Shown one piece after another: positions 1-64,000 of a DNA stretch of 64,000 bases; position 1 is the first letter of the stretch; every line of letters begins with the position of its first letter. A program made the position numbers and the translations under genes. Source of the DNA: Cavia porcellus. Lineage: Eukaryota > Chordata > Mammalia > Rodentia > Caviidae. The notes under the pieces are model-generated. The model saw only the letters and a list, made by a program, of their open reading frames with translations. It was not told the origin of the DNA and searched no databases. The stretch is taken from assembly GCF_034190915.1 (NCBI RefSeq), contig NW_026947491.1:22942101-23006100 (forward strand), read 5' to 3'.

Positions 1-430
1 CCAGAAAAGCTATGCCTTTTATATGTCCAATTTATTTCACTTACGATTATGGTCTCAAAGTGCATCCATTTACTTGTAAAAGTCTTAAGTTTATCCTTCT
101 TAATGACTGAGTAGTACTTCATTTTCTAAAGAGAAAAGCAGTCTTTTTATTCATTTATCAGTTGATAGGCTTTTGAGCTGTTTCTATGGTTAGTTATTCC
201 AAATGTTATTGCTATAAACATGTGTGTGCATATGTCACTGTGGTATGATATCTTTAGTTCTTCTTGTGGATATATACAGAAGGTGAATAGAGATCCTCAA
301 TTAAATAGAACCTCTAGTTTTTGTTTTCTGAAGATTCTCCATAGTGCTTTTCACAGAAGTTGTACCAACCTACATTCCCATCAACAGTGAAGACCCACAC
401 CCCCAGCATTGTTTGTTACTGATTAGTTTC
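1..430 (-). mobile_element. L1 ORF2 3'-end fragment (degenerate)
   Basis: This stretch aligns by eye with the end of L1 ORF2 as seen at about 17,080-17,480: the shared landmarks are 'TTTATTTCACTTA', 'ATGGTCTCAA' and 'CATTTACTT'. It is on the minus strand and has many indels. A paralogous copy lies at 49,216-49,800. Its own 3'UTR would lie left of the window. Confidence 0.75.
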
Positions 431-1150
431 TTTTGTTATTTTAAAATAGAAAAAAAGATGCAAATGATACAGAATTTCAAAAAATAATATGCAATTTACA
501 TAAGTGAATATACTGCATATTGTTATCTTACAACGAGTTGCTCAGGTTATAAGATCTAGACACTAAGAATGATCAAACAGACAGTGACAACACAAACTGT
601 TCTTTTCGATTAAAAACGATTCATAGTATAGTTATCTGTCTTGCATACCTACACACAAATGTACGTATATATACATACAAACATATAATCTTTTCCTTTC
701 TTCCTCTTCCCCTTTCCTTTTGAGTGCTTTCTTTCCCTTACATTATTACAGTATCTAGTTTGGATCCTATTACTCTTTCAGTTTTAAAAACATTATCTAA
801 GAGAAAAAAGCAAAACAGATTAAAGGGCAGAAAGAATAAAGATTTCAAAAAATAAAATAAACACTAAGCAATCACTAGTCGATAAATTCCATATTGTCTT
901 CTTAGAAGTAGTTGTTCAAGTTATACTATTAAAGCACAAAAAGTCAACAGTCAAACTGAGAGAGCAAACAGTTCAACAGTCCAACAAAAACTTAGTAATA
1001 TGGCTATCTATCATACACACTTAAACATACATGCAGTTATATCCTTCAAAGCACTTTGTTTCCCTTTCTTCTTAAAATAGTAATTACACATTTTAGGTCC
1101 TATTACTACTATGGTTTGCACTACTTTTTACACTAGAAACACAATGTGAT
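431..1150 (-). mobile_element. L1 3'UTR fragments, two nested copies, minus strand
   Basis: Two A-rich stretches (about 435-780 and 790-1,130) each match the minus-strand L1 3'UTR motif 'GAATTTCAAAAAATA / ATATTGTTATCTTA' and 'AGATTTCAAAAAATA / ATATTGTCTTCTTA'. The same two copies recur at 49,800-50,150 and 50,560-50,905. There an extra 0.4 kb of ORF2 sequence separates them, so this copy has lost that piece near position 790 (or the other gained it). No gene is seen. Confidence 0.65.
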
Positions 1151-4100
1151 ATTTACAAATACGATTCTTATTTATTTCACTTATGAGGATAGTCTCCAGT
1201 TCCCTCCATTTATCTACAAAACCTCAAGGTCATCCTTTTATATAGCTGAGTAATATTTCATTGTATAAAAATACCACATCTTTTTCATCCACTGTACAGT
1301 TGATGTGAATTTTGTTTGTTTCCAAGATTTAACTATTACAAATTTTACTGCTATTAACAACGGTGCACCTATATCATTGCAACATGAGCTTTTCAGTTTT
1401 TTTTTTGGAAAATACCCAGGATGGAAATAGCTAGGTTGAATGGAACTTCCAATCCTAGACTTCTGAGTAATCGCCATACTGATTTCCACAGTGGCTGCAC
1501 CAGTCTACACTTCCACCAACAGTGGAGCAGTGTTCCTTTTTCCCTGCATCCTTGCCAACATTTGTTATCAGTTGATTTCTTGATGGCAGTTATTCTTTCC
1601 AGAATAAGATGAAATCTCAATGCTGTTTTAATTTGTATTTCTCAAATGATCAGTGACGGTGAACATTTTTTCATGTATTTATTTGCTATTTGTATATATT
1701 CATCTGAGAAAAGTGTATTCATCTCAGATTCCCATTTTTGAACAGGGTCTTTCTATGTGGGTGACTTGATGTTTTTCAATTCTTTATATGTTCTGAATAT
1801 AAGTCCTTTGTCCGAGGGGTTGCTGGCTAAATTCTTTCCCATTCTATGGGTTTTCTTTTTACTCTGTTGGTGATTTCTTTTCAAGTGCAGAAACTTTTCA
1901 ATAATATGAGGTACCAGTTGTTGATTCTTCGAAATGTATCCCATGCAGTTTGTGGTTTCTTCATGAATTCATGCCTACCACTATGTCTCCAAGACTTCCA
2001 CCTACCTTGTCTTCCACTAGATTTAGTGTTTCTGTTTTAATATTTAGATCATTGATGCATTTTGACTTTAGTTTAGTGCATGGTGATAGGCATGGGTCTA
2101 GTTTCAATGTGGAGAGCCAATTTTTCCAATACCATTTATTAAAGAGGCTATCCTTCTTCCAATGAACATGATTTGCCCCTTTGTCAAATATCAGGTGGCT
2201 GATTTTCTTTGTAGTTGTGTTTGCATCTTGTATTCTGTTCCATTGATCCTCATGTCAATTTCTTTCCAGTACCATACTGATTTTTATCACTGTGGCTTTG
2301 TAGTATAGTTTCAAGTTAGGAATTGAGATGCCTTCTGCCTTGCCTTTGTTGCCTGGAATCGCCTTTGTTATTCTAAACGTCTGTTTCCAAGTGAATTTTA
2401 GAAATGTTTTCTCTAGATCTGTAAGGTATGTTAATGGTATTTTGATTTGGATTGCATTAAATCTGTATAATGGATTTGGGAGTATGGCCATTTTCACAAT
2501 GTTGGCTCTTTCTAACCAAGAGCAAGGGATATCCTTCCATTTTCTAATATGTTCTTCAATCTCCTTTTTTAGCATACCATAATTTTCAGTATGTAGGTAT
2601 TTTACAGTCTTGGTTAGGTTGATTCCTGAGCATTTCATTTTTTTAGGTGCTATTGTGAAAGGTGATATTTCCATAATTTCTCTCTCGGTGAATTTTTTGT
2701 TTGTGTACAGGAATACTATTGATTTTTGAGTGGTGACTTTGTGTCTAGCTTCACTGATGAATTTCTTACCTCTAGTAGTCTTTTAATGTTTTTTTTTTTT
2801 GGGTCTTCTATATAGATGATCATGTCATCTGCAAATAGTGATAAATTAACTTCTTCTTCTTTTGTCTTTTTCCTTTTATCTCTTTCTCTTGTCTGATTGC
2901 TCTGGCTAATGTTTCCAGAACTATACTGAATAGGAGTGGTGGTAGTGGATATCTTTGCCTTGGCAAAGATTTTAGAGTGAACGCTTTCAAGTTTTGTTCA
3001 TTTAGTGTAATGTTGGCTGTTGGTTTGTCATAGATGGCCTTAATGAAATTGAGGTAGACACCATGTATTCCAAGTTTTTGAAGGGTTTCTTTAATACTGA
3101 ACAAGTGTTGGACTTTATCAAAAGCTTTTTCTGTGTCTGTTGAGAGGACCATGTGGTTTTTGTTTTTGGCTCAGTTGATGTGTTGTATGACATTTACTGA
3201 TTTGCATATGTTAAACCATGCCTGCATTCCTGGAATGAACCCCACTTACACGTGATGTATTAAATTCTTGATGATATGCTGCCTTCTATCTGCCAGTATT
3301 TTATTGAGAATCTTTGCATTAATGTTCATTAGTGTGATTGGCCTATACTTCTACTTTTTGGTTGGATCATTCTCTGGTTTTGGTATCATTGTAATACTTG
3401 CCTCCAGGAATGAGTTAGGGAGGATTGCTTCTCTTCCAATTTCATTGAATAGTTTAAGGAGTGTTGGAGTTAACTCTTCTTTAAATTTCTTGTAGAATTC
3501 ATCTGTGAATCCATCAGGACCTGGGCTTTTCATTGTTGGCAAGTTTTTAATTACCTTTTCAATTTCAGTAGCTGATATTGTGTTATTCAAAATTGCTGTG
3601 TCTTCCTAATTGAGCTTTGGTAGTTCATATGTTTCTAGAAATCTGTCCATTTCCTCTTTGTTTTTCACCCTATGTGAGAGAGATTTTCTTAGTATTCATG
3701 ATCTTTTGAATTTCCATGGGATCTGTAGTAATTTCTCTCTTTTCAGTCTTATGTGGGAATTTGCTTTCTAAATTCCTTTTTCTTGATAAAGTTGTCTAAG
3801 GTTTATCAATTTTGTTCATTCTCTCAAAAAACCAGCTCTTTGATTCATTAATTGTTTGTATTGTTTTTAATTTCAGTTTCATTGATTTCTGCTCTGATCT
3901 TTATGATTTCCTCTCCTATATGAGCTTTGGGTTTGACTCAGTCTTCCTTTTCTAGGAGCTTGAGATGTAGCATCAGGATGTTTATTTGTGCTTGCTCCAC
4001 TTTCTTGATGTGACAATTTATTTTCCTCTTAGGACTGCTTTCACTGCATCCCACAGGTTACGGTATGTTGTATCTGTATTTTCATTGAATTGTAGGTGTT

Positions 4101-4965
4101 GTTTATTTCTTCTTTAATTTTACCTGTAGCCCACTGGTTGTTCAGAAGGTTGTTTAATTTCCATGAATTTATGCCAGTTTTCTAATTTCTTTTGCCATTA
4201 ATTTCCAATTTTAGTGTGCTGTGGTCAGATATTATGGGCTAATTATTATGGGAAAATTTCAATCCCTTTGCATACTTAAGAATGTTTTATAGGTTAATAT
4301 ATGGCCTATTTTGGAGAATGTGTCACGTGAAGCCGAGAAGAATGTGTAATTCAATGTGGTTGGGTGGAACACTCTAAACATCTACTAAGTCCATTTGCTC
4401 ACAGGTATGATTCAGTTCTATTATTTCTTTGTTGACTTTTTCTCTAGTTGATCTATCTCTTTGTGATAGTGGGATATAAAGCTCTCCTATTACAATTATG
4501 TTCTTGTGTACTTGATTTTTCATGTTCATTAGTATTCATCTTTTAATGTTGGATTCTTGTATTTGGTTCACGTATTTATAAGTTAGTTCTTCCTCTTAAA
4601 GTTTTCCATTAACACATATGTAGTGATGTTCTTTATCTCTTTTAATCATTTTAGGTTTGAAGTTCAATTTGTCTGCAAGAAGAATAGATATCCCTGCTAT
4701 TTTCTCGGTTCCTGTTGCATGGAATACTGTTTTTAATCCTTTGACTTTTAATCTATGAGTTTCCTTTTGAGTCAGATGTGTTTTGTATATACAACATATT
4801 GTGAGATCATGTTTCTTGATCCATACTGTCAACCTTTTTCTTTTGATAGGTGAATTGAGGCCATTTACATTTATGGATAGCACTGATATGTACTGCCTTG
4901 TTATATTTCTGTAGTCTGTTTTCCCCCTTGTTTAATTGCTTGCCCTGCCTATTAGTGTCTTTCTG
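1151..4965 (-). pseudogene. Degenerate L1 ORF2 (endonuclease to C-terminus)
   Basis: This is an old L1 ORF2 on the minus strand, broken by many stops and frameshifts. Recognisable pieces in protein order are: the endonuclease start with 'LSINVNGLNSPIKRKRL' (4,596-4,883); the reverse transcriptase entry with '[14 protein letters not shown]' (3,351-3,590); the RT core with '[13 protein letters not shown]' (2,820-3,152); the post-RT region with '[20 protein letters not shown]' (2,255-2,674); and the C-terminal region ending 'WYFYTMKYYSAI' (1,238-1,489). It cannot make an active protein. The whole block is duplicated at 50,930-54,760 with the same lesion pattern, so it was amplified together with the D units rather than inserted twice. 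Confidence 0.9.
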
Positions 4966-5599
4966 TTGTTGTTCTGGAGATTATGATCATTTTCGTCTCT
5001 ATTTAGTATGTCTTTCAATAGATGTTGGATACCTGGGGTTTTCCTTTCTATCAGTAAAACTTAAAACAGCCTCAAGAAGAAAAGAGAAGCATAACTGAAA
5101 CAATTTTCACCGCAACATTCATTACCATTGTCAGGTAATCAATCATCCTCACCATACTGTGGATGAGATGGTCTCCTTTTTACCTCTTGGATTCATGTAA
5201 AAGCATCATCACTGATGCTACAAAAGCAAGCTATTCAGAGCAAGGGACACAGATGCACATAAGTAGAATCTTTGTAGACTGTAACTGTTCAGAGCTTAGG
5301 GAGACCTAGGAGCATGAATACTGAAATTTCAGTTATATAGAGGAAAATACTTATATTTGCTGAGTTCCAATCCCCAGCGATTTGAGGATCATGTGATTCT
5401 GTCTAGTAAGACAGTGCTGACATTTCACTAACCCAGAGAGATGATGTTCCATCTGTATAGACCAGGCTTAATGTCAAAACATAAACTTTGAAACTGGGTC
5501 ACAACCTAAAGCTCATTTATGTTTCACAACTATCAAACAATTGAAGCAAATAATTAGTGCTGAAAAATGTTAATGGACTATGTAAAGAATGGTGTTTAA
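4966..5599. other. Start of D unit A: spacer upstream of the truncated L1
   Basis: From about 5,030 the sequence matches the unit leader at 57,155-57,740 (shared 'ACCTGGGGTTTTCCTTTC' and 'CAGTAAAACTTAAAACAG'). Just before this, the sequence switches from L1 to leader near 5,020, while in the paralogue about 2.4 kb lies between the same two points. No coding region is visible. Confidence 0.6.
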
Positions 5600-7759
5600 C
5601 ACTCAACCACCTTATCTTTGATAAAGGAGCCAAGCAGGTTCACTGGAAGAACGACAGTCTCTTTAATAAATGGTGCTGGAAAAACTGGCTCTCCATTTGC
5701 CGAAAACTAAAGCTAGACCCATGTCTATCACCATGTACTAAATTAAAATCTAAATGGGTCAAAGATCTGAATATTAAAACAGAAACACTAAATCTACTGG
5801 AAGACAAAGTGGGTAGAAACCTTGGAGACATAGGAGTAGGTAGAGAATTCATGAACAGGACTCAAACCGCACGGGAAATACTTCCCAGAATCAATAACTG
5901 GGACCACTTCTTATTAAAAAGTTTCTACATGTCAAAAGAAATCTCCAGCATAGTGAAAAGAAAACCCACAAACTGGGAAAAGATTTTAGTGAACTCTCTC
6001 TCAGACAAGGGACTCTTGTCTAAAACATATAAAGAATTAAAAAAACTCAGACCTCCAAAATTCAAAGATCCAATCCAAAAATGGGCATCTGAGATGAATA
6101 CGCAATTCTCAGATGAAGAAATGCAAATGGCAAATAAATATATGAAAACATGCTCATCATCATTGGTCATCAGAGAAATGCAAATTAAAACCACACTGAG
6201 ATACCATCTCACTCCTGAAAGAATGGCCAGGATCAAGAAAACCAACAACAACAAATGCTGGAGAGGCTGTGGGGAAAAAGGAACTCTCCTGCACTGTTGG
6301 TGGGAGTGTAGACTGGTACAGCCTTTGTGGAGGTCTGTCTGGAGGTTTCTCAAAAAGTTGGGACTGGAAATCCCATTTATTCCAGCTATTCCACTTCTAG
6401 GCATATTCCCAGAAGAACTGAAAGCATCATACCACAGTGATATATGTGCACCTATGTTTATAGCAGTACAATTTGTAATCGCCAGATCTTGGAAACAACC
6501 CAAGTGTCCATCAACTGAGGAATGGATAAAAAAGTTGTGGTATTTCTATACAATGGAGTATTATTCAGCTATAAAGAAGGATCACATTGAGATATTTATC
6601 AATAAATGGGCGCAGCTTGAGACCATACTCATAAGTGAAATAAATCAATCTTGCATGTATGAATACCGAATAGTTTCCCTAATGTAAGTAATGATTCAAA
6701 TATATGAAAATATGTGGCAATCATGATTCCCCATCATGTGGCCTTGAAGCCTTATAAAATTTTCACTTATTAATTAGAAAGGCTTTATTCTGGGCTTCTT
6801 GATATGGAAATATTTGAAGCTATAGTATATGAAGTTTTATCCAAATATCTCAAGGAAAAAGACAGACACTATGGTAACTATTATTCTTTAAAAAATTATT
6901 TAGTTATTTCTTATGTTTATTTTAATTAAGGGAAAAATTTAAAAAATTAGGATATATAATAGTAACTCTTTTCGATTTCCTATTAACTTGTTTTGAAGTC
7001 CTGTAATACTCCCACGATCTTGTTTTGACTGATTAGACTCTGTTCCATTCTGTATGATAGTATCAAGTTTGAGGGTATAGGCAACTACTTTGAAGGCAAT
7101 AAGATTCACTAAGATACCCATTCAGGTTTGACTATTGTCTCCTTTGGAAGTCCTGTAATGTTTACAATGTCTAAGTTTTATTGGTCTTGTTCTCTACTGT
7201 TTTGTCCAACTTTATAATATCTAATGAGATAGACAAATCTTTTTAAGGAAATAAGAGACAACGTTGATAACTATTGTTAATAACCGTGTACTCTGTTCTA
7301 CATCATGTGCTAAGTCTATCCTTGGTTTTGACTGACAGCTTTGTTCTGCCATATTTGACTTTATTCTCCCCCCCCCCAAAAAGTAACAAGAACTAAGGAG
7401 TAATAAAATCTAAAATGTGTAAATTTTGTTGTAAAAAGAGAAGAAGGGAAAAAAAAGAGCTCTAACGGATATAACAGCAAGTGTGTATAGGGGTGTTGAA
7501 TAGCTGACTATATTAATGTTTTTGGATCATTGAACACAGCTGTTTGTAGTTTCTCTGTTTGAATGTCTACTTTGTATTCTTTGATACTGTGATTTGAGCA
7601 ACTATTTCCAAGATGATAATATGTAATCTATTAACAGGTGATTTCTTACTGTTATGTTTTTTTTTGTAGTTCTGTATTATATGTAACCTTACACTGATTT
7701 GTTTTGTTTTGTGTTTTTCTCTTTTTCCTCTTAAATAAAAAAAAAAGAATGGTGTTTAA
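5584..7759 (+). mobile_element. 5'-truncated L1 insertion with 16-bp target-site duplication
   Basis: This young L1 lies on the plus strand with its body at about 5,600-7,743. The target-site duplication AAAGAATGGTGTTTAA is present at 5,584-5,599 and 7,744-7,759. The body starts inside ORF2, keeps about 360 codons of the ORF2 C-terminus, then has a 1.05-kb 3'UTR with a C-run at about 7,368 and a short A-rich tail. Unit D has the empty site near 57,735-57,760 ('GACTATGGAAAGGATGC'), so the element arrived after units A and D separated. The 5' truncation makes it dead on arrival. Confidence 0.92.
5600..6687 (+). pseudogene. L1 ORF2 C-terminal fragment, open to its stop
   Basis: The reading frame is open for about 362 codons of L1 origin, beginning '[19 protein letters not shown]' and ending '[11 protein letters not shown]' at the stop. 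The frame continues upstream into flanking DNA to an accidental ATG at 5,557. It has the C-terminal Cys/His-rich segment of ORF2 ('[19 protein letters not shown]'), but no endonuclease and no RT core, so it cannot retrotranspose. It is very similar to the C-terminus of the full-length L1 at 17,049-18,140. Confidence 0.9.
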
Positions 7760-9753
7760 ATCCAAGTGTCTTTCTTAAGCTGATGAGGAAAATGCAAATT
7801 TGCCCAAAATGGGCAAGTTTGGGACACAGCTCCTGGTGCCATGGCTCCTCAGAAGGATTCAGTCTCTCTCATGGCACTGGAAGCAACCTCAGACTGAGAG
7901 AATGGGGCACTCTTTTGGTGACTCCAAATCACTCAGAAGAGGTTTGGAGAGAGGAACTGGGAGGGTTGCATCTTGGAGACAGAGCACTGCCCTGTGGTAA
8001 GTGTGAACAGATACAGACTGAACTGAATGTAGCTGCCAGTCTCCTGGCCATGAATGCCTCTGGACGTGGAGGCAGTGCTGCTGGCTGCAGCTACCCTCTA
8101 TGCCAGCTCTGTCCACATCAACTGGCAAAGCCTCAGCTGTGAGTTCATTTTCCACCCTTCCCAGAGGGCAAAGTTAACTAAATTCAGGACTCCAGCTCTG
8201 TCTCTTGACACACTGCAAAGACAGGGCCTGTGTTCCACACCTCTGTGTCCCCTGTCTCCAGGGAAGATGGACTTCCACCATCCATACCAACCTGTCCAGA
8301 TATGGCCATCCTGGTCTACAGACACTGAACAGCCCTGGTAATTATTCACCAGCTTGACTCTGTAGACCTCCATCTCTTCACTCTCTCAGTGTCCTCTGAG
8401 CAGATTTTGAAATTAAATATTTCCAAAATCTGAACTGAAGTCTTTGGAAACCTCCCTCCTAGGGCCAGAATTAATGGTTTCAAACGAGTGCTCCTGTAGT
8501 TGACATCATGGGAGAGGCAAGAGACACATGCTCTGTTTTTCCTTGTGTCTAGATGATGCCCCACAGACTCATGCATTCACAGGTGTGGATTTTTTAGCTG
8601 GCTGAATCTGGAAACTGTGATTGACTCATGGTGCAATGATAAGATAAAGGGTGTTAGGATTAAAGGTGGGTGATTCTTATGTCAGCCCACTGTTTGATTT
8701 AGCATCAACCTAATCCTGGTAGCCTGCATAGAATATGAGGGACAGAAAAGCGTTTAGCTCTTACTTTCTTTGCTGCTGTCTGCTAACCATGTACCCTTTC
8801 TCCGCAGTCATGCCAGACTGTCCTGCACCCTGCCTTGGAGGTTGCCAGTTGTGTACTCAAAGAACTATAAACTGTGAGCTAATTAACCCTTTATTGATTT
8901 CAAATTTTGTGTCAGGTGTTTTGTCTCAGCAAGAAGTAAAGTATCTAAAACCTGCCCTCTGAATTGCCAGGCATTTATGGGGTCCTCTTCTAACAGAACA
9001 GAATCTACCAGTCAGTAGATCCTCACCCTAGCCACCTGAGAAAGGCACTGGCCAGCAACAGGCTATTGGCCAATCTGCACAGGAAGAAGGAATGATGGCC
9101 AAGTCCAAGCAGGCAGCACTGCTAATCCCTCACCTTAGTGCCAAGCATGACCTCCTTCACCCCCTGAGTTGAAGACCCAGAGCAGAGCCTTCTGTTTCCT
9201 CCTCACCTCTCTAGTCAAATCCTGGGTTCTCAGGACATATGTGGGATATAGATGAGCTGGTCTTCAGGAAATCCACAGGTTGTTCAGGTCATGTGTCATC
9301 ATACTGGGTCAGGGGAAAGGTGACTGTGTCTCTCAGGCCAGTAGAAGGAAGAAAACAAATATTGTGTCCCAGGGGCAGCCACCCAGTGTCAGGTTGTGGG
9401 AAACTTCAATCATCTAAATGCAAGATGAGCAACTACCAGGTGCAAGACCAGCTGAGGCAGAGAGAAAACAGACAGATGGACTCATGCCAGAAAAATGTCT
9501 CACACATGCCTGAGAAAATCTCCATTCAGAAGCCCTGAAAATCCAGGGTACCAGACATTGGAAGGAGAGGTCATTACCAAACCCTTCCTGACCCAGAAGT
9601 GAACCTGGGCTCTCCTAGAAGGAACAGGGAACCCTAATATTTTGACTCTAAACCAACCCCACTTCACCCAAAAACACAGCAGAAACACAGCATGCCCATT
9701 GCAGAGCTGGTCATGAGGAAGAAGAGTTGGCACGGGGTTACCAGCAGGGGTAG
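7760..9753. other. Unit A spacer upstream of the family 1 D
   Basis: This non-coding unit DNA is paralogous to 27,360-29,196, 43,760-45,667 and 57,760-59,742. It is most alike to the last of these. The short open frames here are not conserved between the copies, which argues against a protein. I see no RNA gene. Confidence 0.6.
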
Positions 9754-9842
9754 AATTTTTGTGGTGCCATGTGTCACCGTGGGGTTATTATAGCTGGGGT
9801 ACTTACTATATTCTCACAGTGACACAGCCCTTCTCTAAAACT
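9754..9842 (+). other. IGHD: IGHD segment A1 (family 1, 33 bp) with both RSS
   Basis: The D coding segment is 9,782-9,814. Left signal: nonamer AATTTTTGT (9,754-9,762), 12-bp spacer, heptamer CACCGTG (9,775-9,781). Right signal: heptamer CACAGTG (9,815-9,821), 12-bp spacer, nonamer TCTAAAACT (9,834-9,842). Frame 2 reads GYYSWGTYYI. Frame 1 meets TAG at codon 4. Frame 3 is hydrophobic (VIIAGVLTIF). This is the usual D pattern of one Tyr/Gly/Ser frame, one hydrophobic frame and one stopped frame. Both heptamers keep the three bases next to the coding end, so it is probably usable. Its closest relative is D1 at 59,771-59,803. The start and end are set by the heptamers. Confidence 0.93.
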
Positions 9843-11395
9843 CCACCCTGAATCACATAAGGCCTGGGACTGCTGAGCTGCTGCGAGTAGTACAAGAGGG
9901 GCCCACACTGGTTACCCACATGCAAATCCACTAGCACTGACCTGAGATGCCTTCACAGGGTGATGTGCAGAGATCTCGCAGGAACACCTTATGTCATGGT
10001 AGAAAAGAGGAAGCTGGAGGCTCCCAGAGCCCAGCCAGGAAGCTGTCTGAGTCAACCTGAGAACCAGAGAAGAAGAAATAGCTGCTCCCCCTCCCAGTGC
10101 ACAAAAAGGGACACTGTAGGCTGGTATCAGAGGGAGAGGAGCCAAGGATTTTGATCATGGGAGGACGAGTACACCAACTTCCCAAGGTTTTGTGTCTATA
10201 ACAGGAGCTTTAAAACTGGCACAGAAATGGCTTACAGAAGAATCAGTACACCCGGTTGAGAAGACAGATTTGGAGGAGGGGTCAAACATGTGGAACAGAG
10301 AAGTAGACAGAGGAGTCATACACAGTGGCGTCACTGTACCGCAGGGACCATGGCCACAGGACAAGGCACAAGGGGCAAGTTCAGTTTCTGAGCTGTGGTT
10401 GGGACAGCACACTGCTTCACTAATGTCCTTGAGATCCTTGTGAGCAAAGCAATAAACAGCACATATGTTATCACATGAGACAGTGCAGAGAATTTATTTC
10501 AACATTACATCAAAGGAGTAAAAAAAAACTGGGTCAAAAAACCCAGTATCAATAAAGTCTCTTTATCTTGAAAGCAGATCAGGTAGAACCAATTCTTCCT
10601 GTGAAGGAGATCGTTTTCCTGTGGGAAAACTACAAAGAAACCCAAGACAAGAATGAGCATCAGTCTCAGCACCCTGCCTCCAGAGTGGTGACTCCCAGGA
10701 GGGCCAGCATGCAGCCGTTAGTGCAGGTAGTTACACGTGGGAGATCGCAGATGAGCGCTGGAGAGAGGCAGGGCCTGGCACTGTGCCTAGAGGAGTACTG
10801 CACATGGTGCATCACAGCCCCCATGTGAACAGGATGAGCAGACACAAGGCACAGATTCTGTGTGGGTTCAGAGACTACCGTGGAGCACAGGAAAGGAAGC
10901 CTTCTTGGATGTGGGCGAATTCAGCTGGATGTAGAGGAGAAGGACCCTGAGGCCATGGTGCAGGGACATAGTCAGTGACAGGCAGTGCGACAGAGGCTGT
11001 ATCTCCTCTCATGCCCCATGTGGCTCAAGGGCCACCATCAGGATCCTGGGTCCTACGTCAGTGGGCACAGGACTGACTAACAGGCCTTCCCAGCTCTGCT
11101 TTCCTGAGTAGAGAGCCTAGGAGGTCAAAGGCCTCAGAGTGACTCATCTACTGTGTGGGGACAGTTCTCAACCTGAAAGTTTGACCAGGGCACTTGGATC
11201 CAAAAGCAATACCACCTGCAGTGGATCCCAGGACACTGCTGCACAAGCATGAGGCTAACTACGGGAAGAATCTGTCCAGAGCAACCTTCAGCCTTACAGA
11301 ACATACCCAGGGTCCCTACCAAGCACTCCTCTTGGCCTGTCCTGCTCTCCAGGAGCTTGGCAGCCCCTGGCCCTTGCTCACCTGCATTCTACAGT
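9843..11395. other. Unit A spacer between families 1 and 2
   Basis: No gene is seen. The stretch is paralogous to 59,832-61,372 and, more loosely, to 29,293-30,858. An A-run at about 10,522 matches the much longer A-run at 29,980 in unit B. A run of paired heptamer-like strings near 10,320-10,350 lacks nonamers. Confidence 0.55.
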
Positions 11396-11468
11396 GAGAT
11401 TTATCATGGTCTGTGTCACTGTGGTAAGTGTGATGGATACCACAGCCTCACAGCACCCATCGAAACCC
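11396..11468 (+). other. IGHD: IGHD segment A2 (family 2, short 17-bp form)
   Basis: The D is GTAAGTGTGATGGATAC (11,424-11,440). Left signal: nonamer GAGATTTAT (11,396-11,404), 12-bp spacer, consensus heptamer CACTGTG (11,417-11,423). Right signal: CACAGCC (11,441-11,447), 12-bp spacer, TCGAAACCC (11,460-11,468). The right heptamer keeps CAC but loses the GTG end, so D-to-J joining may be inefficient. Frame 3 reads KCDGY with one cysteine, frame 1 reads VSVMD and frame 2 starts with a stop. It pairs with D2 (61,401-61,417) and, as a diverged internal duplicate, with A4 (14,086-14,129). Confidence 0.85.
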
Positions 11469-11987
11469 AGGTCCCCGGCCCCACCATCCTGCCTCACAGA
11501 GCAGTGCTGAACACACACCCAGACTTCAAAGAGGGCCTTAAAAGGGGGTGGTAGTTACACATCCAGCAGTGATTACTCAACTAGCAGATAGCAGGACAAA
11601 GTCAGAGCCCCACTCCTGGCCTCCCAGACTATACCAGGCATGGCTGTCCATCTTAGGGCCTCATGAAGAGAAAAGACAAAGTCTCCGCAAAGGCAGTTAG
11701 AGTTCTCTGCCCAGGTAACCAGGCCCCATGACCCTCTCAGATGAGACCCACACCAGGGCAGCAGCTCCACAAGCCCCACCTTCAGCTTCATCAGCATACA
11801 GGGTTCTCAGTTGGGTCAGTTGGTGACTCCCATCTAAAACAGTGCCTGCAAGAGCAACCTGAGCAGAAGGCTACCCTGCCCTTGCTCTGTCCCTATGGGT
11901 ACAGTCTGCCACCTGTAGGACAATGCTCCACAAGCCAAGTCTGTACCCCACCTTACACCCACACTGTTTATTATCATACTTCACACA

Positions 11988-12031
<44 letters not shown>

Positions 12032-12627
12032 ACATCATGAAAAGCCCCTCTACTATCCATCAAATGCTATGCCCTATATCTAGCTTGTACCCCAAGTCTG
12101 GTTTTGAGAACTTGTCTCAGTTGCCTTGGTGGACAGAAGAGGTGAGTTGACAAACAGGTGGTCATTGAGGGTCACTCAGTAAGGATCCCATCCCAGTCAT
12201 CCCTGTCAATCACTTGCTTTCTTGAGCTCTTTCTGGGAGACATCAAACCTGGGATTTACCAAATCTGAGTTGTCTTTCAGCACAAACAGGTCTGTGGGTC
12301 TTATCATCCTTGATCCTCTCCATAGCAGCAGGTGCAAGGGGCTTAAATCTGAAAGACAATGCCTTCTACCCACTCTTGCTATCATCCATGGCACTGCTTT
12401 CCATTTCTAGCACAGTTATCTGGGGATCCCAGAAGTAATACCTGTGTGGTCCCTGGGGGCAGGCTCGTGTCCTACCACTTAGCCTTGCCACATTCAGAGG
12501 ACATCTCTGAGGGTCTTACCTGTGTAGACACAAACCAGGATGCTGTGCTAGATCCCTCTCCTTTTTATTGGAACTCATAGAAGGTTGAGGGTTTGATGCT
12601 CTAAGACTTGGATTGGGCATCAGCAGG
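11469..12627. other. Unit A spacer between families 2 and 3
   Basis: Non-coding DNA paralogous to 61,446-62,558 and 30,960-32,077. It contains a CA dinucleotide run. Its first part is also similar to 14,140-14,560 of the same unit, which reveals an internal duplication. Confidence 0.55.
11982..12034. repeat. (CA)n microsatellite
   Basis: About 25 CA dinucleotides with one G interruption near the left end. The paralogous place in unit D (about 61,945-61,965) has only a few copies ('ACCACACATGCACACCACA'), so the run expanded in unit A or collapsed in D. Confidence 0.95.
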
Positions 12628-12699
12628 GCTTTTTGTGAAGGGCTCCCCCACTGTGGTACTACTGGAACTACCACACTGATGCATCCAGCAGCAAAAACC
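12628..12699 (+). other. IGHD: IGHD segment A3 (family 3, 16 bp), strong RSS
   Basis: The D is GTACTACTGGAACTAC (12,656-12,671). Left signal: nonamer GCTTTTTGT (12,628-12,636), 12-bp spacer, consensus heptamer CACTGTG (12,649-12,655). Right signal: CACACTG (12,672-12,678), 12-bp spacer, nonamer GCAAAAACC (12,691-12,699). Both nonamers match the consensus at eight of nine places. Frame 2 reads YYWNY. The right heptamer keeps CAC, so I expect it to rearrange. The orthologous copy in unit D (62,587-62,602) differs at only a few bases. The unit B copy (32,103-32,117) is degraded. Confidence 0.94.
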
Positions 12700-14057
12700 T
12701 CTGGCCACAGGGTGCTTAGGCTTTACACTCTGAGATTCCAGGAGGAGCCAGGGTCTGAGATTTTGCCTTTCTCCAAATATTGGGTTCAGTCCACACACAG
12801 CACTTTCCCTACCAACAACTCCAAAGGGCTCAGAGACAGCCACATGATCCCTAATACTGCAGGGTCTCTGCCACAGCAGCCTGTTGCTCAGCGTCCACAG
12901 GTAACAGCAGTACCCAACCTGCCTATTCACCCTTGGCCATCTCTGCTTGAATTGGGGTGGGAAGCTCCCCCAAACCCAGGATGACTTCTGGGCCTGATCT
13001 CAGGCAGCTGCACTCATCCACAAGAAACTCTCTCCTGAGCCTTTCTCTCCTGACACCTGCAAGGCAATGGTGCCTTCTTTGAAACCAAACCCTACTCAAG
13101 AGGGTCCTGTAGGCCACTTAGATCACAAGCAGCCCCTCTTGGAAACTGTATGGGAGCTTAAGGGGGCTGAGCTCACCAGTGAGAGAGATACCAGAGTTCA
13201 TGGAGACAGGAGCCACTCCCAGCCTGCTGTTGACCCCAAGGAAAGCAGGTCCCTTTCCTGGCCTGGCATGGGCCTCCTGACCTTCAGTGTTCCAAGAAGC
13301 CTCTCTGTTGATCCAACTTCTAGGACCACATAGGTTATTGTCAGGGCTCATCGGACTATGGTTGTTCTATGAAGAGCGTGATGAAGATTTCATGATAACA
13401 CAGACAATAATGCTGCTCAAGCAGCAATAGGGGCAGCAATGCAGCACCCTGTATGTACCAGCTCCTGGGGCCTCTGAGGCCATGGTGTGGCCTCTGGCCC
13501 TGTCTGTACAGCTGCACAATGCAGGCTAGGTTCTCACAGGTGTACTGCTGGCTGGGTGGACATGCCATTGACTTGCCAAGCAGCAGCTCTGAGCTTCTCT
13601 AGTGCCTCAGATAGCCCATGTGTCACCAGGACCCTGTTTACTTAGGATTACAGGACTAACACATGATCACCCCACTATTCATCAAATGCTGTGCCCTATA
13701 TCTGGCATGTACTCCAAGGCAGTGGGACAGCGACTGTGTCTCCAGGCATTCCAGGATTGGCTTTTTTGGGTAGATAGCCTAGCAGGTCAAAGCCCCTAGA
13801 GTGACTCATCCACTGTGTGGGGACAGTTCTCAATCTGAAAGGATGGCCCAGGACACCTGGTTCCAAATGCAACACCACCTGGGTGGATCCAGGCCACTGT
13901 TGCACACGTATGAGACTACCAGCAGAAAAAAGCTATCCAGGGCACCCCACACTCTCACAGAGTGCACCTAAGCACTCCCCCAAGCACTCTTCTTGGCCAG
14001 TCCTGCTCTCAAAGTGTTTTTGGCCCCCAAGAGCCCTGCCAACCTGCATACTAGAGT
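12700..14057. other. Unit A spacer between family 3 and the second family 2 D
   Basis: Non-coding DNA closely matched by 62,631-63,983. A nonamer-like GGTTATTGT at 13,333 lies 12 bases before GACTATG, but nothing to its right resembles an RSS. From about 13,610 the sequence re-enters the region also seen at 12,040 and then 11,110, marking the start of the internal duplicate. Confidence 0.55.
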
Positions 14058-14157
14058 GGAATTTGGTAGGATCTGTGTCAGTGTGGTATGAGCGTTATGG
14101 ACAGGGCTGCCTTACCACAGCAGGAATACCACAACCTCACAGCACCCATCCAAACCC
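14058..14157 (+). other. IGHD: IGHD segment A4 (family 2, long 44-bp form)
   Basis: The D is 14,086-14,129. Left signal: nonamer GGAATTTGG (14,058-14,066), 12-bp spacer, heptamer CAGTGTG (14,079-14,085). Right signal: CACAACC (14,130-14,136), 12-bp spacer, TCCAAACCC (14,149-14,157). Compared with the 17-bp form in A2 it has about 27 extra bases, including an internal CACAGCA at 14,116-14,122. That string looks like a heptamer but has no nonamer 12 bases on. Frame 2 reads YERYGQGCLTTAGI, frame 3 is also open, and frame 1 stops at codon 2. The imperfect heptamers make efficient use doubtful. Confidence 0.78.
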
Positions 14158-14559
14158 AGGGGCCTGGCCCTACCATCCTGCCCATAGAGCAGTGCTGAGC
14201 GCACACCCAGGTCTCAAAAAGGGTCTTGAAATGGGGTGGTGGTTACACAGCCAGCAGTCATTATGCAACTGTTAGGGGACAATAAGTTTAGGAGGACAAA
14301 ATCAGGGCCCCACTCTTGGACTCCTGGACTCTTGGACTATACCAGGCATGCCTGTCCCTGCTTAAGGGCTCATGAGGAGAAAGGACAAAAGCACCCAAAA
14401 GGTAGTCACAGCTGACTCCCCAGCAAACCAGGCCCCATGTCTCCCAGGGATGAGACCCACATCAGACCAGCAGGTCCACAAACGCCTCCCTCAGCTTGAT
14501 GAGCCCACAGGGGCCTCAGCTAGTTTAGCTGGTGACTACACTTTTGGACATTGTTACCC

Positions 14560-15194
14560 CTCATCTATAGGTGAAACCTGGGCAGCAGTGCTTCGCTTCT
14601 TTTTTGAGTTTCCTGAATTGTGAGTGCTCTTTTACAAGGTGGACCAGCATAGATCACAGAAGCAAGAGTGCAAGGGCACAAGCTATAAGTGGGACACACA
14701 CTGCCTTTGTGCAGTGAACATTCCTTGTGGTGGTAGAAAGCTGTGCTGTATCTGAGAGAGATCCAAAAATAAGTATATTAAAGAGCAAAATGAAAAAGAG
14801 ATAGCGAAAATGGTAAGGTAGACTCTGTGGATATGGGAAGAGGATCTGGAGAAAGAAGGAGAGGGGAGGGACAGAATAAAAGGGAGTAAAAGTAAATAAG
14901 ATATAATGTGCATAAGGGCAAGTTTCCAAAGCTGAGCAATTATGACATGTCAGAAACATATACTAATCAAAAAAGAGCTAGTTTTCAAAAAAATCAAAAA
15001 TTTTTGCTTTTTATGTTGTCCCTTAAGAAGAGATTGGCAGAAACCCAGAGATTTCCATACTTGCTAGTACCATGTGATACCTCTACTCTGCAATGCTAGC
15101 TGTATTAGAACAATTTAGAAAATACTAAATCCAATTTTGATGATTGGAATATTACATAGGAGCAAGTGATTGGAAGTGCAGTACCTTTCTCTTC
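14560..15194. other. Unit A to unit B junction and B leader
   Basis: Up to about 14,570 the sequence follows the family 2 downstream spacer (compare 31,340-31,375). From about 14,580 it follows the unit leader seen at 42,080-42,720 and 55,865-56,480. Families 4 to 7 are therefore missing from unit A. No coding region is supported in the leader. Confidence 0.7.
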
Positions 15195-15854
15195 AAAAGA
15201 GCATGTGTTGACTTCCAGGAAAACATGACGGATAGATAACAGCAGCTATGGAGGCTGTCTGAGACAGCCAGCTTAGATTCCAAGAATGGTGCAGTGTGTG
15301 GAGTCCTAAGCAAGGGGAGATATACCCTGCTGACCCAGGAATGAACTAAGCTGAGAGAAATGAACTGGAAATGCAATCCCAGTGCTCTAACGGGAACAGA
15401 TAAAATCTCAGCACTGAAGCTGGAACCCCGTGCCTGTGGAAGCTGCAATTTGAATTTCCTGCCACCACTGCTGCATCTGAATTGGCCCAGCAGGGATAGA
15501 GATGCAAAAGCTCTCACAGTGGGAATCCTTGAACCGAAATTGAGAGCAGAGCTGGCAGGGAGCCCTGCATTGACCTGTGGTGAGTGAGAGGAATGGGGAC
15601 CCTTCCATAGACTAGGAGTCTCCAACAGAGGACATTCTGGAACCAGGCAGACTAGCCAGAAGAGGATGCTGCAGTGAGTTTAGTGACATATTCCCCTCTC
15701 AAAAGGATTGGTGGGGAGTGCTTGACCTGGGTGATGCCGCGGACTAAGACCCAGTAGGCTAGCCCAAACCAGGTCCCAGCACCTGGCGGTGCACCCTAGC
15801 AGTGAAGTCTTCAGTAGGTTGACCTGGATGCGTGTGCCTGTCTTAGTTACTTTT

Positions 15855-17048
15855 TTTTTATTAAGAGGAAAAAGAGAAAAACACAAAACAAAACAAAGCG
15901 GTGTAAGGGTACACGTAATACAGAACTACAAAAAAAAAAAAAAAAAACAAAAACAAAAACATAACAGTAAGAAATCACCTGTTAGTAGATTACATATTAT
16001 CATCTTGAAAATAGTTGCTCAAATCACAGTATCAAAGAATACAAGGTGGACATTCAAACAGGGAGACTGCAAACAGCTGTGTTCAATGATCCAAAAACAT
16101 TGATATAGTCAGCTATTTAACACCCCTAAACACACTTGCTGTTATATCTGTTAGAGCTCTTTTTCTTTTTTCTTTTTTTACCCTCTCTTTTTTACAACAA
16201 AATTTACACATTTTGGATTTTATTACTCCTTAGTGCTTATAACTTTTTTTGGGGGGGGGAGAGAATACAGTCAAATATGGCAAAACAAAGCTGTCAGTCA
16301 AAACCAAGGACAGACATAGCACATGGTGTAGAACAGAGTACAAGGTTATCAACAATGGTTATCAACGTTGTCTCTTGTTTCCTTAAAAAGAATTGTCTAT
16401 CTCATTAGATATTATAAAGTTGGACAAAACAATGGAGAACAAGACCAATAAAACTTAGGCATTGTAAACATTACAGGACTTCCAAAGAAGACAATAGTCA
16501 AACCAGAATGGGTATCTTAGTGAATCTTATTGCCTTCAAAGTAGTTGCCTATGTCTTCAAACTTGATACTATCATATAGAATGGAACAGAGTCTAATCAG
16601 TCAAAACAAGATCATGGGAGTATTACAGGACTTCAAAACAAGTTAATAGGAAATCAAAAAGTGTTACTATTTATATATCCTAATTTTTTAAATTTTTTCT
16701 TTAATTAAGACAAACATAAGAAATGACTAAATAATTTTTTTAAAAGAATAAGGGGGAGATTGAGATAAAACAGGACATAACAATATAACAATAGAGGTCA
16801 AAGCATGACTGTTTCAGCAACCTAGTACTTCACCACCATATAACCCGAGTTAATAGTAGTTACCATAGTGTCTGTCTTTTCCTTGAAATATTTGGATAAA
16901 ACTTCATATACTCTAGCTTCAAATATTTCCATATCAAGAAGCCCAGATTAAAGTCTTTCTAATTAATGAGTGAAACCTTTATAAGGCTTCAAGGCCCCCT
17001 AATGGGGAATCATGATTACCACATATTTTTATATATTTGAATCATTAC
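15855..17048 (-). mobile_element. 3'UTR of the full-length L1
   Basis: This non-coding tail is similar in inverse orientation to 6,688-7,743. It contains an A-rich run at about 15,931-15,948 and a G-run at about 16,250 on the plus strand. The open frames here are not conserved with the other L1 copies. Confidence 0.85.
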
Positions 17049-20000
17049 TTACATTAGGGAAACTATTCGGTATTCACACATGCGAGATTGATTTATTTCA
17101 CTTATGAGTATGGTCTCAAGCTGTGCCCATTTATTGATAAATATCTCAATGTGATCCTTCTTTATAGCTGAATAATACTCCATTGTATAGAAATACCACA
17201 ACTTTTTTATCCATTCCTCAGTTGATGGACACTTGGGTTGTTTCCAAGATCTGGCGATTACAAATTGTGCTGCTATAAACATAGGTGCACATATATCACT
17301 GTGGTATGATGCTTTCAGTTCTTCTGGGAATATGCCTAGAAGTGGAATAGCTGGAATAAATGGGATTTCCAGTCCCAACTTTTTGAGAAATCTCCAGACA
17401 GATCTCCACAAAGGCTGTACCAGTCTACACTCCCACCAGCAGTGCAGGAGAGTTCCTTTTTCCCCACAGCCTCTCCAGCATTTGTTGTTGTTGGTTTTCT
17501 TGATCCTGGCCATTCTTTCAGGAGTGAGATGGTATCTCAGTGTGGTTTTAATTTGCATTTCTCTAATGACCAATGATGATGAGCATTTTTTCATGTATTT
17601 ATTTGCCATTTGCATTTCTTCATCTGAGAATTGTGTATTCATCTCAGATGCCCATTTTTGGATTGGATCTTTGAATTTTGGGTGTCTGAGTTTCTTTAAT
17701 TCTTTATATGTTTTAGACAAGAGGCCCTTGTCTGAGAGAGAGTTCACTAAAATCTTTTCCCAGTTTGTGGGTTTTCTTTTTACCATGCTGGAGATTTGTT
17801 TTGAAATGCAGAAACTTTTTAATAAGAAGTGGTCCCAGGTATTGATTCTGGGAAGTATTTCCTGTGCGGTTTGAGTCCTGTTCATGAATTCTTTACCTAC
17901 TCCTATGTCTCCAAGGTTTCTACCTAATTTGCCTTCCAATAGATTTAGTGTTTCTGTTTTAATATTCAGATCTTTGACCCATTTAGATTTTAATTTAGTA
18001 CATGGTGATAGGCATGGGTCTAGCTTTAGTTTTTGGCAAATGGGGAGCCAGTTTTTCCAGCGCCGTTTATTAAAGAGACTGTCATTCTTCCAGTGAACCT
18101 GCTTGGCTCCTTTATCAAAGATAAGGTGGTTGAGTGTGTTTGTAGTTGTGGTTGTATCTTCTAATCTATTCCACTGATCTTCGGCTCTGTTTTGATTCCA
18201 ATACCATGTTGATTTTACTACTGTTGCTTTGTAGTATAACTTCAAGTCAGGGATTGTGATGCCTCCTGCTTTGTCTTTGCTGCTTAGAATTGCCTTTGCG
18301 ATTCTAGGTCTCTTCTGGTTCCAGATGAAATTTAGGAGTGATTTCTCTAGATCTATAAGGTATGTTGATGATATTTCTATTGGGATTGCATTGAATCTGT
18401 ATAACAGTTTTGGGAGAATGGCCATCTTCACAATGTTTGTTCTTCCTATCCATGAGCAAGGGATGTCTTTCCATTTTCTGAGATCATCTTCAATTTCCTT
18501 TTTCAGTGTATTATAATTTTTACTGTATAAGTCTTTCACTTCTTTCGTAAGAGTAATTCCTAAATATTTCATTTTTTTGCTTGCTAATGTGAATAGTCCA
18601 GTTTCTCTTATTTCCCTCTCTGTAATTTTGTTGTTCGTGTATAGGAATGCTATTGATTTCTTAGTATTGATTTTGTCTCCAGCCACATTACTGAATTTAT
18701 TTATTGTATCTAAGAGTCTTTCAATGGAGGTTAGGGGGTCTTCTATGTAGAGTATCATGTCATCTGCAAACAATGATAATTTAACTTCTTCTTTTCCTAT
18801 CTTTACCCCTTTTATTTCTCTTTCTTGCCTAATTGCTCTGGCTAGTACTTCCAGTACTATATTAAATAGGAGTGGTGATAAAGGACATCCTTGTCTTGTG
18901 CCCGATTTTAAAGTAAAGGCTTTCAATTTTTGGCCATTCAGTATGATGCTGGCTGTTGGTTTGTCATAAATGGCCTTTATTATATTGAGGTAAAGACCAT
19001 TTATTCCAATTTTCTGTAAAGTTCTTATCATGAATAAGTGTTGGACCTTATTGAAGGCTTTTTCTGCATCTATAGAAATGATCATGTGATGCTTATTTTT
19101 GGCTTTATTGATATGGTGGATTACATTTATTGATTTGCGTATGCTGAACCATCCTTGCATTCCTGGGATGAATCCCACTTGGTCATGGTGTATAATCTTC
19201 TTGATGATTTGCTGGATCCTATTTGCCAATATTTTATTGAGGATTTTTGCATTTGTGTTCATTAGGGAGATCGGTCTATAGTTCTCTTTTATAGTTGGGT
19301 CTTTCTCAGGTTTTGGTACTAGAGTAATATTTGCTTCCAGGAATGAATTAGGAAGGATTGCTTCCCTTTCAATTTCATTGAATAGTTTGAGGAGTGTCGG
19401 CATTAGGTCTGCTTTATATTTCTTGTAGAATTCTGCAGTGAATCCATCTGGGCATGGGCTCTTCTTGGGGGGTAAGGACTTAATTACATTTTCAATTTCA
19501 TTAGCAGAGATTGGATTATTCAACAGTTTTATATCCTCTTGATCTAGCTTTGGTACTTCATATGCTTCTAAGAATCTGTCTATTTCTTCTGTGTTATCAT
19601 ACTTTTGAGAGAAGAGGTTTTCGAAATAGGTGTTGATGATCCTCTGTATTTCTATTGCGTCTGTAGTGATTTTTCCTTTTTAATTTCTTATTGCATGAAT
19701 TTGAGCTTTTTCTTCCCTTTTTTTCATAAGGTTGGCTAGGGGCTTATCGATTTTATTTATTCTTTCAAAGAACCAACTCTTTGATTCGTTGATTCTTTGG
19801 ATTGTTTTCTTAGTCTCTATTGCATTGATTTCTGCTCTGGTTTTTATAATTTCCTCTCTTCTTTTGGCTTTGGGCTTGACTTGCTCTTCTTTTTCTAGCT
19901 GTTTGAGGTGTAGCATCAAGTTATTTATTTGTATTCGTTCTGTTTTCCTGATGTGGGAACTCAGTGCAATAAATTTTCCTCTCAGAACAGCTTTCATTGC

Positions 20001-20889
20001 ATCCCACAGATTCCGGTAAGTTGTATCTGCATTTTCATTTTCTTTTAGGTATTGTTTAATTTCTTCTTTAATTTCTTCTGTGACCCACTGATTACTCAAG
20101 AGTGTTTTATTCAGTTTCCATGTGTTTGTGGAATTTTTGCAGTATCTTTTATCATTAATTTCTAATTTCAGAGCGCTATGATCCAATAATATGCAAGGGA
20201 TGATTTCAACTCTTTTGCATTTGCTTAAATATGTTCTGTGAGCTAATATATGGTCTATTTTAGAAAATGATCCATGTACTGCTGAGAAGAATGTGTATTC
20301 TGATGTTGTTGGGTGGAACATTCTGTATATGTCTATCAAACCCATTTGTTCACAGGTGTGATTCAGTTCTGTTATTTCTTTGCTCATTTTCTGTCTGGTT
20401 GATCTGTCCCTTGGTGTCAGTGGTGTATTAAGGTCTCCTGTTACAATTGTGTTACTGATAATTTGAGTTTTCATTTCTGTTAATAATTGTTTTATATAAC
20501 TGGGTGCTCTGGAGTTTGGTGCATATATATTTAAGATAGTTATCTCTTCCTCTTGGAGTTTTCCCCTTACGAGTATGTAGTGACCTTCTTTGTCCTTTAT
20601 GGTCATTTTTGGTTTAAAGTTCATGTTGTCTGCAAACAGAATGGCTACTCCTGCCTTTTTTTTGGATTCCTGCTGCATGAAGAATTGTTTTCCATCCTTT
20701 GACTTTCAGTCCGTGAGTATCCTTCTGGGTTAGATGGGTTTCCTGTAAACAGCATATGGTTGGATTTTGTTTCTTGATCCATTCTGCTAGTCTGTTTCTT
20801 TTGATTGGTGCATTGAGACCATTTACATTAATGGTTATTACTGTTAAATGCTGGTTTATTGTTGACATGTTATCTGTCTGCTGTTGCAT
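17049..20889 (-). pseudogene. L1 ORF2 (endonuclease-reverse transcriptase), one frameshift and one stop
   Basis: ORF2p nicks target DNA and copies L1 RNA at the nick. The span of about 1,280 codons is the normal length. The endonuclease starts at 20,889 minus-strand and has 'ITINVNGLNAPIKRNRLAEW' and 'CCLQETHLTQKDTH'. The frame breaks at the A8 run (20,656-20,663 on +) and continues as '[16 protein letters not shown]'. A stop TAA at 19,680-19,682 follows 'KAQIHAIRN'. The same frame then reads on as '[12 protein letters not shown]' and stays open to 17,049. The RT catalytic box FADDMILY is at about 18,750-18,771, and the C-terminal Cys/His segment is present. As written the protein would be truncated. 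Confidence 0.93.
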
Positions 20890-20912
20890 CTTTATCTTTC
20901 TGTTCTGTTTAA

Positions 20913-21964
20913 TTATTTGCTTTGCTTAGTGGTTTTTTTCCTTTGTGTATCTAAACTGTCTTTCAATATTTTTTGCAGGGTTGGTTTTGTGTTCATGAAG
21001 TTCTTCAGCTGTTCTTTGTCATGGAAGTATCGTATTGCACCATCTATTTTGAATGATAGTTTTGCAGGATATATCAGTCTTGGTTGGAAATCGTTTTGCT
21101 TTAGGATCTGGAATACTTCACTCCATGCTCTTCTTGACTTTATCGTTTGTGCTGAGAAGTCTGCTGTGATTCTGATAGGTGTTCCTTTATAAGTGATCTG
21201 TCTTTTCTCTCTGACAGCTTTTAATAATCTATTCTTGTGTTGGATTTCTGGGATGGTGATTATTATATGTCTGGGTGTAGTTTTATTTTGGTTATGACTG
21301 TTTGGAGTTCTATATGCTTCACTGATCCTGATGTCAGTTTCTGATCTCATGCTTGGGAAATTTTCAGCTATTACTTCTCTAAATATCCTCCTGACATCCT
21401 TCATGTTGTCTCCCTCTCTTTCATTAATCCCTATCATTCTTATGTTATTCTTCTTTGCATCATCCTGCAGTTGTTGAATTGTTGTTTCCTGATTCCTTGT
21501 TATTTTCAAAAGATCTTTCCTTTCCTGTTCACTAGCTGCAATCCTGTCTTCAAGGTCTGAAATTCTATCTTCACTTTCATTAAGGTGGTTTTTACAACTT
21601 TTAGTGGAGTTTTTTATTTCCTGTATATCTCTGTGCATCTGCATTATGTATTCTGTTTGTTTCTTATATTGCTCGTCTAGGGATTCTATCTTTTTGTTTA
21701 GTTCCTCCAATTTTTTTTATCTGTGTTTTCTTTAGATACATTTAGAATCTCTTTCATTTCTTTTATCATTTCTTCTTTTATCTGGGAGATTATTTCGAGT
21801 TTGAATTTCTTTAAAGCTTCCTGGAGTTGCTTGTCAATTTCAGTAGCTATTGTGTCCAATATATGAGGTGGATGGGATATATTTTCTTCTATATACATCG
21901 CTCCTAGGGTTTCTTGAGGTGGGCTGGAGGTTTGAGGTTGTAATTTGGTCTTTCGTTTTGTCAT
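20913..21964 (-). pseudogene. L1 ORF1 (RNA-binding protein), one frameshift
   Basis: ORF1p is a trimeric RNA chaperone that coats L1 RNA. The first 88 codons (21,964-21,698) begin 'MTKRKTKLQPQTSS'. The frame breaks at an A8 run (21,711-21,718 on +) and resumes as 'EELNKKIESLDEQYKKQT'. The resumed part has a coiled coil with heptad spacing through 'NESEDRISDLEDRI', then the RRM and C-terminal domain with 'ADFSAQTIKSRRAW' and 'YPAKLSFKIDGAIRYF'. Total about 350 codons, normal for a mammalian ORF1. A one-base homopolymer change is the only break. Confidence 0.92.
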
Positions 21965-21969
21965 TTTCC

Positions 21970-22875
21970 TATATTTCTGTGTTTCAAGTGTTATTTGAAT
22001 GCTTCCTCAGGATCTGTTGAAAATCCCCTTCTATGTTTGGAGCTATTGAGACTCTGGCACCATGATATCCCAAGCCATTGGGCCTACAGAACCAGTGGCC
22101 CTCCTCTGCCTGCTCAGAATTCCACAATTCCAGACAAGCTGGGCCTCAGGGACACTGTGCGCCCACCTGCCCCTTGGAAGCTCCACAGTTCTTCAATCGC
22201 AGCCGGGTTAGGGTACTCACCACAGGCCGCGGTGCCTCAGGAACCTGTGGACCCTCCCTGGTTGCAGAGATATCCACAGTCCTCCAGACACACGGAGAGG
22301 CTGATGCAGGCACCCCAGATCCGCCCAGCTCCTCCTCTGTACACCGATGGCTAGGCATGGCCGCAAAACAGGCTTGGCTCAGCTGATAGTGTGGGCCGGC
22401 CCACCCGTCGGGAGTTCAGGAATTCTCCAAGTGTAACCGGAATGGGGAGGCTGATGTGGAAGCCTCAAACCCACCTCTCCCCTTCACTGCACCTGGAAGC
22501 CTGGGGGGACTCCAGCAGTCTGGGCGGAGATATCCAGAGTCCTCCAGACATGCAGAGAGGCCGGTGAGGGCACCCCAGGTCTGCCCAGCTCCTCCTCTGC
22601 AGACCGATGGCCAGGCGCGGCAGCTAAACAGGCTGGGCTAGGCTGATAGTGTGGGCCTGCCCACCCGTCGGGAGCTCAGCAGTTCTCCAAGTGTAACCGG
22701 AATGGGGAGGCTGATGTGGAAGCCTCAAACCCACCTCTCCCCTTCACTGCACCTGGAAGCCTGGGGGGACTCCAGCAGTCTGGGCGGAGATTTCCGGAGT
22801 CCTCCAGACACGCAGAGAGGCCAGTGAGGGCACCCCAGATCTGCCCAGCTCCTCCTTTGCAGACCGATGGCCACA
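21970..22875 (-). promoter_or_regulatory. L1 5'UTR with about 2.8 tandem promoter monomers
   Basis: A GC-rich region upstream of ORF1. The string CCCGTCGGGAG recurs at 22,404 and 22,664, giving a 260-bp period. Monomer copies are 22,404-22,663 and 22,664-about 22,870, nearly identical, plus a more diverged copy at about 22,150-22,403. Tandem promoter monomers at the L1 5' end are typical of murine-type rodent L1s. Transcription would run leftward into ORF1. Confidence 0.85.
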
Positions 22876-22889
22876 TCTTAGTTACTTTT

Positions 22890-23300
22890 TACTCGTTGCT
22901 GAGACACAATACCTGATGCCCAAGTTGGGAAAGGAAAGGTTTATTTCTTACAGTTTTTGGAGGTTTCAGTCCACACTCAGTTGGCTCCCCGGCAGGCCGG
23001 CATGGCTGGGCCACCTTTCATGGGGGCTGCAAACAGCTAGCGGGAACTGGCAAAGAGCAAGACACACCTTCTTCCTGCCATTATATCACATCCTGACTCC
23101 ACCCCTTTGTGGGTGGAGCGCTGACACCATCAATCCAAGCACTAGACAATAAATGAATAACAAATGCACAATTCAAACTCATGAGGCCTCGGGACACAGA
23201 CATAAACCATGGCAGTGCCCAACAGGGGCTGCCCAGGTCTGTGTCTCCCTAGTACACTGCAGTGGGAGGGAACCCCTAGCTGGCGCAATTCAAACCATCT
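22890..23300 (+). repeat. Unclassified interspersed repeat starting TTAGTTACTTTT
   Basis: The stretch beginning at the L1 insertion point ('CTCGTTGCTGAGACACAAT', then 'AGGTTTATTTCTTACAG') has the look of a widely dispersed mammalian repeat. It either belongs to the 5' part of the ORF1-only LINE or is a separate insertion into it. I cannot decide without a repeat library. Confidence 0.4.
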
Positions 23301-24359
23301 ACAATTGACAAAGAAAGAAACTGGGCTTCCTATATACACTTGTATGGAAGGAACAAAAAGTATGGGAAGAGAGAGCAAAAAGAAAGGGTCCTCAGTGTCC
23401 AATGTTGAGAACACTGATCCAGGAAATGTAAATGCAAAGGAGAATGAGGACACAAAACATGCAATATCAGACATGGTACTAATAGACATAAAGCAATGTT
23501 CCAGAGCCTCATAGCTGAATTCAAAAGTAAAGTATTTAACGAAGTAAAACAAGATAATTAGAATAGTCAGACAAATGCTAAGCACCACTGGAGGAAAAAC
23601 AGAAAAAAAGGGAAGAATTGTTTGATGGAGAAAATAGAGAAACATAGAATACGTGAAGCAGTTCAAAGAGATTACCAGGAAACTCAAAACTCTATTGAAA
23701 GCTGGCATAACAGCTTGAAAGAAACTAAGGATAGATTATCTGAACTGGAGGACAGATTTTTAATGTGGGAGCATGAAATGAAAAACTTCTTAAAAATAAC
23801 AAGAAAACAAACAGCAATAATACAAAGGCTTGAAGATGATAAGAAGATCTATAACCTAAGAATTAAGAACAAAAAACGAGTAGGGACACAAACAAACAGA
23901 CTACAAAAGCTATTCACAGAAATAATTCAAAACAATTTCACTAATTTAGCAAAAGGTAAAGATACTCAGATGTATGAAGCATACAGGACCCCAGCCACAT
24001 ACAACCCAAACAGAGCTACACCCAGGCATATAATAATGAAAATTCTAGAAATCCAATATAAGAACAGAATATTAAAAGCCATCAGAGACAAGAAACAGAT
24101 TACTTACAAGGCAACACCCATCAGAGTTACAGCAGACTTCTCGGCACAAACCATCAAATCACGAAGAACATGGGGGGAAATAATTCAAGCTTTGAAAGAT
24201 AATAACCTCCAGCCAAGATTGATATATCCTGCACAACTGTCCCTAGAAATTGATGGAAAAACAAGATGCTTCCAAGATAAAGAGGTCCTAGGGGAATTTA
24301 CAACTACCAATTCAACTCTACAGAGAATACTGCAGGACATTCTAAAAAAAGAAAAATAA
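23301..24359 (+). pseudogene. ORF1 of the HAL1-like LINE; C-terminal 245 codons open
   Basis: An L1-type ORF1p frame. An N-terminal piece with 'KSMGRESKKKGSSVSN' ends at a stop at 23,512-23,514. From 23,622 a frame of 245 codons is open to 24,359. It has a coiled coil ('SLKETKDRLSELEDRF'), the RRM ('TQTNRLQKLFTEI', 'YEAYRTPATYNPNRATPR') and the C-terminal domain ('ADFSAQTIKSRRTWGEI', 'YPAQLSLEIDGKTRCF'). It is clearly diverged from ORF1 of the nested L1. An open frame of this length in an element that old enough to carry a nested 7-kb insertion is notable, but the N-terminus is broken. Confidence 0.85.
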
Positions 24360-24581
24360 CAAGATTCCAGCAAATTGACAGAGATGCCACAATGAATGGA
24401 GCAGAAAGCGAAATGACGAAGACAAACTGATAACTAATGACAGAAAAATAGCTCAACAGAAATGAGGCAGAGAAGGTTGGATGGTAGGAACAGCTATTTT
24501 GGAGAAAACAAGACATCATATTAGCTAGTGCCAATTTAATATCATCTTGTGTTGAAGTTCCATCAAGCTTTTGTTCTTCTG

Positions 24582-24712
24582 TCTCCATCAGTCTTTTTTT
24601 CTTTTTTTTGTCTTTTTCTTTTTTATCGGTACCAGGGTTCGAACTCATGACTGTCTGCTTGCAAGGCAGGTGCTTATGCCACTGACCTAAATCCCTAGCC
24701 CTCTCCATCGGT
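24582..24712 (-). mobile_element. ID-like tRNA-derived SINE
   Basis: On the minus strand the element (24,593-24,701) reads 'GGGCTAGGGATTTAGGTCAG', then a B-box-like 'GAGTTCGAACCC', then an A-rich tail. The target-site duplication TCTCCATCAGT / TCTCCATCGGT is at 24,582-24,592 and 24,702-24,712. It sits in the tail region of the ORF1-only LINE. Confidence 0.88.
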
Positions 24713-25935
24713 TTTAACAAGTTGTTTCTTATTGGATTTTATTATATGTGATAACATAAACAAAAACTTTTATAGACAATGAGGTAATACAGAAACCATT
24801 GTTCCTTTTCTGTTAGTGATTCTAAATACTCTGTAACACTGTCATTCTTTTGAATAGAACTGTCAGAATAGTGTCTTTTGAATATTGTCAGATTCTTTTG
24901 CAGTCTCACTGTTTTGTGTTGTCTTGATATGTTTGATGCTACAGTATATGAAGTTATACTCAAAGATTTCAAGGAAAGAGACACTATGGTAACTACTTTT
25001 ATGTCAGGATATCTTGTGGTGAAACACTGTTTTGCTTAAATGGTTATGTTTTGACCTGTGCTGTTTTGTTGTTATGTCCTCTTTTATCTCAATCTCCTTT
25101 TTTTATTATTTACTTTTTTATTTTTATCTTTTTAATTAAGGGAAAATAAATAAAAATAGCAGGATGTATTATAGTAACCCACTTTGATTTCCTATTAACT
25201 TGACTTGAAACCCTGTATTTCTGTCACCATTTTGTTTTGACTGATTTTCCTCTATTCTGTTTTGCTTGATAATACCCAGTTAGAGAGTATAGGCAACAAC
25301 TGTGAAGACAGTAAGATTCATTATGATGCTCATTCTGGTTTGACTATTATCTTCTTTTGAAGTCCTGTCATGTTTCCAATGTTTTGGTTTTATTGGCTTT
25401 GTTCTTTACTGTTTTGTTCAATTTTATAACTGATGATATAGGCAATTTTTTTAAGATAGCAAGAGGCATTATGGTAACCGTTGTTGATCACCATGTATTT
25501 TGTTTTTACAGTACGTATTATGTCCATCCTTTTGATTTGACTGGCTCTGTTTTGTTATATCACATTTTGTTTTATTCTCTTCAAAAATGTAATAAGAACT
25601 GTGGGAGTTATAAAACCCAAAATGTGTAATTGTCATTGTACAAAAGAGAGGAAAAGAGAGTGCTCTAAAGGATATAACTGCATGTATTTTTAAGTGTATA
25701 AGATCGATAACCATATTACTGAGTTTTTTTGGATCATTGAAAAGAACTGTTTGCAGTCTCACTGTTTGAATGTCCATTTATATGCTTTAATTTTGTAACT
25801 TGAACAACTATTTCTAAATTGACAATATGTAATCTATTAACTAGTCATTTCCTAATGTTTATTTTTTTCTGAAATTCTGTATAACTTGTACCATTTTACT
25901 GTTTTTTTCTTTTTTCCTTAAATAAAATATTTTTA
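24713..25935 (+). mobile_element. L1-type 3'UTR of the HAL1-like LINE
   Basis: Non-coding. It matches the L1 3'UTR at 6,790-7,743 along its length (for example 'GTAATCTATTAAC' at 25,827 and 7,623) and ends at an A-rich tail before the target-site duplication. Confidence 0.75.
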
Positions 25936-25947
25936 AAAAGAGCATGT

Positions 25948-28900
25948 TTTCCTTCAACATTCTGTACAAAACTTTTAAAAACTGATCAGATTCTGGGCTA
26001 CAAAAGTGCTTTTCTATGCCATGTAACAGTTTTCTGTAAGAACCTGGGGCCAGGCTCTCTGTGGTGTCCCTTGGGTGTGCTGTCATGTGGATAGTCTCCT
26101 GCCAAGTGTGACAGGAATCCTGAACACCAACTTAATTAAGAGATTCCGGGATTGGTGATTGAATGGGGAGGTGCTACCTTCATAATGGTTCACCAACTGG
26201 TGAGCTCACAGCTCTATTATCAGGAGATGGGTGTGATTGCTGTAAGTGGATCACTGGAGCTCCCCTTGCGTGCTCCAAGGGCGCACCCAGTCCCTCCAAC
26301 TCCAAGCTAGAAATGATGTCCCCTTTACTGCTATCCAAGAGGTAGTTCTGCCTCATGCCAAGCTCTGTGGAGCTCTGCCAACCACACATATATCCACTAC
26401 ACATAGCAGGGACTTTGCAGCCATGTTCTGCAGTCCTGTGATTGTGCATCTGTCTACCTATCTGCTCACACAGGACACCATTATGTTCCAGTTGTCTTAG
26501 GCCACCATGCAGCTCCTGTGTTGGGTAGGGAAGATCAGAAAGAGAAGGCAATGGTCAGGCACAAAATTGTGACGCAGACTTGTCTACCTGGGGTTTTCCT
26601 TTCTATCACTAAAATTTAAAATTACCTCAAGAAGAAACGAGAGGTATAATGGAAACTGTCTTCACCACAATATCAGATAATCAATCACACTCACAGTATC
26701 ACAGATGAGATGGTCTTCTTGGTGACCATGTGGACCTCATGGACCAGCATCATGAGTGATGCTAGATAACCTGCCTGTTCAATACAAAGGTTATCAGGAC
26801 CATCATTGTAGCCTGCAACTATTCAGATCAGGGAGGATCAGGAGCATGATAACTGCAATTCCAGTGACAGGAAGGAAGACATATTTGCTGCGGTTTAGTA
26901 CACCGAACTTTGAGGGCCATGCCATAGGGGAATTCACTCCTTAGAAGACAGCATTAGCACCAAGGCACCTGCCTGAGAAACTGAGGCTCCACACAGCTCT
27001 GGGAAGGACCATAGAGGGACCCTCAGTGGGTCAAGCTTCATGTCAAACCATAAATTATGACACAGGGTTACCATTTAAATCGTTATTTATATTTCACAAC
27101 TACCAAAATTTTTATTTTATTTTATTTTATTTTATTTTATTTTATTTTTTGAGACGGTGTCTTGAAATACAGTTCAGGCTGGCCTTGAGCTCACGTTGTA
27201 GCCTAGGCTGGTCTTGAACTTGCAACAATTCTCCCACCTCAGTCTCCCGAGTGCTGGGATTACAGGCATGAGCCACCTACCCTGGCTCACAAGTACCTAA
27301 ATTTACAAGCAAAAAAGTGCCTAAAAATATTGATGGACTATGTAAAGGATGCTGTTAGGATACAAGGGACTTAATAAATTGAAGAGAAAAAGGCAAATGC
27401 CCCCAAATAGGCACAGCTCATGGCTCCTCAGTGGGACTGAGTCACTCTCTGGGCACTGGAACAAGCTGAGGCTGAGAGGGTGGGGCACTGTTGTGGGGAC
27501 TCAAGTTCACTCAGAGGAGGTGTGGAGAGGGGAAATGGAAGGGCTGCATCCGTGGGGATAGAGCACAGCCCTGCAATGAGCATGGACAGACACAGACTCA
27601 ACTGGAGGTTGCTGCCAATCTCATGGCCCTGAATGCCACTGGACACAGAGCCAGTGCTGCTGGCTGCAGCTATCCTCCACTGTGGCTCTGTCCACATCAG
27701 CTGGAAAGACCTCACCTGTGAGTTCATCTTCCACCCTTTCCAGATGTTCAAGTCTTCTTAACTCAGGACCCCAGAGCTCTCTTTTGACACATCAGAAGGA
27801 CAAGGTCTGTGTCCCCAGTCTCCAGGGAGGATAAACTCCCAGCATCCACACTAACCTTCCCAGACACTGTCAGCCTGGTCTATAGACATCAAGCTGCTCT
27901 GGTAACTGTTCACCAGTCCAACTCTGCAGACCTTGTTCTCCTAATTCCTTTGGTCTTCTTGGAGCATATTTTGAAAAAAAAAAAAGCATTGAAATTCCTA
28001 ATGAAAATCTTTGGCAATCTCCCTTACAGGGTGTGAATTAATAACTTCAAACAATTGCTCCTATGATGGGCATCATGAGAGACCAAAAAGATGCCCTTTT
28101 ATGTCTTGTATCTAGATGACATTGCAGAGTCTCATGAAGTCATAGCTGCAACTTTTTCAAAGCTGGCTGAATCTCGAGTACTTGATTGATTCATGATGCA
28201 ATGCTAAGTCTCAGGGTGCTCGGATTAAGGGTTGGTGATTTCTCAATCAGTCCAATGATTGGTTTTGCACTGCCTTAATCCTGGTAACCTGGATGGAATA
28301 TAAAGGCTCGAAGGGGCCTTGTCTCTTGTTTGCAAACTGCCTTCTGCCCACCATAATCTACTTTTCCTATATGATGCCTGTCTCTCACGAAGCTCTGTCT
28401 TGGAGCCAATTATAGACTGCAACCTCTACAAACTGTGAGTTACTTAACCTTTCCCCCTTTTAGTTTGGGTGACAGGGACTTTGTTTTAGCAAGGAGAAAA
28501 GTAACTAAGTCATGCTCTGTGAATCTCCAGGCAAATAAAGGGTCCTCACATCTAACAGGTCAGAGTCTACCAGGTCAGTAGAGACTCAGGCTAGACTCTT
28601 GTGAATGGTATTGGCCAGCAACAGCCTGGTGGCCAACATGGATGGGACAGAGGAGTGATGGCCAAGGCCAACCAGGCAGCATTCTCAGCCCCTGAAGTTA
28701 GTGTCAAGTACAATGTCCTTGAACTCCTCAATTGAGACCCAGGTCAGAGCCTTCTGCTGCTCCTCTAGTCAAATCCTAGACACTCAGACATACACATGTG
28801 AATTCAGGTGAGCTGGTAATGAGGAAATGCTCAGGTTGTTTCAAAGGTGGGCAACCATGGATGGTTCCTCATGCTGGGTATGCAAAAATGTGACCTTATA

Positions 28901-29196
28901 TTCCCCTAGCAGATAGAAGGAAAAAGACAGATGAACTGTGCTTTGCTCAGCCACACAGAATCAGGCTGTGGGAAACTTCAAGGATCTAAATAAAAGATCA
29001 ACAAGTGCCAGGATCAAAGCTAGCCAAGGTAGACAGCAAAAATGGCCATAGGCTCTCCCAGAAAGAAAAGAAAACCCTGGAGAGTTCTGACACAATCCAT
29101 CCCAACTCACCCAGATACACAGAAGAAACACAGAAACCCCACAGCAGAGCTAGTCATGAGCAACCAGGGTAGGCACAGGGCCACCAGCAGGTGCAG
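25948..29196. other. Unit B leader and spacer upstream of the family 1 D
   Basis: Paralogous to 42,705-45,667 and 56,475-59,742. It holds a B1-like SINE but no supported gene. The short open frames are not conserved among the units. Confidence 0.55.
27094..27304 (-). mobile_element. B1-like (7SL-derived) SINE with TTTTA-repeat tail
   Basis: On the minus strand the SINE reads from about 27,287 with 'GGTGGCTCATGCCTGTAATC' allowing mismatches, and 'CAGCACTCGGGAGACTGAGG', the 7SL/B1/Alu left-arm hallmark. Its tail is a (TAAAA)n array (27,112-27,147). Imperfect target-site duplications CACAACTACCAAAATTT and CACAAGTACCTAAATTT flank it. Unit C has the empty site at about 43,657-43,690. Confidence 0.88.
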
Positions 29197-29292
29197 AATT
29201 TTTGTGCTGGACTGTGTCACTGTGAGGATATTATAGATATATGTGGGGTGGACCTTACTATACCCACATTGACACAGCCCTACTCCAAAAGC
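29197..29292 (+). other. IGHD: IGHD segment B1 (family 1, 40 bp)
   Basis: The D is 29,225-29,264. Left signal: nonamer AATTTTTGT (29,197-29,205), 12-bp spacer, consensus CACTGTG (29,218-29,224). Right signal: CACATTG (29,265-29,271), 12-bp spacer, TCCAAAAGC (29,284-29,292). Frame 2 reads GYYRYMWGGPYYT; frame 1 has TAG at codon 4; frame 3 is open and has a Cys. At 40 bp it is longer than the longest human IGHD (37 bp). It shares the GYY start with A1 and D1, so the extra length is in the middle. The signals look usable. Confidence 0.92.
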
Positions 29293-29977
29293 TCCACCCT
29301 GAACCACAGCACCCTTGAACTTGGGGAGCCGCTGCCAGCATTGAAAGTGGGGCCCACACAGTTTACCAACATGCAAATCCACCAGCCCTGACCTGATATC
29401 CCCTCACAGAGCAATGTGCAGGTATCTATCAGGAACACTCATGTCATGGCAGAAAAGGGGGAGTTGGGTGCTCCCACAGCCCAGCCAGGAAATAGCCTGA
29501 GTCTATCTGGGGACCAGGGAAGAAGGCTTAGTTGCTCTGCCTCCTAGTGCAGAGACAGGGACACCTCAGGCTTGTGTTTGATGTAAGTGAACCAGACTAG
29601 GACTGTGGCCATGGGAGGGTGTGTACTCTAACTCCTGTGGATTTTATGTCTATGACAGTAGCTTTAAAACTGGTACAGACAAGGCTTATGAAAGAATCAG
29701 TACAATGAGATTGGATGACTGATTTGGAGGACTGGTCAACCATGCGGAGCAGAGAAGCAGCAGAAGAGTCAGATCCAAGCGCAAGGTCACTGCTCCACAG
29801 GGACCCTGGCCACAAGACAAGGTGCAAGGGGGAAATTCAGGTACTTCTCAGTCCGGTGGGGCTGCACACTAAGCCCCAGAAATGTCCCTAGGGTACTTGT
29901 GAACAAAGCAGGAAATAGCACATAGTGTTGTTACGTGACACAGCACAGAGAATTTATTTGAACATTGCATTGAAGGC

Positions 29978-30022
<45 letters not shown>

Positions 30023-30858
30023 AAGTCCAAAATCCCACTACCAATAATATCTCTTTAACTTGAAAGCAGAATAGGCAAAACCCACCCTTCCTGTGAAGGA
30101 GAATATTCTCCTGTGGGAAACTACAAAGAAATCCAAGACAAGGATAAGCATCCATCTTAGCACCGTGTCTCCAGAGAGATGGCTTCCAGGAAGTCCAGCA
30201 TCGCGCCACCTGAGTAATATCAGATGAGCTCTGTAGAGGGGCAGGGCCTGTCAAGGTGCCTAGGGGAGCACTGTGCAGGGTACATCACAGTTCCCGTGTG
30301 ACCAGCCTGGGCAGACACAGGGCACAGATTCTCTTGAGCTCAGAGACTTTTGTAGGGTACGGGAAAGGAGGCAGTCATGGAGGTGAGTGAGGTCAGCTAG
30401 ATGTAGAGGAGAAGGACCCTGAGGCCGTGGTGCAGGGACAGAGTCAGAGAGACACAGTACAACAGAGGCTGTGTCTCCTCTCATGCCTTATGTGGCTCAA
30501 GGGGCGCCATCAGGATTGGGTCTTAGATCAGCGGGCACGGAATTGACTCCCAGGCCTTCCCAGCTCTGCTTTCAGCCTAGGAGGTCAAAGGCCCCAGAGT
30601 GACTCATACACAGTGTGGGGACAGTTCTCAGCCTGAAAGCATGTCTCAGGATACCTCAATCCAAATGCAATACCACCTGCAGTGGTTCCCAGGGCATTGC
30701 TGCACAATTATCGGGCCACGTACGGGAAGAACTGTCCAGAGCACCTCTCAACCTCACAGATGGCACCCAGGGAACTCACCAAGCACTCCTGTTGGGCAGT
30801 CCTGCTCTCTAGGAGCTTCTTGGCTCACTGGTACCACTGTCCACATGCATGTTAGAAT
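29293..30858. other. Unit B spacer between families 1 and 2
   Basis: Paralogous to 9,843-11,395 and 59,832-61,372. No gene is seen. It includes a 42-base A-run. Confidence 0.55.
29980..30021. repeat. Poly(A) run, 42 bases
   Basis: An uninterrupted A-run. The paralogous places have A9 (about 10,521 in unit A) and A10 (about 60,517 in unit D). There is no SINE or LINE body beside it, so it is a slippage expansion rather than a retrotransposon tail. Confidence 0.9.
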
Positions 30859-30959
30859 GGAATTTGGCAGGGTCTGTGTTGCTGTGGTATGAATGTGATT
30901 GCATATGGCTGCTTTACCACAGCAGGAATGCCACAGTGTCATAGCACCCATTCAAACCT
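30859..30959 (+). other. IGHD: IGHD segment B2 (family 2, long 45-bp form)
   Basis: The D is 30,887-30,931. Left signal: nonamer GGAATTTGG (30,859-30,867), 12-bp spacer, heptamer TGCTGTG (30,880-30,886). Right signal: consensus CACAGTG (30,932-30,938), 12-bp spacer, TTCAAACCT (30,951-30,959). The GTG next to the coding end is kept on the left and the right heptamer is perfect, so D-to-J joining is plausible. Frame 2 reads YECDCIWLLYHSRN with two cysteines; frame 3 reads MNVIAYGCFTTAGM; frame 1 stops at codon 2. Two Cys in the D could form a CDR-H3 disulphide. It shares the internal CACAGCA string with A4. Confidence 0.85.
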
Positions 30960-32077
30960 AGCTCCCCACCCTACCATCTTTTCTCCATAGAGCACTGCTG
31001 AGCACACATTCAGGCTTCTGAACCAGGCCTCGAAATGGGGTGGTGGTTACAGAGCCAGCAGCCATTATCCAACCCTCAGGGGACCGCAGGACAAAATCAG
31101 CGACACTCTAATCCTAATCCTAACTGTAACCCTAACCCTAACCCAGGCATGCCTGCCCCTTTTAAGGGGATCATGATGAGAAAGGACAGAGTAACCCTAA
31201 AGACAGTAAGAGTTCACTCCCAGGGAAACCAGGCCCCATGTCCTTCCCAGGATGAGACCCACAGCAGACCAGCAGCTCCACAAGCCCCATCTTCAGCATG
31301 ATGAAGCCACAGGGGCCTCAGCTGAGGCAGGCAGTGACTCCATTTTTGGACAGTGCTACCCCGTGTCTGCAAAAGAAACCTCAGCAGATGGCAGCCATGC
31401 CCTGGCTCTGCCCTGGTGGATATTGCTTGCCATCCACAGAGCCAGTGTTCCACACCAAAGTGTACTCACCCTACACCCACACTGATTACTGTCCTACCAT
31501 CCACACCCTACACTATCAACTACCCACCCTACTCAACTGCCAAATGCCATGCCCTGCACCCAGCATGTACTCCAATACTGGCTTTGAGAACCTATGTCAG
31601 CTGTGTTGCAGAACAGGTAGGTCAGGGCAAAGTGGTCATCTAGGGGCACTCAGCTAGGCCCCACCCTGTGTAGTCCTGACATTCATTTGCTTCTTTGGGG
31701 CTCTCTGAGAGACACCAAGAATGGGATAAACTTAATCTGGACTGTCTTTGAGCAGCCACAGTTCTGTTGGTTTTATCATACCTCATGTCCCCCCGACCCC
31801 CAGGAGTCCACCAGGGCGCCAAGGTCAAAACCTTCTAGACACCCTTTCTAACCTCCCTGACACCATCTCCTACTTGCTGCATAGTGCTCCAGGGACCCCA
31901 GCAGGAACATGCGTGCTGTTCCTGGAGGCCGATTCACATCCTACCTCCTGCTATTTATGAGAGTCTTGACTAGGGAGATGCAAACCAAAGATACTGTGCA
32001 AGCCCTTCCCCTGTTTGAGATTACCTGTAGAAGTTTGGGAGCTTGAGGTCTCTGAGACTTGTATTTGGCATGGCAGG
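30960..32077. other. Unit B spacer between families 2 and 3
   Basis: Paralogous to 11,469-12,627 and, in part, 14,158-14,570. It holds a short telomere-like repeat but no supported gene. Confidence 0.55.
31108..31144. repeat. Short interstitial telomere-like repeat (CCCTAA)n
   Basis: Imperfect CCTAAT units lead into CCCTAACCCTAACCC. Flanking DNA on both sides ('ACAAAATCAG' and 'CCAGGCATGCCTG') matches 14,297-14,355 in unit A, where other sequence stands between. The array is specific to unit B. Confidence 0.8.
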
Positions 32078-32145
32078 GCTTTTTGTGAAGTCCCCCACTG
32101 TGTATTCTGGTAGCTACCACAGTGAGGGACCTGGCAGGAAAGCCC
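32078..32145 (+). pseudogene. IGHD: IGHD segment B3 (family 3, 15 bp), left spacer only 9 bp
   Basis: The D is TATTCTGGTAGCTAC (32,103-32,117), frame 1 YSGSY. Left signal: nonamer GCTTTTTGT (32,078-32,086), then only 9 bases to a consensus heptamer CACTGTG (32,096-32,102). The two sister copies have 12. Right signal: consensus CACAGTG (32,118-32,124), 12-bp spacer, but a poor nonamer GGAAAGCCC (32,137-32,145) where the sisters have GCAAAAACC. RAG requires close to 12 or 23 bases, so V-to-D joining from the left should fail or be rare. I call it a probable pseudogene. Confidence 0.82.
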
Positions 32146-32309
32146 ACCAAGCACCTGGTGTTTAGGCTCTACACACTCAGATGCCAGGAGGAGCTAAGGT
32201 CAGAGACTTTGCTGCCCTCTCACCATTGAGTTCAGGCCACGCACAGTATGCCCCTCGTCAACTCTGACGTGCTCAGCCACATCAACCCCAGCACTGGTGG
32301 AGTTTGCAA

Positions 32310-33110
32310 AACTGTGCAAGTTGGTTAGAATTTGGACCTACTTTTATAGTAATTAAACTGCAAAGTAAGGAGTGATGTGAAGCAAGCAAGAATGGGGAAG
32401 CCTTTGTTCCCTTTTGCTTGGTATCAGAGACGTTTCACAGTTGATGGTTAGCCCTTCCTTTTCTTAATGTACAGTCTTGGGTCTGCTAATTCCAGGAACA
32501 TTTGCTTCTCACAAAGGGAACAATGGTTGACACAACATCATTTGTCTCTCACAAAGGGAACAGAGGTTGACACAAGCAAACAGGTTACTAAGGTGGTGAC
32601 ACATACAGAATAGTATGGCGATGCTTCAGTTAATGCTTAACTATGTGGTCAATGCTCCGGTTTCATGGTTACTAGGGTGATAAGCATTAGGACAGAATGA
32701 CAAACCTGTTTTTGCTAATAACAATTTTTTAACTTTGCATTTTAGCTTTCTTTTAGCAAAACACTCCCCATACTTCCATGTATATTGAAGTTCAACAAAA
32801 CAAAACAAAACAGGTGGTGGGGTGAGGTTGCTTGGTTTCCCATCACTCCAGGTCCCAGCATGGCTTGGGTCCCAGTAAAGGCAGATTGCTCCCTTCCTGG
32901 GCCATTGCAGCCTGCCATACTCACAGCCTCTCACCTGGGGTGGAGGGGTTGCTTCAAGCTGTTTCTTTCTAATTAAATGGCCCTTTCACTGCCCAAGTTC
33001 TGAAATGGCCAACAGACCATAGAAAGACATCTCTTTAGGCTCCTGCTTGAAACCAACAGCACCAGGAAGCTGCTGCCTTTGATTTAGGGCCAGTAATGAA
33101 GAATTTTTAT
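32310..33110. other. Unit B-specific 0.8-kb insertion or replacement
   Basis: Left of about 32,310 the sequence matches unit A to about 12,860. Right of about 33,120 it matches unit A from about 13,405. The stretch between has no counterpart in units A or D and has a different, more AT-rich texture. It carries a 40-bp tandem duplication and an (AAAAC)n stretch at about 32,798. I do not recognise it; an old LTR or DNA transposon is possible. Confidence 0.5.
32501..32580. repeat. 40-bp direct repeat, two copies
   Basis: 'CTCACAAAGGGAACA' and 'GGTTGACACAA' occur in both halves, beginning 32,501 and 32,541, with a few mismatches. It lies within the unit B-specific stretch. Confidence 0.85.
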
Positions 33111-34262
33111 AACCACCACACTGATGTAGCTCATGGCAACAACAAGAGCCAGTCATGCTGCACTAAAGCATCAACAGAGCCTGGCGCCATGGAGGTCATG
33201 CAGTGACCTCCGGTTCTGCCTGCACAGCTGCACAAGGCAGGCTGGGCTCTCCCAGGCATACTGCTGACTGGGGCTGACACATGCCTGACTGTGCTACTGC
33301 TCCTTTCGCCCAGCAGCTATGAGCTCCTGCAGTTTTTCCATTAGCCCAGCTGTCACCAGGACCCTGTTACCTCAGGATTCCAGGCCTAGTCCATGGCATG
33401 CAGCATTCCCAAGTGCCCAGTGCCCATGAACAGAGCACAGACTTGGTTCCCACCTGTAAGCCAACTCCAAGGTCCTGAACACATTACAGTCACCCTGCAG
33501 GGACAGACTGCAGTCTGCCTGAGCATCCCAAGCTGGCACTTCATATCTGGATGCATGTTCATCCACATGTGGCCCTGCTGCCCTTCAGTGCCCCCCAAAT
33601 CCTCCCTGCGGCTCCACATCTAAGTCCAGGCTCAGCTAAGTTCAGCCATCTGGCTAAGTGCAGTTGACCACCACACCACAGCAAGGTTGCTGAAACCTCA
33701 CTCAGATGTCCTGTTTTGCCCTGGTCCAGGGTGGATTTGTGTGCATGAATAGAGTGACAGTGCTAAGTATAGATCAAGACAAAGCCAAAAGTCAGAGTCA
33801 TGAGATGGGCTGAGGAGGAAGAGCTGGGAAGGAATATTGTACAGATAGCTCAGGGCCTCACTGGCAGAGAAACCAGATGTCTACATGGTATTTGTGGCTG
33901 CTCAGAAGCAATCTTTTTGGGGTTGAGCTTTCTTCCTTTTGTCTTTTGAGGAAGCCATGGTGGCAGAGACTCTACACCCAATCCCTCATGCACAACCCTC
34001 CCACAGAGGGGAAACTGAGGTTCAGAGAGCTAGGGAGGAGTGTTGGCATTCTGGCTGCTGCAGGGCTCAGAGATCACAACGGAGGCAGGATGCTGCTGCC
34101 AACGTTGGGTGAACCCACCCTCTTCTGTGGTTACTTCAGTAAGCACTTGGTCCCCTCACCCAGGTCATCCTGCTCCCAGCCCCACTCACAACTGACTCCC
34201 TGGTTCATCTTTCTGAGGGGCCTAGTGGAGATTGGGTGGCAGCTCAGGGCCCAAGGAACAGG
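33111..34262. other. Unit B spacer between families 3 and 4
   Basis: The left part (33,120-33,380) matches unit A 13,405-13,650. The right part (from about 33,880) matches unit C from about 46,090. The middle is seen only here. No gene or RSS is supported. Confidence 0.5.
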
Positions 34263-34337
34263 CCATATTGTCAGGGTTTCTGTTACTGTGTATATGGGGT
34301 AGCAGCTGCCACAGTGATATACACTCTGCTGAAAACG
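34263..34337 (+). other. IGHD: IGHD segment B4 (family 4, 19 bp)
   Basis: The D is TATATGGGGTAGCAGCTGC (34,291-34,309). Left signal: CCATATTGT (34,263-34,271), 12-bp spacer, TACTGTG (34,284-34,290). Right signal: consensus CACAGTG (34,310-34,316), 12-bp spacer, CTGAAAACG (34,329-34,337). Frame 2 reads IWGSSC; frame 1 has TAG at codon 4. Its 'GTAGCAGCTG' core resembles the human IGHD6 family, which is inference only. The nonamers are mediocre but the coding-flank bases are intact, so it may be used at a low rate. Its sister is C4 at 46,487-46,505. Confidence 0.85.
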
Positions 34338-35213
34338 TCCTGCCATACCAGGCATCGGCCTGTCCCCTCAGGCCATCTTATCAATTCTACAGAGGCTGCT
34401 GATCCTGTCCTCACCTTCGTGGTCAGTGCCCCCCAAATCCTCCCTGCAGGACCAGTGAAGACCCCAGGAAGCTGTGGGCTGAGCCAGTCACCCACAATCA
34501 GTGTCCAGTAAGTGACCTAAGCACTAAAGGTGGCACCAAAAATGGTCCATCCTGAGGCCCCACACCTCAAAACCGTGCTCTGCTCTGCCCTACAGGTCCC
34601 TGCTCAGCCCTCACTGCTCATGGGGGATGGAGGAAGCTTCTGAAATTGTCCAGTGACTGGGATTTCAGGGTGCAGACATGAAGAATGGTCACCCAAGGGG
34701 ACTACGGGCCCTGAGCTACCTTTTCAGGGCTGAGCCCATTTCCTTCCCTATCCTGAGGAAGCCTCTGATTCAAGGTGAGGACACAGGGCAGCAGGGAATT
34801 TGGTATGCAGCTGTGTCATATCATCATTGTTTTTGACAGGCTCTCCAAGTGCATATGCCACCACTCCACAGCTGATCTGCGTCTACTGTCCTACTTGGAC
34901 TGACCCCAGAACTAGTGTCTCCATCTATTCTTCCCTGTGCTCACTGCCACAGGTCATCCACACTGTGCCCCACGCTCTTCCAGTGAGGTGTGGACAGGTC
35001 TCATGTGCAGCTTAGTTCCGGTGCTGAGTGGGAGGCAGAGATGTCTGCAGAGCCCCATGCATGGGCACAACCAGACTCAGGCTGGGCAGCATGTTCAGGG
35101 ACTGATAACTTCCAGAGCTTGGGAGAGATGAGCCCGAGTTTGGAGAATCACCCTGGGGTCGGACAAGTCCATTTGGGACTGTGGTCCTAAAAATGTGGTG
35201 GTCCAATGGAGAA
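34338..35213. other. Unit B spacer between families 4 and 5
   Basis: Paralogous to 46,534-47,345. No gene is seen. Confidence 0.55.
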
Positions 35214-35286
35214 GGTTTTTGCTGATGTCTGTGTTTCTACTGACTGGGGTAGGTGACACACAGTGATACCCAGTCAGTCAGAAACT
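35214..35286 (+). pseudogene. IGHD: IGHD segment B5 (family 5, 17 bp), left heptamer destroyed
   Basis: The D-equivalent is GACTGGGGTAGGTGACA (35,242-35,258). The left nonamer GGTTTTTGC (35,214-35,222) and 12-bp spacer are good, but the heptamer place reads TTCTACT (35,235-35,241) instead of the CACTGTG found in C5, losing the essential GTG. Right signal: consensus CACAGTG (35,259-35,265), 12-bp spacer, TCAGAAACT (35,278-35,286). It could still join to J, but V-to-DJ joining would lack a usable left signal. Frame 2 reads TGVGD; frame 1 ends in TGA. Confidence 0.82.
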
Positions 35287-35559
35287 ACCTCCCCTGACAA
35301 CCCCATGAGAATGATGAGGCTTTTAGGTTCTAGGCAAGTTTCCACCTATGCAGAGGAGAAGGGCAGTGGAGATATTCTGGAGTTGAGTAAGGTCACCTGC
35401 CCTACATGTCCCACATCACAACCAGTAATCACCAACTCAGCAGTCCTCCCCTCCCCTATCTTGCTAATTCCACAGCAAAGCTGCATGCCCTGGGCCACCA
35501 GGCTGGCCCCAGGATACCTTGTGCAGAAGAGCCCTTCTTGGGGCCCAGTATTCGGCAAG

Positions 35560-35645
35560 GGAATTTGTGTGGGCCTGACACACAGTGGATCATATACAGT
35601 AGTTGGTACTATAGTCTCGCAGTGATGCAGGCCAAGCATAAAACT
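35560..35645 (+). other. IGHD: IGHD segment B6 (family 6, 30 bp), right heptamer CGCAGTG
   Basis: The D is 35,588-35,617. Left signal: GGAATTTGT (35,560-35,568), 12-bp spacer, CACAGTG (35,581-35,587). Right signal: CGCAGTG (35,618-35,624), 12-bp spacer, CATAAAACT (35,637-35,645). Frame 2 reads IIYSSWYYS; frame 1 contains TAG. The first three bases of the right heptamer should be CAC; the CGC here is expected to impair cleavage strongly, so D-to-J joining is doubtful. Sister C6 has an intact CAC. The loss may be a CpG-related change (CAC to CGC) and is probably inactivating. Confidence 0.82.
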
Positions 35646-35723
35646 CATGGTGAGGCACAGGCACCAGTCCCACCACAGGAAGACTCTACCCACTCCATAT
35701 GGAGCTGACAAGGGGCCCCAGGG

Positions 35724-35796
35724 AAATTCTGCATATCTCCCAGTCACAGTGCCTATGTTGGTAGCTAATGCAGTGAAAGAGGTCCGATCCAAAACT
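35724..35796 (+). pseudogene. IGHD: IGHD segment B7 (family 7, 17 bp), weak on both sides
   Basis: The D is CCTATGTTGGTAGCTAA (35,752-35,768). Left: heptamer CACAGTG (35,745-35,751), with a poor nonamer AAATTCTGC 12 bases upstream. Right: TGCAGTG (35,769-35,775), 12-bp spacer, TCCAAAACT (35,788-35,796). The right heptamer lost CAC and the Tyr-rich frame (YVGS) runs into TAA at the end. I expect no or little use. Sister C7 is intact. Confidence 0.75.
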
Positions 35797-36985
35797 GTTC
35801 CTGCAGTGTCCCTGGAGGGCCAACACCACCCCTACATACAAACCCTGGTGACCTGTGTGCCTCAGCACCTCAAGTGCATTTCAGAATTCCTTTCATTGGT
35901 GGGACAGAACTGGATGCCCCCAATTCCCTGTTAGGATTTGGTCCCTCTTCCCAGAGGTGATGCTTCAGGGGAGCAACTCTCAAGGAGACAGGAATTACTG
36001 GTTTAGCTCACTGTCAACCTGGGCAGGTAATGTAAGACACAAATCCCTGGTGCACACAGAGCCAATGCCTCACAATCCTGAGGGGACCAGGACTGCGATA
36101 TTCCCTATGGGTATGAGGACACGTGCTGGAGATCTCTGGGCTCATTCAGGTCTGGTGCGGGAGCTCACATGGTGTGGACCAGAGCCCAGCAAGCTTATGG
36201 ATCCCCTTGATGGCGCTGTGCTGGAAGCTACATAGTTGGGAGGCCATGGTTACAAGCCTAGAGCTCCCAGTCTGAGGCAGCACTGTGAAAATTCCACAGT
36301 GCAACCTTGAACTCCAATCTCCAGAAGAAGTCAAGGCAGAGTGTGACTCGCTGTGATCCTGCAACACAGCCCATCCCAGTCAATCCCTCTTGGGCCTCCA
36401 TCCGAATAACCAGGTCCCGGCCTCCCCATGCCTCCCATACCTGCACCTCCACCCCATCTCTGCCTTCTTACCCAAGAGTGAATCAGGCTGTCATTCAGCT
36501 CTCCTCCCGGGAGAAGCATCTTTCACCTGGCTCCCAACAGCAATGCTGGTCTCAGGTGCACAGTGGGCCCAGGGCAGCTCTGACCTCCACCTCTCAGTCT
36601 CTCCTGTGGCCAGTCTGAGATTCAGGACCCCACTCAGGGCATGGCTCACAGGAAGCAGAAAATCTCCAGGACAGTTGCAGAGGCCAAGCACCTTCCTGTG
36701 CCCTTCCTACCCTCCTCCTCTCTGCCTGCTGTGGGACACAGTGAACCCCACACTACAGCTCCATGCCCTTTCCTTCTTACCTTTTTTTTTCCTGCTTTCC
36801 TTCTTTCTGCTTGAAGCCACACCTTTCATTTTTGCCATCCTAAGCCCCTGAGGTGCCAGGCCCTCACGTTGAGCCAAAGAGCAAGATTTTCACTTCTCTC
36901 TGGCAACCCACAAGTGAAGAAAGGAGAGGTAACCAGGAGCTTGAACTCAACATTCCAGAAACTTCTCTCAAACCTGAACAAAAAT
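35797..36985. other. Unit B downstream spacer
   Basis: Paralogous to 47,923-49,190, ending near 'CTCAACATTCCAGAAACTT'. No gene is supported. A back-to-back heptamer pair at 36,281-36,301 has no nonamers. Confidence 0.55.
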
Positions 36986-37500
36986 GACTCATTTCACCAT
37001 ATCTATTGTACATTTTCCCCCTTACACTGTCCTTACACCAGAATACAAATCAAAACTGACATACATGTGTCCAATGTATTGCACTCAAGAATATGGTCTC
37101 AAGGTGTATCCATTTACCTATTAATATTTGAACTTTATCCTTCTTTATGACTGGGTAATGCTCCATTGTATAAAGAAAATAATCAGTTTTTTTATCTGTT
37201 CATCAGTTGATGAGCATTTTGTTTTGTTTCCAAGATTTAGCTATTACAAATGCTGCTATGAACATGTGTGTGCATATATCACTGTGCTAAGATATTGCAA
37301 AATTCTTTTGTGAAGATACCAAAAAGGGGAATACGGTAGCTGGGTCAAATGGAACTAAAACTAGTTTTGGCTTTTTAACATATCTATATCCTAATTTTGA
37401 CAATGGTTTTACAAGCCTTCCTCCCAACACTGAAGGATTCCTTTTCCCCCCCCACCCCAGTAGCATTTCTTATTGGTTGATTTTTTGATAGTAGCAGATT
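36986..37500 (-). mobile_element. L1 ORF2 3'-end fragment, minus strand
   Basis: Matches positions 1-430 and 49,216-49,800 ('ATGGTCTCAAGGTG', 'TCCATTTACCTA'). The same junction between unit DNA and L1 follows units B and C and begins the window, so this L1 edge is part of the duplicated unit. Confidence 0.7.
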
Positions 37501-37559
37501 ATATACAATTGAAAATTTCTCATGAGGATTTTGATCATCTTCTTTATCTAAAATATACC

Positions 37560-40500
37560 AATAAAATTAATTAATTTTAAAAAATTAAATTTGATAAGAA
37601 CAATAAGATAAGTACTAATTCAGTTTCTATGGGGGACCTCAGTACCCCTCTGTTTCAAGTAAACAGATCAACTAGACAAAAAATCAAGAAAGAAATATCT
37701 GAGATGAACTGACTCTTTGAACAAATGCACTTCGTAAAGATCTACAGAGTTTTCCATTACGCAACAACAGAATATGTAGTCTTCTTAGCATCACATAGGA
37801 CTTTATCCAAAAAGAACCCATACTCACAGAGCAGGCTTAAGTAAGTACAAAGAAATTGAATTTATCTCATGCATATTATCAGATCCTAGTGCGATGAAAA
37901 ATTGTATATCAAAACCAAAAAACACCCCACCAAAAATATAAACACATAGAAGTTAAATAACAACCAACGGTTCATAAAATTAAATTTATATAGTTTCTAT
38001 AATTAAAGTATAATGACACTATAACATTACAGAATTCGTGGGACACAGAGAAGTAGTCCTGTGAGAGGAATTTATACCAGTAAATTCCCAGATAAAAGAA
38101 CCTAGGTCAAATTAATAACTCAAGTTGTCCTAAAGCTCCTAGAAAACAGTAATAACAGTCAAACTCAGAGTGTACAAGGGAAGAAATCATAAAAATCAAA
38201 ACAGAATGTTTTCTACACATTAAGAAAACTGTGCAATGTATCAATAAATCACAAAAATTATTTCTTTTAAACATTAAATAAAATAGACAATCCTGTAGCT
38301 AATTTTATTTAAAAAGAAATGGAAAGACCTAAAACGATTCTATTAAGAATGAAAATGAAAAATCTCAATGGATTCTGCAGAAATCTAAAAGATCAATATC
38401 TACTTTAAAAATATAGATCTAACAAGATGAAAAAAATCAGAAGAAATAGACAGATTTCTAGATATATGTGAATTGCCAGTTCTGAATCAAGAAGGTATAA
38501 CAAATTCTAAATAAGACAATATCAGTCAATCAAACTAAAGAATTACTTTTAAAACTACCCACAAAGAAAAGTCCACCTCCTGATGGAGTCATTGATGAAT
38601 TCTACAAGAACGTTAGAGTAGATCTAATACCACTATTCCTCAAACACTTGAAAGGGTTGAAAGGGAAGCAAGATTCCTAAAGCACATATTATTCTGACAG
38701 TAAAAACCAGAAAAACATCTACCCAAAAAAGAGAACTAAAGGCCAATCTCATTAATGCCCATAGATGCAAAATTCTTCAATAAGATATTGGCCAAACAGA
38801 ATGCTGCAAATCATCAAGAGGATAATACACCATCTCAGGATTTCAGGGATGGTACAACATACATAAATCAATAAATGTAATACTCCATATCAACAGAGCC
38901 AAAGACGAAAATCACAAAATCTCCTCAATAGATGCAGATAAAGCTTTTTAAAAGTCCAACATCATTCATGACAAAAATCCTAAAGAAAATTGGAGTAGAA
39001 GTACTTTATCTCAATCTGCTAAAAACCATTTATGACAAGCCAACAGCCAACATCACACTAAGTGGTCAAAGTTTGGAAGCTTCTCTCTAAAATCGGAAAC
39101 AATGCAAGATAGCCCACTATTGCTACTCCACTTCCATATAGTTCTGGAAACATTAGCCAGAGAAATTAGAAAAGAAACATAAATAATTTTATTATTTGGG
39201 CAGGAAAGAAAAATTTTAATTATCATTATTTGACGAGGATATGATACTTTTCATGGAGGTATCCCAAAACTCCCCCAATAGATGCCTAGAATTAGTAACA
39301 TAATACAGTATCTTAGCAGGATACAAAGTGAATACTCAAAAATTCATAGTGCTCCTGATCTCAAATAACAAAACTCATTGAGAGAAAAGGAAAGAAAACA
39401 CCTTTCACAATAGCATCAAGAAAAGTGAAATACTTTGAAATCTATCTAATGGGAAGTAAAAGATCTATGCATTGAAAACTACAGCACTTTCAAAAAGGGG
39501 ATCACAGGATATCAGAAAATGTAATACATCATATCAACACAATCATCTTAATTCTATTGTAGAAAAAGTTTTTTTTGTAATGTCCAGCACTGATTCATGA
39601 AAAAATCTCTAAAGAAAATCAAAGTAGAAATTCTTTATCTCAATCTGATAAAAGCCATGTATGACAAGCCAACAGCAACCATCATACTAAATATTCAACC
39701 ACTGAAAGCTTTCACTTTAAGATCAGGAACAAGAGAAGAAGGCCACTATATCAATTGTCTTCCATATAGTTCTGAAAATATTAGTCAGAGGAATTACAGA
39801 AAAATTAAAAAGAATATGGATAGGAAAGGAAGAAGCTTAATTATCATTATTTTCGAGGATTTGACACTTTACAAAGAAAACCCATTAAATTCTCCCCCCT
39901 CTCAGAATTAATAAAACATTTCAGTAGCATAGCAGCATACAAACTCAACAGTGCAAAATCCATAGGGTTAGGGTTGGGGTAATTCCTGAACTCGAACAAC
40001 AAAGTCATTGAGAGAACAGGCAGGGAAACGACACCTTTCACAATAGCAACCAGAAAAAGTGAAATATTTCAAAATCAATCTAATAGGAAGTAAAAGAAGA
40101 ATGCACTGAAAAATACAGCACTGTGAAAAAGGAGATCAGAGAGGATAGCAGAAAATGGAAATATATCTTCTGTTCTTGGATGGGCAGTACCAATACAGTG
40201 AAAATAGACATACTTCCCAAGTTGTTAAACAGATTTAATGCACTCTGAATCAAAAGACTAACATAACACAATACCTCATGAAACTCGAGAAAACAATCCT
40301 AAAATTCCTAAGGAACAGAAGGGACTGCAAAAATATTTCTTGGCAACAAGGGCAAATCAGAGGGCATCACAATCCCTGATTTGCAGTTAAATTACAAAGT
40401 TATCATGAAAGAACCCATGGAGGTTAACAGTAGATGCAAAAATTATTGCGAGCAACCATACTCAGCTTCCTTACCTTTGACAAAGGAGCCCAACACCTTC

Positions 40501-40600
40501 ACTGGAAGAAAGATATTCCTTTTAATAAGTGATCCTGGGAAACTGGGTTTGCACATGCTGAAAATTGAATCTAGACTGTAAATTGAAAAGAAAACTCATT
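37560..40600 (+). pseudogene. Degenerate L1 ORF2, plus strand, with internal duplication
   Basis: An old ORF2 on the plus strand with many stops. Recognisable pieces include the end of the endonuclease (about 37,630-37,770), the RT entry at about 38,560 (KKSPPPDG-like), 'NLIKAMYDKPTATIILN' at about 39,640, and 'FDKGAQHLHWKKD' at about 40,480. The RT segment at about 38,880-39,490 is repeated at about 39,515-40,120, offset by about 0.63 kb. No function remains. Its opposite orientation sets it apart from the L1 blocks at the other unit boundaries. Confidence 0.82.
39963..39980. repeat. Two-copy TTAGGG-like stretch
   Basis: TAGGGTTAGGGTTGGGGT within degenerate L1. It is too short to mean much on its own. 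Confidence 0.6.
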
Positions 40601-40993
40601 CTAGGGATAAAAAAATCGAACACCAAGGAGGCCCATGCCATGCAACCAAACCATAAAATGGTTTGTAGGATGGCTTTCAGTCTGGGGGTATCCCCCATCA
40701 TCCCACCCCACTGATCCCTGGCTATGTGTTGTGAAGCTGGTATATAGTAAGTGCTTATTGATGGTGCTACTGTTTCACAGAGATGGAAACAAAGAATCCA
40801 GGCCATGACCACTGGTCAGCTCCTCACACAAACTTGTGTCATTATTTATAGAGTGAGCTCTGCATGTATACAGAGAAAGAAAGCAAACCTGTGAAGTGCA
40901 GAGCTCAGCATTTTTCTCCAGGGTATAGCTTTCAGTGTGAGGAAGGCAACCCTTAAGCTAACCTACAAACTCAAGATAAAACAAGTCCATTTG

Positions 40994-41050
40994 CTTGTGT
41001 GTGCGTGCGTGCATCCGTGCGTTTGTGTGTGTGTGTGTGCGTATGTGTGG
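40994..41050. repeat. GT/GC-rich simple repeat
   Basis: Interrupted (TG)n with CG-containing units. No other feature in it. Confidence 0.85.
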
Positions 41051-41095
41051 TCTGAGTGTGAACACAAGGCTTTACATCCAGCTAGATCGCTAATC

Positions 41096-41232
41096 TTTAT
41101 TTATTTATTTATTCTTTAATTTTGAGATAGAGTCTCATTACGTTGCTAAGGTGCCAGACTGGGCTCAAATTTGGGATCTTCTTGTTTGAGTTTGCTACAA
41201 TGCTGGGGGTGCAGGCATCTTTGTGCCTGGCT
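41096..41232 (-). mobile_element. B1-like SINE, diverged
   Basis: On the minus strand it ends left in a (TAAA)n tail (41,097-41,117 on +). On + it has 'GAGATAGAGTCTCATTACGT' and 'GCTGGGGGTGCAGGCAT', a diverged 7SL/B1 pattern. It is older than the SINE at 27.1 kb. Confidence 0.75.
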
Positions 41233-41978
41233 CCAAGTCAGATTTTAATGGAAGTCTCCTTGCCCTATATGATATACATAAGAAGTACAGCCTGAAAATC
41301 AAGCAGGGGATGTGATCAAGACCACAGTGGACACATGCACTTTTTTGGCTCAGGGGGGACTGTTGAATTGTTGAGGAGGGAAATCCTAAAGAAAGTTCTT
41401 ATCCTGACAAAGTGGGTCATGGAGGTTCAAGTATGAAGCAGTATCACTGTGTGACCACAGGTGCATAGAGCATGAGGAAGACTATTTTGTGATGAGATTT
41501 AGCTAGGTCACCTAGAACTCAGAGCTTATACCTCTCAGGCATAGGTGAGCCTCATCGAAACAGCAACCATCTGAGACCTCTGTGCTTATCTGTAAATCAA
41601 GAACATGAGAACAAAGGCATAGAAACAAAGCATTTTGCAACATGTAGTTTATAAATTTCCAGTACTTTTCTGGAATGGGATGACTTTGTTATGTGAAATA
41701 TGCAGACCTAGTTTAGGCAGTCTTATCAGGGCAGAAGAAACACATGGATCAAAGTAAACATCTTTAGCAGTAACTTGCTACTAATTATGCAGACTGTTAT
41801 CCTGCAAATTCTAACCATGCATTGCAGGTGCATGGGAACTGTTGTTCTCCCAGGTCCCTTCGTTAGTTCACTTAGTTCAATCACCCTTCTTCCCAGCATC
41901 TCCCCACAGTGCAGATGTGAATCTCTGTGCATATATCACAGACACAATAAAAATCCAGCCTTGCACTTAACTGCCTGC

Positions 41979-41981
<3 letters not shown>

Positions 41982-42022
<41 letters not shown>
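41982..42022. repeat. (GT)n microsatellite
   Basis: About 20 uninterrupted GT units. The paralogous place in unit D (55,739-55,797) carries a CT run followed by a short TG run, so the same spot has drifted to a different dinucleotide. Confidence 0.95.
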
Positions 42023-42024
<2 letters not shown>

Positions 42025-44375
42025 CATATAATATAAATTGACAGCACTATGCACCCAGTGTGCTGGCTTGCACACTGGTGGGGAGGGCAGCAGTGCTTTG
42101 CTCCTTGTCCTGAGATTTCTGCATTGTGAGCGCTCTTCTATGAGGTGGAAGCAGCCAGCATAGATCCCAGAAGCAAGAGTGCAAGGGCAGAATCTATAAG
42201 TGGGACACACAGTGCCTTTGTGCAGTGCACATTCCTGGTGGTGGAAGGGAATTGTGTTGTGTCTGAGAGAGATCCAAAATGTAAATAAATTGAAGAGCAA
42301 AATGAAAGAGATAGAGTGAATATGTTAGGATAGTCTTTGTGTAGATGTGAAGGAGATCCAGAGAAAGAAGAGGGGAAGGCAAGGGATAAAAGGAAATAAA
42401 CATAAAAAAGATGCAATTTGCATGTATTTGATTTCCAAACATGAGTTCAATTATTGTGCCACAAACATATGCTAATCAACAAGGAATTAAGTGTCAAAAA
42501 ATATCTGTGTTCTGTGTATTGTTTCCTAGGAAGATACAGGCAGAAACCAGAAATTTCTATATTCCCAGGGACTGTATGATGCCTCTGCTCTACAACCCTG
42601 ACTGTGCTGGATCATCTCAGCAAATACTAAATCCAATGTTGATAATTTGAATATTACACAGGAGCCAGTGACATGAGGTGCAGAACCTGTCTGTTAGAAA
42701 GACCATGCTTTCCTTCCACAGGCAGTGTAACACTTTTAAAAACTGATCAGATTCTATGCTACAAAAATGTTTCTCTGTGCCACAAACACTTTCCTACAAG
42801 GACCTGAGGATGTGGCCAGGCTCTCTCTGTTTTTTTTGCCTTGGGTATACCCTCATGCGGACAGTTTCCAGCAGTGTGTGGTAGGAATCCTGATCATCAA
42901 CTTGATGAAGAGGTTCCTAAACAAGTTTACTGATAGAGAGGTGCTAGCTTCATAATACTTCACTTTCTGATGAGTTCCCAGGTGAAGGATCTGTCAGGAG
43001 GTCTCCAGTAATCTTTCAGCTCGGATATTGTGGAGGGCAGAGCAGACAGAACAGGCAACTGTCAGGCACAAATTGTGACACAGATGTTGGCTACCTGGGA
43101 TTTTCCTTTTTATGAGTAAAATTTAAAACAGTCTCAAGAAAAAAAGGGAACCATTACTGAGACAATCTTTACCACAACACTCACTGGCATTGTCAGGTAA
43201 TCAATCGCCCTCCCAGGAACACTGATGAGATGGTTTCCTGGGTGACCATGAGGACCTGATGGAGCAGCAGCATCAGCAATACTAGAAAAGCAGCCTGTTC
43301 AGAGCAACCAGCACAGAAACATACAAACAGCATCCTTGTAGCCTGTAACTGTTTACTGTTCAGGGACACTCAGGAACATGACAACTGCAATATCAGTGAT
43401 GGAGAGGAAGATATTTACATTTCCTGAGGCACAGTACACTGAACTCTGAGGGGCCTGCATGGAGGTTCAATTTTGACAAGACAGTATTGACACAAATCCA
43501 ACCCCCAGAGAAAGTAGGACTCCACACGGTTTAGGGAAGGACCACAGAGGGCCGCTATGTGTACCAGGCTTCATCCCAAAACATAAAAGTGTGAAACAGG
43601 GCAACAACTTTAGAACTTTAGAAACAGGGCCACAACTTTAGAAGTTATTTGCACTTCACAACTACCAAAACTTAAAAGCAAATAATAAGTGCATAAAAAT
43701 GTTGATGCACTATGTAAATGATGCTTCTAAGATCCAAGGGTTTTAATAACCTGAGGAGGAAAATGCGAATGTCCCCATAATGGGCAAGGATGTGTCATAG
43801 CTCATGGTATCACGGCTCCTAGAGGAGCTCAGTCACTGTCTGGGCACTGGAAGCAAGCTCAGGCTGAGAGGATGGGGCACTGCTGTTGGGACTCCAGATC
43901 ACTCAGGGAGGTTTGGAGAGGGGAACTGGGAGGGCTACATTCATGGAGACAGAGCACTGCCCTGCAATGAGCGTGGACAGACACAGACCCAACTGGAGGT
44001 TGCTGCCAACCTTCTGGCCCTGAATGCCTCTGGATATGGAAGCAGTGCTGCTGGCTGCAGCTATCCTGTAACCAGGTGTGTCCACATCAGCTGTAAGGCC
44101 TCAGCTGTGAGTTCATCTTCCACCCTTCCCAGACGTCCAAGTTTCCTCAACCCAGGACCCCTGAGCTCTCTCCTGACACACTGCAAGGACAGGGCCTGTG
44201 TCCTCCACCCCTGTGTCCTCATTTTCCAGGGAGCACAGGCTGCCAGCATGCACACCAACTTGCCTGGACTTGGCCAGCCTTGTGTACAGACAGTAGGCTG
44301 CTCTGGCAGTTGTTCACCAGTCCAATGTTCTAGACCTCCATCTCCTCACTCCCTCAGTCTCCCGAGCAGTTCTCA

Positions 44376-44393
44376 AAAAAAAAAAAAAAAAAC
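44376..44393. repeat. Poly(A) run
   Basis: An A18-type run inside unit C spacer. The matching place in unit A has only short A stretches. Confidence 0.8.
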
Positions 44394-45667
44394 CCATTTC
44401 CAACACCTGAACTGAAGTCTTTGGCAACTTCCAACTCAGGGTCAGAATTAATGGGTTTAAACACATGCTTCTGTGGTGGGCATCATGGGAGACCAAGTAA
44501 GAAGCCCTTGCTCTGTTACGCCTTGTGTCTAGATGACACCCCACAGCCTCATGCATTCATAGGTGTTGGTTTTTCAGAGGTGGCTGAATCTAGAAAATGT
44601 GATTGACTTGTAGTGTAATGGTAAGATTAAAGGTGCTAAGATTAAGGGTGGGCAGTAACTATATCAGTTCACTGATTGATTTATCACAGCCCTAATCCTG
44701 GTAACCTGGATACAATATAAGGGCCAGAAAAAGGCTGGTCTCTTGCTTGCTTTCCTATTTTCTGCCCATGACAAACTCTTTCTCCTCTGGATGCCTGACT
44801 GTCATTCCACCGAGCTATGGAGCCCACTGATTATCGACTGAAATCTCTATAAATTGGGAGGTGCTTAAAGATTTCACCCCTCAAATTTGGGTGCCAGATA
44901 TTTTATCTCAGCAAGGAGAGAAGTTACTGAGACGTGCACTGTGACTCCATGCTTTATGGGGCCTTCATCTAACAGGGCGGATACTATCAGGTCAGTAGAG
45001 TCTGAGGCTAGACACCTGTGAAAGGCACTGGCCAGCAACAACCTGGTGCCCAACCTGGAAGGGGCATTGGAGTGATGGCCAAGGCCAAGCAGGCAGCACT
45101 CCCAGCCCCTCAAGTTAGTGCCAAGCCTGACCTCCTTCACCTCCTGAGATGGAGACCCATACCAGAGCCTTCTGCTGCCCCTCACTCGTCTAGTCAATTC
45201 CTGGGCTCTCATCACATAGGTGGGATTCAGGTGAGCTGGTGCTCAGGAAATGTCCCAGTTGTTCCAGGGCTGGGCCCTCAGCAATGGATCCTAGAGAAAA
45301 CAACCCTTGCGGGAGGCAGCCAGACACTGTCAGGCTGTGGGAAACTTTAAGGATCTAAATGCAAGATCAGCAACTGCAAGGAGCAAGGACAACCAAGATA
45401 AACAGTGAACGGGTAGATAGTGACATGCCAGAATAACCTCCAACTAGACGAAAAAGCCTCCAACCAGAGACACAAGGCACCAGGCCTCTGAGTGGGAGGT
45501 CGCTGACCTGGAAATGGCATGTTCCTCTCTTTAATGGAAAAGAGACCTGTGCAGAGTTCTAACTCAGAACAAACTACAACTGACCCAAAAGCCCAGCATA
45601 AACAGAATCCCTACTGCAGAGCTAGTTGTGAGTAATCAGAGCAGGTACAGAGTCAACAGCAGGGCAG

Positions 45668-45748
45668 AATTTTTGTGCTGGCCTGTGTCACTGTGAGATT
45701 ATTATGGCTACGATTATACCCACAGTGACAGGGACCCACTCCAAAAGC
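45668..45748 (+). other. IGHD: IGHD segment C1 (family 1, 25 bp), strong RSS
   Basis: The D is 45,696-45,720. Left signal: AATTTTTGT (45,668-45,676), 12-bp spacer, consensus CACTGTG (45,689-45,695). Right signal: consensus CACAGTG (45,721-45,727), 12-bp spacer, TCCAAAAGC (45,740-45,748). Frame 2 reads DYYGYDYT, a classic Tyr/Gly D frame. Frame 1 reads RLLWLRLY and frame 3 IIMATIIP, so all three frames are open. Both heptamers are perfect. It should be one of the best-used segments here. Confidence 0.95.
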
Positions 45749-46458
45749 TCTACCCTGATGCACAGCACCCTTGGGACTAAGGGGCTCCTGGCAGCATCGG
45801 AAGTGGGGCAGGCACTGTTTACTCATATGCAAATCCACCAGCCTTGACCTGATGTGCAGGGATCTAATAGGAACACCTCCTGTCATCTCAGAAAGGGGGA
45901 AGTTGTGGGTTTCCATAGCTGAGCCAGGAAGTATCCTGAGTCCATCTGGGGACAATCCAGGATGGCTTAACTACTCTCCCTTCCCAGTATGCAGAGCTGA
46001 GGTCCGGTGACTTGGTTAGAAACCTCAGGTGACCATATGAATGTGGTTCAGGACCTGAGGCGCAGAGAACGCCAAAGGCCCACATGGGGTTTGAGACTGC
46101 CAGTAGCAAGCCTTATGGGACTGAGCCCTCTTCCTCTTCTCTCCTGAGGAAACCATTGTGGCAGAGACTCTGTACCCACTCTCCATTCACATCCCTCCCA
46201 CAATTGAGACACCGAGGCTCAGAAAGCTAGTGAGAAGGGAGGGAATCCTGCTTGTGGCTGTGCTCGGGGACGTCACCACAGAGGCAGGATGCAGCTGCCA
46301 ACCTTTGATGAACTTGGGCTCTTCTGGGCTTATTTCGGTAAGGACTTGGACCCCCCAGGACGTGCTGCTCCCAGCTCCAGCCATCACTCAGAATCCCTGG
46401 TTAATCCTTCTGAGGTCCCTGGTGGGGACTGGGTGGCAGCTCAGGGACAGGGGACAGT
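45749..46458. other. Unit C spacer with deletion junction
   Basis: To about 46,000 it follows unit B 29,293-29,555. From about 46,090 it follows unit B from about 33,890. About 4.3 kb of the B layout, including families 2 and 3, is therefore absent. No gene is seen. Confidence 0.65.
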
Positions 46459-46533
46459 CCATATTGTCAGGGCTTCTGTCACTGTGTGTATGGTATAGCA
46501 ACTACCACCGTGGTGTGCACTGTGCTCAAAACA
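46459..46533 (+). other. IGHD: IGHD segment C4 (family 4, 19 bp)
   Basis: The D is TGTATGGTATAGCAACTAC (46,487-46,505). Left signal: CCATATTGT (46,459-46,467), 12-bp spacer, consensus CACTGTG (46,480-46,486). Right signal: CACCGTG (46,506-46,512), 12-bp spacer, CTCAAAACA (46,525-46,533). Frame 2 reads VWYSNY and frame 3 YGIATT; frame 1 has TAG. The 'GTATAGCA' core is like human IGHD6, by inference. The essential bases of both heptamers are kept, so it is probably functional. Confidence 0.91.
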
Positions 46534-47345
46534 TCCTGCCCCACCAGGCTTTGTTCTGACCCCTTCTGCCATCTTCCCAATCCCCCAAAGGCTGCTGACT
46601 CCCAGATAGTCCTGTCCTCAGCTGCAGGCGTAGAGAAGACCCCAGGAAGCTGTGGGCTGACGCACTCATTCACAGTCAGTGTCCAGTGTGTGACCTATGC
46701 ACAAAAGGCCATGCACAAGGAATGGCCCATCCTGAGTTGCCACACCTCAAAACCTTAGGAGGATGGTGCTGCAGGGTTCCCGTGGTATCAATTATAGGTC
46801 TTCTGGGTACAGAAAGGAAGAACATTCACTCAAGGGGCCCAGGAGCCCTAAGCCATTTTTTTTGGACTGAGATATTTTTCCTCCTCTCTCCTGAGGAAAC
46901 CTCTATAACAGAGTGAAGACACAGGGCAGCAGGACAGTTCAGTATGCAGCTGTGTCATATTATCTCTGTTTCTGACAGATTCCTTGAGTGCACACCCCTC
47001 CCCTCTGTGGCTGGTCAGGGTCTACTGTCCTTGTTGGGCAGAATCCAGGACCCTCTACTTCTTCCTGTGCTCACTGGCACAGGTCATCCACCCTGTGTCC
47101 CCTGCCCTCCCAGGGAGGTGTGGGTGGGGTTCGTGTGCAGCTTAGCTCCAATGCTGGGTGGAAGGGAGTGGCCTTTGCAGAGCCCCATGCATGTGCACAA
47201 CCAAGCTCAGCCTGAACAGGAATTCCAGGGACTAGGAATCTCCAGAGCTTAGGAGAGGTGAGCCAGGGCTTAGCGGGATCACTCTGATGCCAGATGAGTT
47301 GAAGAGGGATTCTGAGCGCCGCAATTGGGAGGACCCACAGGACAA
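46534..47345. other. Unit C spacer between families 4 and 5
   Basis: Paralogous to 34,338-35,213. No gene is seen. Confidence 0.55.
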
Positions 47346-47419
47346 GGTTTTTGTTGCAGTCTGTGTCACTGTGTATTGGGGTAGCTGGAACCACAGTGAT
47401 ACCTAGTCAGACAGAAACC
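47346..47419 (+). other. IGHD: IGHD segment C5 (family 5, 18 bp), near-consensus RSS
   Basis: The D is TATTGGGGTAGCTGGAAC (47,374-47,391). Left signal: perfect nonamer GGTTTTTGT (47,346-47,354), 12-bp spacer, perfect heptamer CACTGTG (47,367-47,373). Right signal: perfect CACAGTG (47,392-47,398), 12-bp spacer, ACAGAAACC (47,411-47,419), one mismatch from consensus. Frame 1 reads YWGSWN, frame 2 IGVAG, frame 3 has TAG. This is the strongest D signal pair in the window and the key evidence that the locus is IGHD. Confidence 0.96.
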
Positions 47420-47678
47420 ACTTCCCTCAGCCAGCTCCATGAGGAGGATGAGGCTCTTGGGGTCTGATAAATGTCCTTCCTCTCCCTAATTGAAGACCGG
47501 AAGAGAGCTGTGTCAGAGAGAGACACCTGTTCCATCTGGCCCTCATCAGTACCAGTGATCATCAGCACCCACCCCCACCCTGGTAATACTGCTCAGAGGC
47601 TGAGAGCCATGGACCACCTGCCTGGTCCCAGGAGAGGTTGTGAGAAAGGGACCTGTGTGGGACCCTGTAGGCGGCAGG

Positions 47679-47761
47679 GGAATTTGTGCAGGCCTGAGAC
47701 ACAGTGGTTATTATAGTGGTAGTGGATGGGTCTCACTGTGACACAGGTCACACATAAAACT
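47679..47761 (+). other. IGHD: IGHD segment C6 (family 6, 27 bp)
   Basis: The D is 47,707-47,733. Left signal: GGAATTTGT (47,679-47,687), 12-bp spacer, CACAGTG (47,700-47,706). Right signal: CACTGTG (47,734-47,740), 12-bp spacer, CATAAAACT (47,753-47,761). Frame 3 reads YYSGSGWV, frame 1 VIIVVVDGS, and frame 2 has stops. Each heptamer differs from its side's consensus only at the central base pair, and the three coding-flank bases are intact on both sides. It is probably functional. Sister B6 has a damaged right heptamer. Confidence 0.92.
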
Positions 47762-47849
47762 CAGTTTGATACTCCTCAGACCTCAGTCACCAAAACCACC
47801 TACAGGAAGTCTCCACCCCCCACATATGGAGAGCACCAGGGGCCCTGGG

Positions 47850-47922
47850 AGATTCTGCATAGCTCCAGTTCACAGTGGGTATGGTGGTTACTACCACAGT
47901 GAGAGAGGTCAGGTGCAAAACA
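47850..47922 (+). other. IGHD: IGHD segment C7 (family 7, 17 bp)
   Basis: The D is GGTATGGTGGTTACTAC (47,878-47,894). Left signal: CACAGTG (47,871-47,877) with a weak nonamer AGATTCTGC 12 bases upstream. Right signal: consensus CACAGTG (47,895-47,901), 12-bp spacer, TGCAAAACA (47,914-47,922). Frame 3 reads YGGYY, frame 1 GMVVT, frame 2 VWWLL; all are open. D-to-J joining should work; V-to-DJ joining depends on the weak left nonamer. Confidence 0.87.
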
Positions 47923-49215
47923 GTTCCTGCAGTGTTCCTGGAACCCCAGCACTCATTCCCTGGCTATCTGTGTACTGAGCCCCTAGAAGATTTTTGGTAT
48001 CACTTCCTTAATGGACAGAGTCCAAAGTCCTTATTTCGATGTCAGGATCTGGTACCTCTGGCCACAGCTAACCCATTAGGGCACAAACTTCAAGAGACAG
48101 GAAAAGCTAACTATGGCCACTTTGCACTAGCTGACAAACACGAGGCATAAATCCCTGGGACACATAGAATCAATGTCCCACAACCCTGGGAGGATCAGAC
48201 CTGAGGTTTCCTTGTGTGCACCACGACACAGGACACTGGTCTCTGTACACACTCAGGTTTGATGAGGGAGCTCTCATGGTGGGAACTAGAGCCCATCCAG
48301 GATATGTTCCCCTCAGCACTGCAGCCCGAGCAGTACATATGTCAGCGTCCATGGTTATGGGCACAGAGCTCCTATGCTGAGGCAGCACCATGAAAATTCC
48401 ACAGTGCGACCTCAAGCTCCCAGCTCTGCAGAGTAACATGAGGCACATTGTTTCCTTGAGCCCTCACAGTGCAGGCTATCTCACCCCTGTGCCCTTGGAC
48501 CTCAGTTTCAGTGGCCAGGTCTGGCCTCCCCGTGCCTCTCATGCCTGCATCTCCACCCCAGCTCTGCCTGCTCATGCAATGTGGGGATCAGGGCTGTCAC
48601 TCACGGCTCCCTTTCTGGGAGAAGCAGCTCCCACCTGGATCCCAATACCAATGCTGGTCTCAGGTGCACAGTGGGCCCAGGATGGCACTGAGCTCCACCC
48701 CACAGTCTCTCCTGGGCTCAGCCAGTCTGGGATCCAGGACACAGCTCAGGGCAAGGCTCACAGGAAGCAGATAATTTCTAGACCACTTGCAGAGGCCAGG
48801 CACCTTCCTGTGCCCTCCCTGCCCTTCTCCTCTCTGCTTGCTGTGGGACACAACACAGGGTCACCCGGCACACACCTCACACCACAGCTGCATGCCCCTT
48901 CCTTCGTTCCTTCCTGCCTTCCTTCCTTCCTTCCTTCCTTCCTTTCTTCCTTCCTTCCTTCCTTCCTTCGTTCCCTCCCTCCCTCCCTTCCTTTGTCTTC
49001 ATACCAGCTTTTGTTTTGGTCCTGGGATGCCAGGGCCCCAAACTGAGTTTCAGAGCAATGTATTCACGTCCCCCAGGCCATGTACAGGTGAAGAGGAAGA
49101 ACGAGGCAGGAGCCTGAACTCAACATTCTAGAAACTTCTCTCAGGCCTGGGAGAAAATGACCCATTTCACAATATCTACTATGCAGTTTTGAACCTTATA
49201 CTTTTGGTTTCTCAA
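47923..49215. other. Unit C downstream spacer
   Basis: Paralogous to 35,797-36,985. It holds a TTCC repeat but no supported gene. The 218-codon open frame across it is a product of the repeat and is not matched in unit B. Confidence 0.55.
48898..48990. repeat. (TTCC)n tetranucleotide repeat
   Basis: About 20 interrupted TTCC/TTCG/TCCC units. The counterpart in unit B (36,770-36,812) is a short pyrimidine tract, so the expansion is specific to unit C. Confidence 0.92.
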
Positions 49216-52200
49216 ACCAGAAAAGCAATGCAATAGGTACATGTATTTATTCCATTTATTTCACTTATAATTATGGTCTCTCTCTCTCTCTTTTTTTTTT
49301 TTCAGTCTTTTTCCTTTTTTCGGTACTGGAGTTCAAACTCACGACTGCCTGCTTGCAAGACCGGCATTTATGCCGCTGAGCTAAATCCCCATCCCCACGA
49401 TTACGGTCTCAAAGTACATCCATTTACTTGCAAAAGTCTTATGTTTGTTCTTCTTAATGACTGAGTAGTATTCCATTTTCTAAAGAGAAAAGCAGTCTTT
49501 TTATTTATTTATCAGTTGCTAGGTTTTTGAGCTTTTTCGATGGTTTAATTATTCAAATGTTATTGCTATAATCATTTGTGTGCATATGTCACTGTGGCAT
49601 GATATCTTTGGTTCTTCTTGTGGATATATATAAGAAAGGTGAATACAGATCCACAATTAAATAGAACCTCTAGTTTTAGTTTACTGAAGATTCTCCATAC
49701 TGATTTTCACAGAGGTTGTACCAACCTACATTCCCATCAACAATGAAGAGCCACACCCCTACCATTGTTTGTTATTGGTTGATTTCTTTTGTTACTTTAA
49801 AAGAGAAAAAAAGATGCAAATGACACAGAATTTCAAAAAAATAGACAAGTTACATAAGTTAATATACTGCATATTGTTATCTTAGAACTATTTGTTCAGG
49901 TTACAAGATCTAGACACAAAAAATGATCAAACCAACAGTGAGAACACAAACTCTTCTTTTTGATAAACTAAAAAAGATTCATAGTATTGTTATCTGTCTT
50001 GCATACCTACACACACAAATGTACATATATATACATACAAACATATAATCTTTTCCTTTCTTTCTCTTCTCCTTTCCTTTTGAGTGTTTTCTTTCCCTTT
50101 CATTATTAAATATCTATTTTGTATCTTATTACTCCTTCAGTTTTAAAAATTATTTTTATACTAGGGAATCAATATTTATTTCACTTATGTTTATGGTCTC
50201 AAGTTGCCTCCATTTACCTATAGAAGCCTCAAGAGTATCCTTTTTATACCTGAATAATATTCCACTGTTTAAAAATACCACTTTTTTTTATCAATTCGAT
50301 GGTTGATGGACATTTAGGTTGTTTCCAAGATTTAGCTATTAAAAATTATACTGCTATAAACATGGGTACACATTATTGCTGTGGCATGACATTTTCAGTT
50401 TTTCTTGGAAAATACCCCAAAGATGAATAGCTGGATTGAACGCTGGATTTGAGCAATCTCCACACTGATTTCCACAGTGGCTGTATCATTCCACACTCCC
50501 ACAAACAGTAGAGAGGTGTTCTTTTTGTTGTCAGTGGATTTCTTACTTTTTAAAAAAATTTTTATTCAAAGAGAAAAAAAGCAAAACAGATTAAAGTGTA
50601 GAAATAATAAAGATTTCAAAAAATAAAATAAACACTAAGAAATCACTAGTTGATAAATTACATATTGTCTTCCTAGAAGTAGTTGTTCAAGTTACACTAT
50701 TAAATCATAAAATAAAAAGTTGACATTCATACAGTGAGAGAGCAAACAGTTCTTTAACAGTCCAACAAAAATTTAGTAATACAGTTAGCTATCTTACACA
50801 CTTAACCATACATGCAGTTATATCCTTTAGAGCACTTTCTTTCCCTTTCTTTTTTACAATAGTGATTACACATTTTAGGTCTTATTACTCCTACAGTTTG
50901 TATTACTTTTTACACTAGACACACAATGTGATATTTATAAATATGATTCTTATTTATTTCTCTTATGAGGATAGTCTCCAGTTGCCTCTATTTATCTATA
51001 AAAGCCTCAAAGTCATCCTTTTATATATCTGAGTAATATATAAAAATACCACATCTTTTTCATCCACTGTGCAGTTGATGGGAATTTTGTTTCAAACATT
51101 TAACTATTACAAATTGTGCTGCTACTAAGATGGGTACACATAAATCACTGCAACATGAGCTTTTCAGTTTTTTCAGGGAAAATACCCAGGATGGGAATAG
51201 CAGGGTTGAATGGAACTTCCAATCCTAGTCTTCTGAGTAATTGCCATACTGATTTCCATAGTGGCTGAACCAGTCTACAATACTACCAACAATGGAGCAG
51301 TGTTCCTTTTTCCCTGCATCCTTGGCAGCATTTGTTATCAGTTGATTTCTTGATGGCAGTTATCCTTTCCAGAATAAGATGAAATCTCAATGCTTTTCTA
51401 ATTTGTATTTCTCAAATGACCAATGACGGTGAACATTTTTTCATGTATTTATTTGCCATTTGTATATCTTCATCTGAGAGAAGTGTATTCATCTCAGATT
51501 GCCATTTTTGAAGAGCATCTTTCAATGTGGGAGACTTGATATTTTTCAATTCTTTATATGTTCTGCATATAAGTCCTTTGTCCGAGGGGTTGCTGGCTAA
51601 ATTCTTTCCCGTTCTATGGGTTTTCTTTTTACTCTGTTGGTGATTTCTTTTGAAGTGCAGAAACTTTTCAATAATATGAGGTCCCAGTTGTTGATTCTTT
51701 GAAATGTTTCCCGTTGTGTTTTCTTCATGAATTCACGGCTACCGCTATGTCTCCAAGACTTCCACCTACCTTGTCTTCCACTAGATTTAGTGTTTCTGTT
51801 TTAATATTTAGATCTTTGATGCATTTTGACTTTAGTTTAGTGCATGGTGATAGACATAGGTCCAGTTTCAGTCTTCAGTATGTGAAGAGTCAGTTTTTCC
51901 AACATCATTTATTAAAGAGGCTATTCTTCTTCCAATGAACATGTTTTGCCCTTTGTCAAACAAGGTGGCTGAGTATCTTTGTAGTTGTGTTTGCATCTTC
52001 TATTCTGTTCCATTGATCCTCAAGTCAATTTCTTTCCAATACCATGCTGATTTTTATCACTGTGGCTTTGTAGTATAGTTTCAAGTCAGGAATTGAGATT
52101 CCTTCTGCTTTGCGTTTGATGCCCGAAATCGCCTTTTTATTCTAAACATCTTCTGTTTCCAAGTGCATTTTAGGAATGTTTTCTCTAGATCTGTAAGGTT

Positions 52201-54770
52201 TGTTAATGGTATTTTGATTGGGATTGCATTAAATCTGTATAACGGATTTGGGAGTATGGCCATTTTCACAGTGTTGGCTTTTTCTAACCAAGAGCAAGGG
52301 ATATCCTTCCATTTTCTAATATCTTCTTCAATTTCCTTTTTTAGCATACCATAATTTTCAGTATGTAGGTATTTTCAGTCTTGGTTAGGTTGATTCCTGA
52401 GCATTTCATTTTTTTAGGTGCTATTGTGAAAGGCGCTGTTTCCATAATTTCTCTCTCAGTGAAGTTTTTGTTTGTGTACAGAATACTATTGATTTTTGAG
52501 TGGTGACTTTGTATCTAGCTTCACTGATGAATTTGTTACCTCTAGTAGTCTTTTAATGGAGTTTTTTGGGTCTTCTATATAGAGGATCATGTCATCTGCA
52601 AATAGTGATAAAGTAACTTCTTTTGTCTTTATTTCTTTCTCTTGTCTGATTGCCCTGGCTAATCTTTCCAGAACTATACTGAATAGGAGTGTTGGTAGTG
52701 GACATCTTTGTCTTGTTTCTGATTTTAGAGTGAAAGCTTTCAGGTTTTGTTCACTCATTGTAATGTTGGCTGTTGGTTTGTCATAGATGGCCTTAATGAA
52801 ATTGAGGTAGACACCATGTATTCCAAGTTTTTGAAGGGTATCTTTAATATTGAAAAAGTGTTGGACTTCATCAAGAGCTTTTTCTATGTGTATTGAGAGG
52901 TCCGTGTGGTTTTTGTTTTTGGCTCTGTTGATGTGGTATATGTCATTTATTGATCTGCATATGTTAAACCATGCCTGCATTCCTGGAATGAATCCCATTT
53001 GGTCGTGATGTATAATATTCTTGATGATTTGCTGCCTTCTATCTGCCAGTATTTTATTGAGAATCTTTGCATTAATGTTCATTAGTGTGATTGGCCTATA
53101 GTTCTACTTTTTGGGTGGATCATTCTCTGGTTTTGGTATCATTGTAATACTTGCCTCCAGGAATGACTGAGGGAGGATTGCTTCTCTTCCAATTTCATCG
53201 AATAGTTTAAGGAGTGTTGGAGTCAACTCTTTTTTAAATTCCTTGTAGAATTCAGCTGTGAATCCATCAGGACCTGGGCTTTTCTTTGTTGGTAAGTTTT
53301 TAGTTATATTTTTAATTTCAGTAGCTGATATTGTGTTATTCAAAATTGCTGTGTCTTCTTAATTGAGCTTTGGTAGTTCATATGTTTCTAGAAATCTGTC
53401 CATTTCCTCTTTGTTTTTCACCCTATGTGAGAGAGATTTTCATAGTAAGTATTCATGATCTTTTGAATTTCCATGGGATCTGTAATAATTTCTCTCTTTT
53501 CAGTCTGATGTGCGACTTGCTTTTTAAATTCCTTTTTCTTGATAAAGTTGTCTAAGGTTTATCAATTTTGTTCATTCTCTCAAAATGCAGCTCTTTGATT
53601 CATTAATTGTTTGTATTGTTTTTAATTTCAGTTTCATTGATTTCTGCTCTGATCTTTATGATTTCCTCTCCTATATGAGCTTTGGGTTTGACTCAGTCTT
53701 CCTTTTCTAGGAGCTTGAGATGTAGCATCAGGATGCGTATTTGTGCTTGCTCCACTTTCTTGATGTGACAATTTATTTTCCTCTTAGGATTGCTTTCACT
53801 GCATCCCACAGGTTACGGTATGTTGTATCTGTATTTTCATTGAATTGTAGGTGTTATTTCTTCTTTAATTTTACCTGTAGCCCACTGGTTGTTCAGAAGG
53901 TTGATTAATTTCCATGAATTTATGCCAGTTTTCTAATTTCTTTTGCCATTAATTTCCAATTTCAGTGTGCTGTGGTCAGATATTATGGGATAATTATCAT
54001 GGGAAAATTTCAATCCCTTTGCATACTTAAGAATGTTTTATAGGTTAATATATGGCCTATTTTGGAGAATGTGTCACGTGAAGCCGAGAAGAATGTATAA
54101 TTTGATGTGGTTGGGTGGAACACTCTAAACATCTACTAAGTCCATTTGCTCACAGGTATGATTCAGTTCTATTACTTCTTTGTTGACTTTTTCTCTAGTT
54201 GATCTATCTCTTTGTGACAGTGGGATACAAAGGTCTCCTATTGCAATTATATTCTTGTGTATTTGATTTTTCATGTACATTAGTATACATCCTATATAGT
54301 TGGATGCTCTTGTATTTGGTTCACCTATATTTATAATTGTTAGTTCTTCCTCTTCAAGTATTCCACTAACAAGTATGTAGTGACCTTCTTTTTCTCGTGT
54401 AATCATTTTAGGTTTGATGTTCACTTTGTCTGCAAGAAGAATAGATATCCCTGCTTTTTTCTCGGTTCCTGTTGCATGGAATACTGTTTTCCATAATTTG
54501 ACTTTTAATGTATGAGTTTCCTTTTGAGTCAGATGTGTTTCGTATATACAACATATTGTGAGATCATGTTTCTTGATCCATTCTGTCAACCTTTTTCGTT
54601 TGATAGATGAATTGAGGCCGTTTACATTTATGGATAGCACTGAGATGTACTGCCTTGTTATATTTCTGTAGTCTGTTTTCCCCCTTGTTTAATTGTTTGT
54701 CCTGCCTGTTAGTGTCTTTCTTCTGTTGTTCTGGAGATTATGATCATTTTCATGTCTATTTTGTATGTTT
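49216..54770 (-). pseudogene. Degenerate L1 block, minus strand (paralogue of 1-5,020)
   Basis: From left to right it has an ORF2 3'-end fragment with a SINE, 3'UTR pieces (about 49,800-50,150 and 50,560-50,905) separated by another ORF2 3' fragment (50,165-50,530), then degenerate ORF2 (50,930-54,640). ORF2 pieces include '[16 protein letters not shown]' (53,104-53,343), the RT core with '[13 protein letters not shown]' (52,486-53,082), '[19 protein letters not shown]' (52,081-52,347) and the endonuclease start 'LSINVNGLNSSIKRKRL' (54,125-54,640). It is slightly better preserved than the copy at 1-5,020. Confidence 0.9.
49268..49410 (-). mobile_element. ID-like tRNA-derived SINE
   Basis: Same family as at 24.6 kb, minus strand: on + it reads a T-rich tail, then 'GGTACTGGAGTTCAAACTC' and 'GCTGAGCTAAATCCCC'. 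The body is about 49,281-49,396. The target-site duplication is 'TAATTATGGTCTC' / 'CGATTACGGTCTC'. The paralogous site at about 44-56 is empty ('CGATTATGGTCTC'). Confidence 0.9.
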
Positions 54771-54889
54771 TTCAATAGTTTTTCTAGTGTTGGTTTGGTT
54801 CGCATTAATTCCTTCAGTTGTTCTTTGTCATGAAAGTACCTAGTTTCTCCATTAAATTTGAAGGAAGTTTTGCTGGGTACATCCGTCTG

Positions 54890-55180
54890 TTTTAAGTGTT
54901 GTTTTCTTGCATAACTGTATGTGTGTTTAAGTGTATAGGATTGACAACCATATTACTAAGTTTTTGTTGGATAGTTGAACAGAATTGTTTGCAGCTTCGC
55001 TGTTTGAATTCCCACTTTATATGTTCCACTTTTTTATCTTGAACTACTATTTGTAAAATGACAGTATGTAAACTTTAACTAGTGATTTCTCTTTAATTTT
55101 TCTCTGAACATATGTATTATTTCTACCCATTTTCTGTTTTGTTTAGTCTTTCTTTAAATAAAATCGAAAACCTTAAAAAA
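54890..55180 (+). mobile_element. L1 3'UTR fragment, plus strand
   Basis: Matches the tail at 7,470-7,743 and 25,680-25,935 (for example 'CAACCATATTACTAAG', 'CTTTAAATAAAATCG'). It is a short, 5'-truncated piece or the plus-strand partner of an inverted L1 pair. Confidence 0.7.
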
Positions 55181-55736
55181 AGTTGTTTTCTTTCAGAGAT
55201 TGAAATACTTCACTCAAACCTCATCTTATAGGGCATTACTTAGAGACCAGAATTAGTTCACTCACCTCGGGAACTCAGTCACGATATGTCTTGGGAACAA
55301 GTGAGCCTCAGAGAAAAAACAACCAGATGAGTCCTCTGTGCTTATTTTTAACTTAATAGCATGAGAACAAATACACAGAAGAAAATCATTTTGCAATACA
55401 GTTTTGGGAGTTTTGGGTGCAAGGTTCTAGTGTGATGGGTTTGCTAACTGACGTATGAGGGCCATAATTTGTGTAGTTTTATCAGGGCTGAAGGATATTG
55501 GCCAAACCAAATTTTTGACAGTAACTTGCCCTTAATTAAGCTGTCTGCTGTCCTGAAATTATTTACCAATGTCAAACTATGCATTCCAGGAGGATGAGAA
55601 CTCTTGCTCTCCAAGGTCCCTTCCTTCCATCACTCAGGTTCAATCACACCTCTTCCCAGCATCTCTCTACAGTGCAGATGTGGATCTATGTGCATGTATC
55701 ACAGACACACAAAAACACACAGTCTTCTACATACAG

Positions 55737-55738
<2 letters not shown>

Positions 55739-55795
<57 letters not shown>

Positions 55796-55797
55796 AA
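55739..55797. repeat. (CT)n then (TG)n microsatellite
   Basis: About 24 CT units followed by four TG units. It is at the same place as the (GT)n run at 41,982. Confidence 0.95.
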
Positions 55798-56532
55798 GTA
55801 ATGTAGAATACAACTTTATAGCATTAAACACCAGTCACTGCTGGCCTTCCTGACAGGAGGGAGAGGAGAAAGGGCAGCAGTGCTTCACTTCTTTTCTGAG
55901 TTTTCTGCATTGTGAGTGCTCTTCCCTGTGGTGGAAGCAGCCAGCAGTGATCACAGAAGCAAGAGTGCAAGGGTAGAGGCCATAAGGGGGACACACAGTG
56001 CCTTTGTGTGTGCACATTCCTGATGGCGTTAGAGAGCCATGCTGTAACTGAGAGATCCAAAATATAAATACATTAAAGTCCAAAATGAAAGTGCTAGAGT
56101 GGAAACAGCAAAATAAACTTTGTGGATATGGGAGGAGGATCTGGAGAAAAAATAAGAGGGGAAGCAGAGGAAAAAATGATTAAATGTAAACAAGATGCAA
56201 CTTGCTTAAATATCAATTACAAACATCAGAATATTTACTGTGTATCACAAACATGTAATAAACAAAAAGCAGTTGTAAAAAAAAGATCTGTGTCTTGCAT
56301 GTTGTCACCTAGGATATAGGCAGAAACCTAGAAATTTCCATTCTCCCAAAGACTGTATGATGCCTCCACTCCACAATCCTATCTCTCTTGGATCAAAAGC
56401 AGTGCTGATGATTCAAATATTAGACATGAGCAAGTGATATATGGTTCATAAACTTTCCCTTTAAAAGAGCATGCAACAGGCAGTACAAGATTTTTTAAAA
56501 TGTTCTTCAGCAGGCAGTGTAAGGTTTAAAAA

Positions 56533-56618
56533 CAACTGGGCTGGGGATTTAGCACAGTGGCATAAGTGCCTGCCTGGCAAGCATGAGGTCGTGAGTTAGA
56601 TTCCCAGTAAAAAAAGAT
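56533..56618 (+). mobile_element. ID-like tRNA-derived SINE
   Basis: 'GGGCTGGGGATTTAGCACAG' then 'GTGAGTTAGATTCCCAG' (B-box region) and an A tail. It is flanked by 'TTTAAAAAC' and 'TCTAAAAAAC' as likely short target duplications. The paralogous sites at about 25,975 and 42,735 lack it. Confidence 0.88.
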
Positions 56619-59600
56619 TCTAAAAAACTGATCATATTCTGTGCTACTAAATGCTTCTCTAACACTTTCCTGCAAGGATCTGGGGATGTGACCAGGCTCT
56701 CTCTGTGACATACCTTGGATGTACTCTCATGGGGACAGTCTCCTGCAGAGTGAGACAGGAGTTCTGATCAGCTTGATTAAGAGATTCCTGAAGAGGTGCA
56801 TTGGTAGAGAGGTGTTAACTTCATAATTATTCACCACCTGATGAGATCCCAGATGAAGGAGGTCTCAGGAATTGCTTGTGGCTGCAGGAAGTGGGTCACT
56901 GGAGCTGCTACTCCCTGCTACAAGAGCAAAACCAGACCCTCCATCCCAAGCTTGAAGCAATGTGCTCTTACCTGCCATCCAAGAGGTAGTACCTCCTGAA
57001 GCCAAGCTCTGTGGAAGTCTGCCTACAGGATCTCCAACCACAACACAAAATAGCATGCCTGCAGCAATATTCTACCATTCTGTGGTTCTGACCAGCTGAC
57101 TGCTCCCACAGGCTATCTCATGTTCCAGTGGTCTCTTGTGACATAGCTGTTGGCTACCTGGGGTTTTCCTTTCTATCAGTAAAACTTAAAACAGCCTCAA
57201 GAAGAAAAGAGAAGCATAACTGAAACAAATTTCACCACAACATTCATTACCATTATCAGGTAATCAATCACCCTCACCATACTGTGGATGATATGGTCTC
57301 CTTTTTTACATCTTGGACTTCATGTAAAAGCATCATCACTGGTGCTAGAAAAGTAAGCTATATTCAGAGCAAGGGACACAAATGCACATAAGGAGAATCT
57401 TTGTAGGCTGTAACTCCTCACAGCTCAGGGAGACCCAGGAGCATGAAAACTGAAATTTCAGTGATAGAGAGGAAAATACTTACATTTGCTGAGGTCCAGT
57501 CTCCAAACATCTGAGGATCATGTGATTCTGTCTAGGAAGACAGGACTGACATTGCACCAACCCAGAGAAGGGACATTCCACCAGTCTGGGATGGACCACA
57601 GAGGGGCCTGTGTGAACCAGGCTTCATGTCAAAACATAAAGTTTGAAACTGGGTCACAACTGTAAAGCTCATTTATATTTCACCACTATCAAACCATAGA
57701 AGCAAATAATTAGTGCACGAAAATGTTAATGGACTATGGAAAGGATGCTGTTAGGATCAAAATATCTGTCATAAGCTGATGAGGAAAATGCAGATTTGCC
57801 CAAAATGGGCAAGTTTGGTCCACAGCTCCTGGTGCCATGGCTCCTCAGAGTGCCACTCTCATGGCACTGGAAGCAAGCTCAGGCTGAGAAGATGGGGATC
57901 TCTTTTGGTGACTCCAATCACTCAGAAGAGGTTTGGAGAGAGGAACTGGGAGGGCTGTATCTGTGGAAACAGAGCACTGCCTTGTGATAAACGTGAACAG
58001 ATACAGATTCAACTGAATGTAGCTGCCAGTCTCCAGGCCATGCGCGCCTCAGGATACCGAGGCTGTGCTGCTGGCTGCAGCTACCCTCTATGCCAGCTCT
58101 GTCCACATCAACTGGCGAGGCCTCAGCTGTGAGTTCATTTTTCACCCTTCCCAGAGGGCGAAGTTTCATAAATTCAGGACTCTCCTGACACACTGCAAAG
58201 ACAGGGCCTGTGCTCCCCATCTTTGTGTCCCCAGTCTCCAGGGAAGACAGACTTCCAGCATCCATACCAACCTGTCCAGATACTGCTAGCCTGGTCTATA
58301 GACACTGAGCAGCCCTGGGAATTATTCACCAGCTTGACTCTGCAGACCTTCATGTCTTCACTCTCTCAGCCCCCTATGAGCAGATTCTGAAAATAAATGT
58401 TTCCAAAACCTGAACTGAAGTCTTTGGAAACCTCTCTCCCAGGGCCAGAATTAATGGTTTCAAACAAGTGCTCCTGTGGCTGGCATCATGGGAGAAGCAA
58501 GAGACACACACTCTGTTTTGCCTTGTGTCTAGATGATGCCCCACAGAGTCATGCATTCACAGGTGTGGCTTTTTTAGGTGGCTGAATCTAGAAAATGTGA
58601 TTGACTCATGGTGCAATGCTAAGATTCTGCGTTTTAAGATTAAGGGTGGGTGATTGTTATGTCAGCCCACTGTTTGGTTTAGCATCAACCTAATCCTGGT
58701 AGCCTGGATACAATATAGGGACAGAAAAGCGTTTACCTCTTGCTTTCTTTGCTACTTTCTGCTCACCATGTACTCTTTCTCCACAGTGATGCCAGACTGT
58801 CCTGCCACCTTGCCTTGGAGGCTGCCAGTTTTGTACTCAAAGAACTACAAATTGTGAGCTAATTAACCCTTTATTGATTTTAACTCTTGTGTCAGGTACT
58901 TTGCCTCAGCAAGAAGAAAAGTAGCTAAAGCCTGCCCTGTGACTCGCCAGGCATTTATCGGGTCCTCCTCTAACAGAACAGATTCTACCAGGTCAGTAGA
59001 TTCTCAGGCTAGCCACCTGAGAAAGGCACTGGCCAGCAACAGGTTGGTGGCCAACCTGGACAGGAAGAAGGAATGATGGCCAAGTCCAAGCAGGCAGCAC
59101 TGCCAGCCCCTCAAATTAGTGCCAAGCGTGACCTCCTTTACTCCATGAGATGGAGACCCAGACCAGAGCCTTCTGTTTCCTCCTCACCTCTCTAGTCAAA
59201 TCCTGGGCTCTCAGGACATATGTGGGATACAGATGAGCTGGTTCTCAGGAAATCCACAGGTTGTTCCAGGGGTGGACCCCAAGTCATGTGTCCTCATACT
59301 GGGTCAGGTGAAAGGTTACTGTGTCCCTCAGGCCAGTAGAAGGAAGAAAACAAACATTGTGTCCCAGGGGCAGCTACCCAATGTCAGGTTGTGGGAAAGT
59401 TCAATGATCTAAATGCAAGACCAGCAACTACCAGGATCAAGACCAGCTGAGGTTGAGAACAGACGGACTCACGCCAGAGAAATATCTCACACATGCCTGA
59501 GAAAATCTCCATTCAGAATCCCTGAAAATCCAGGACACCAGACATTGGAAGGAGAGGTCATTGCCAAACTCCTTCCTGACACAGAAGTGGACCTGGGCTC

Positions 59601-59742
59601 TCCTAGGGGGAAGAGAGAACTCTTTAGAGTTCTGACTCAAAATGACAACATCTCATCCAGAAACACAGCAGAAACACAGCATGCCCATTGCAAAGCTAGT
59701 CATGAGCAAGCACAGTAGGCACAGGGTTACCAGTAGGGGTAG

Positions 59743-59831
59743 AATTTTTGTGGTGCCATGTGTCACCGTGGGGTTATTATAGCTCGGATGGTTACTATAG
59801 TCTCACAGTGACACAGCCCCTCTCTAAAACT
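59743..59831 (+). other. IGHD: IGHD segment D1 (family 1, 33 bp)
   Basis: The D is 59,771-59,803. Left signal: AATTTTTGT (59,743-59,751), 12-bp spacer, CACCGTG (59,764-59,770). Right signal: consensus CACAGTG (59,804-59,810), 12-bp spacer, TCTAAAACT (59,823-59,831). Frame 2 reads GYYSSDGYYS, frame 3 VIIARMVTIV, frame 1 has TAG. The RSS bases are identical to those of A1, but the coding middle differs, giving different CDR-H3 residues. Probably functional. Confidence 0.93.
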
Positions 59832-61372
59832 CCACCCTGACCCACATCACCCTTGGGACTAAGGAGCTGCTGGCAGCAGTACATGTGGGGCCCACACTGG
59901 TTACCCACATGCAAATCCACCAGCAGTGACCTGAGATGCCTTCACAGGGTGATGTGCAGGGATTTTGCAGGAAACCTTATGTCATGGTAGAAAAGAGGAA
60001 GCTGGAGACTCCCAGAATCCAGAGTCCAGCCAGGAAGCTGTCTGAGTCAACCTGAGAACCAGAGAAGAAGAAATAGCTGCTCTCCCTCGCAGTGCACAGA
60101 AAGGGACAATGTAGCCTGCTATGAGAGGGAGAGGAGCCTAGGATTTGGATCATGGGAGGGCGGGTACATCAACTTCCAAAGTTTTGTGTCTATAACAGGA
60201 GCTTTAAAACTTGCACAGAAATGGCTCACAGAAGAATCAGTACACTGGGTTGAGAAGACAGATTTGGAGGAGGGGTCAACCATGTGGAACAGAGAAGTAG
60301 ACAGAGGAGTCATACACAAAGGCAAGGTCACTGTACCACAGGGACCATGGCCACAGGACAAGGCACAAGGGGCAAGTTGAGGTTCTGAGCTGTAGCTGGG
60401 ACAGCACACTCAGCCCAGTAATGTCCTTGGGATCCTTGTGAACAAAACGTAAACAGCACATATGTTATCACATGAGACAATGCAGAGAATTTATTTCAAC
60501 ATTACATCAAAGAGTAAAAAAAAAAGTGGGTCAAAAAACCCACTATCACTACAGTGTCTTTAACTTGAAAGCAGAACAGGCAGAACCAACCCTTCCTGTG
60601 AAGGAGAACGTTCCCCTGTGGGAAAACTACAAAGAAACCCAACACAAAGATGAGCATCAGTCTCAGCACCATGGCTCCAGAGGAGTGGTTCCCATGAGGG
60701 CGTGCATCGTGCCACGTGGAAGATTGCAAATGAGCCCTGGAGAGAGGCAGGGCCTGGCACTGTGCCTAGAGGAGCACTGTACATGGTGCATCACAGCCCC
60801 ATGTGAACAGGCTGGGCAGACACAAGGCACAGATTCTGTGTGGGTTCAGAGACTGCCATGGGGCACAGGAATGGAACATTTATGGAAGTGGGCGAATTCA
60901 GTTCGATGTAGAGGAGAAGGACCCTGAGGCGGTGGTGCAGGGACAGAGCAGTGACAGGCAGTGGGACAGAGGCTGCATCTCCTTTCATGTCCTATGTGGC
61001 TCAAGGGCCACCATCAGGATCCTGCATCCTAGATCAGTGGGCACAGAACTGACTCCCAGGCCTTCCCAGCTCTGTTTTCCTGAGTAGACAGCCTAGGAAG
61101 TCAAAGGCCCCAGAGTGACTCATCTACTGTATGGGTATAGTTCTCAACCTGAAAGTTTGACCAGGGCACCTGGATCCAAATGCAATACCACCTGCAGTGG
61201 ATCCCAGGACACTGCTGCACAAGCATGAAGCTACCTTCATGCAGAAACTGTCCAGAGCAACCGTCACCCTTACAGAGCACAGCCAGGGTCCCCACCAAGC
61301 ACTCTTCTTGGCCAATCCTGCTCTTCAGGAGCTTTGCAGCACCCTGGCCCTTGCTCACCTGCATTCTAGAGT
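59832..61372. other. Unit D spacer between families 1 and 2
   Basis: Close paralogue of 9,843-11,395. No gene is seen. Confidence 0.55.
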
Positions 61373-61445
61373 GAGATTTGTCAGGGTGTGTGTCACTGTG
61401 TTAAGTTTGATGGATATCACAGCCTCACAGCACTCATTCAAACCC
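61373..61445 (+). other. IGHD: IGHD segment D2 (family 2, short 17-bp form)
   Basis: The D is TTAAGTTTGATGGATAT (61,401-61,417). Left signal: GAGATTTGT (61,373-61,381), 12-bp spacer, consensus CACTGTG (61,394-61,400). Right signal: CACAGCC (61,418-61,424), 12-bp spacer, TTCAAACCC (61,437-61,445). Frame 3 reads KFDGY (A2 has KCDGY), frame 1 LSLMD, frame 2 starts with a stop. The right heptamer keeps CAC only, so usage may be low. Confidence 0.86.
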
Positions 61446-62558
61446 AGGTCCTACCATCCTGTCTCACAGAGCAGTGCTGATTTCACAGCCAGGCTTCAAA
61501 GAGGGCTTTAAAATGGGGTGGTCATTACACAACCAGCAGTGATTATGCAACTAGCAGACAGCAGGACAAAATCAGGGCCTCACTCATGGCCTCCTACACT
61601 ATACCAGGTATGCCTGTTCTTCTGAGGGGCTCATGAAGAGAAAGGACAAAGTCTCCCCAAAGGCAGTTAGAGCTCTCTGCCCAGGAAACCAAGCCCCATG
61701 TCCCTCTCAGATGAGACCCACACCAGGCCAGCCGCTCCACAAGCCCCACCTTCAGCTTCATCAGCATACAGGTTTCTCAGCTGGGTCAGTTGGTGACTCC
61801 AATCTTGGACAGTATCTGCAAGAGCAACCTGAGCAGAAGGCTGCCCTGCCCTTGCTCTACCCCTATGGGTACAGTCTGCCCCCTGCAGGACAATGCTCCA
61901 CAGCCAAGTCTGTACCCCACCTTAGCCCCACATTGTCCATAATCATACCACACATGCACACCACATGATCAAAAGCCCACTCTACTATCCATCAAATGCT
62001 ATGCCCTATATCTAGCATGTACCACAAGTCTGGGTTTGAGAACCTGTCTCAGCTGCCTTGGCGGGCAGAAGAGGTTAGGTGACAAGCAGGTGGTCATTCA
62101 GGGTCACTCAGTAAGGGTCCCATCCCAGTCATCCCTGACAATCACTTGCTCTTGGGGCTCTTTTTGTGAGACATCAAGCCTGGAATTTACCAAATCTGAG
62201 TTGTCTTTCAGCACCCACAGTTCTGTGGGTCTTATCATCCTTGATCCTCTCCAGGGCAGCCCCTGGAAGGGGCTCAAATCTGAAAGACAAAGCCTTCTAC
62301 CCACGCTTGCTACCATCGCTTGCACTGGTTTTCCATTTCTAGCACAGTTCTCTGGGGATCCCAGCAGTAACACATGTGTGGTCCCTGGGGGCAGGCTCGT
62401 GTCCTACCACTTAGCCTTGCCATATGCAGAGGACATCTCTGAGGGTGTTACATTTGTAGGCACAAACCAGAATGCTGTGCTAGATTCCTCTTCTTTTTAT
62501 TGTAACTCATAAAAGTTGAGGGCTTGATGCTCTAAGACTTGGATTGGGCATCAGCTGG
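61446..62558. other. Unit D spacer between families 2 and 3
   Basis: Close paralogue of 11,469-12,627, with the CA run nearly absent. No gene is seen. Confidence 0.55.
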
Positions 62559-62630
62559 GCTTTTTGTGAAGGGCTCCCCCACTGTGGTACTACGATGACT
62601 ACCACACTGATGCATCCAGCAGCAAAAACC
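62559..62630 (+). other. IGHD: IGHD segment D3 (family 3, 16 bp), strong RSS
   Basis: The D is GTACTACGATGACTAC (62,587-62,602). Left signal: GCTTTTTGT (62,559-62,567), 12-bp spacer, consensus CACTGTG (62,580-62,586). Right signal: CACACTG (62,603-62,609), 12-bp spacer, GCAAAAACC (62,622-62,630). Frame 2 reads YYDDY, where A3 has YYWNY. The signals and spacers are the same as in A3, with substitutions only in the D core. Probably functional. Confidence 0.95.
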
Positions 62631-63983
62631 TCCCGGCACCCGTTGCTTAAGCTTCACACTCTGAGATTCCAGGAGGAGCCAGGGTCAGAGACTTTGCCTT
62701 TCTCCAAATATTGGGTTCAGTCCACACACAGCATTCTCCCTACCATGGACTCCAAAGGGCTCAGAGAGAGCCACATGATCCCTAATACTGCAGGGTTTCT
62801 GCCACAGAAGCCTGTTGCTCAGAGCCCAAAGGTAACAGCACTACCCAACCTGTCTATTCATCCTTGGCCCCTCTCTGCTGGAATTGGGGTGGGCAGCTCC
62901 CCTAAACCCAGGATGACTCTCTGGGCCAGAGCTCACGCAGCTCCACTCATCCACAAGGAACTCTCTCCTGAGCCTTCCTCGCTGACACCTGCAAGGCAAT
63001 GGTGCCTTCATTGAAACCAAACCCTACTCAAGAGGGTCCTGTAGGCCACTTAGATCACAAGCAGCCCCTCTTGGAAACTGTATGGGAGCTTGAGTGGGCT
63101 GACTCACCCAGTGAGAGAGATAGCAGAGTTGATGGAGACGGGATCATCTCTCAGCCTGCTGTTGACCCCAAGGAAAGCAGGTCCCTTTCCTGGCCTGGCA
63201 TGGGCCTCCTGACCTTCAGTGTTCCAAGAAGCCTCTCTGTTGATCCATCTTCCAGGACCACATAGGTTATTGTCAGGGCTCATCAGACTATGATTGTTCT
63301 ATGAAGAGGTAGATGAAGATTTATTGATAACACAAACAATAATGCCACTCAAGCAGCAACAAGGGCCAGCAATGCAGTACCCTGTACGTACCAGCTCCTG
63401 AGGCCATGGTCTGGCCTCTGGCCCTGTCTGTACAGCTGCACAATGCAGGCTAGGTTCATCCAGGTGTACTGCTGGCTGTGTGGACATTTGTCTGACTGGA
63501 CAAGGAGCAGCTCTGAGCTTCTCTAGTGCCTCAGATAGCACATGTGTCACCAGGACCCTGTTTCCTTAGGATTCCAGGCCTAACACACAATCACTCCACT
63601 ATATATCAAATGGTATGCCCTATATCTGGCATGTACCCCAAGGCAGTGGGACAGAGACTGTGTCTCCAGGCCTTCCCAGATTGGCTTTGTTGGGTAGATA
63701 GCCTAGCAGGTTAAATGCCCTAAAGTGACTCATCCACTGTGTGGGGACAGTTCTCAATCTGAAAGGATGGCCCAGGACCCCTGGTTCCAAATGTAGTACC
63801 ACCTGAGGTGAATCCAGGACACTGTTGCACAAGCATGAGGCTACCTGCAGAAAGAAGCTGTCCAGAGCACCCCTCACTCTCACAGAGTGCACCCAAGGAC
63901 TCCACCAAGCACTCTTCTTGGCCAGTGTTGCTCTAAAAGAATTTTTCGGCCCGCAGGATCCCTGCCACCCTGCATGCTAGAGT
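62631..63983. other. Unit D spacer leading to a second family 2 D
   Basis: Close paralogue of 12,700-14,057. No gene is seen. Confidence 0.55.
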
Positions 63984-64000
63984 GCAATTTGGTAGGGTCT
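63984..64000 (+). other. IGHD: Left RSS of a family 2 IGHD cut by the window end
   Basis: Nonamer-like GCAATTTGG (63,984-63,992) and the first eight spacer bases TAGGGTCT match the left signal of A4 (14,058-14,074). The heptamer and D lie beyond the window. By alignment with A4, a long-form D is expected within the next 60 bases. Confidence 0.7.

Follow-up and report, generated by a model that had tools for sequence, protein, structure and literature searches.

The stretch of DNA analysed here, referred to below as the window, is 64 kb long and contains 19 complete D-like elements and one cut element, located between positions 9754 and 64000. The layout of a D-like element is nonamer, spacer, heptamer, a core of 15-45 bases, heptamer, spacer and nonamer. 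The window was scanned for heptamer-nonamer pairs flanking a short core, with an RSS consensus, and was also searched by BLAST with 17 anchor elements taken together with flanks of 150 bases, followed by alignment within each family. Of the 19 complete elements, the plain scan for 12-bp spacers on both sides (12/12) catches 16; E2, F2 and G2 were absent from it and were detected through homology only. Upstream of position 9746 the plain scan lists no element in the window, and the hit at 9746 is itself a shifted reading of element A1. The count of 19 complete D segments plus one cut, given in the preliminary description of this DNA, was borne out by the BLAST search and the alignments.

The elements belong to seven homologous families, A to G, with four members in A, five in B (one of them cut by the window end), three in C and two in each of D, E, F and G, which makes 20. 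They are arranged in four unequal, colinear units with the orders A-B-C-B, A-B-C-D-E-F-G, A-D-E-F-G and A-B-C-B, the last being cut. The distances between successive A elements are 19.4, 16.5 and 14.1 kb. The state of each element was judged by a working rule, set after inspection of the element table, according to which a usable element has on both sides a spacer of 12, a heptamer that starts with CAC and matches at 6 or more of its 7 positions, and a nonamer that matches at 5 or more of 9. The coordinates below are those of the + strand reading.

The first unit starts with A1 (9754..9842, core 9782-9814, 33 bases), which looks usable. It is followed by B1 (11396..11468, core 11424-11440, 17 bases), with the weak 3' heptamer CACAGCC; by C1 (12628..12699), which looks usable and has an IGHD1-like core of 16 bases at 12656-12671; and by B1b (14058..14157, core 14086-14129, 44 bases), with the weak 3' heptamer CACAACC. 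The second unit begins with the usable-looking A2 (29197..29292), the core of which (29225-29264, 40 bases) is IGHD2-like. The 5' heptamer and the 3' nonamer are both weak in B2 (30859..30959, core 30887-30931, 45 bases). C2 (32078..32145, core 32103-32117, 15 bases) is damaged, lacking 3 bases that C1 and C4 have and so left with a 5' spacer of 9, and D2 (34263..34337, core 34291-34309, 19 bases) looks usable. The last three elements of this unit are damaged and were placed by homology to their counterparts in the third: E2 (35214..35286, core approximately 35243-35258, 16 bases), compared with E3, has lost its 5' heptamer, while the CAC of the 3' heptamer is changed in F2 (35560..35645, core 35588-35617, 30 bases; CGCAGTG; compared with F3) and in G2 (35724..35796, core 35752-35768, 17 bases; TGCAGTG; compared with G3).

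All five elements of the third unit look usable: A3 (45668..45748, core 45696-45720, 25 bases), D3 (46459..46533, core 46487-46505, 19 bases), E3 (47346..47419, core 47374-47391, 18 bases), which has the best RSS pair of the window, F3 (47679..47761, core 47707-47733, 27 bases), in which the 3' nonamer fits better at a spacer of 11, and G3 (47850..47922, core 47878-47894, 17 bases). In the fourth unit A4 (59743..59831, core 59771-59803, 33 bases) and C4 (62559..62630, core 62587-62602, 16 bases) look usable, and B4 (61373..61445, core 61401-61417, 17 bases) has the same weak 3' heptamer as B1, CACAGCC. The cut element (63984..64000), which retains its 5' nonamer and a piece of the adjoining spacer, is placed by homology alone as a B1b paralogue.

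Eleven complete elements out of 19 (A1-A4, C1, C4, D2, D3, E3, F3 and G3) pass this rule and look usable. The four of family B (B1, B1b, B2 and B4) are weak, failing on heptamer or nonamer strength, and another four (C2, E2, F2 and G2) are damaged, failing on one or both sides. To say that 12-bp-spacer RSS flank all the D segments therefore goes too far, given the weak elements of family B and the damaged ones. The cluster carries 12-RSS on both sides of its cores, but not every element does.

When spacer lengths of 8-25 were tried on each element, 12 gave the best nonamer, outright or jointly with another length, on 16 of the 19 5' sides and on 13 of the 19 3' sides (29 of 38 in total). The remaining 9 of 38 sides fit another spacer better: on the 5' side C2 (9), E2 (13) and G2 (14), and on the 3' side B2, F3 and B4 (11), C2 (11 or 22), F2 (11 or 13) and D3 (15). 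This per-element table is a better guide to the spacer than the loose pair scan, which gives 18 60-bp bins for each of the 11/11, 11/12, 12/11 and 12/12 layouts and cannot tell spacers of 11 and 12 apart, the nonamer being A-rich.

The cores are short (15-45 bases) and have Tyr/Gly-rich reading frames on the + strand, such as YYWNY, DYYGYDYT and YGGYY, as judged by eye; in some of them, one or two frames contain stops. Such cores are what IGHD segments would be expected to have. A 12-D-12 element has the same RSS layout on both strands, so the strand cannot be read from the RSS, and the 12/12 scan returns 31 hits on either strand. Comparison of the cores with a set of 27 D genes from human and mouse gives a higher score on + for 15 of 19, with sums of 82.5 (+) versus 3.0 (-). 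Against the same genes, C1, A2, D3, G3 and C4 (5 of 19) beat all 200 shuffles on +, the others being weaker. The A1, B1, B1b and F2 cores match better on -, and in 200 shuffles of A1 none reaches its - score. The earlier placement of all the segments on the + strand thus finds favour in 15 of the 19 cores, but is not visible in the RSS; from its cores, the cluster is likely to be in + orientation.

Self-comparison of the window matches 7744-14074 with 57740-64000 at 88%, and further colinear pieces, also among the matches listed, pair 43-790 with 49397-50149, 782-5021 with 50548-54778, and 5018-5596 with 57143-57752. As position 49397 lies about 1.5 kb past G3, the match at 43, which falls partly in an L1-like repeat, suggests that the cluster continues upstream of the window. 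A unit of about 14-19 kb, with the D order A-B-C-(second B)-D-E-F-G, was very probably duplicated repeatedly and unequally, with loss of pieces from single units.

The window also carries an inverted pair, 5599-6885 and 16852-18137, at 96% identity, closer than the 88% of the unit duplication. Its second copy overlaps the reading frame of a near-full L1 retrotransposon at 17049-21710 (- strand), which has Pfam domains for reverse transcriptase, for endonuclease and for L1 ORF1. Related L1 pieces lie elsewhere in the window, for example at 23622-24359 (+), with Pfam L1 domains. Positions 22267-22873 hold 2.3 copies of a 260-bp unit with 91% matches, and a short telomere-like CCCTAA repeat is found within the D cluster at 31105-31142. 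The only Rfam match of the window at the gathering score, SNORA2/SNORA34 at 32957-33093 (- strand, 127 bits), is possibly a retrocopy.

The rodent origin proposed in the preliminary description is supported, short of proof, by four SINEs, of which one is B1-like and three are ID-like. Twelve SINE consensus probes were used, and the eight from other mammal groups had no match in the window. The B1-like element lies at 27206-27286 (76.5%), and the ID-like elements at 24635, 49326 and 56538 (68-76%); the B2 probe matches one of the latter. The Alu probe matches the same place as B1, B1 scoring better. Since B1 and Alu have a common origin, the rodent assignment leans on the higher B1 score together with the ID matches.

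Nine pairs of paralogues were compared at their RSS, cores and flanks. The differing sites number 13 of 162 in nonamers, 18 of 126 in heptamers, 36 of 216 in spacers, 51 of 213 in cores and 1497 of 6358 in flanks, so that against the flanks the Fisher test gives 4e-7 for nonamers and 0.014 for heptamers. The heptamers of the B1b/B2 and E2/E3 pairs have diverged as much as the flanks or more. The idea that D cores generally change faster than their flanks is not borne out by the same pooled counts (Fisher 0.87). For the three pairs that come from the 88% duplication, the differing sites are 3 of 96 in heptamers plus nonamers, 4 of 72 in spacers, 12 of 66 in cores and 583 of 5985 in the background. 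The excess in the cores of these three youngest pairs is weak, with a Fisher value of 0.034 against the whole aligned background and 0.11 against a ring of ±200. The conservation of the RSS between paralogues, which may be read as a sign of constraint, is a firmer result than faster cores.

RSS-like matches could arise by chance and be spread by repeats, and the window is indeed largely duplicated, so that one chance match would be copied. At a score of at least 22, 12/12 pairs occupy 18 60-bp bins of the window, where one element can occupy more than one bin, while 200 scans with a shuffled consensus gave a mean of 0.33 bins (maximum 4) and 50 second-order Markov sequences a mean of 1.54 (maximum 5). 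At a score of at least 30, there are 8 bins in the window versus 0 in all runs of both controls. Furthermore, the seven families have no BLAST link between whole elements and yet each has the D-like layout, and the RSS are conserved above the flanks. A chance origin was rejected and is very improbable. T-cell receptor D segments also have cores between RSS, but in TRBD and TRDD the core lies between a 12-RSS and a 23-RSS. The 12/23 and 23/12 layouts occupy 6 and 9 bins, far below the 18 of 12/12, and 23/23 occupies 2. Among the lengths of 8-25 tried, a spacer of 23 gave the best nonamer on none of the 38 sides; the 3' RSS with 23-bp spacers, named beforehand as a finding that would speak against IGHD, are thus not seen as best fits. 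To our knowledge, some 20 D segments in seven families are unheard of for TRB or TRD. The T-cell receptor reading is rejected as strongly disfavoured, its probability being close to negligible.

The main rival is an orphon or a second IGHD copy outside the working IGH locus, in which the RSS would be recognisable but unused. No convincing match to VH, JH or Cmu was found in the 64 kb with six human protein probes (tblastn, best E 0.36 among the matches listed), and a scan of the window in six frames for the JH motif gave no match. In addition, 8 of the 19 elements are weak or damaged, and PMC13418733 reports a second IGH locus in bats. Against this, 11 elements look usable and the RSS are conserved relative to the flanks. 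Moreover, 64 kb of a D cluster need not include any V or J: for the DH region of the guinea pig, a length of 660 kb is given (PMC3382241). An orphon or second copy is accordingly considered unlikely, though less so than the two readings above.

The window is very probably an internal slice of a mammalian IGHD cluster, probably that of a non-murid rodent, built by repeated unequal duplication. The IGHD identity is supported by the 12/12 layout, the Tyr/Gly-rich + frames, the partial likeness of the cores to D genes of human and mouse, and the RSS conservation. The analysis shows the RSS pairs and that they exceed chance, the families with their units, and the conservation of the RSS; from the sequence we infer the use of the elements in recombination, their orientation and their place in the IGH locus, where they would lie between VH and JH as proposed in the preliminary description. 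The cluster most likely recombines like other IGHD clusters: under the 12/23 rule, V(D)J recombination joins D to JH and then VH to DJ. For the first joint, RAG1/2 in developing B cells would make its cuts at the 3' 12-RSS of a D segment and at the 23-RSS of a JH segment. A cut at the 5' 12-RSS of the D segment and at the 23-RSS of a VH segment would then join V to DJ.

Among the literature matches listed, nothing names this locus, and no IGHD annotation is found for the naked mole-rat or the other rodents searched for. The nearest described rodent case among them is the guinea pig (Cavia porcellus) IGHD region, for which PMC3382241 gives DH segments flanked by heptamers and nonamers with 12-bp spacers. 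By description, the two are alike in their 12-bp-spacer RSS, their many D segments and their rodent origin, which is probable for the window; 41 DH over 660 kb are reported there, compared with 20 elements in 54 kb here. The human IGHD locus, according to PMC11842051, contains a tandem repeat of four units with 23 of the 27 D genes, and D genes are born and die between units. The window resembles the human and great-ape loci in having D genes in tandem units with gain and loss between them, but its D families and unit content are different (PMC11842051). The same paper reports that in one human unit 5 of 6 D genes have a lower identity than the sequence around them, and that human and great-ape cores often diverge beyond their surroundings, whereas here this is seen only in the three youngest pairs and not in the nine pooled. 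It is conceivable, though rather doubtful, that the window belongs to a non-model rodent whose IGHD repertoire is undescribed and has modular units, the A-B-C-B and D-E-F-G blocks being gained and lost independently of each other. New duplicates would in that case retain their RSS, and their cores would diversify faster than the surroundings.

The earlier remark that standard gene finders will miss all these segments is fair for protein-gene finders, though dedicated tools exist: in PMC12090573 and PMC11842051, IgDetective is described, Digger is named and D genes are called hard to predict. No principle of V(D)J recombination is changed by this cluster, which is an ordinary kind of feature and a further case of IGHD units arising from duplication with loss of single D segments. 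The list of D segments of a species is needed for reading its antibody repertoire, and annotation tools have difficulty in finding D genes (PMC11842051).
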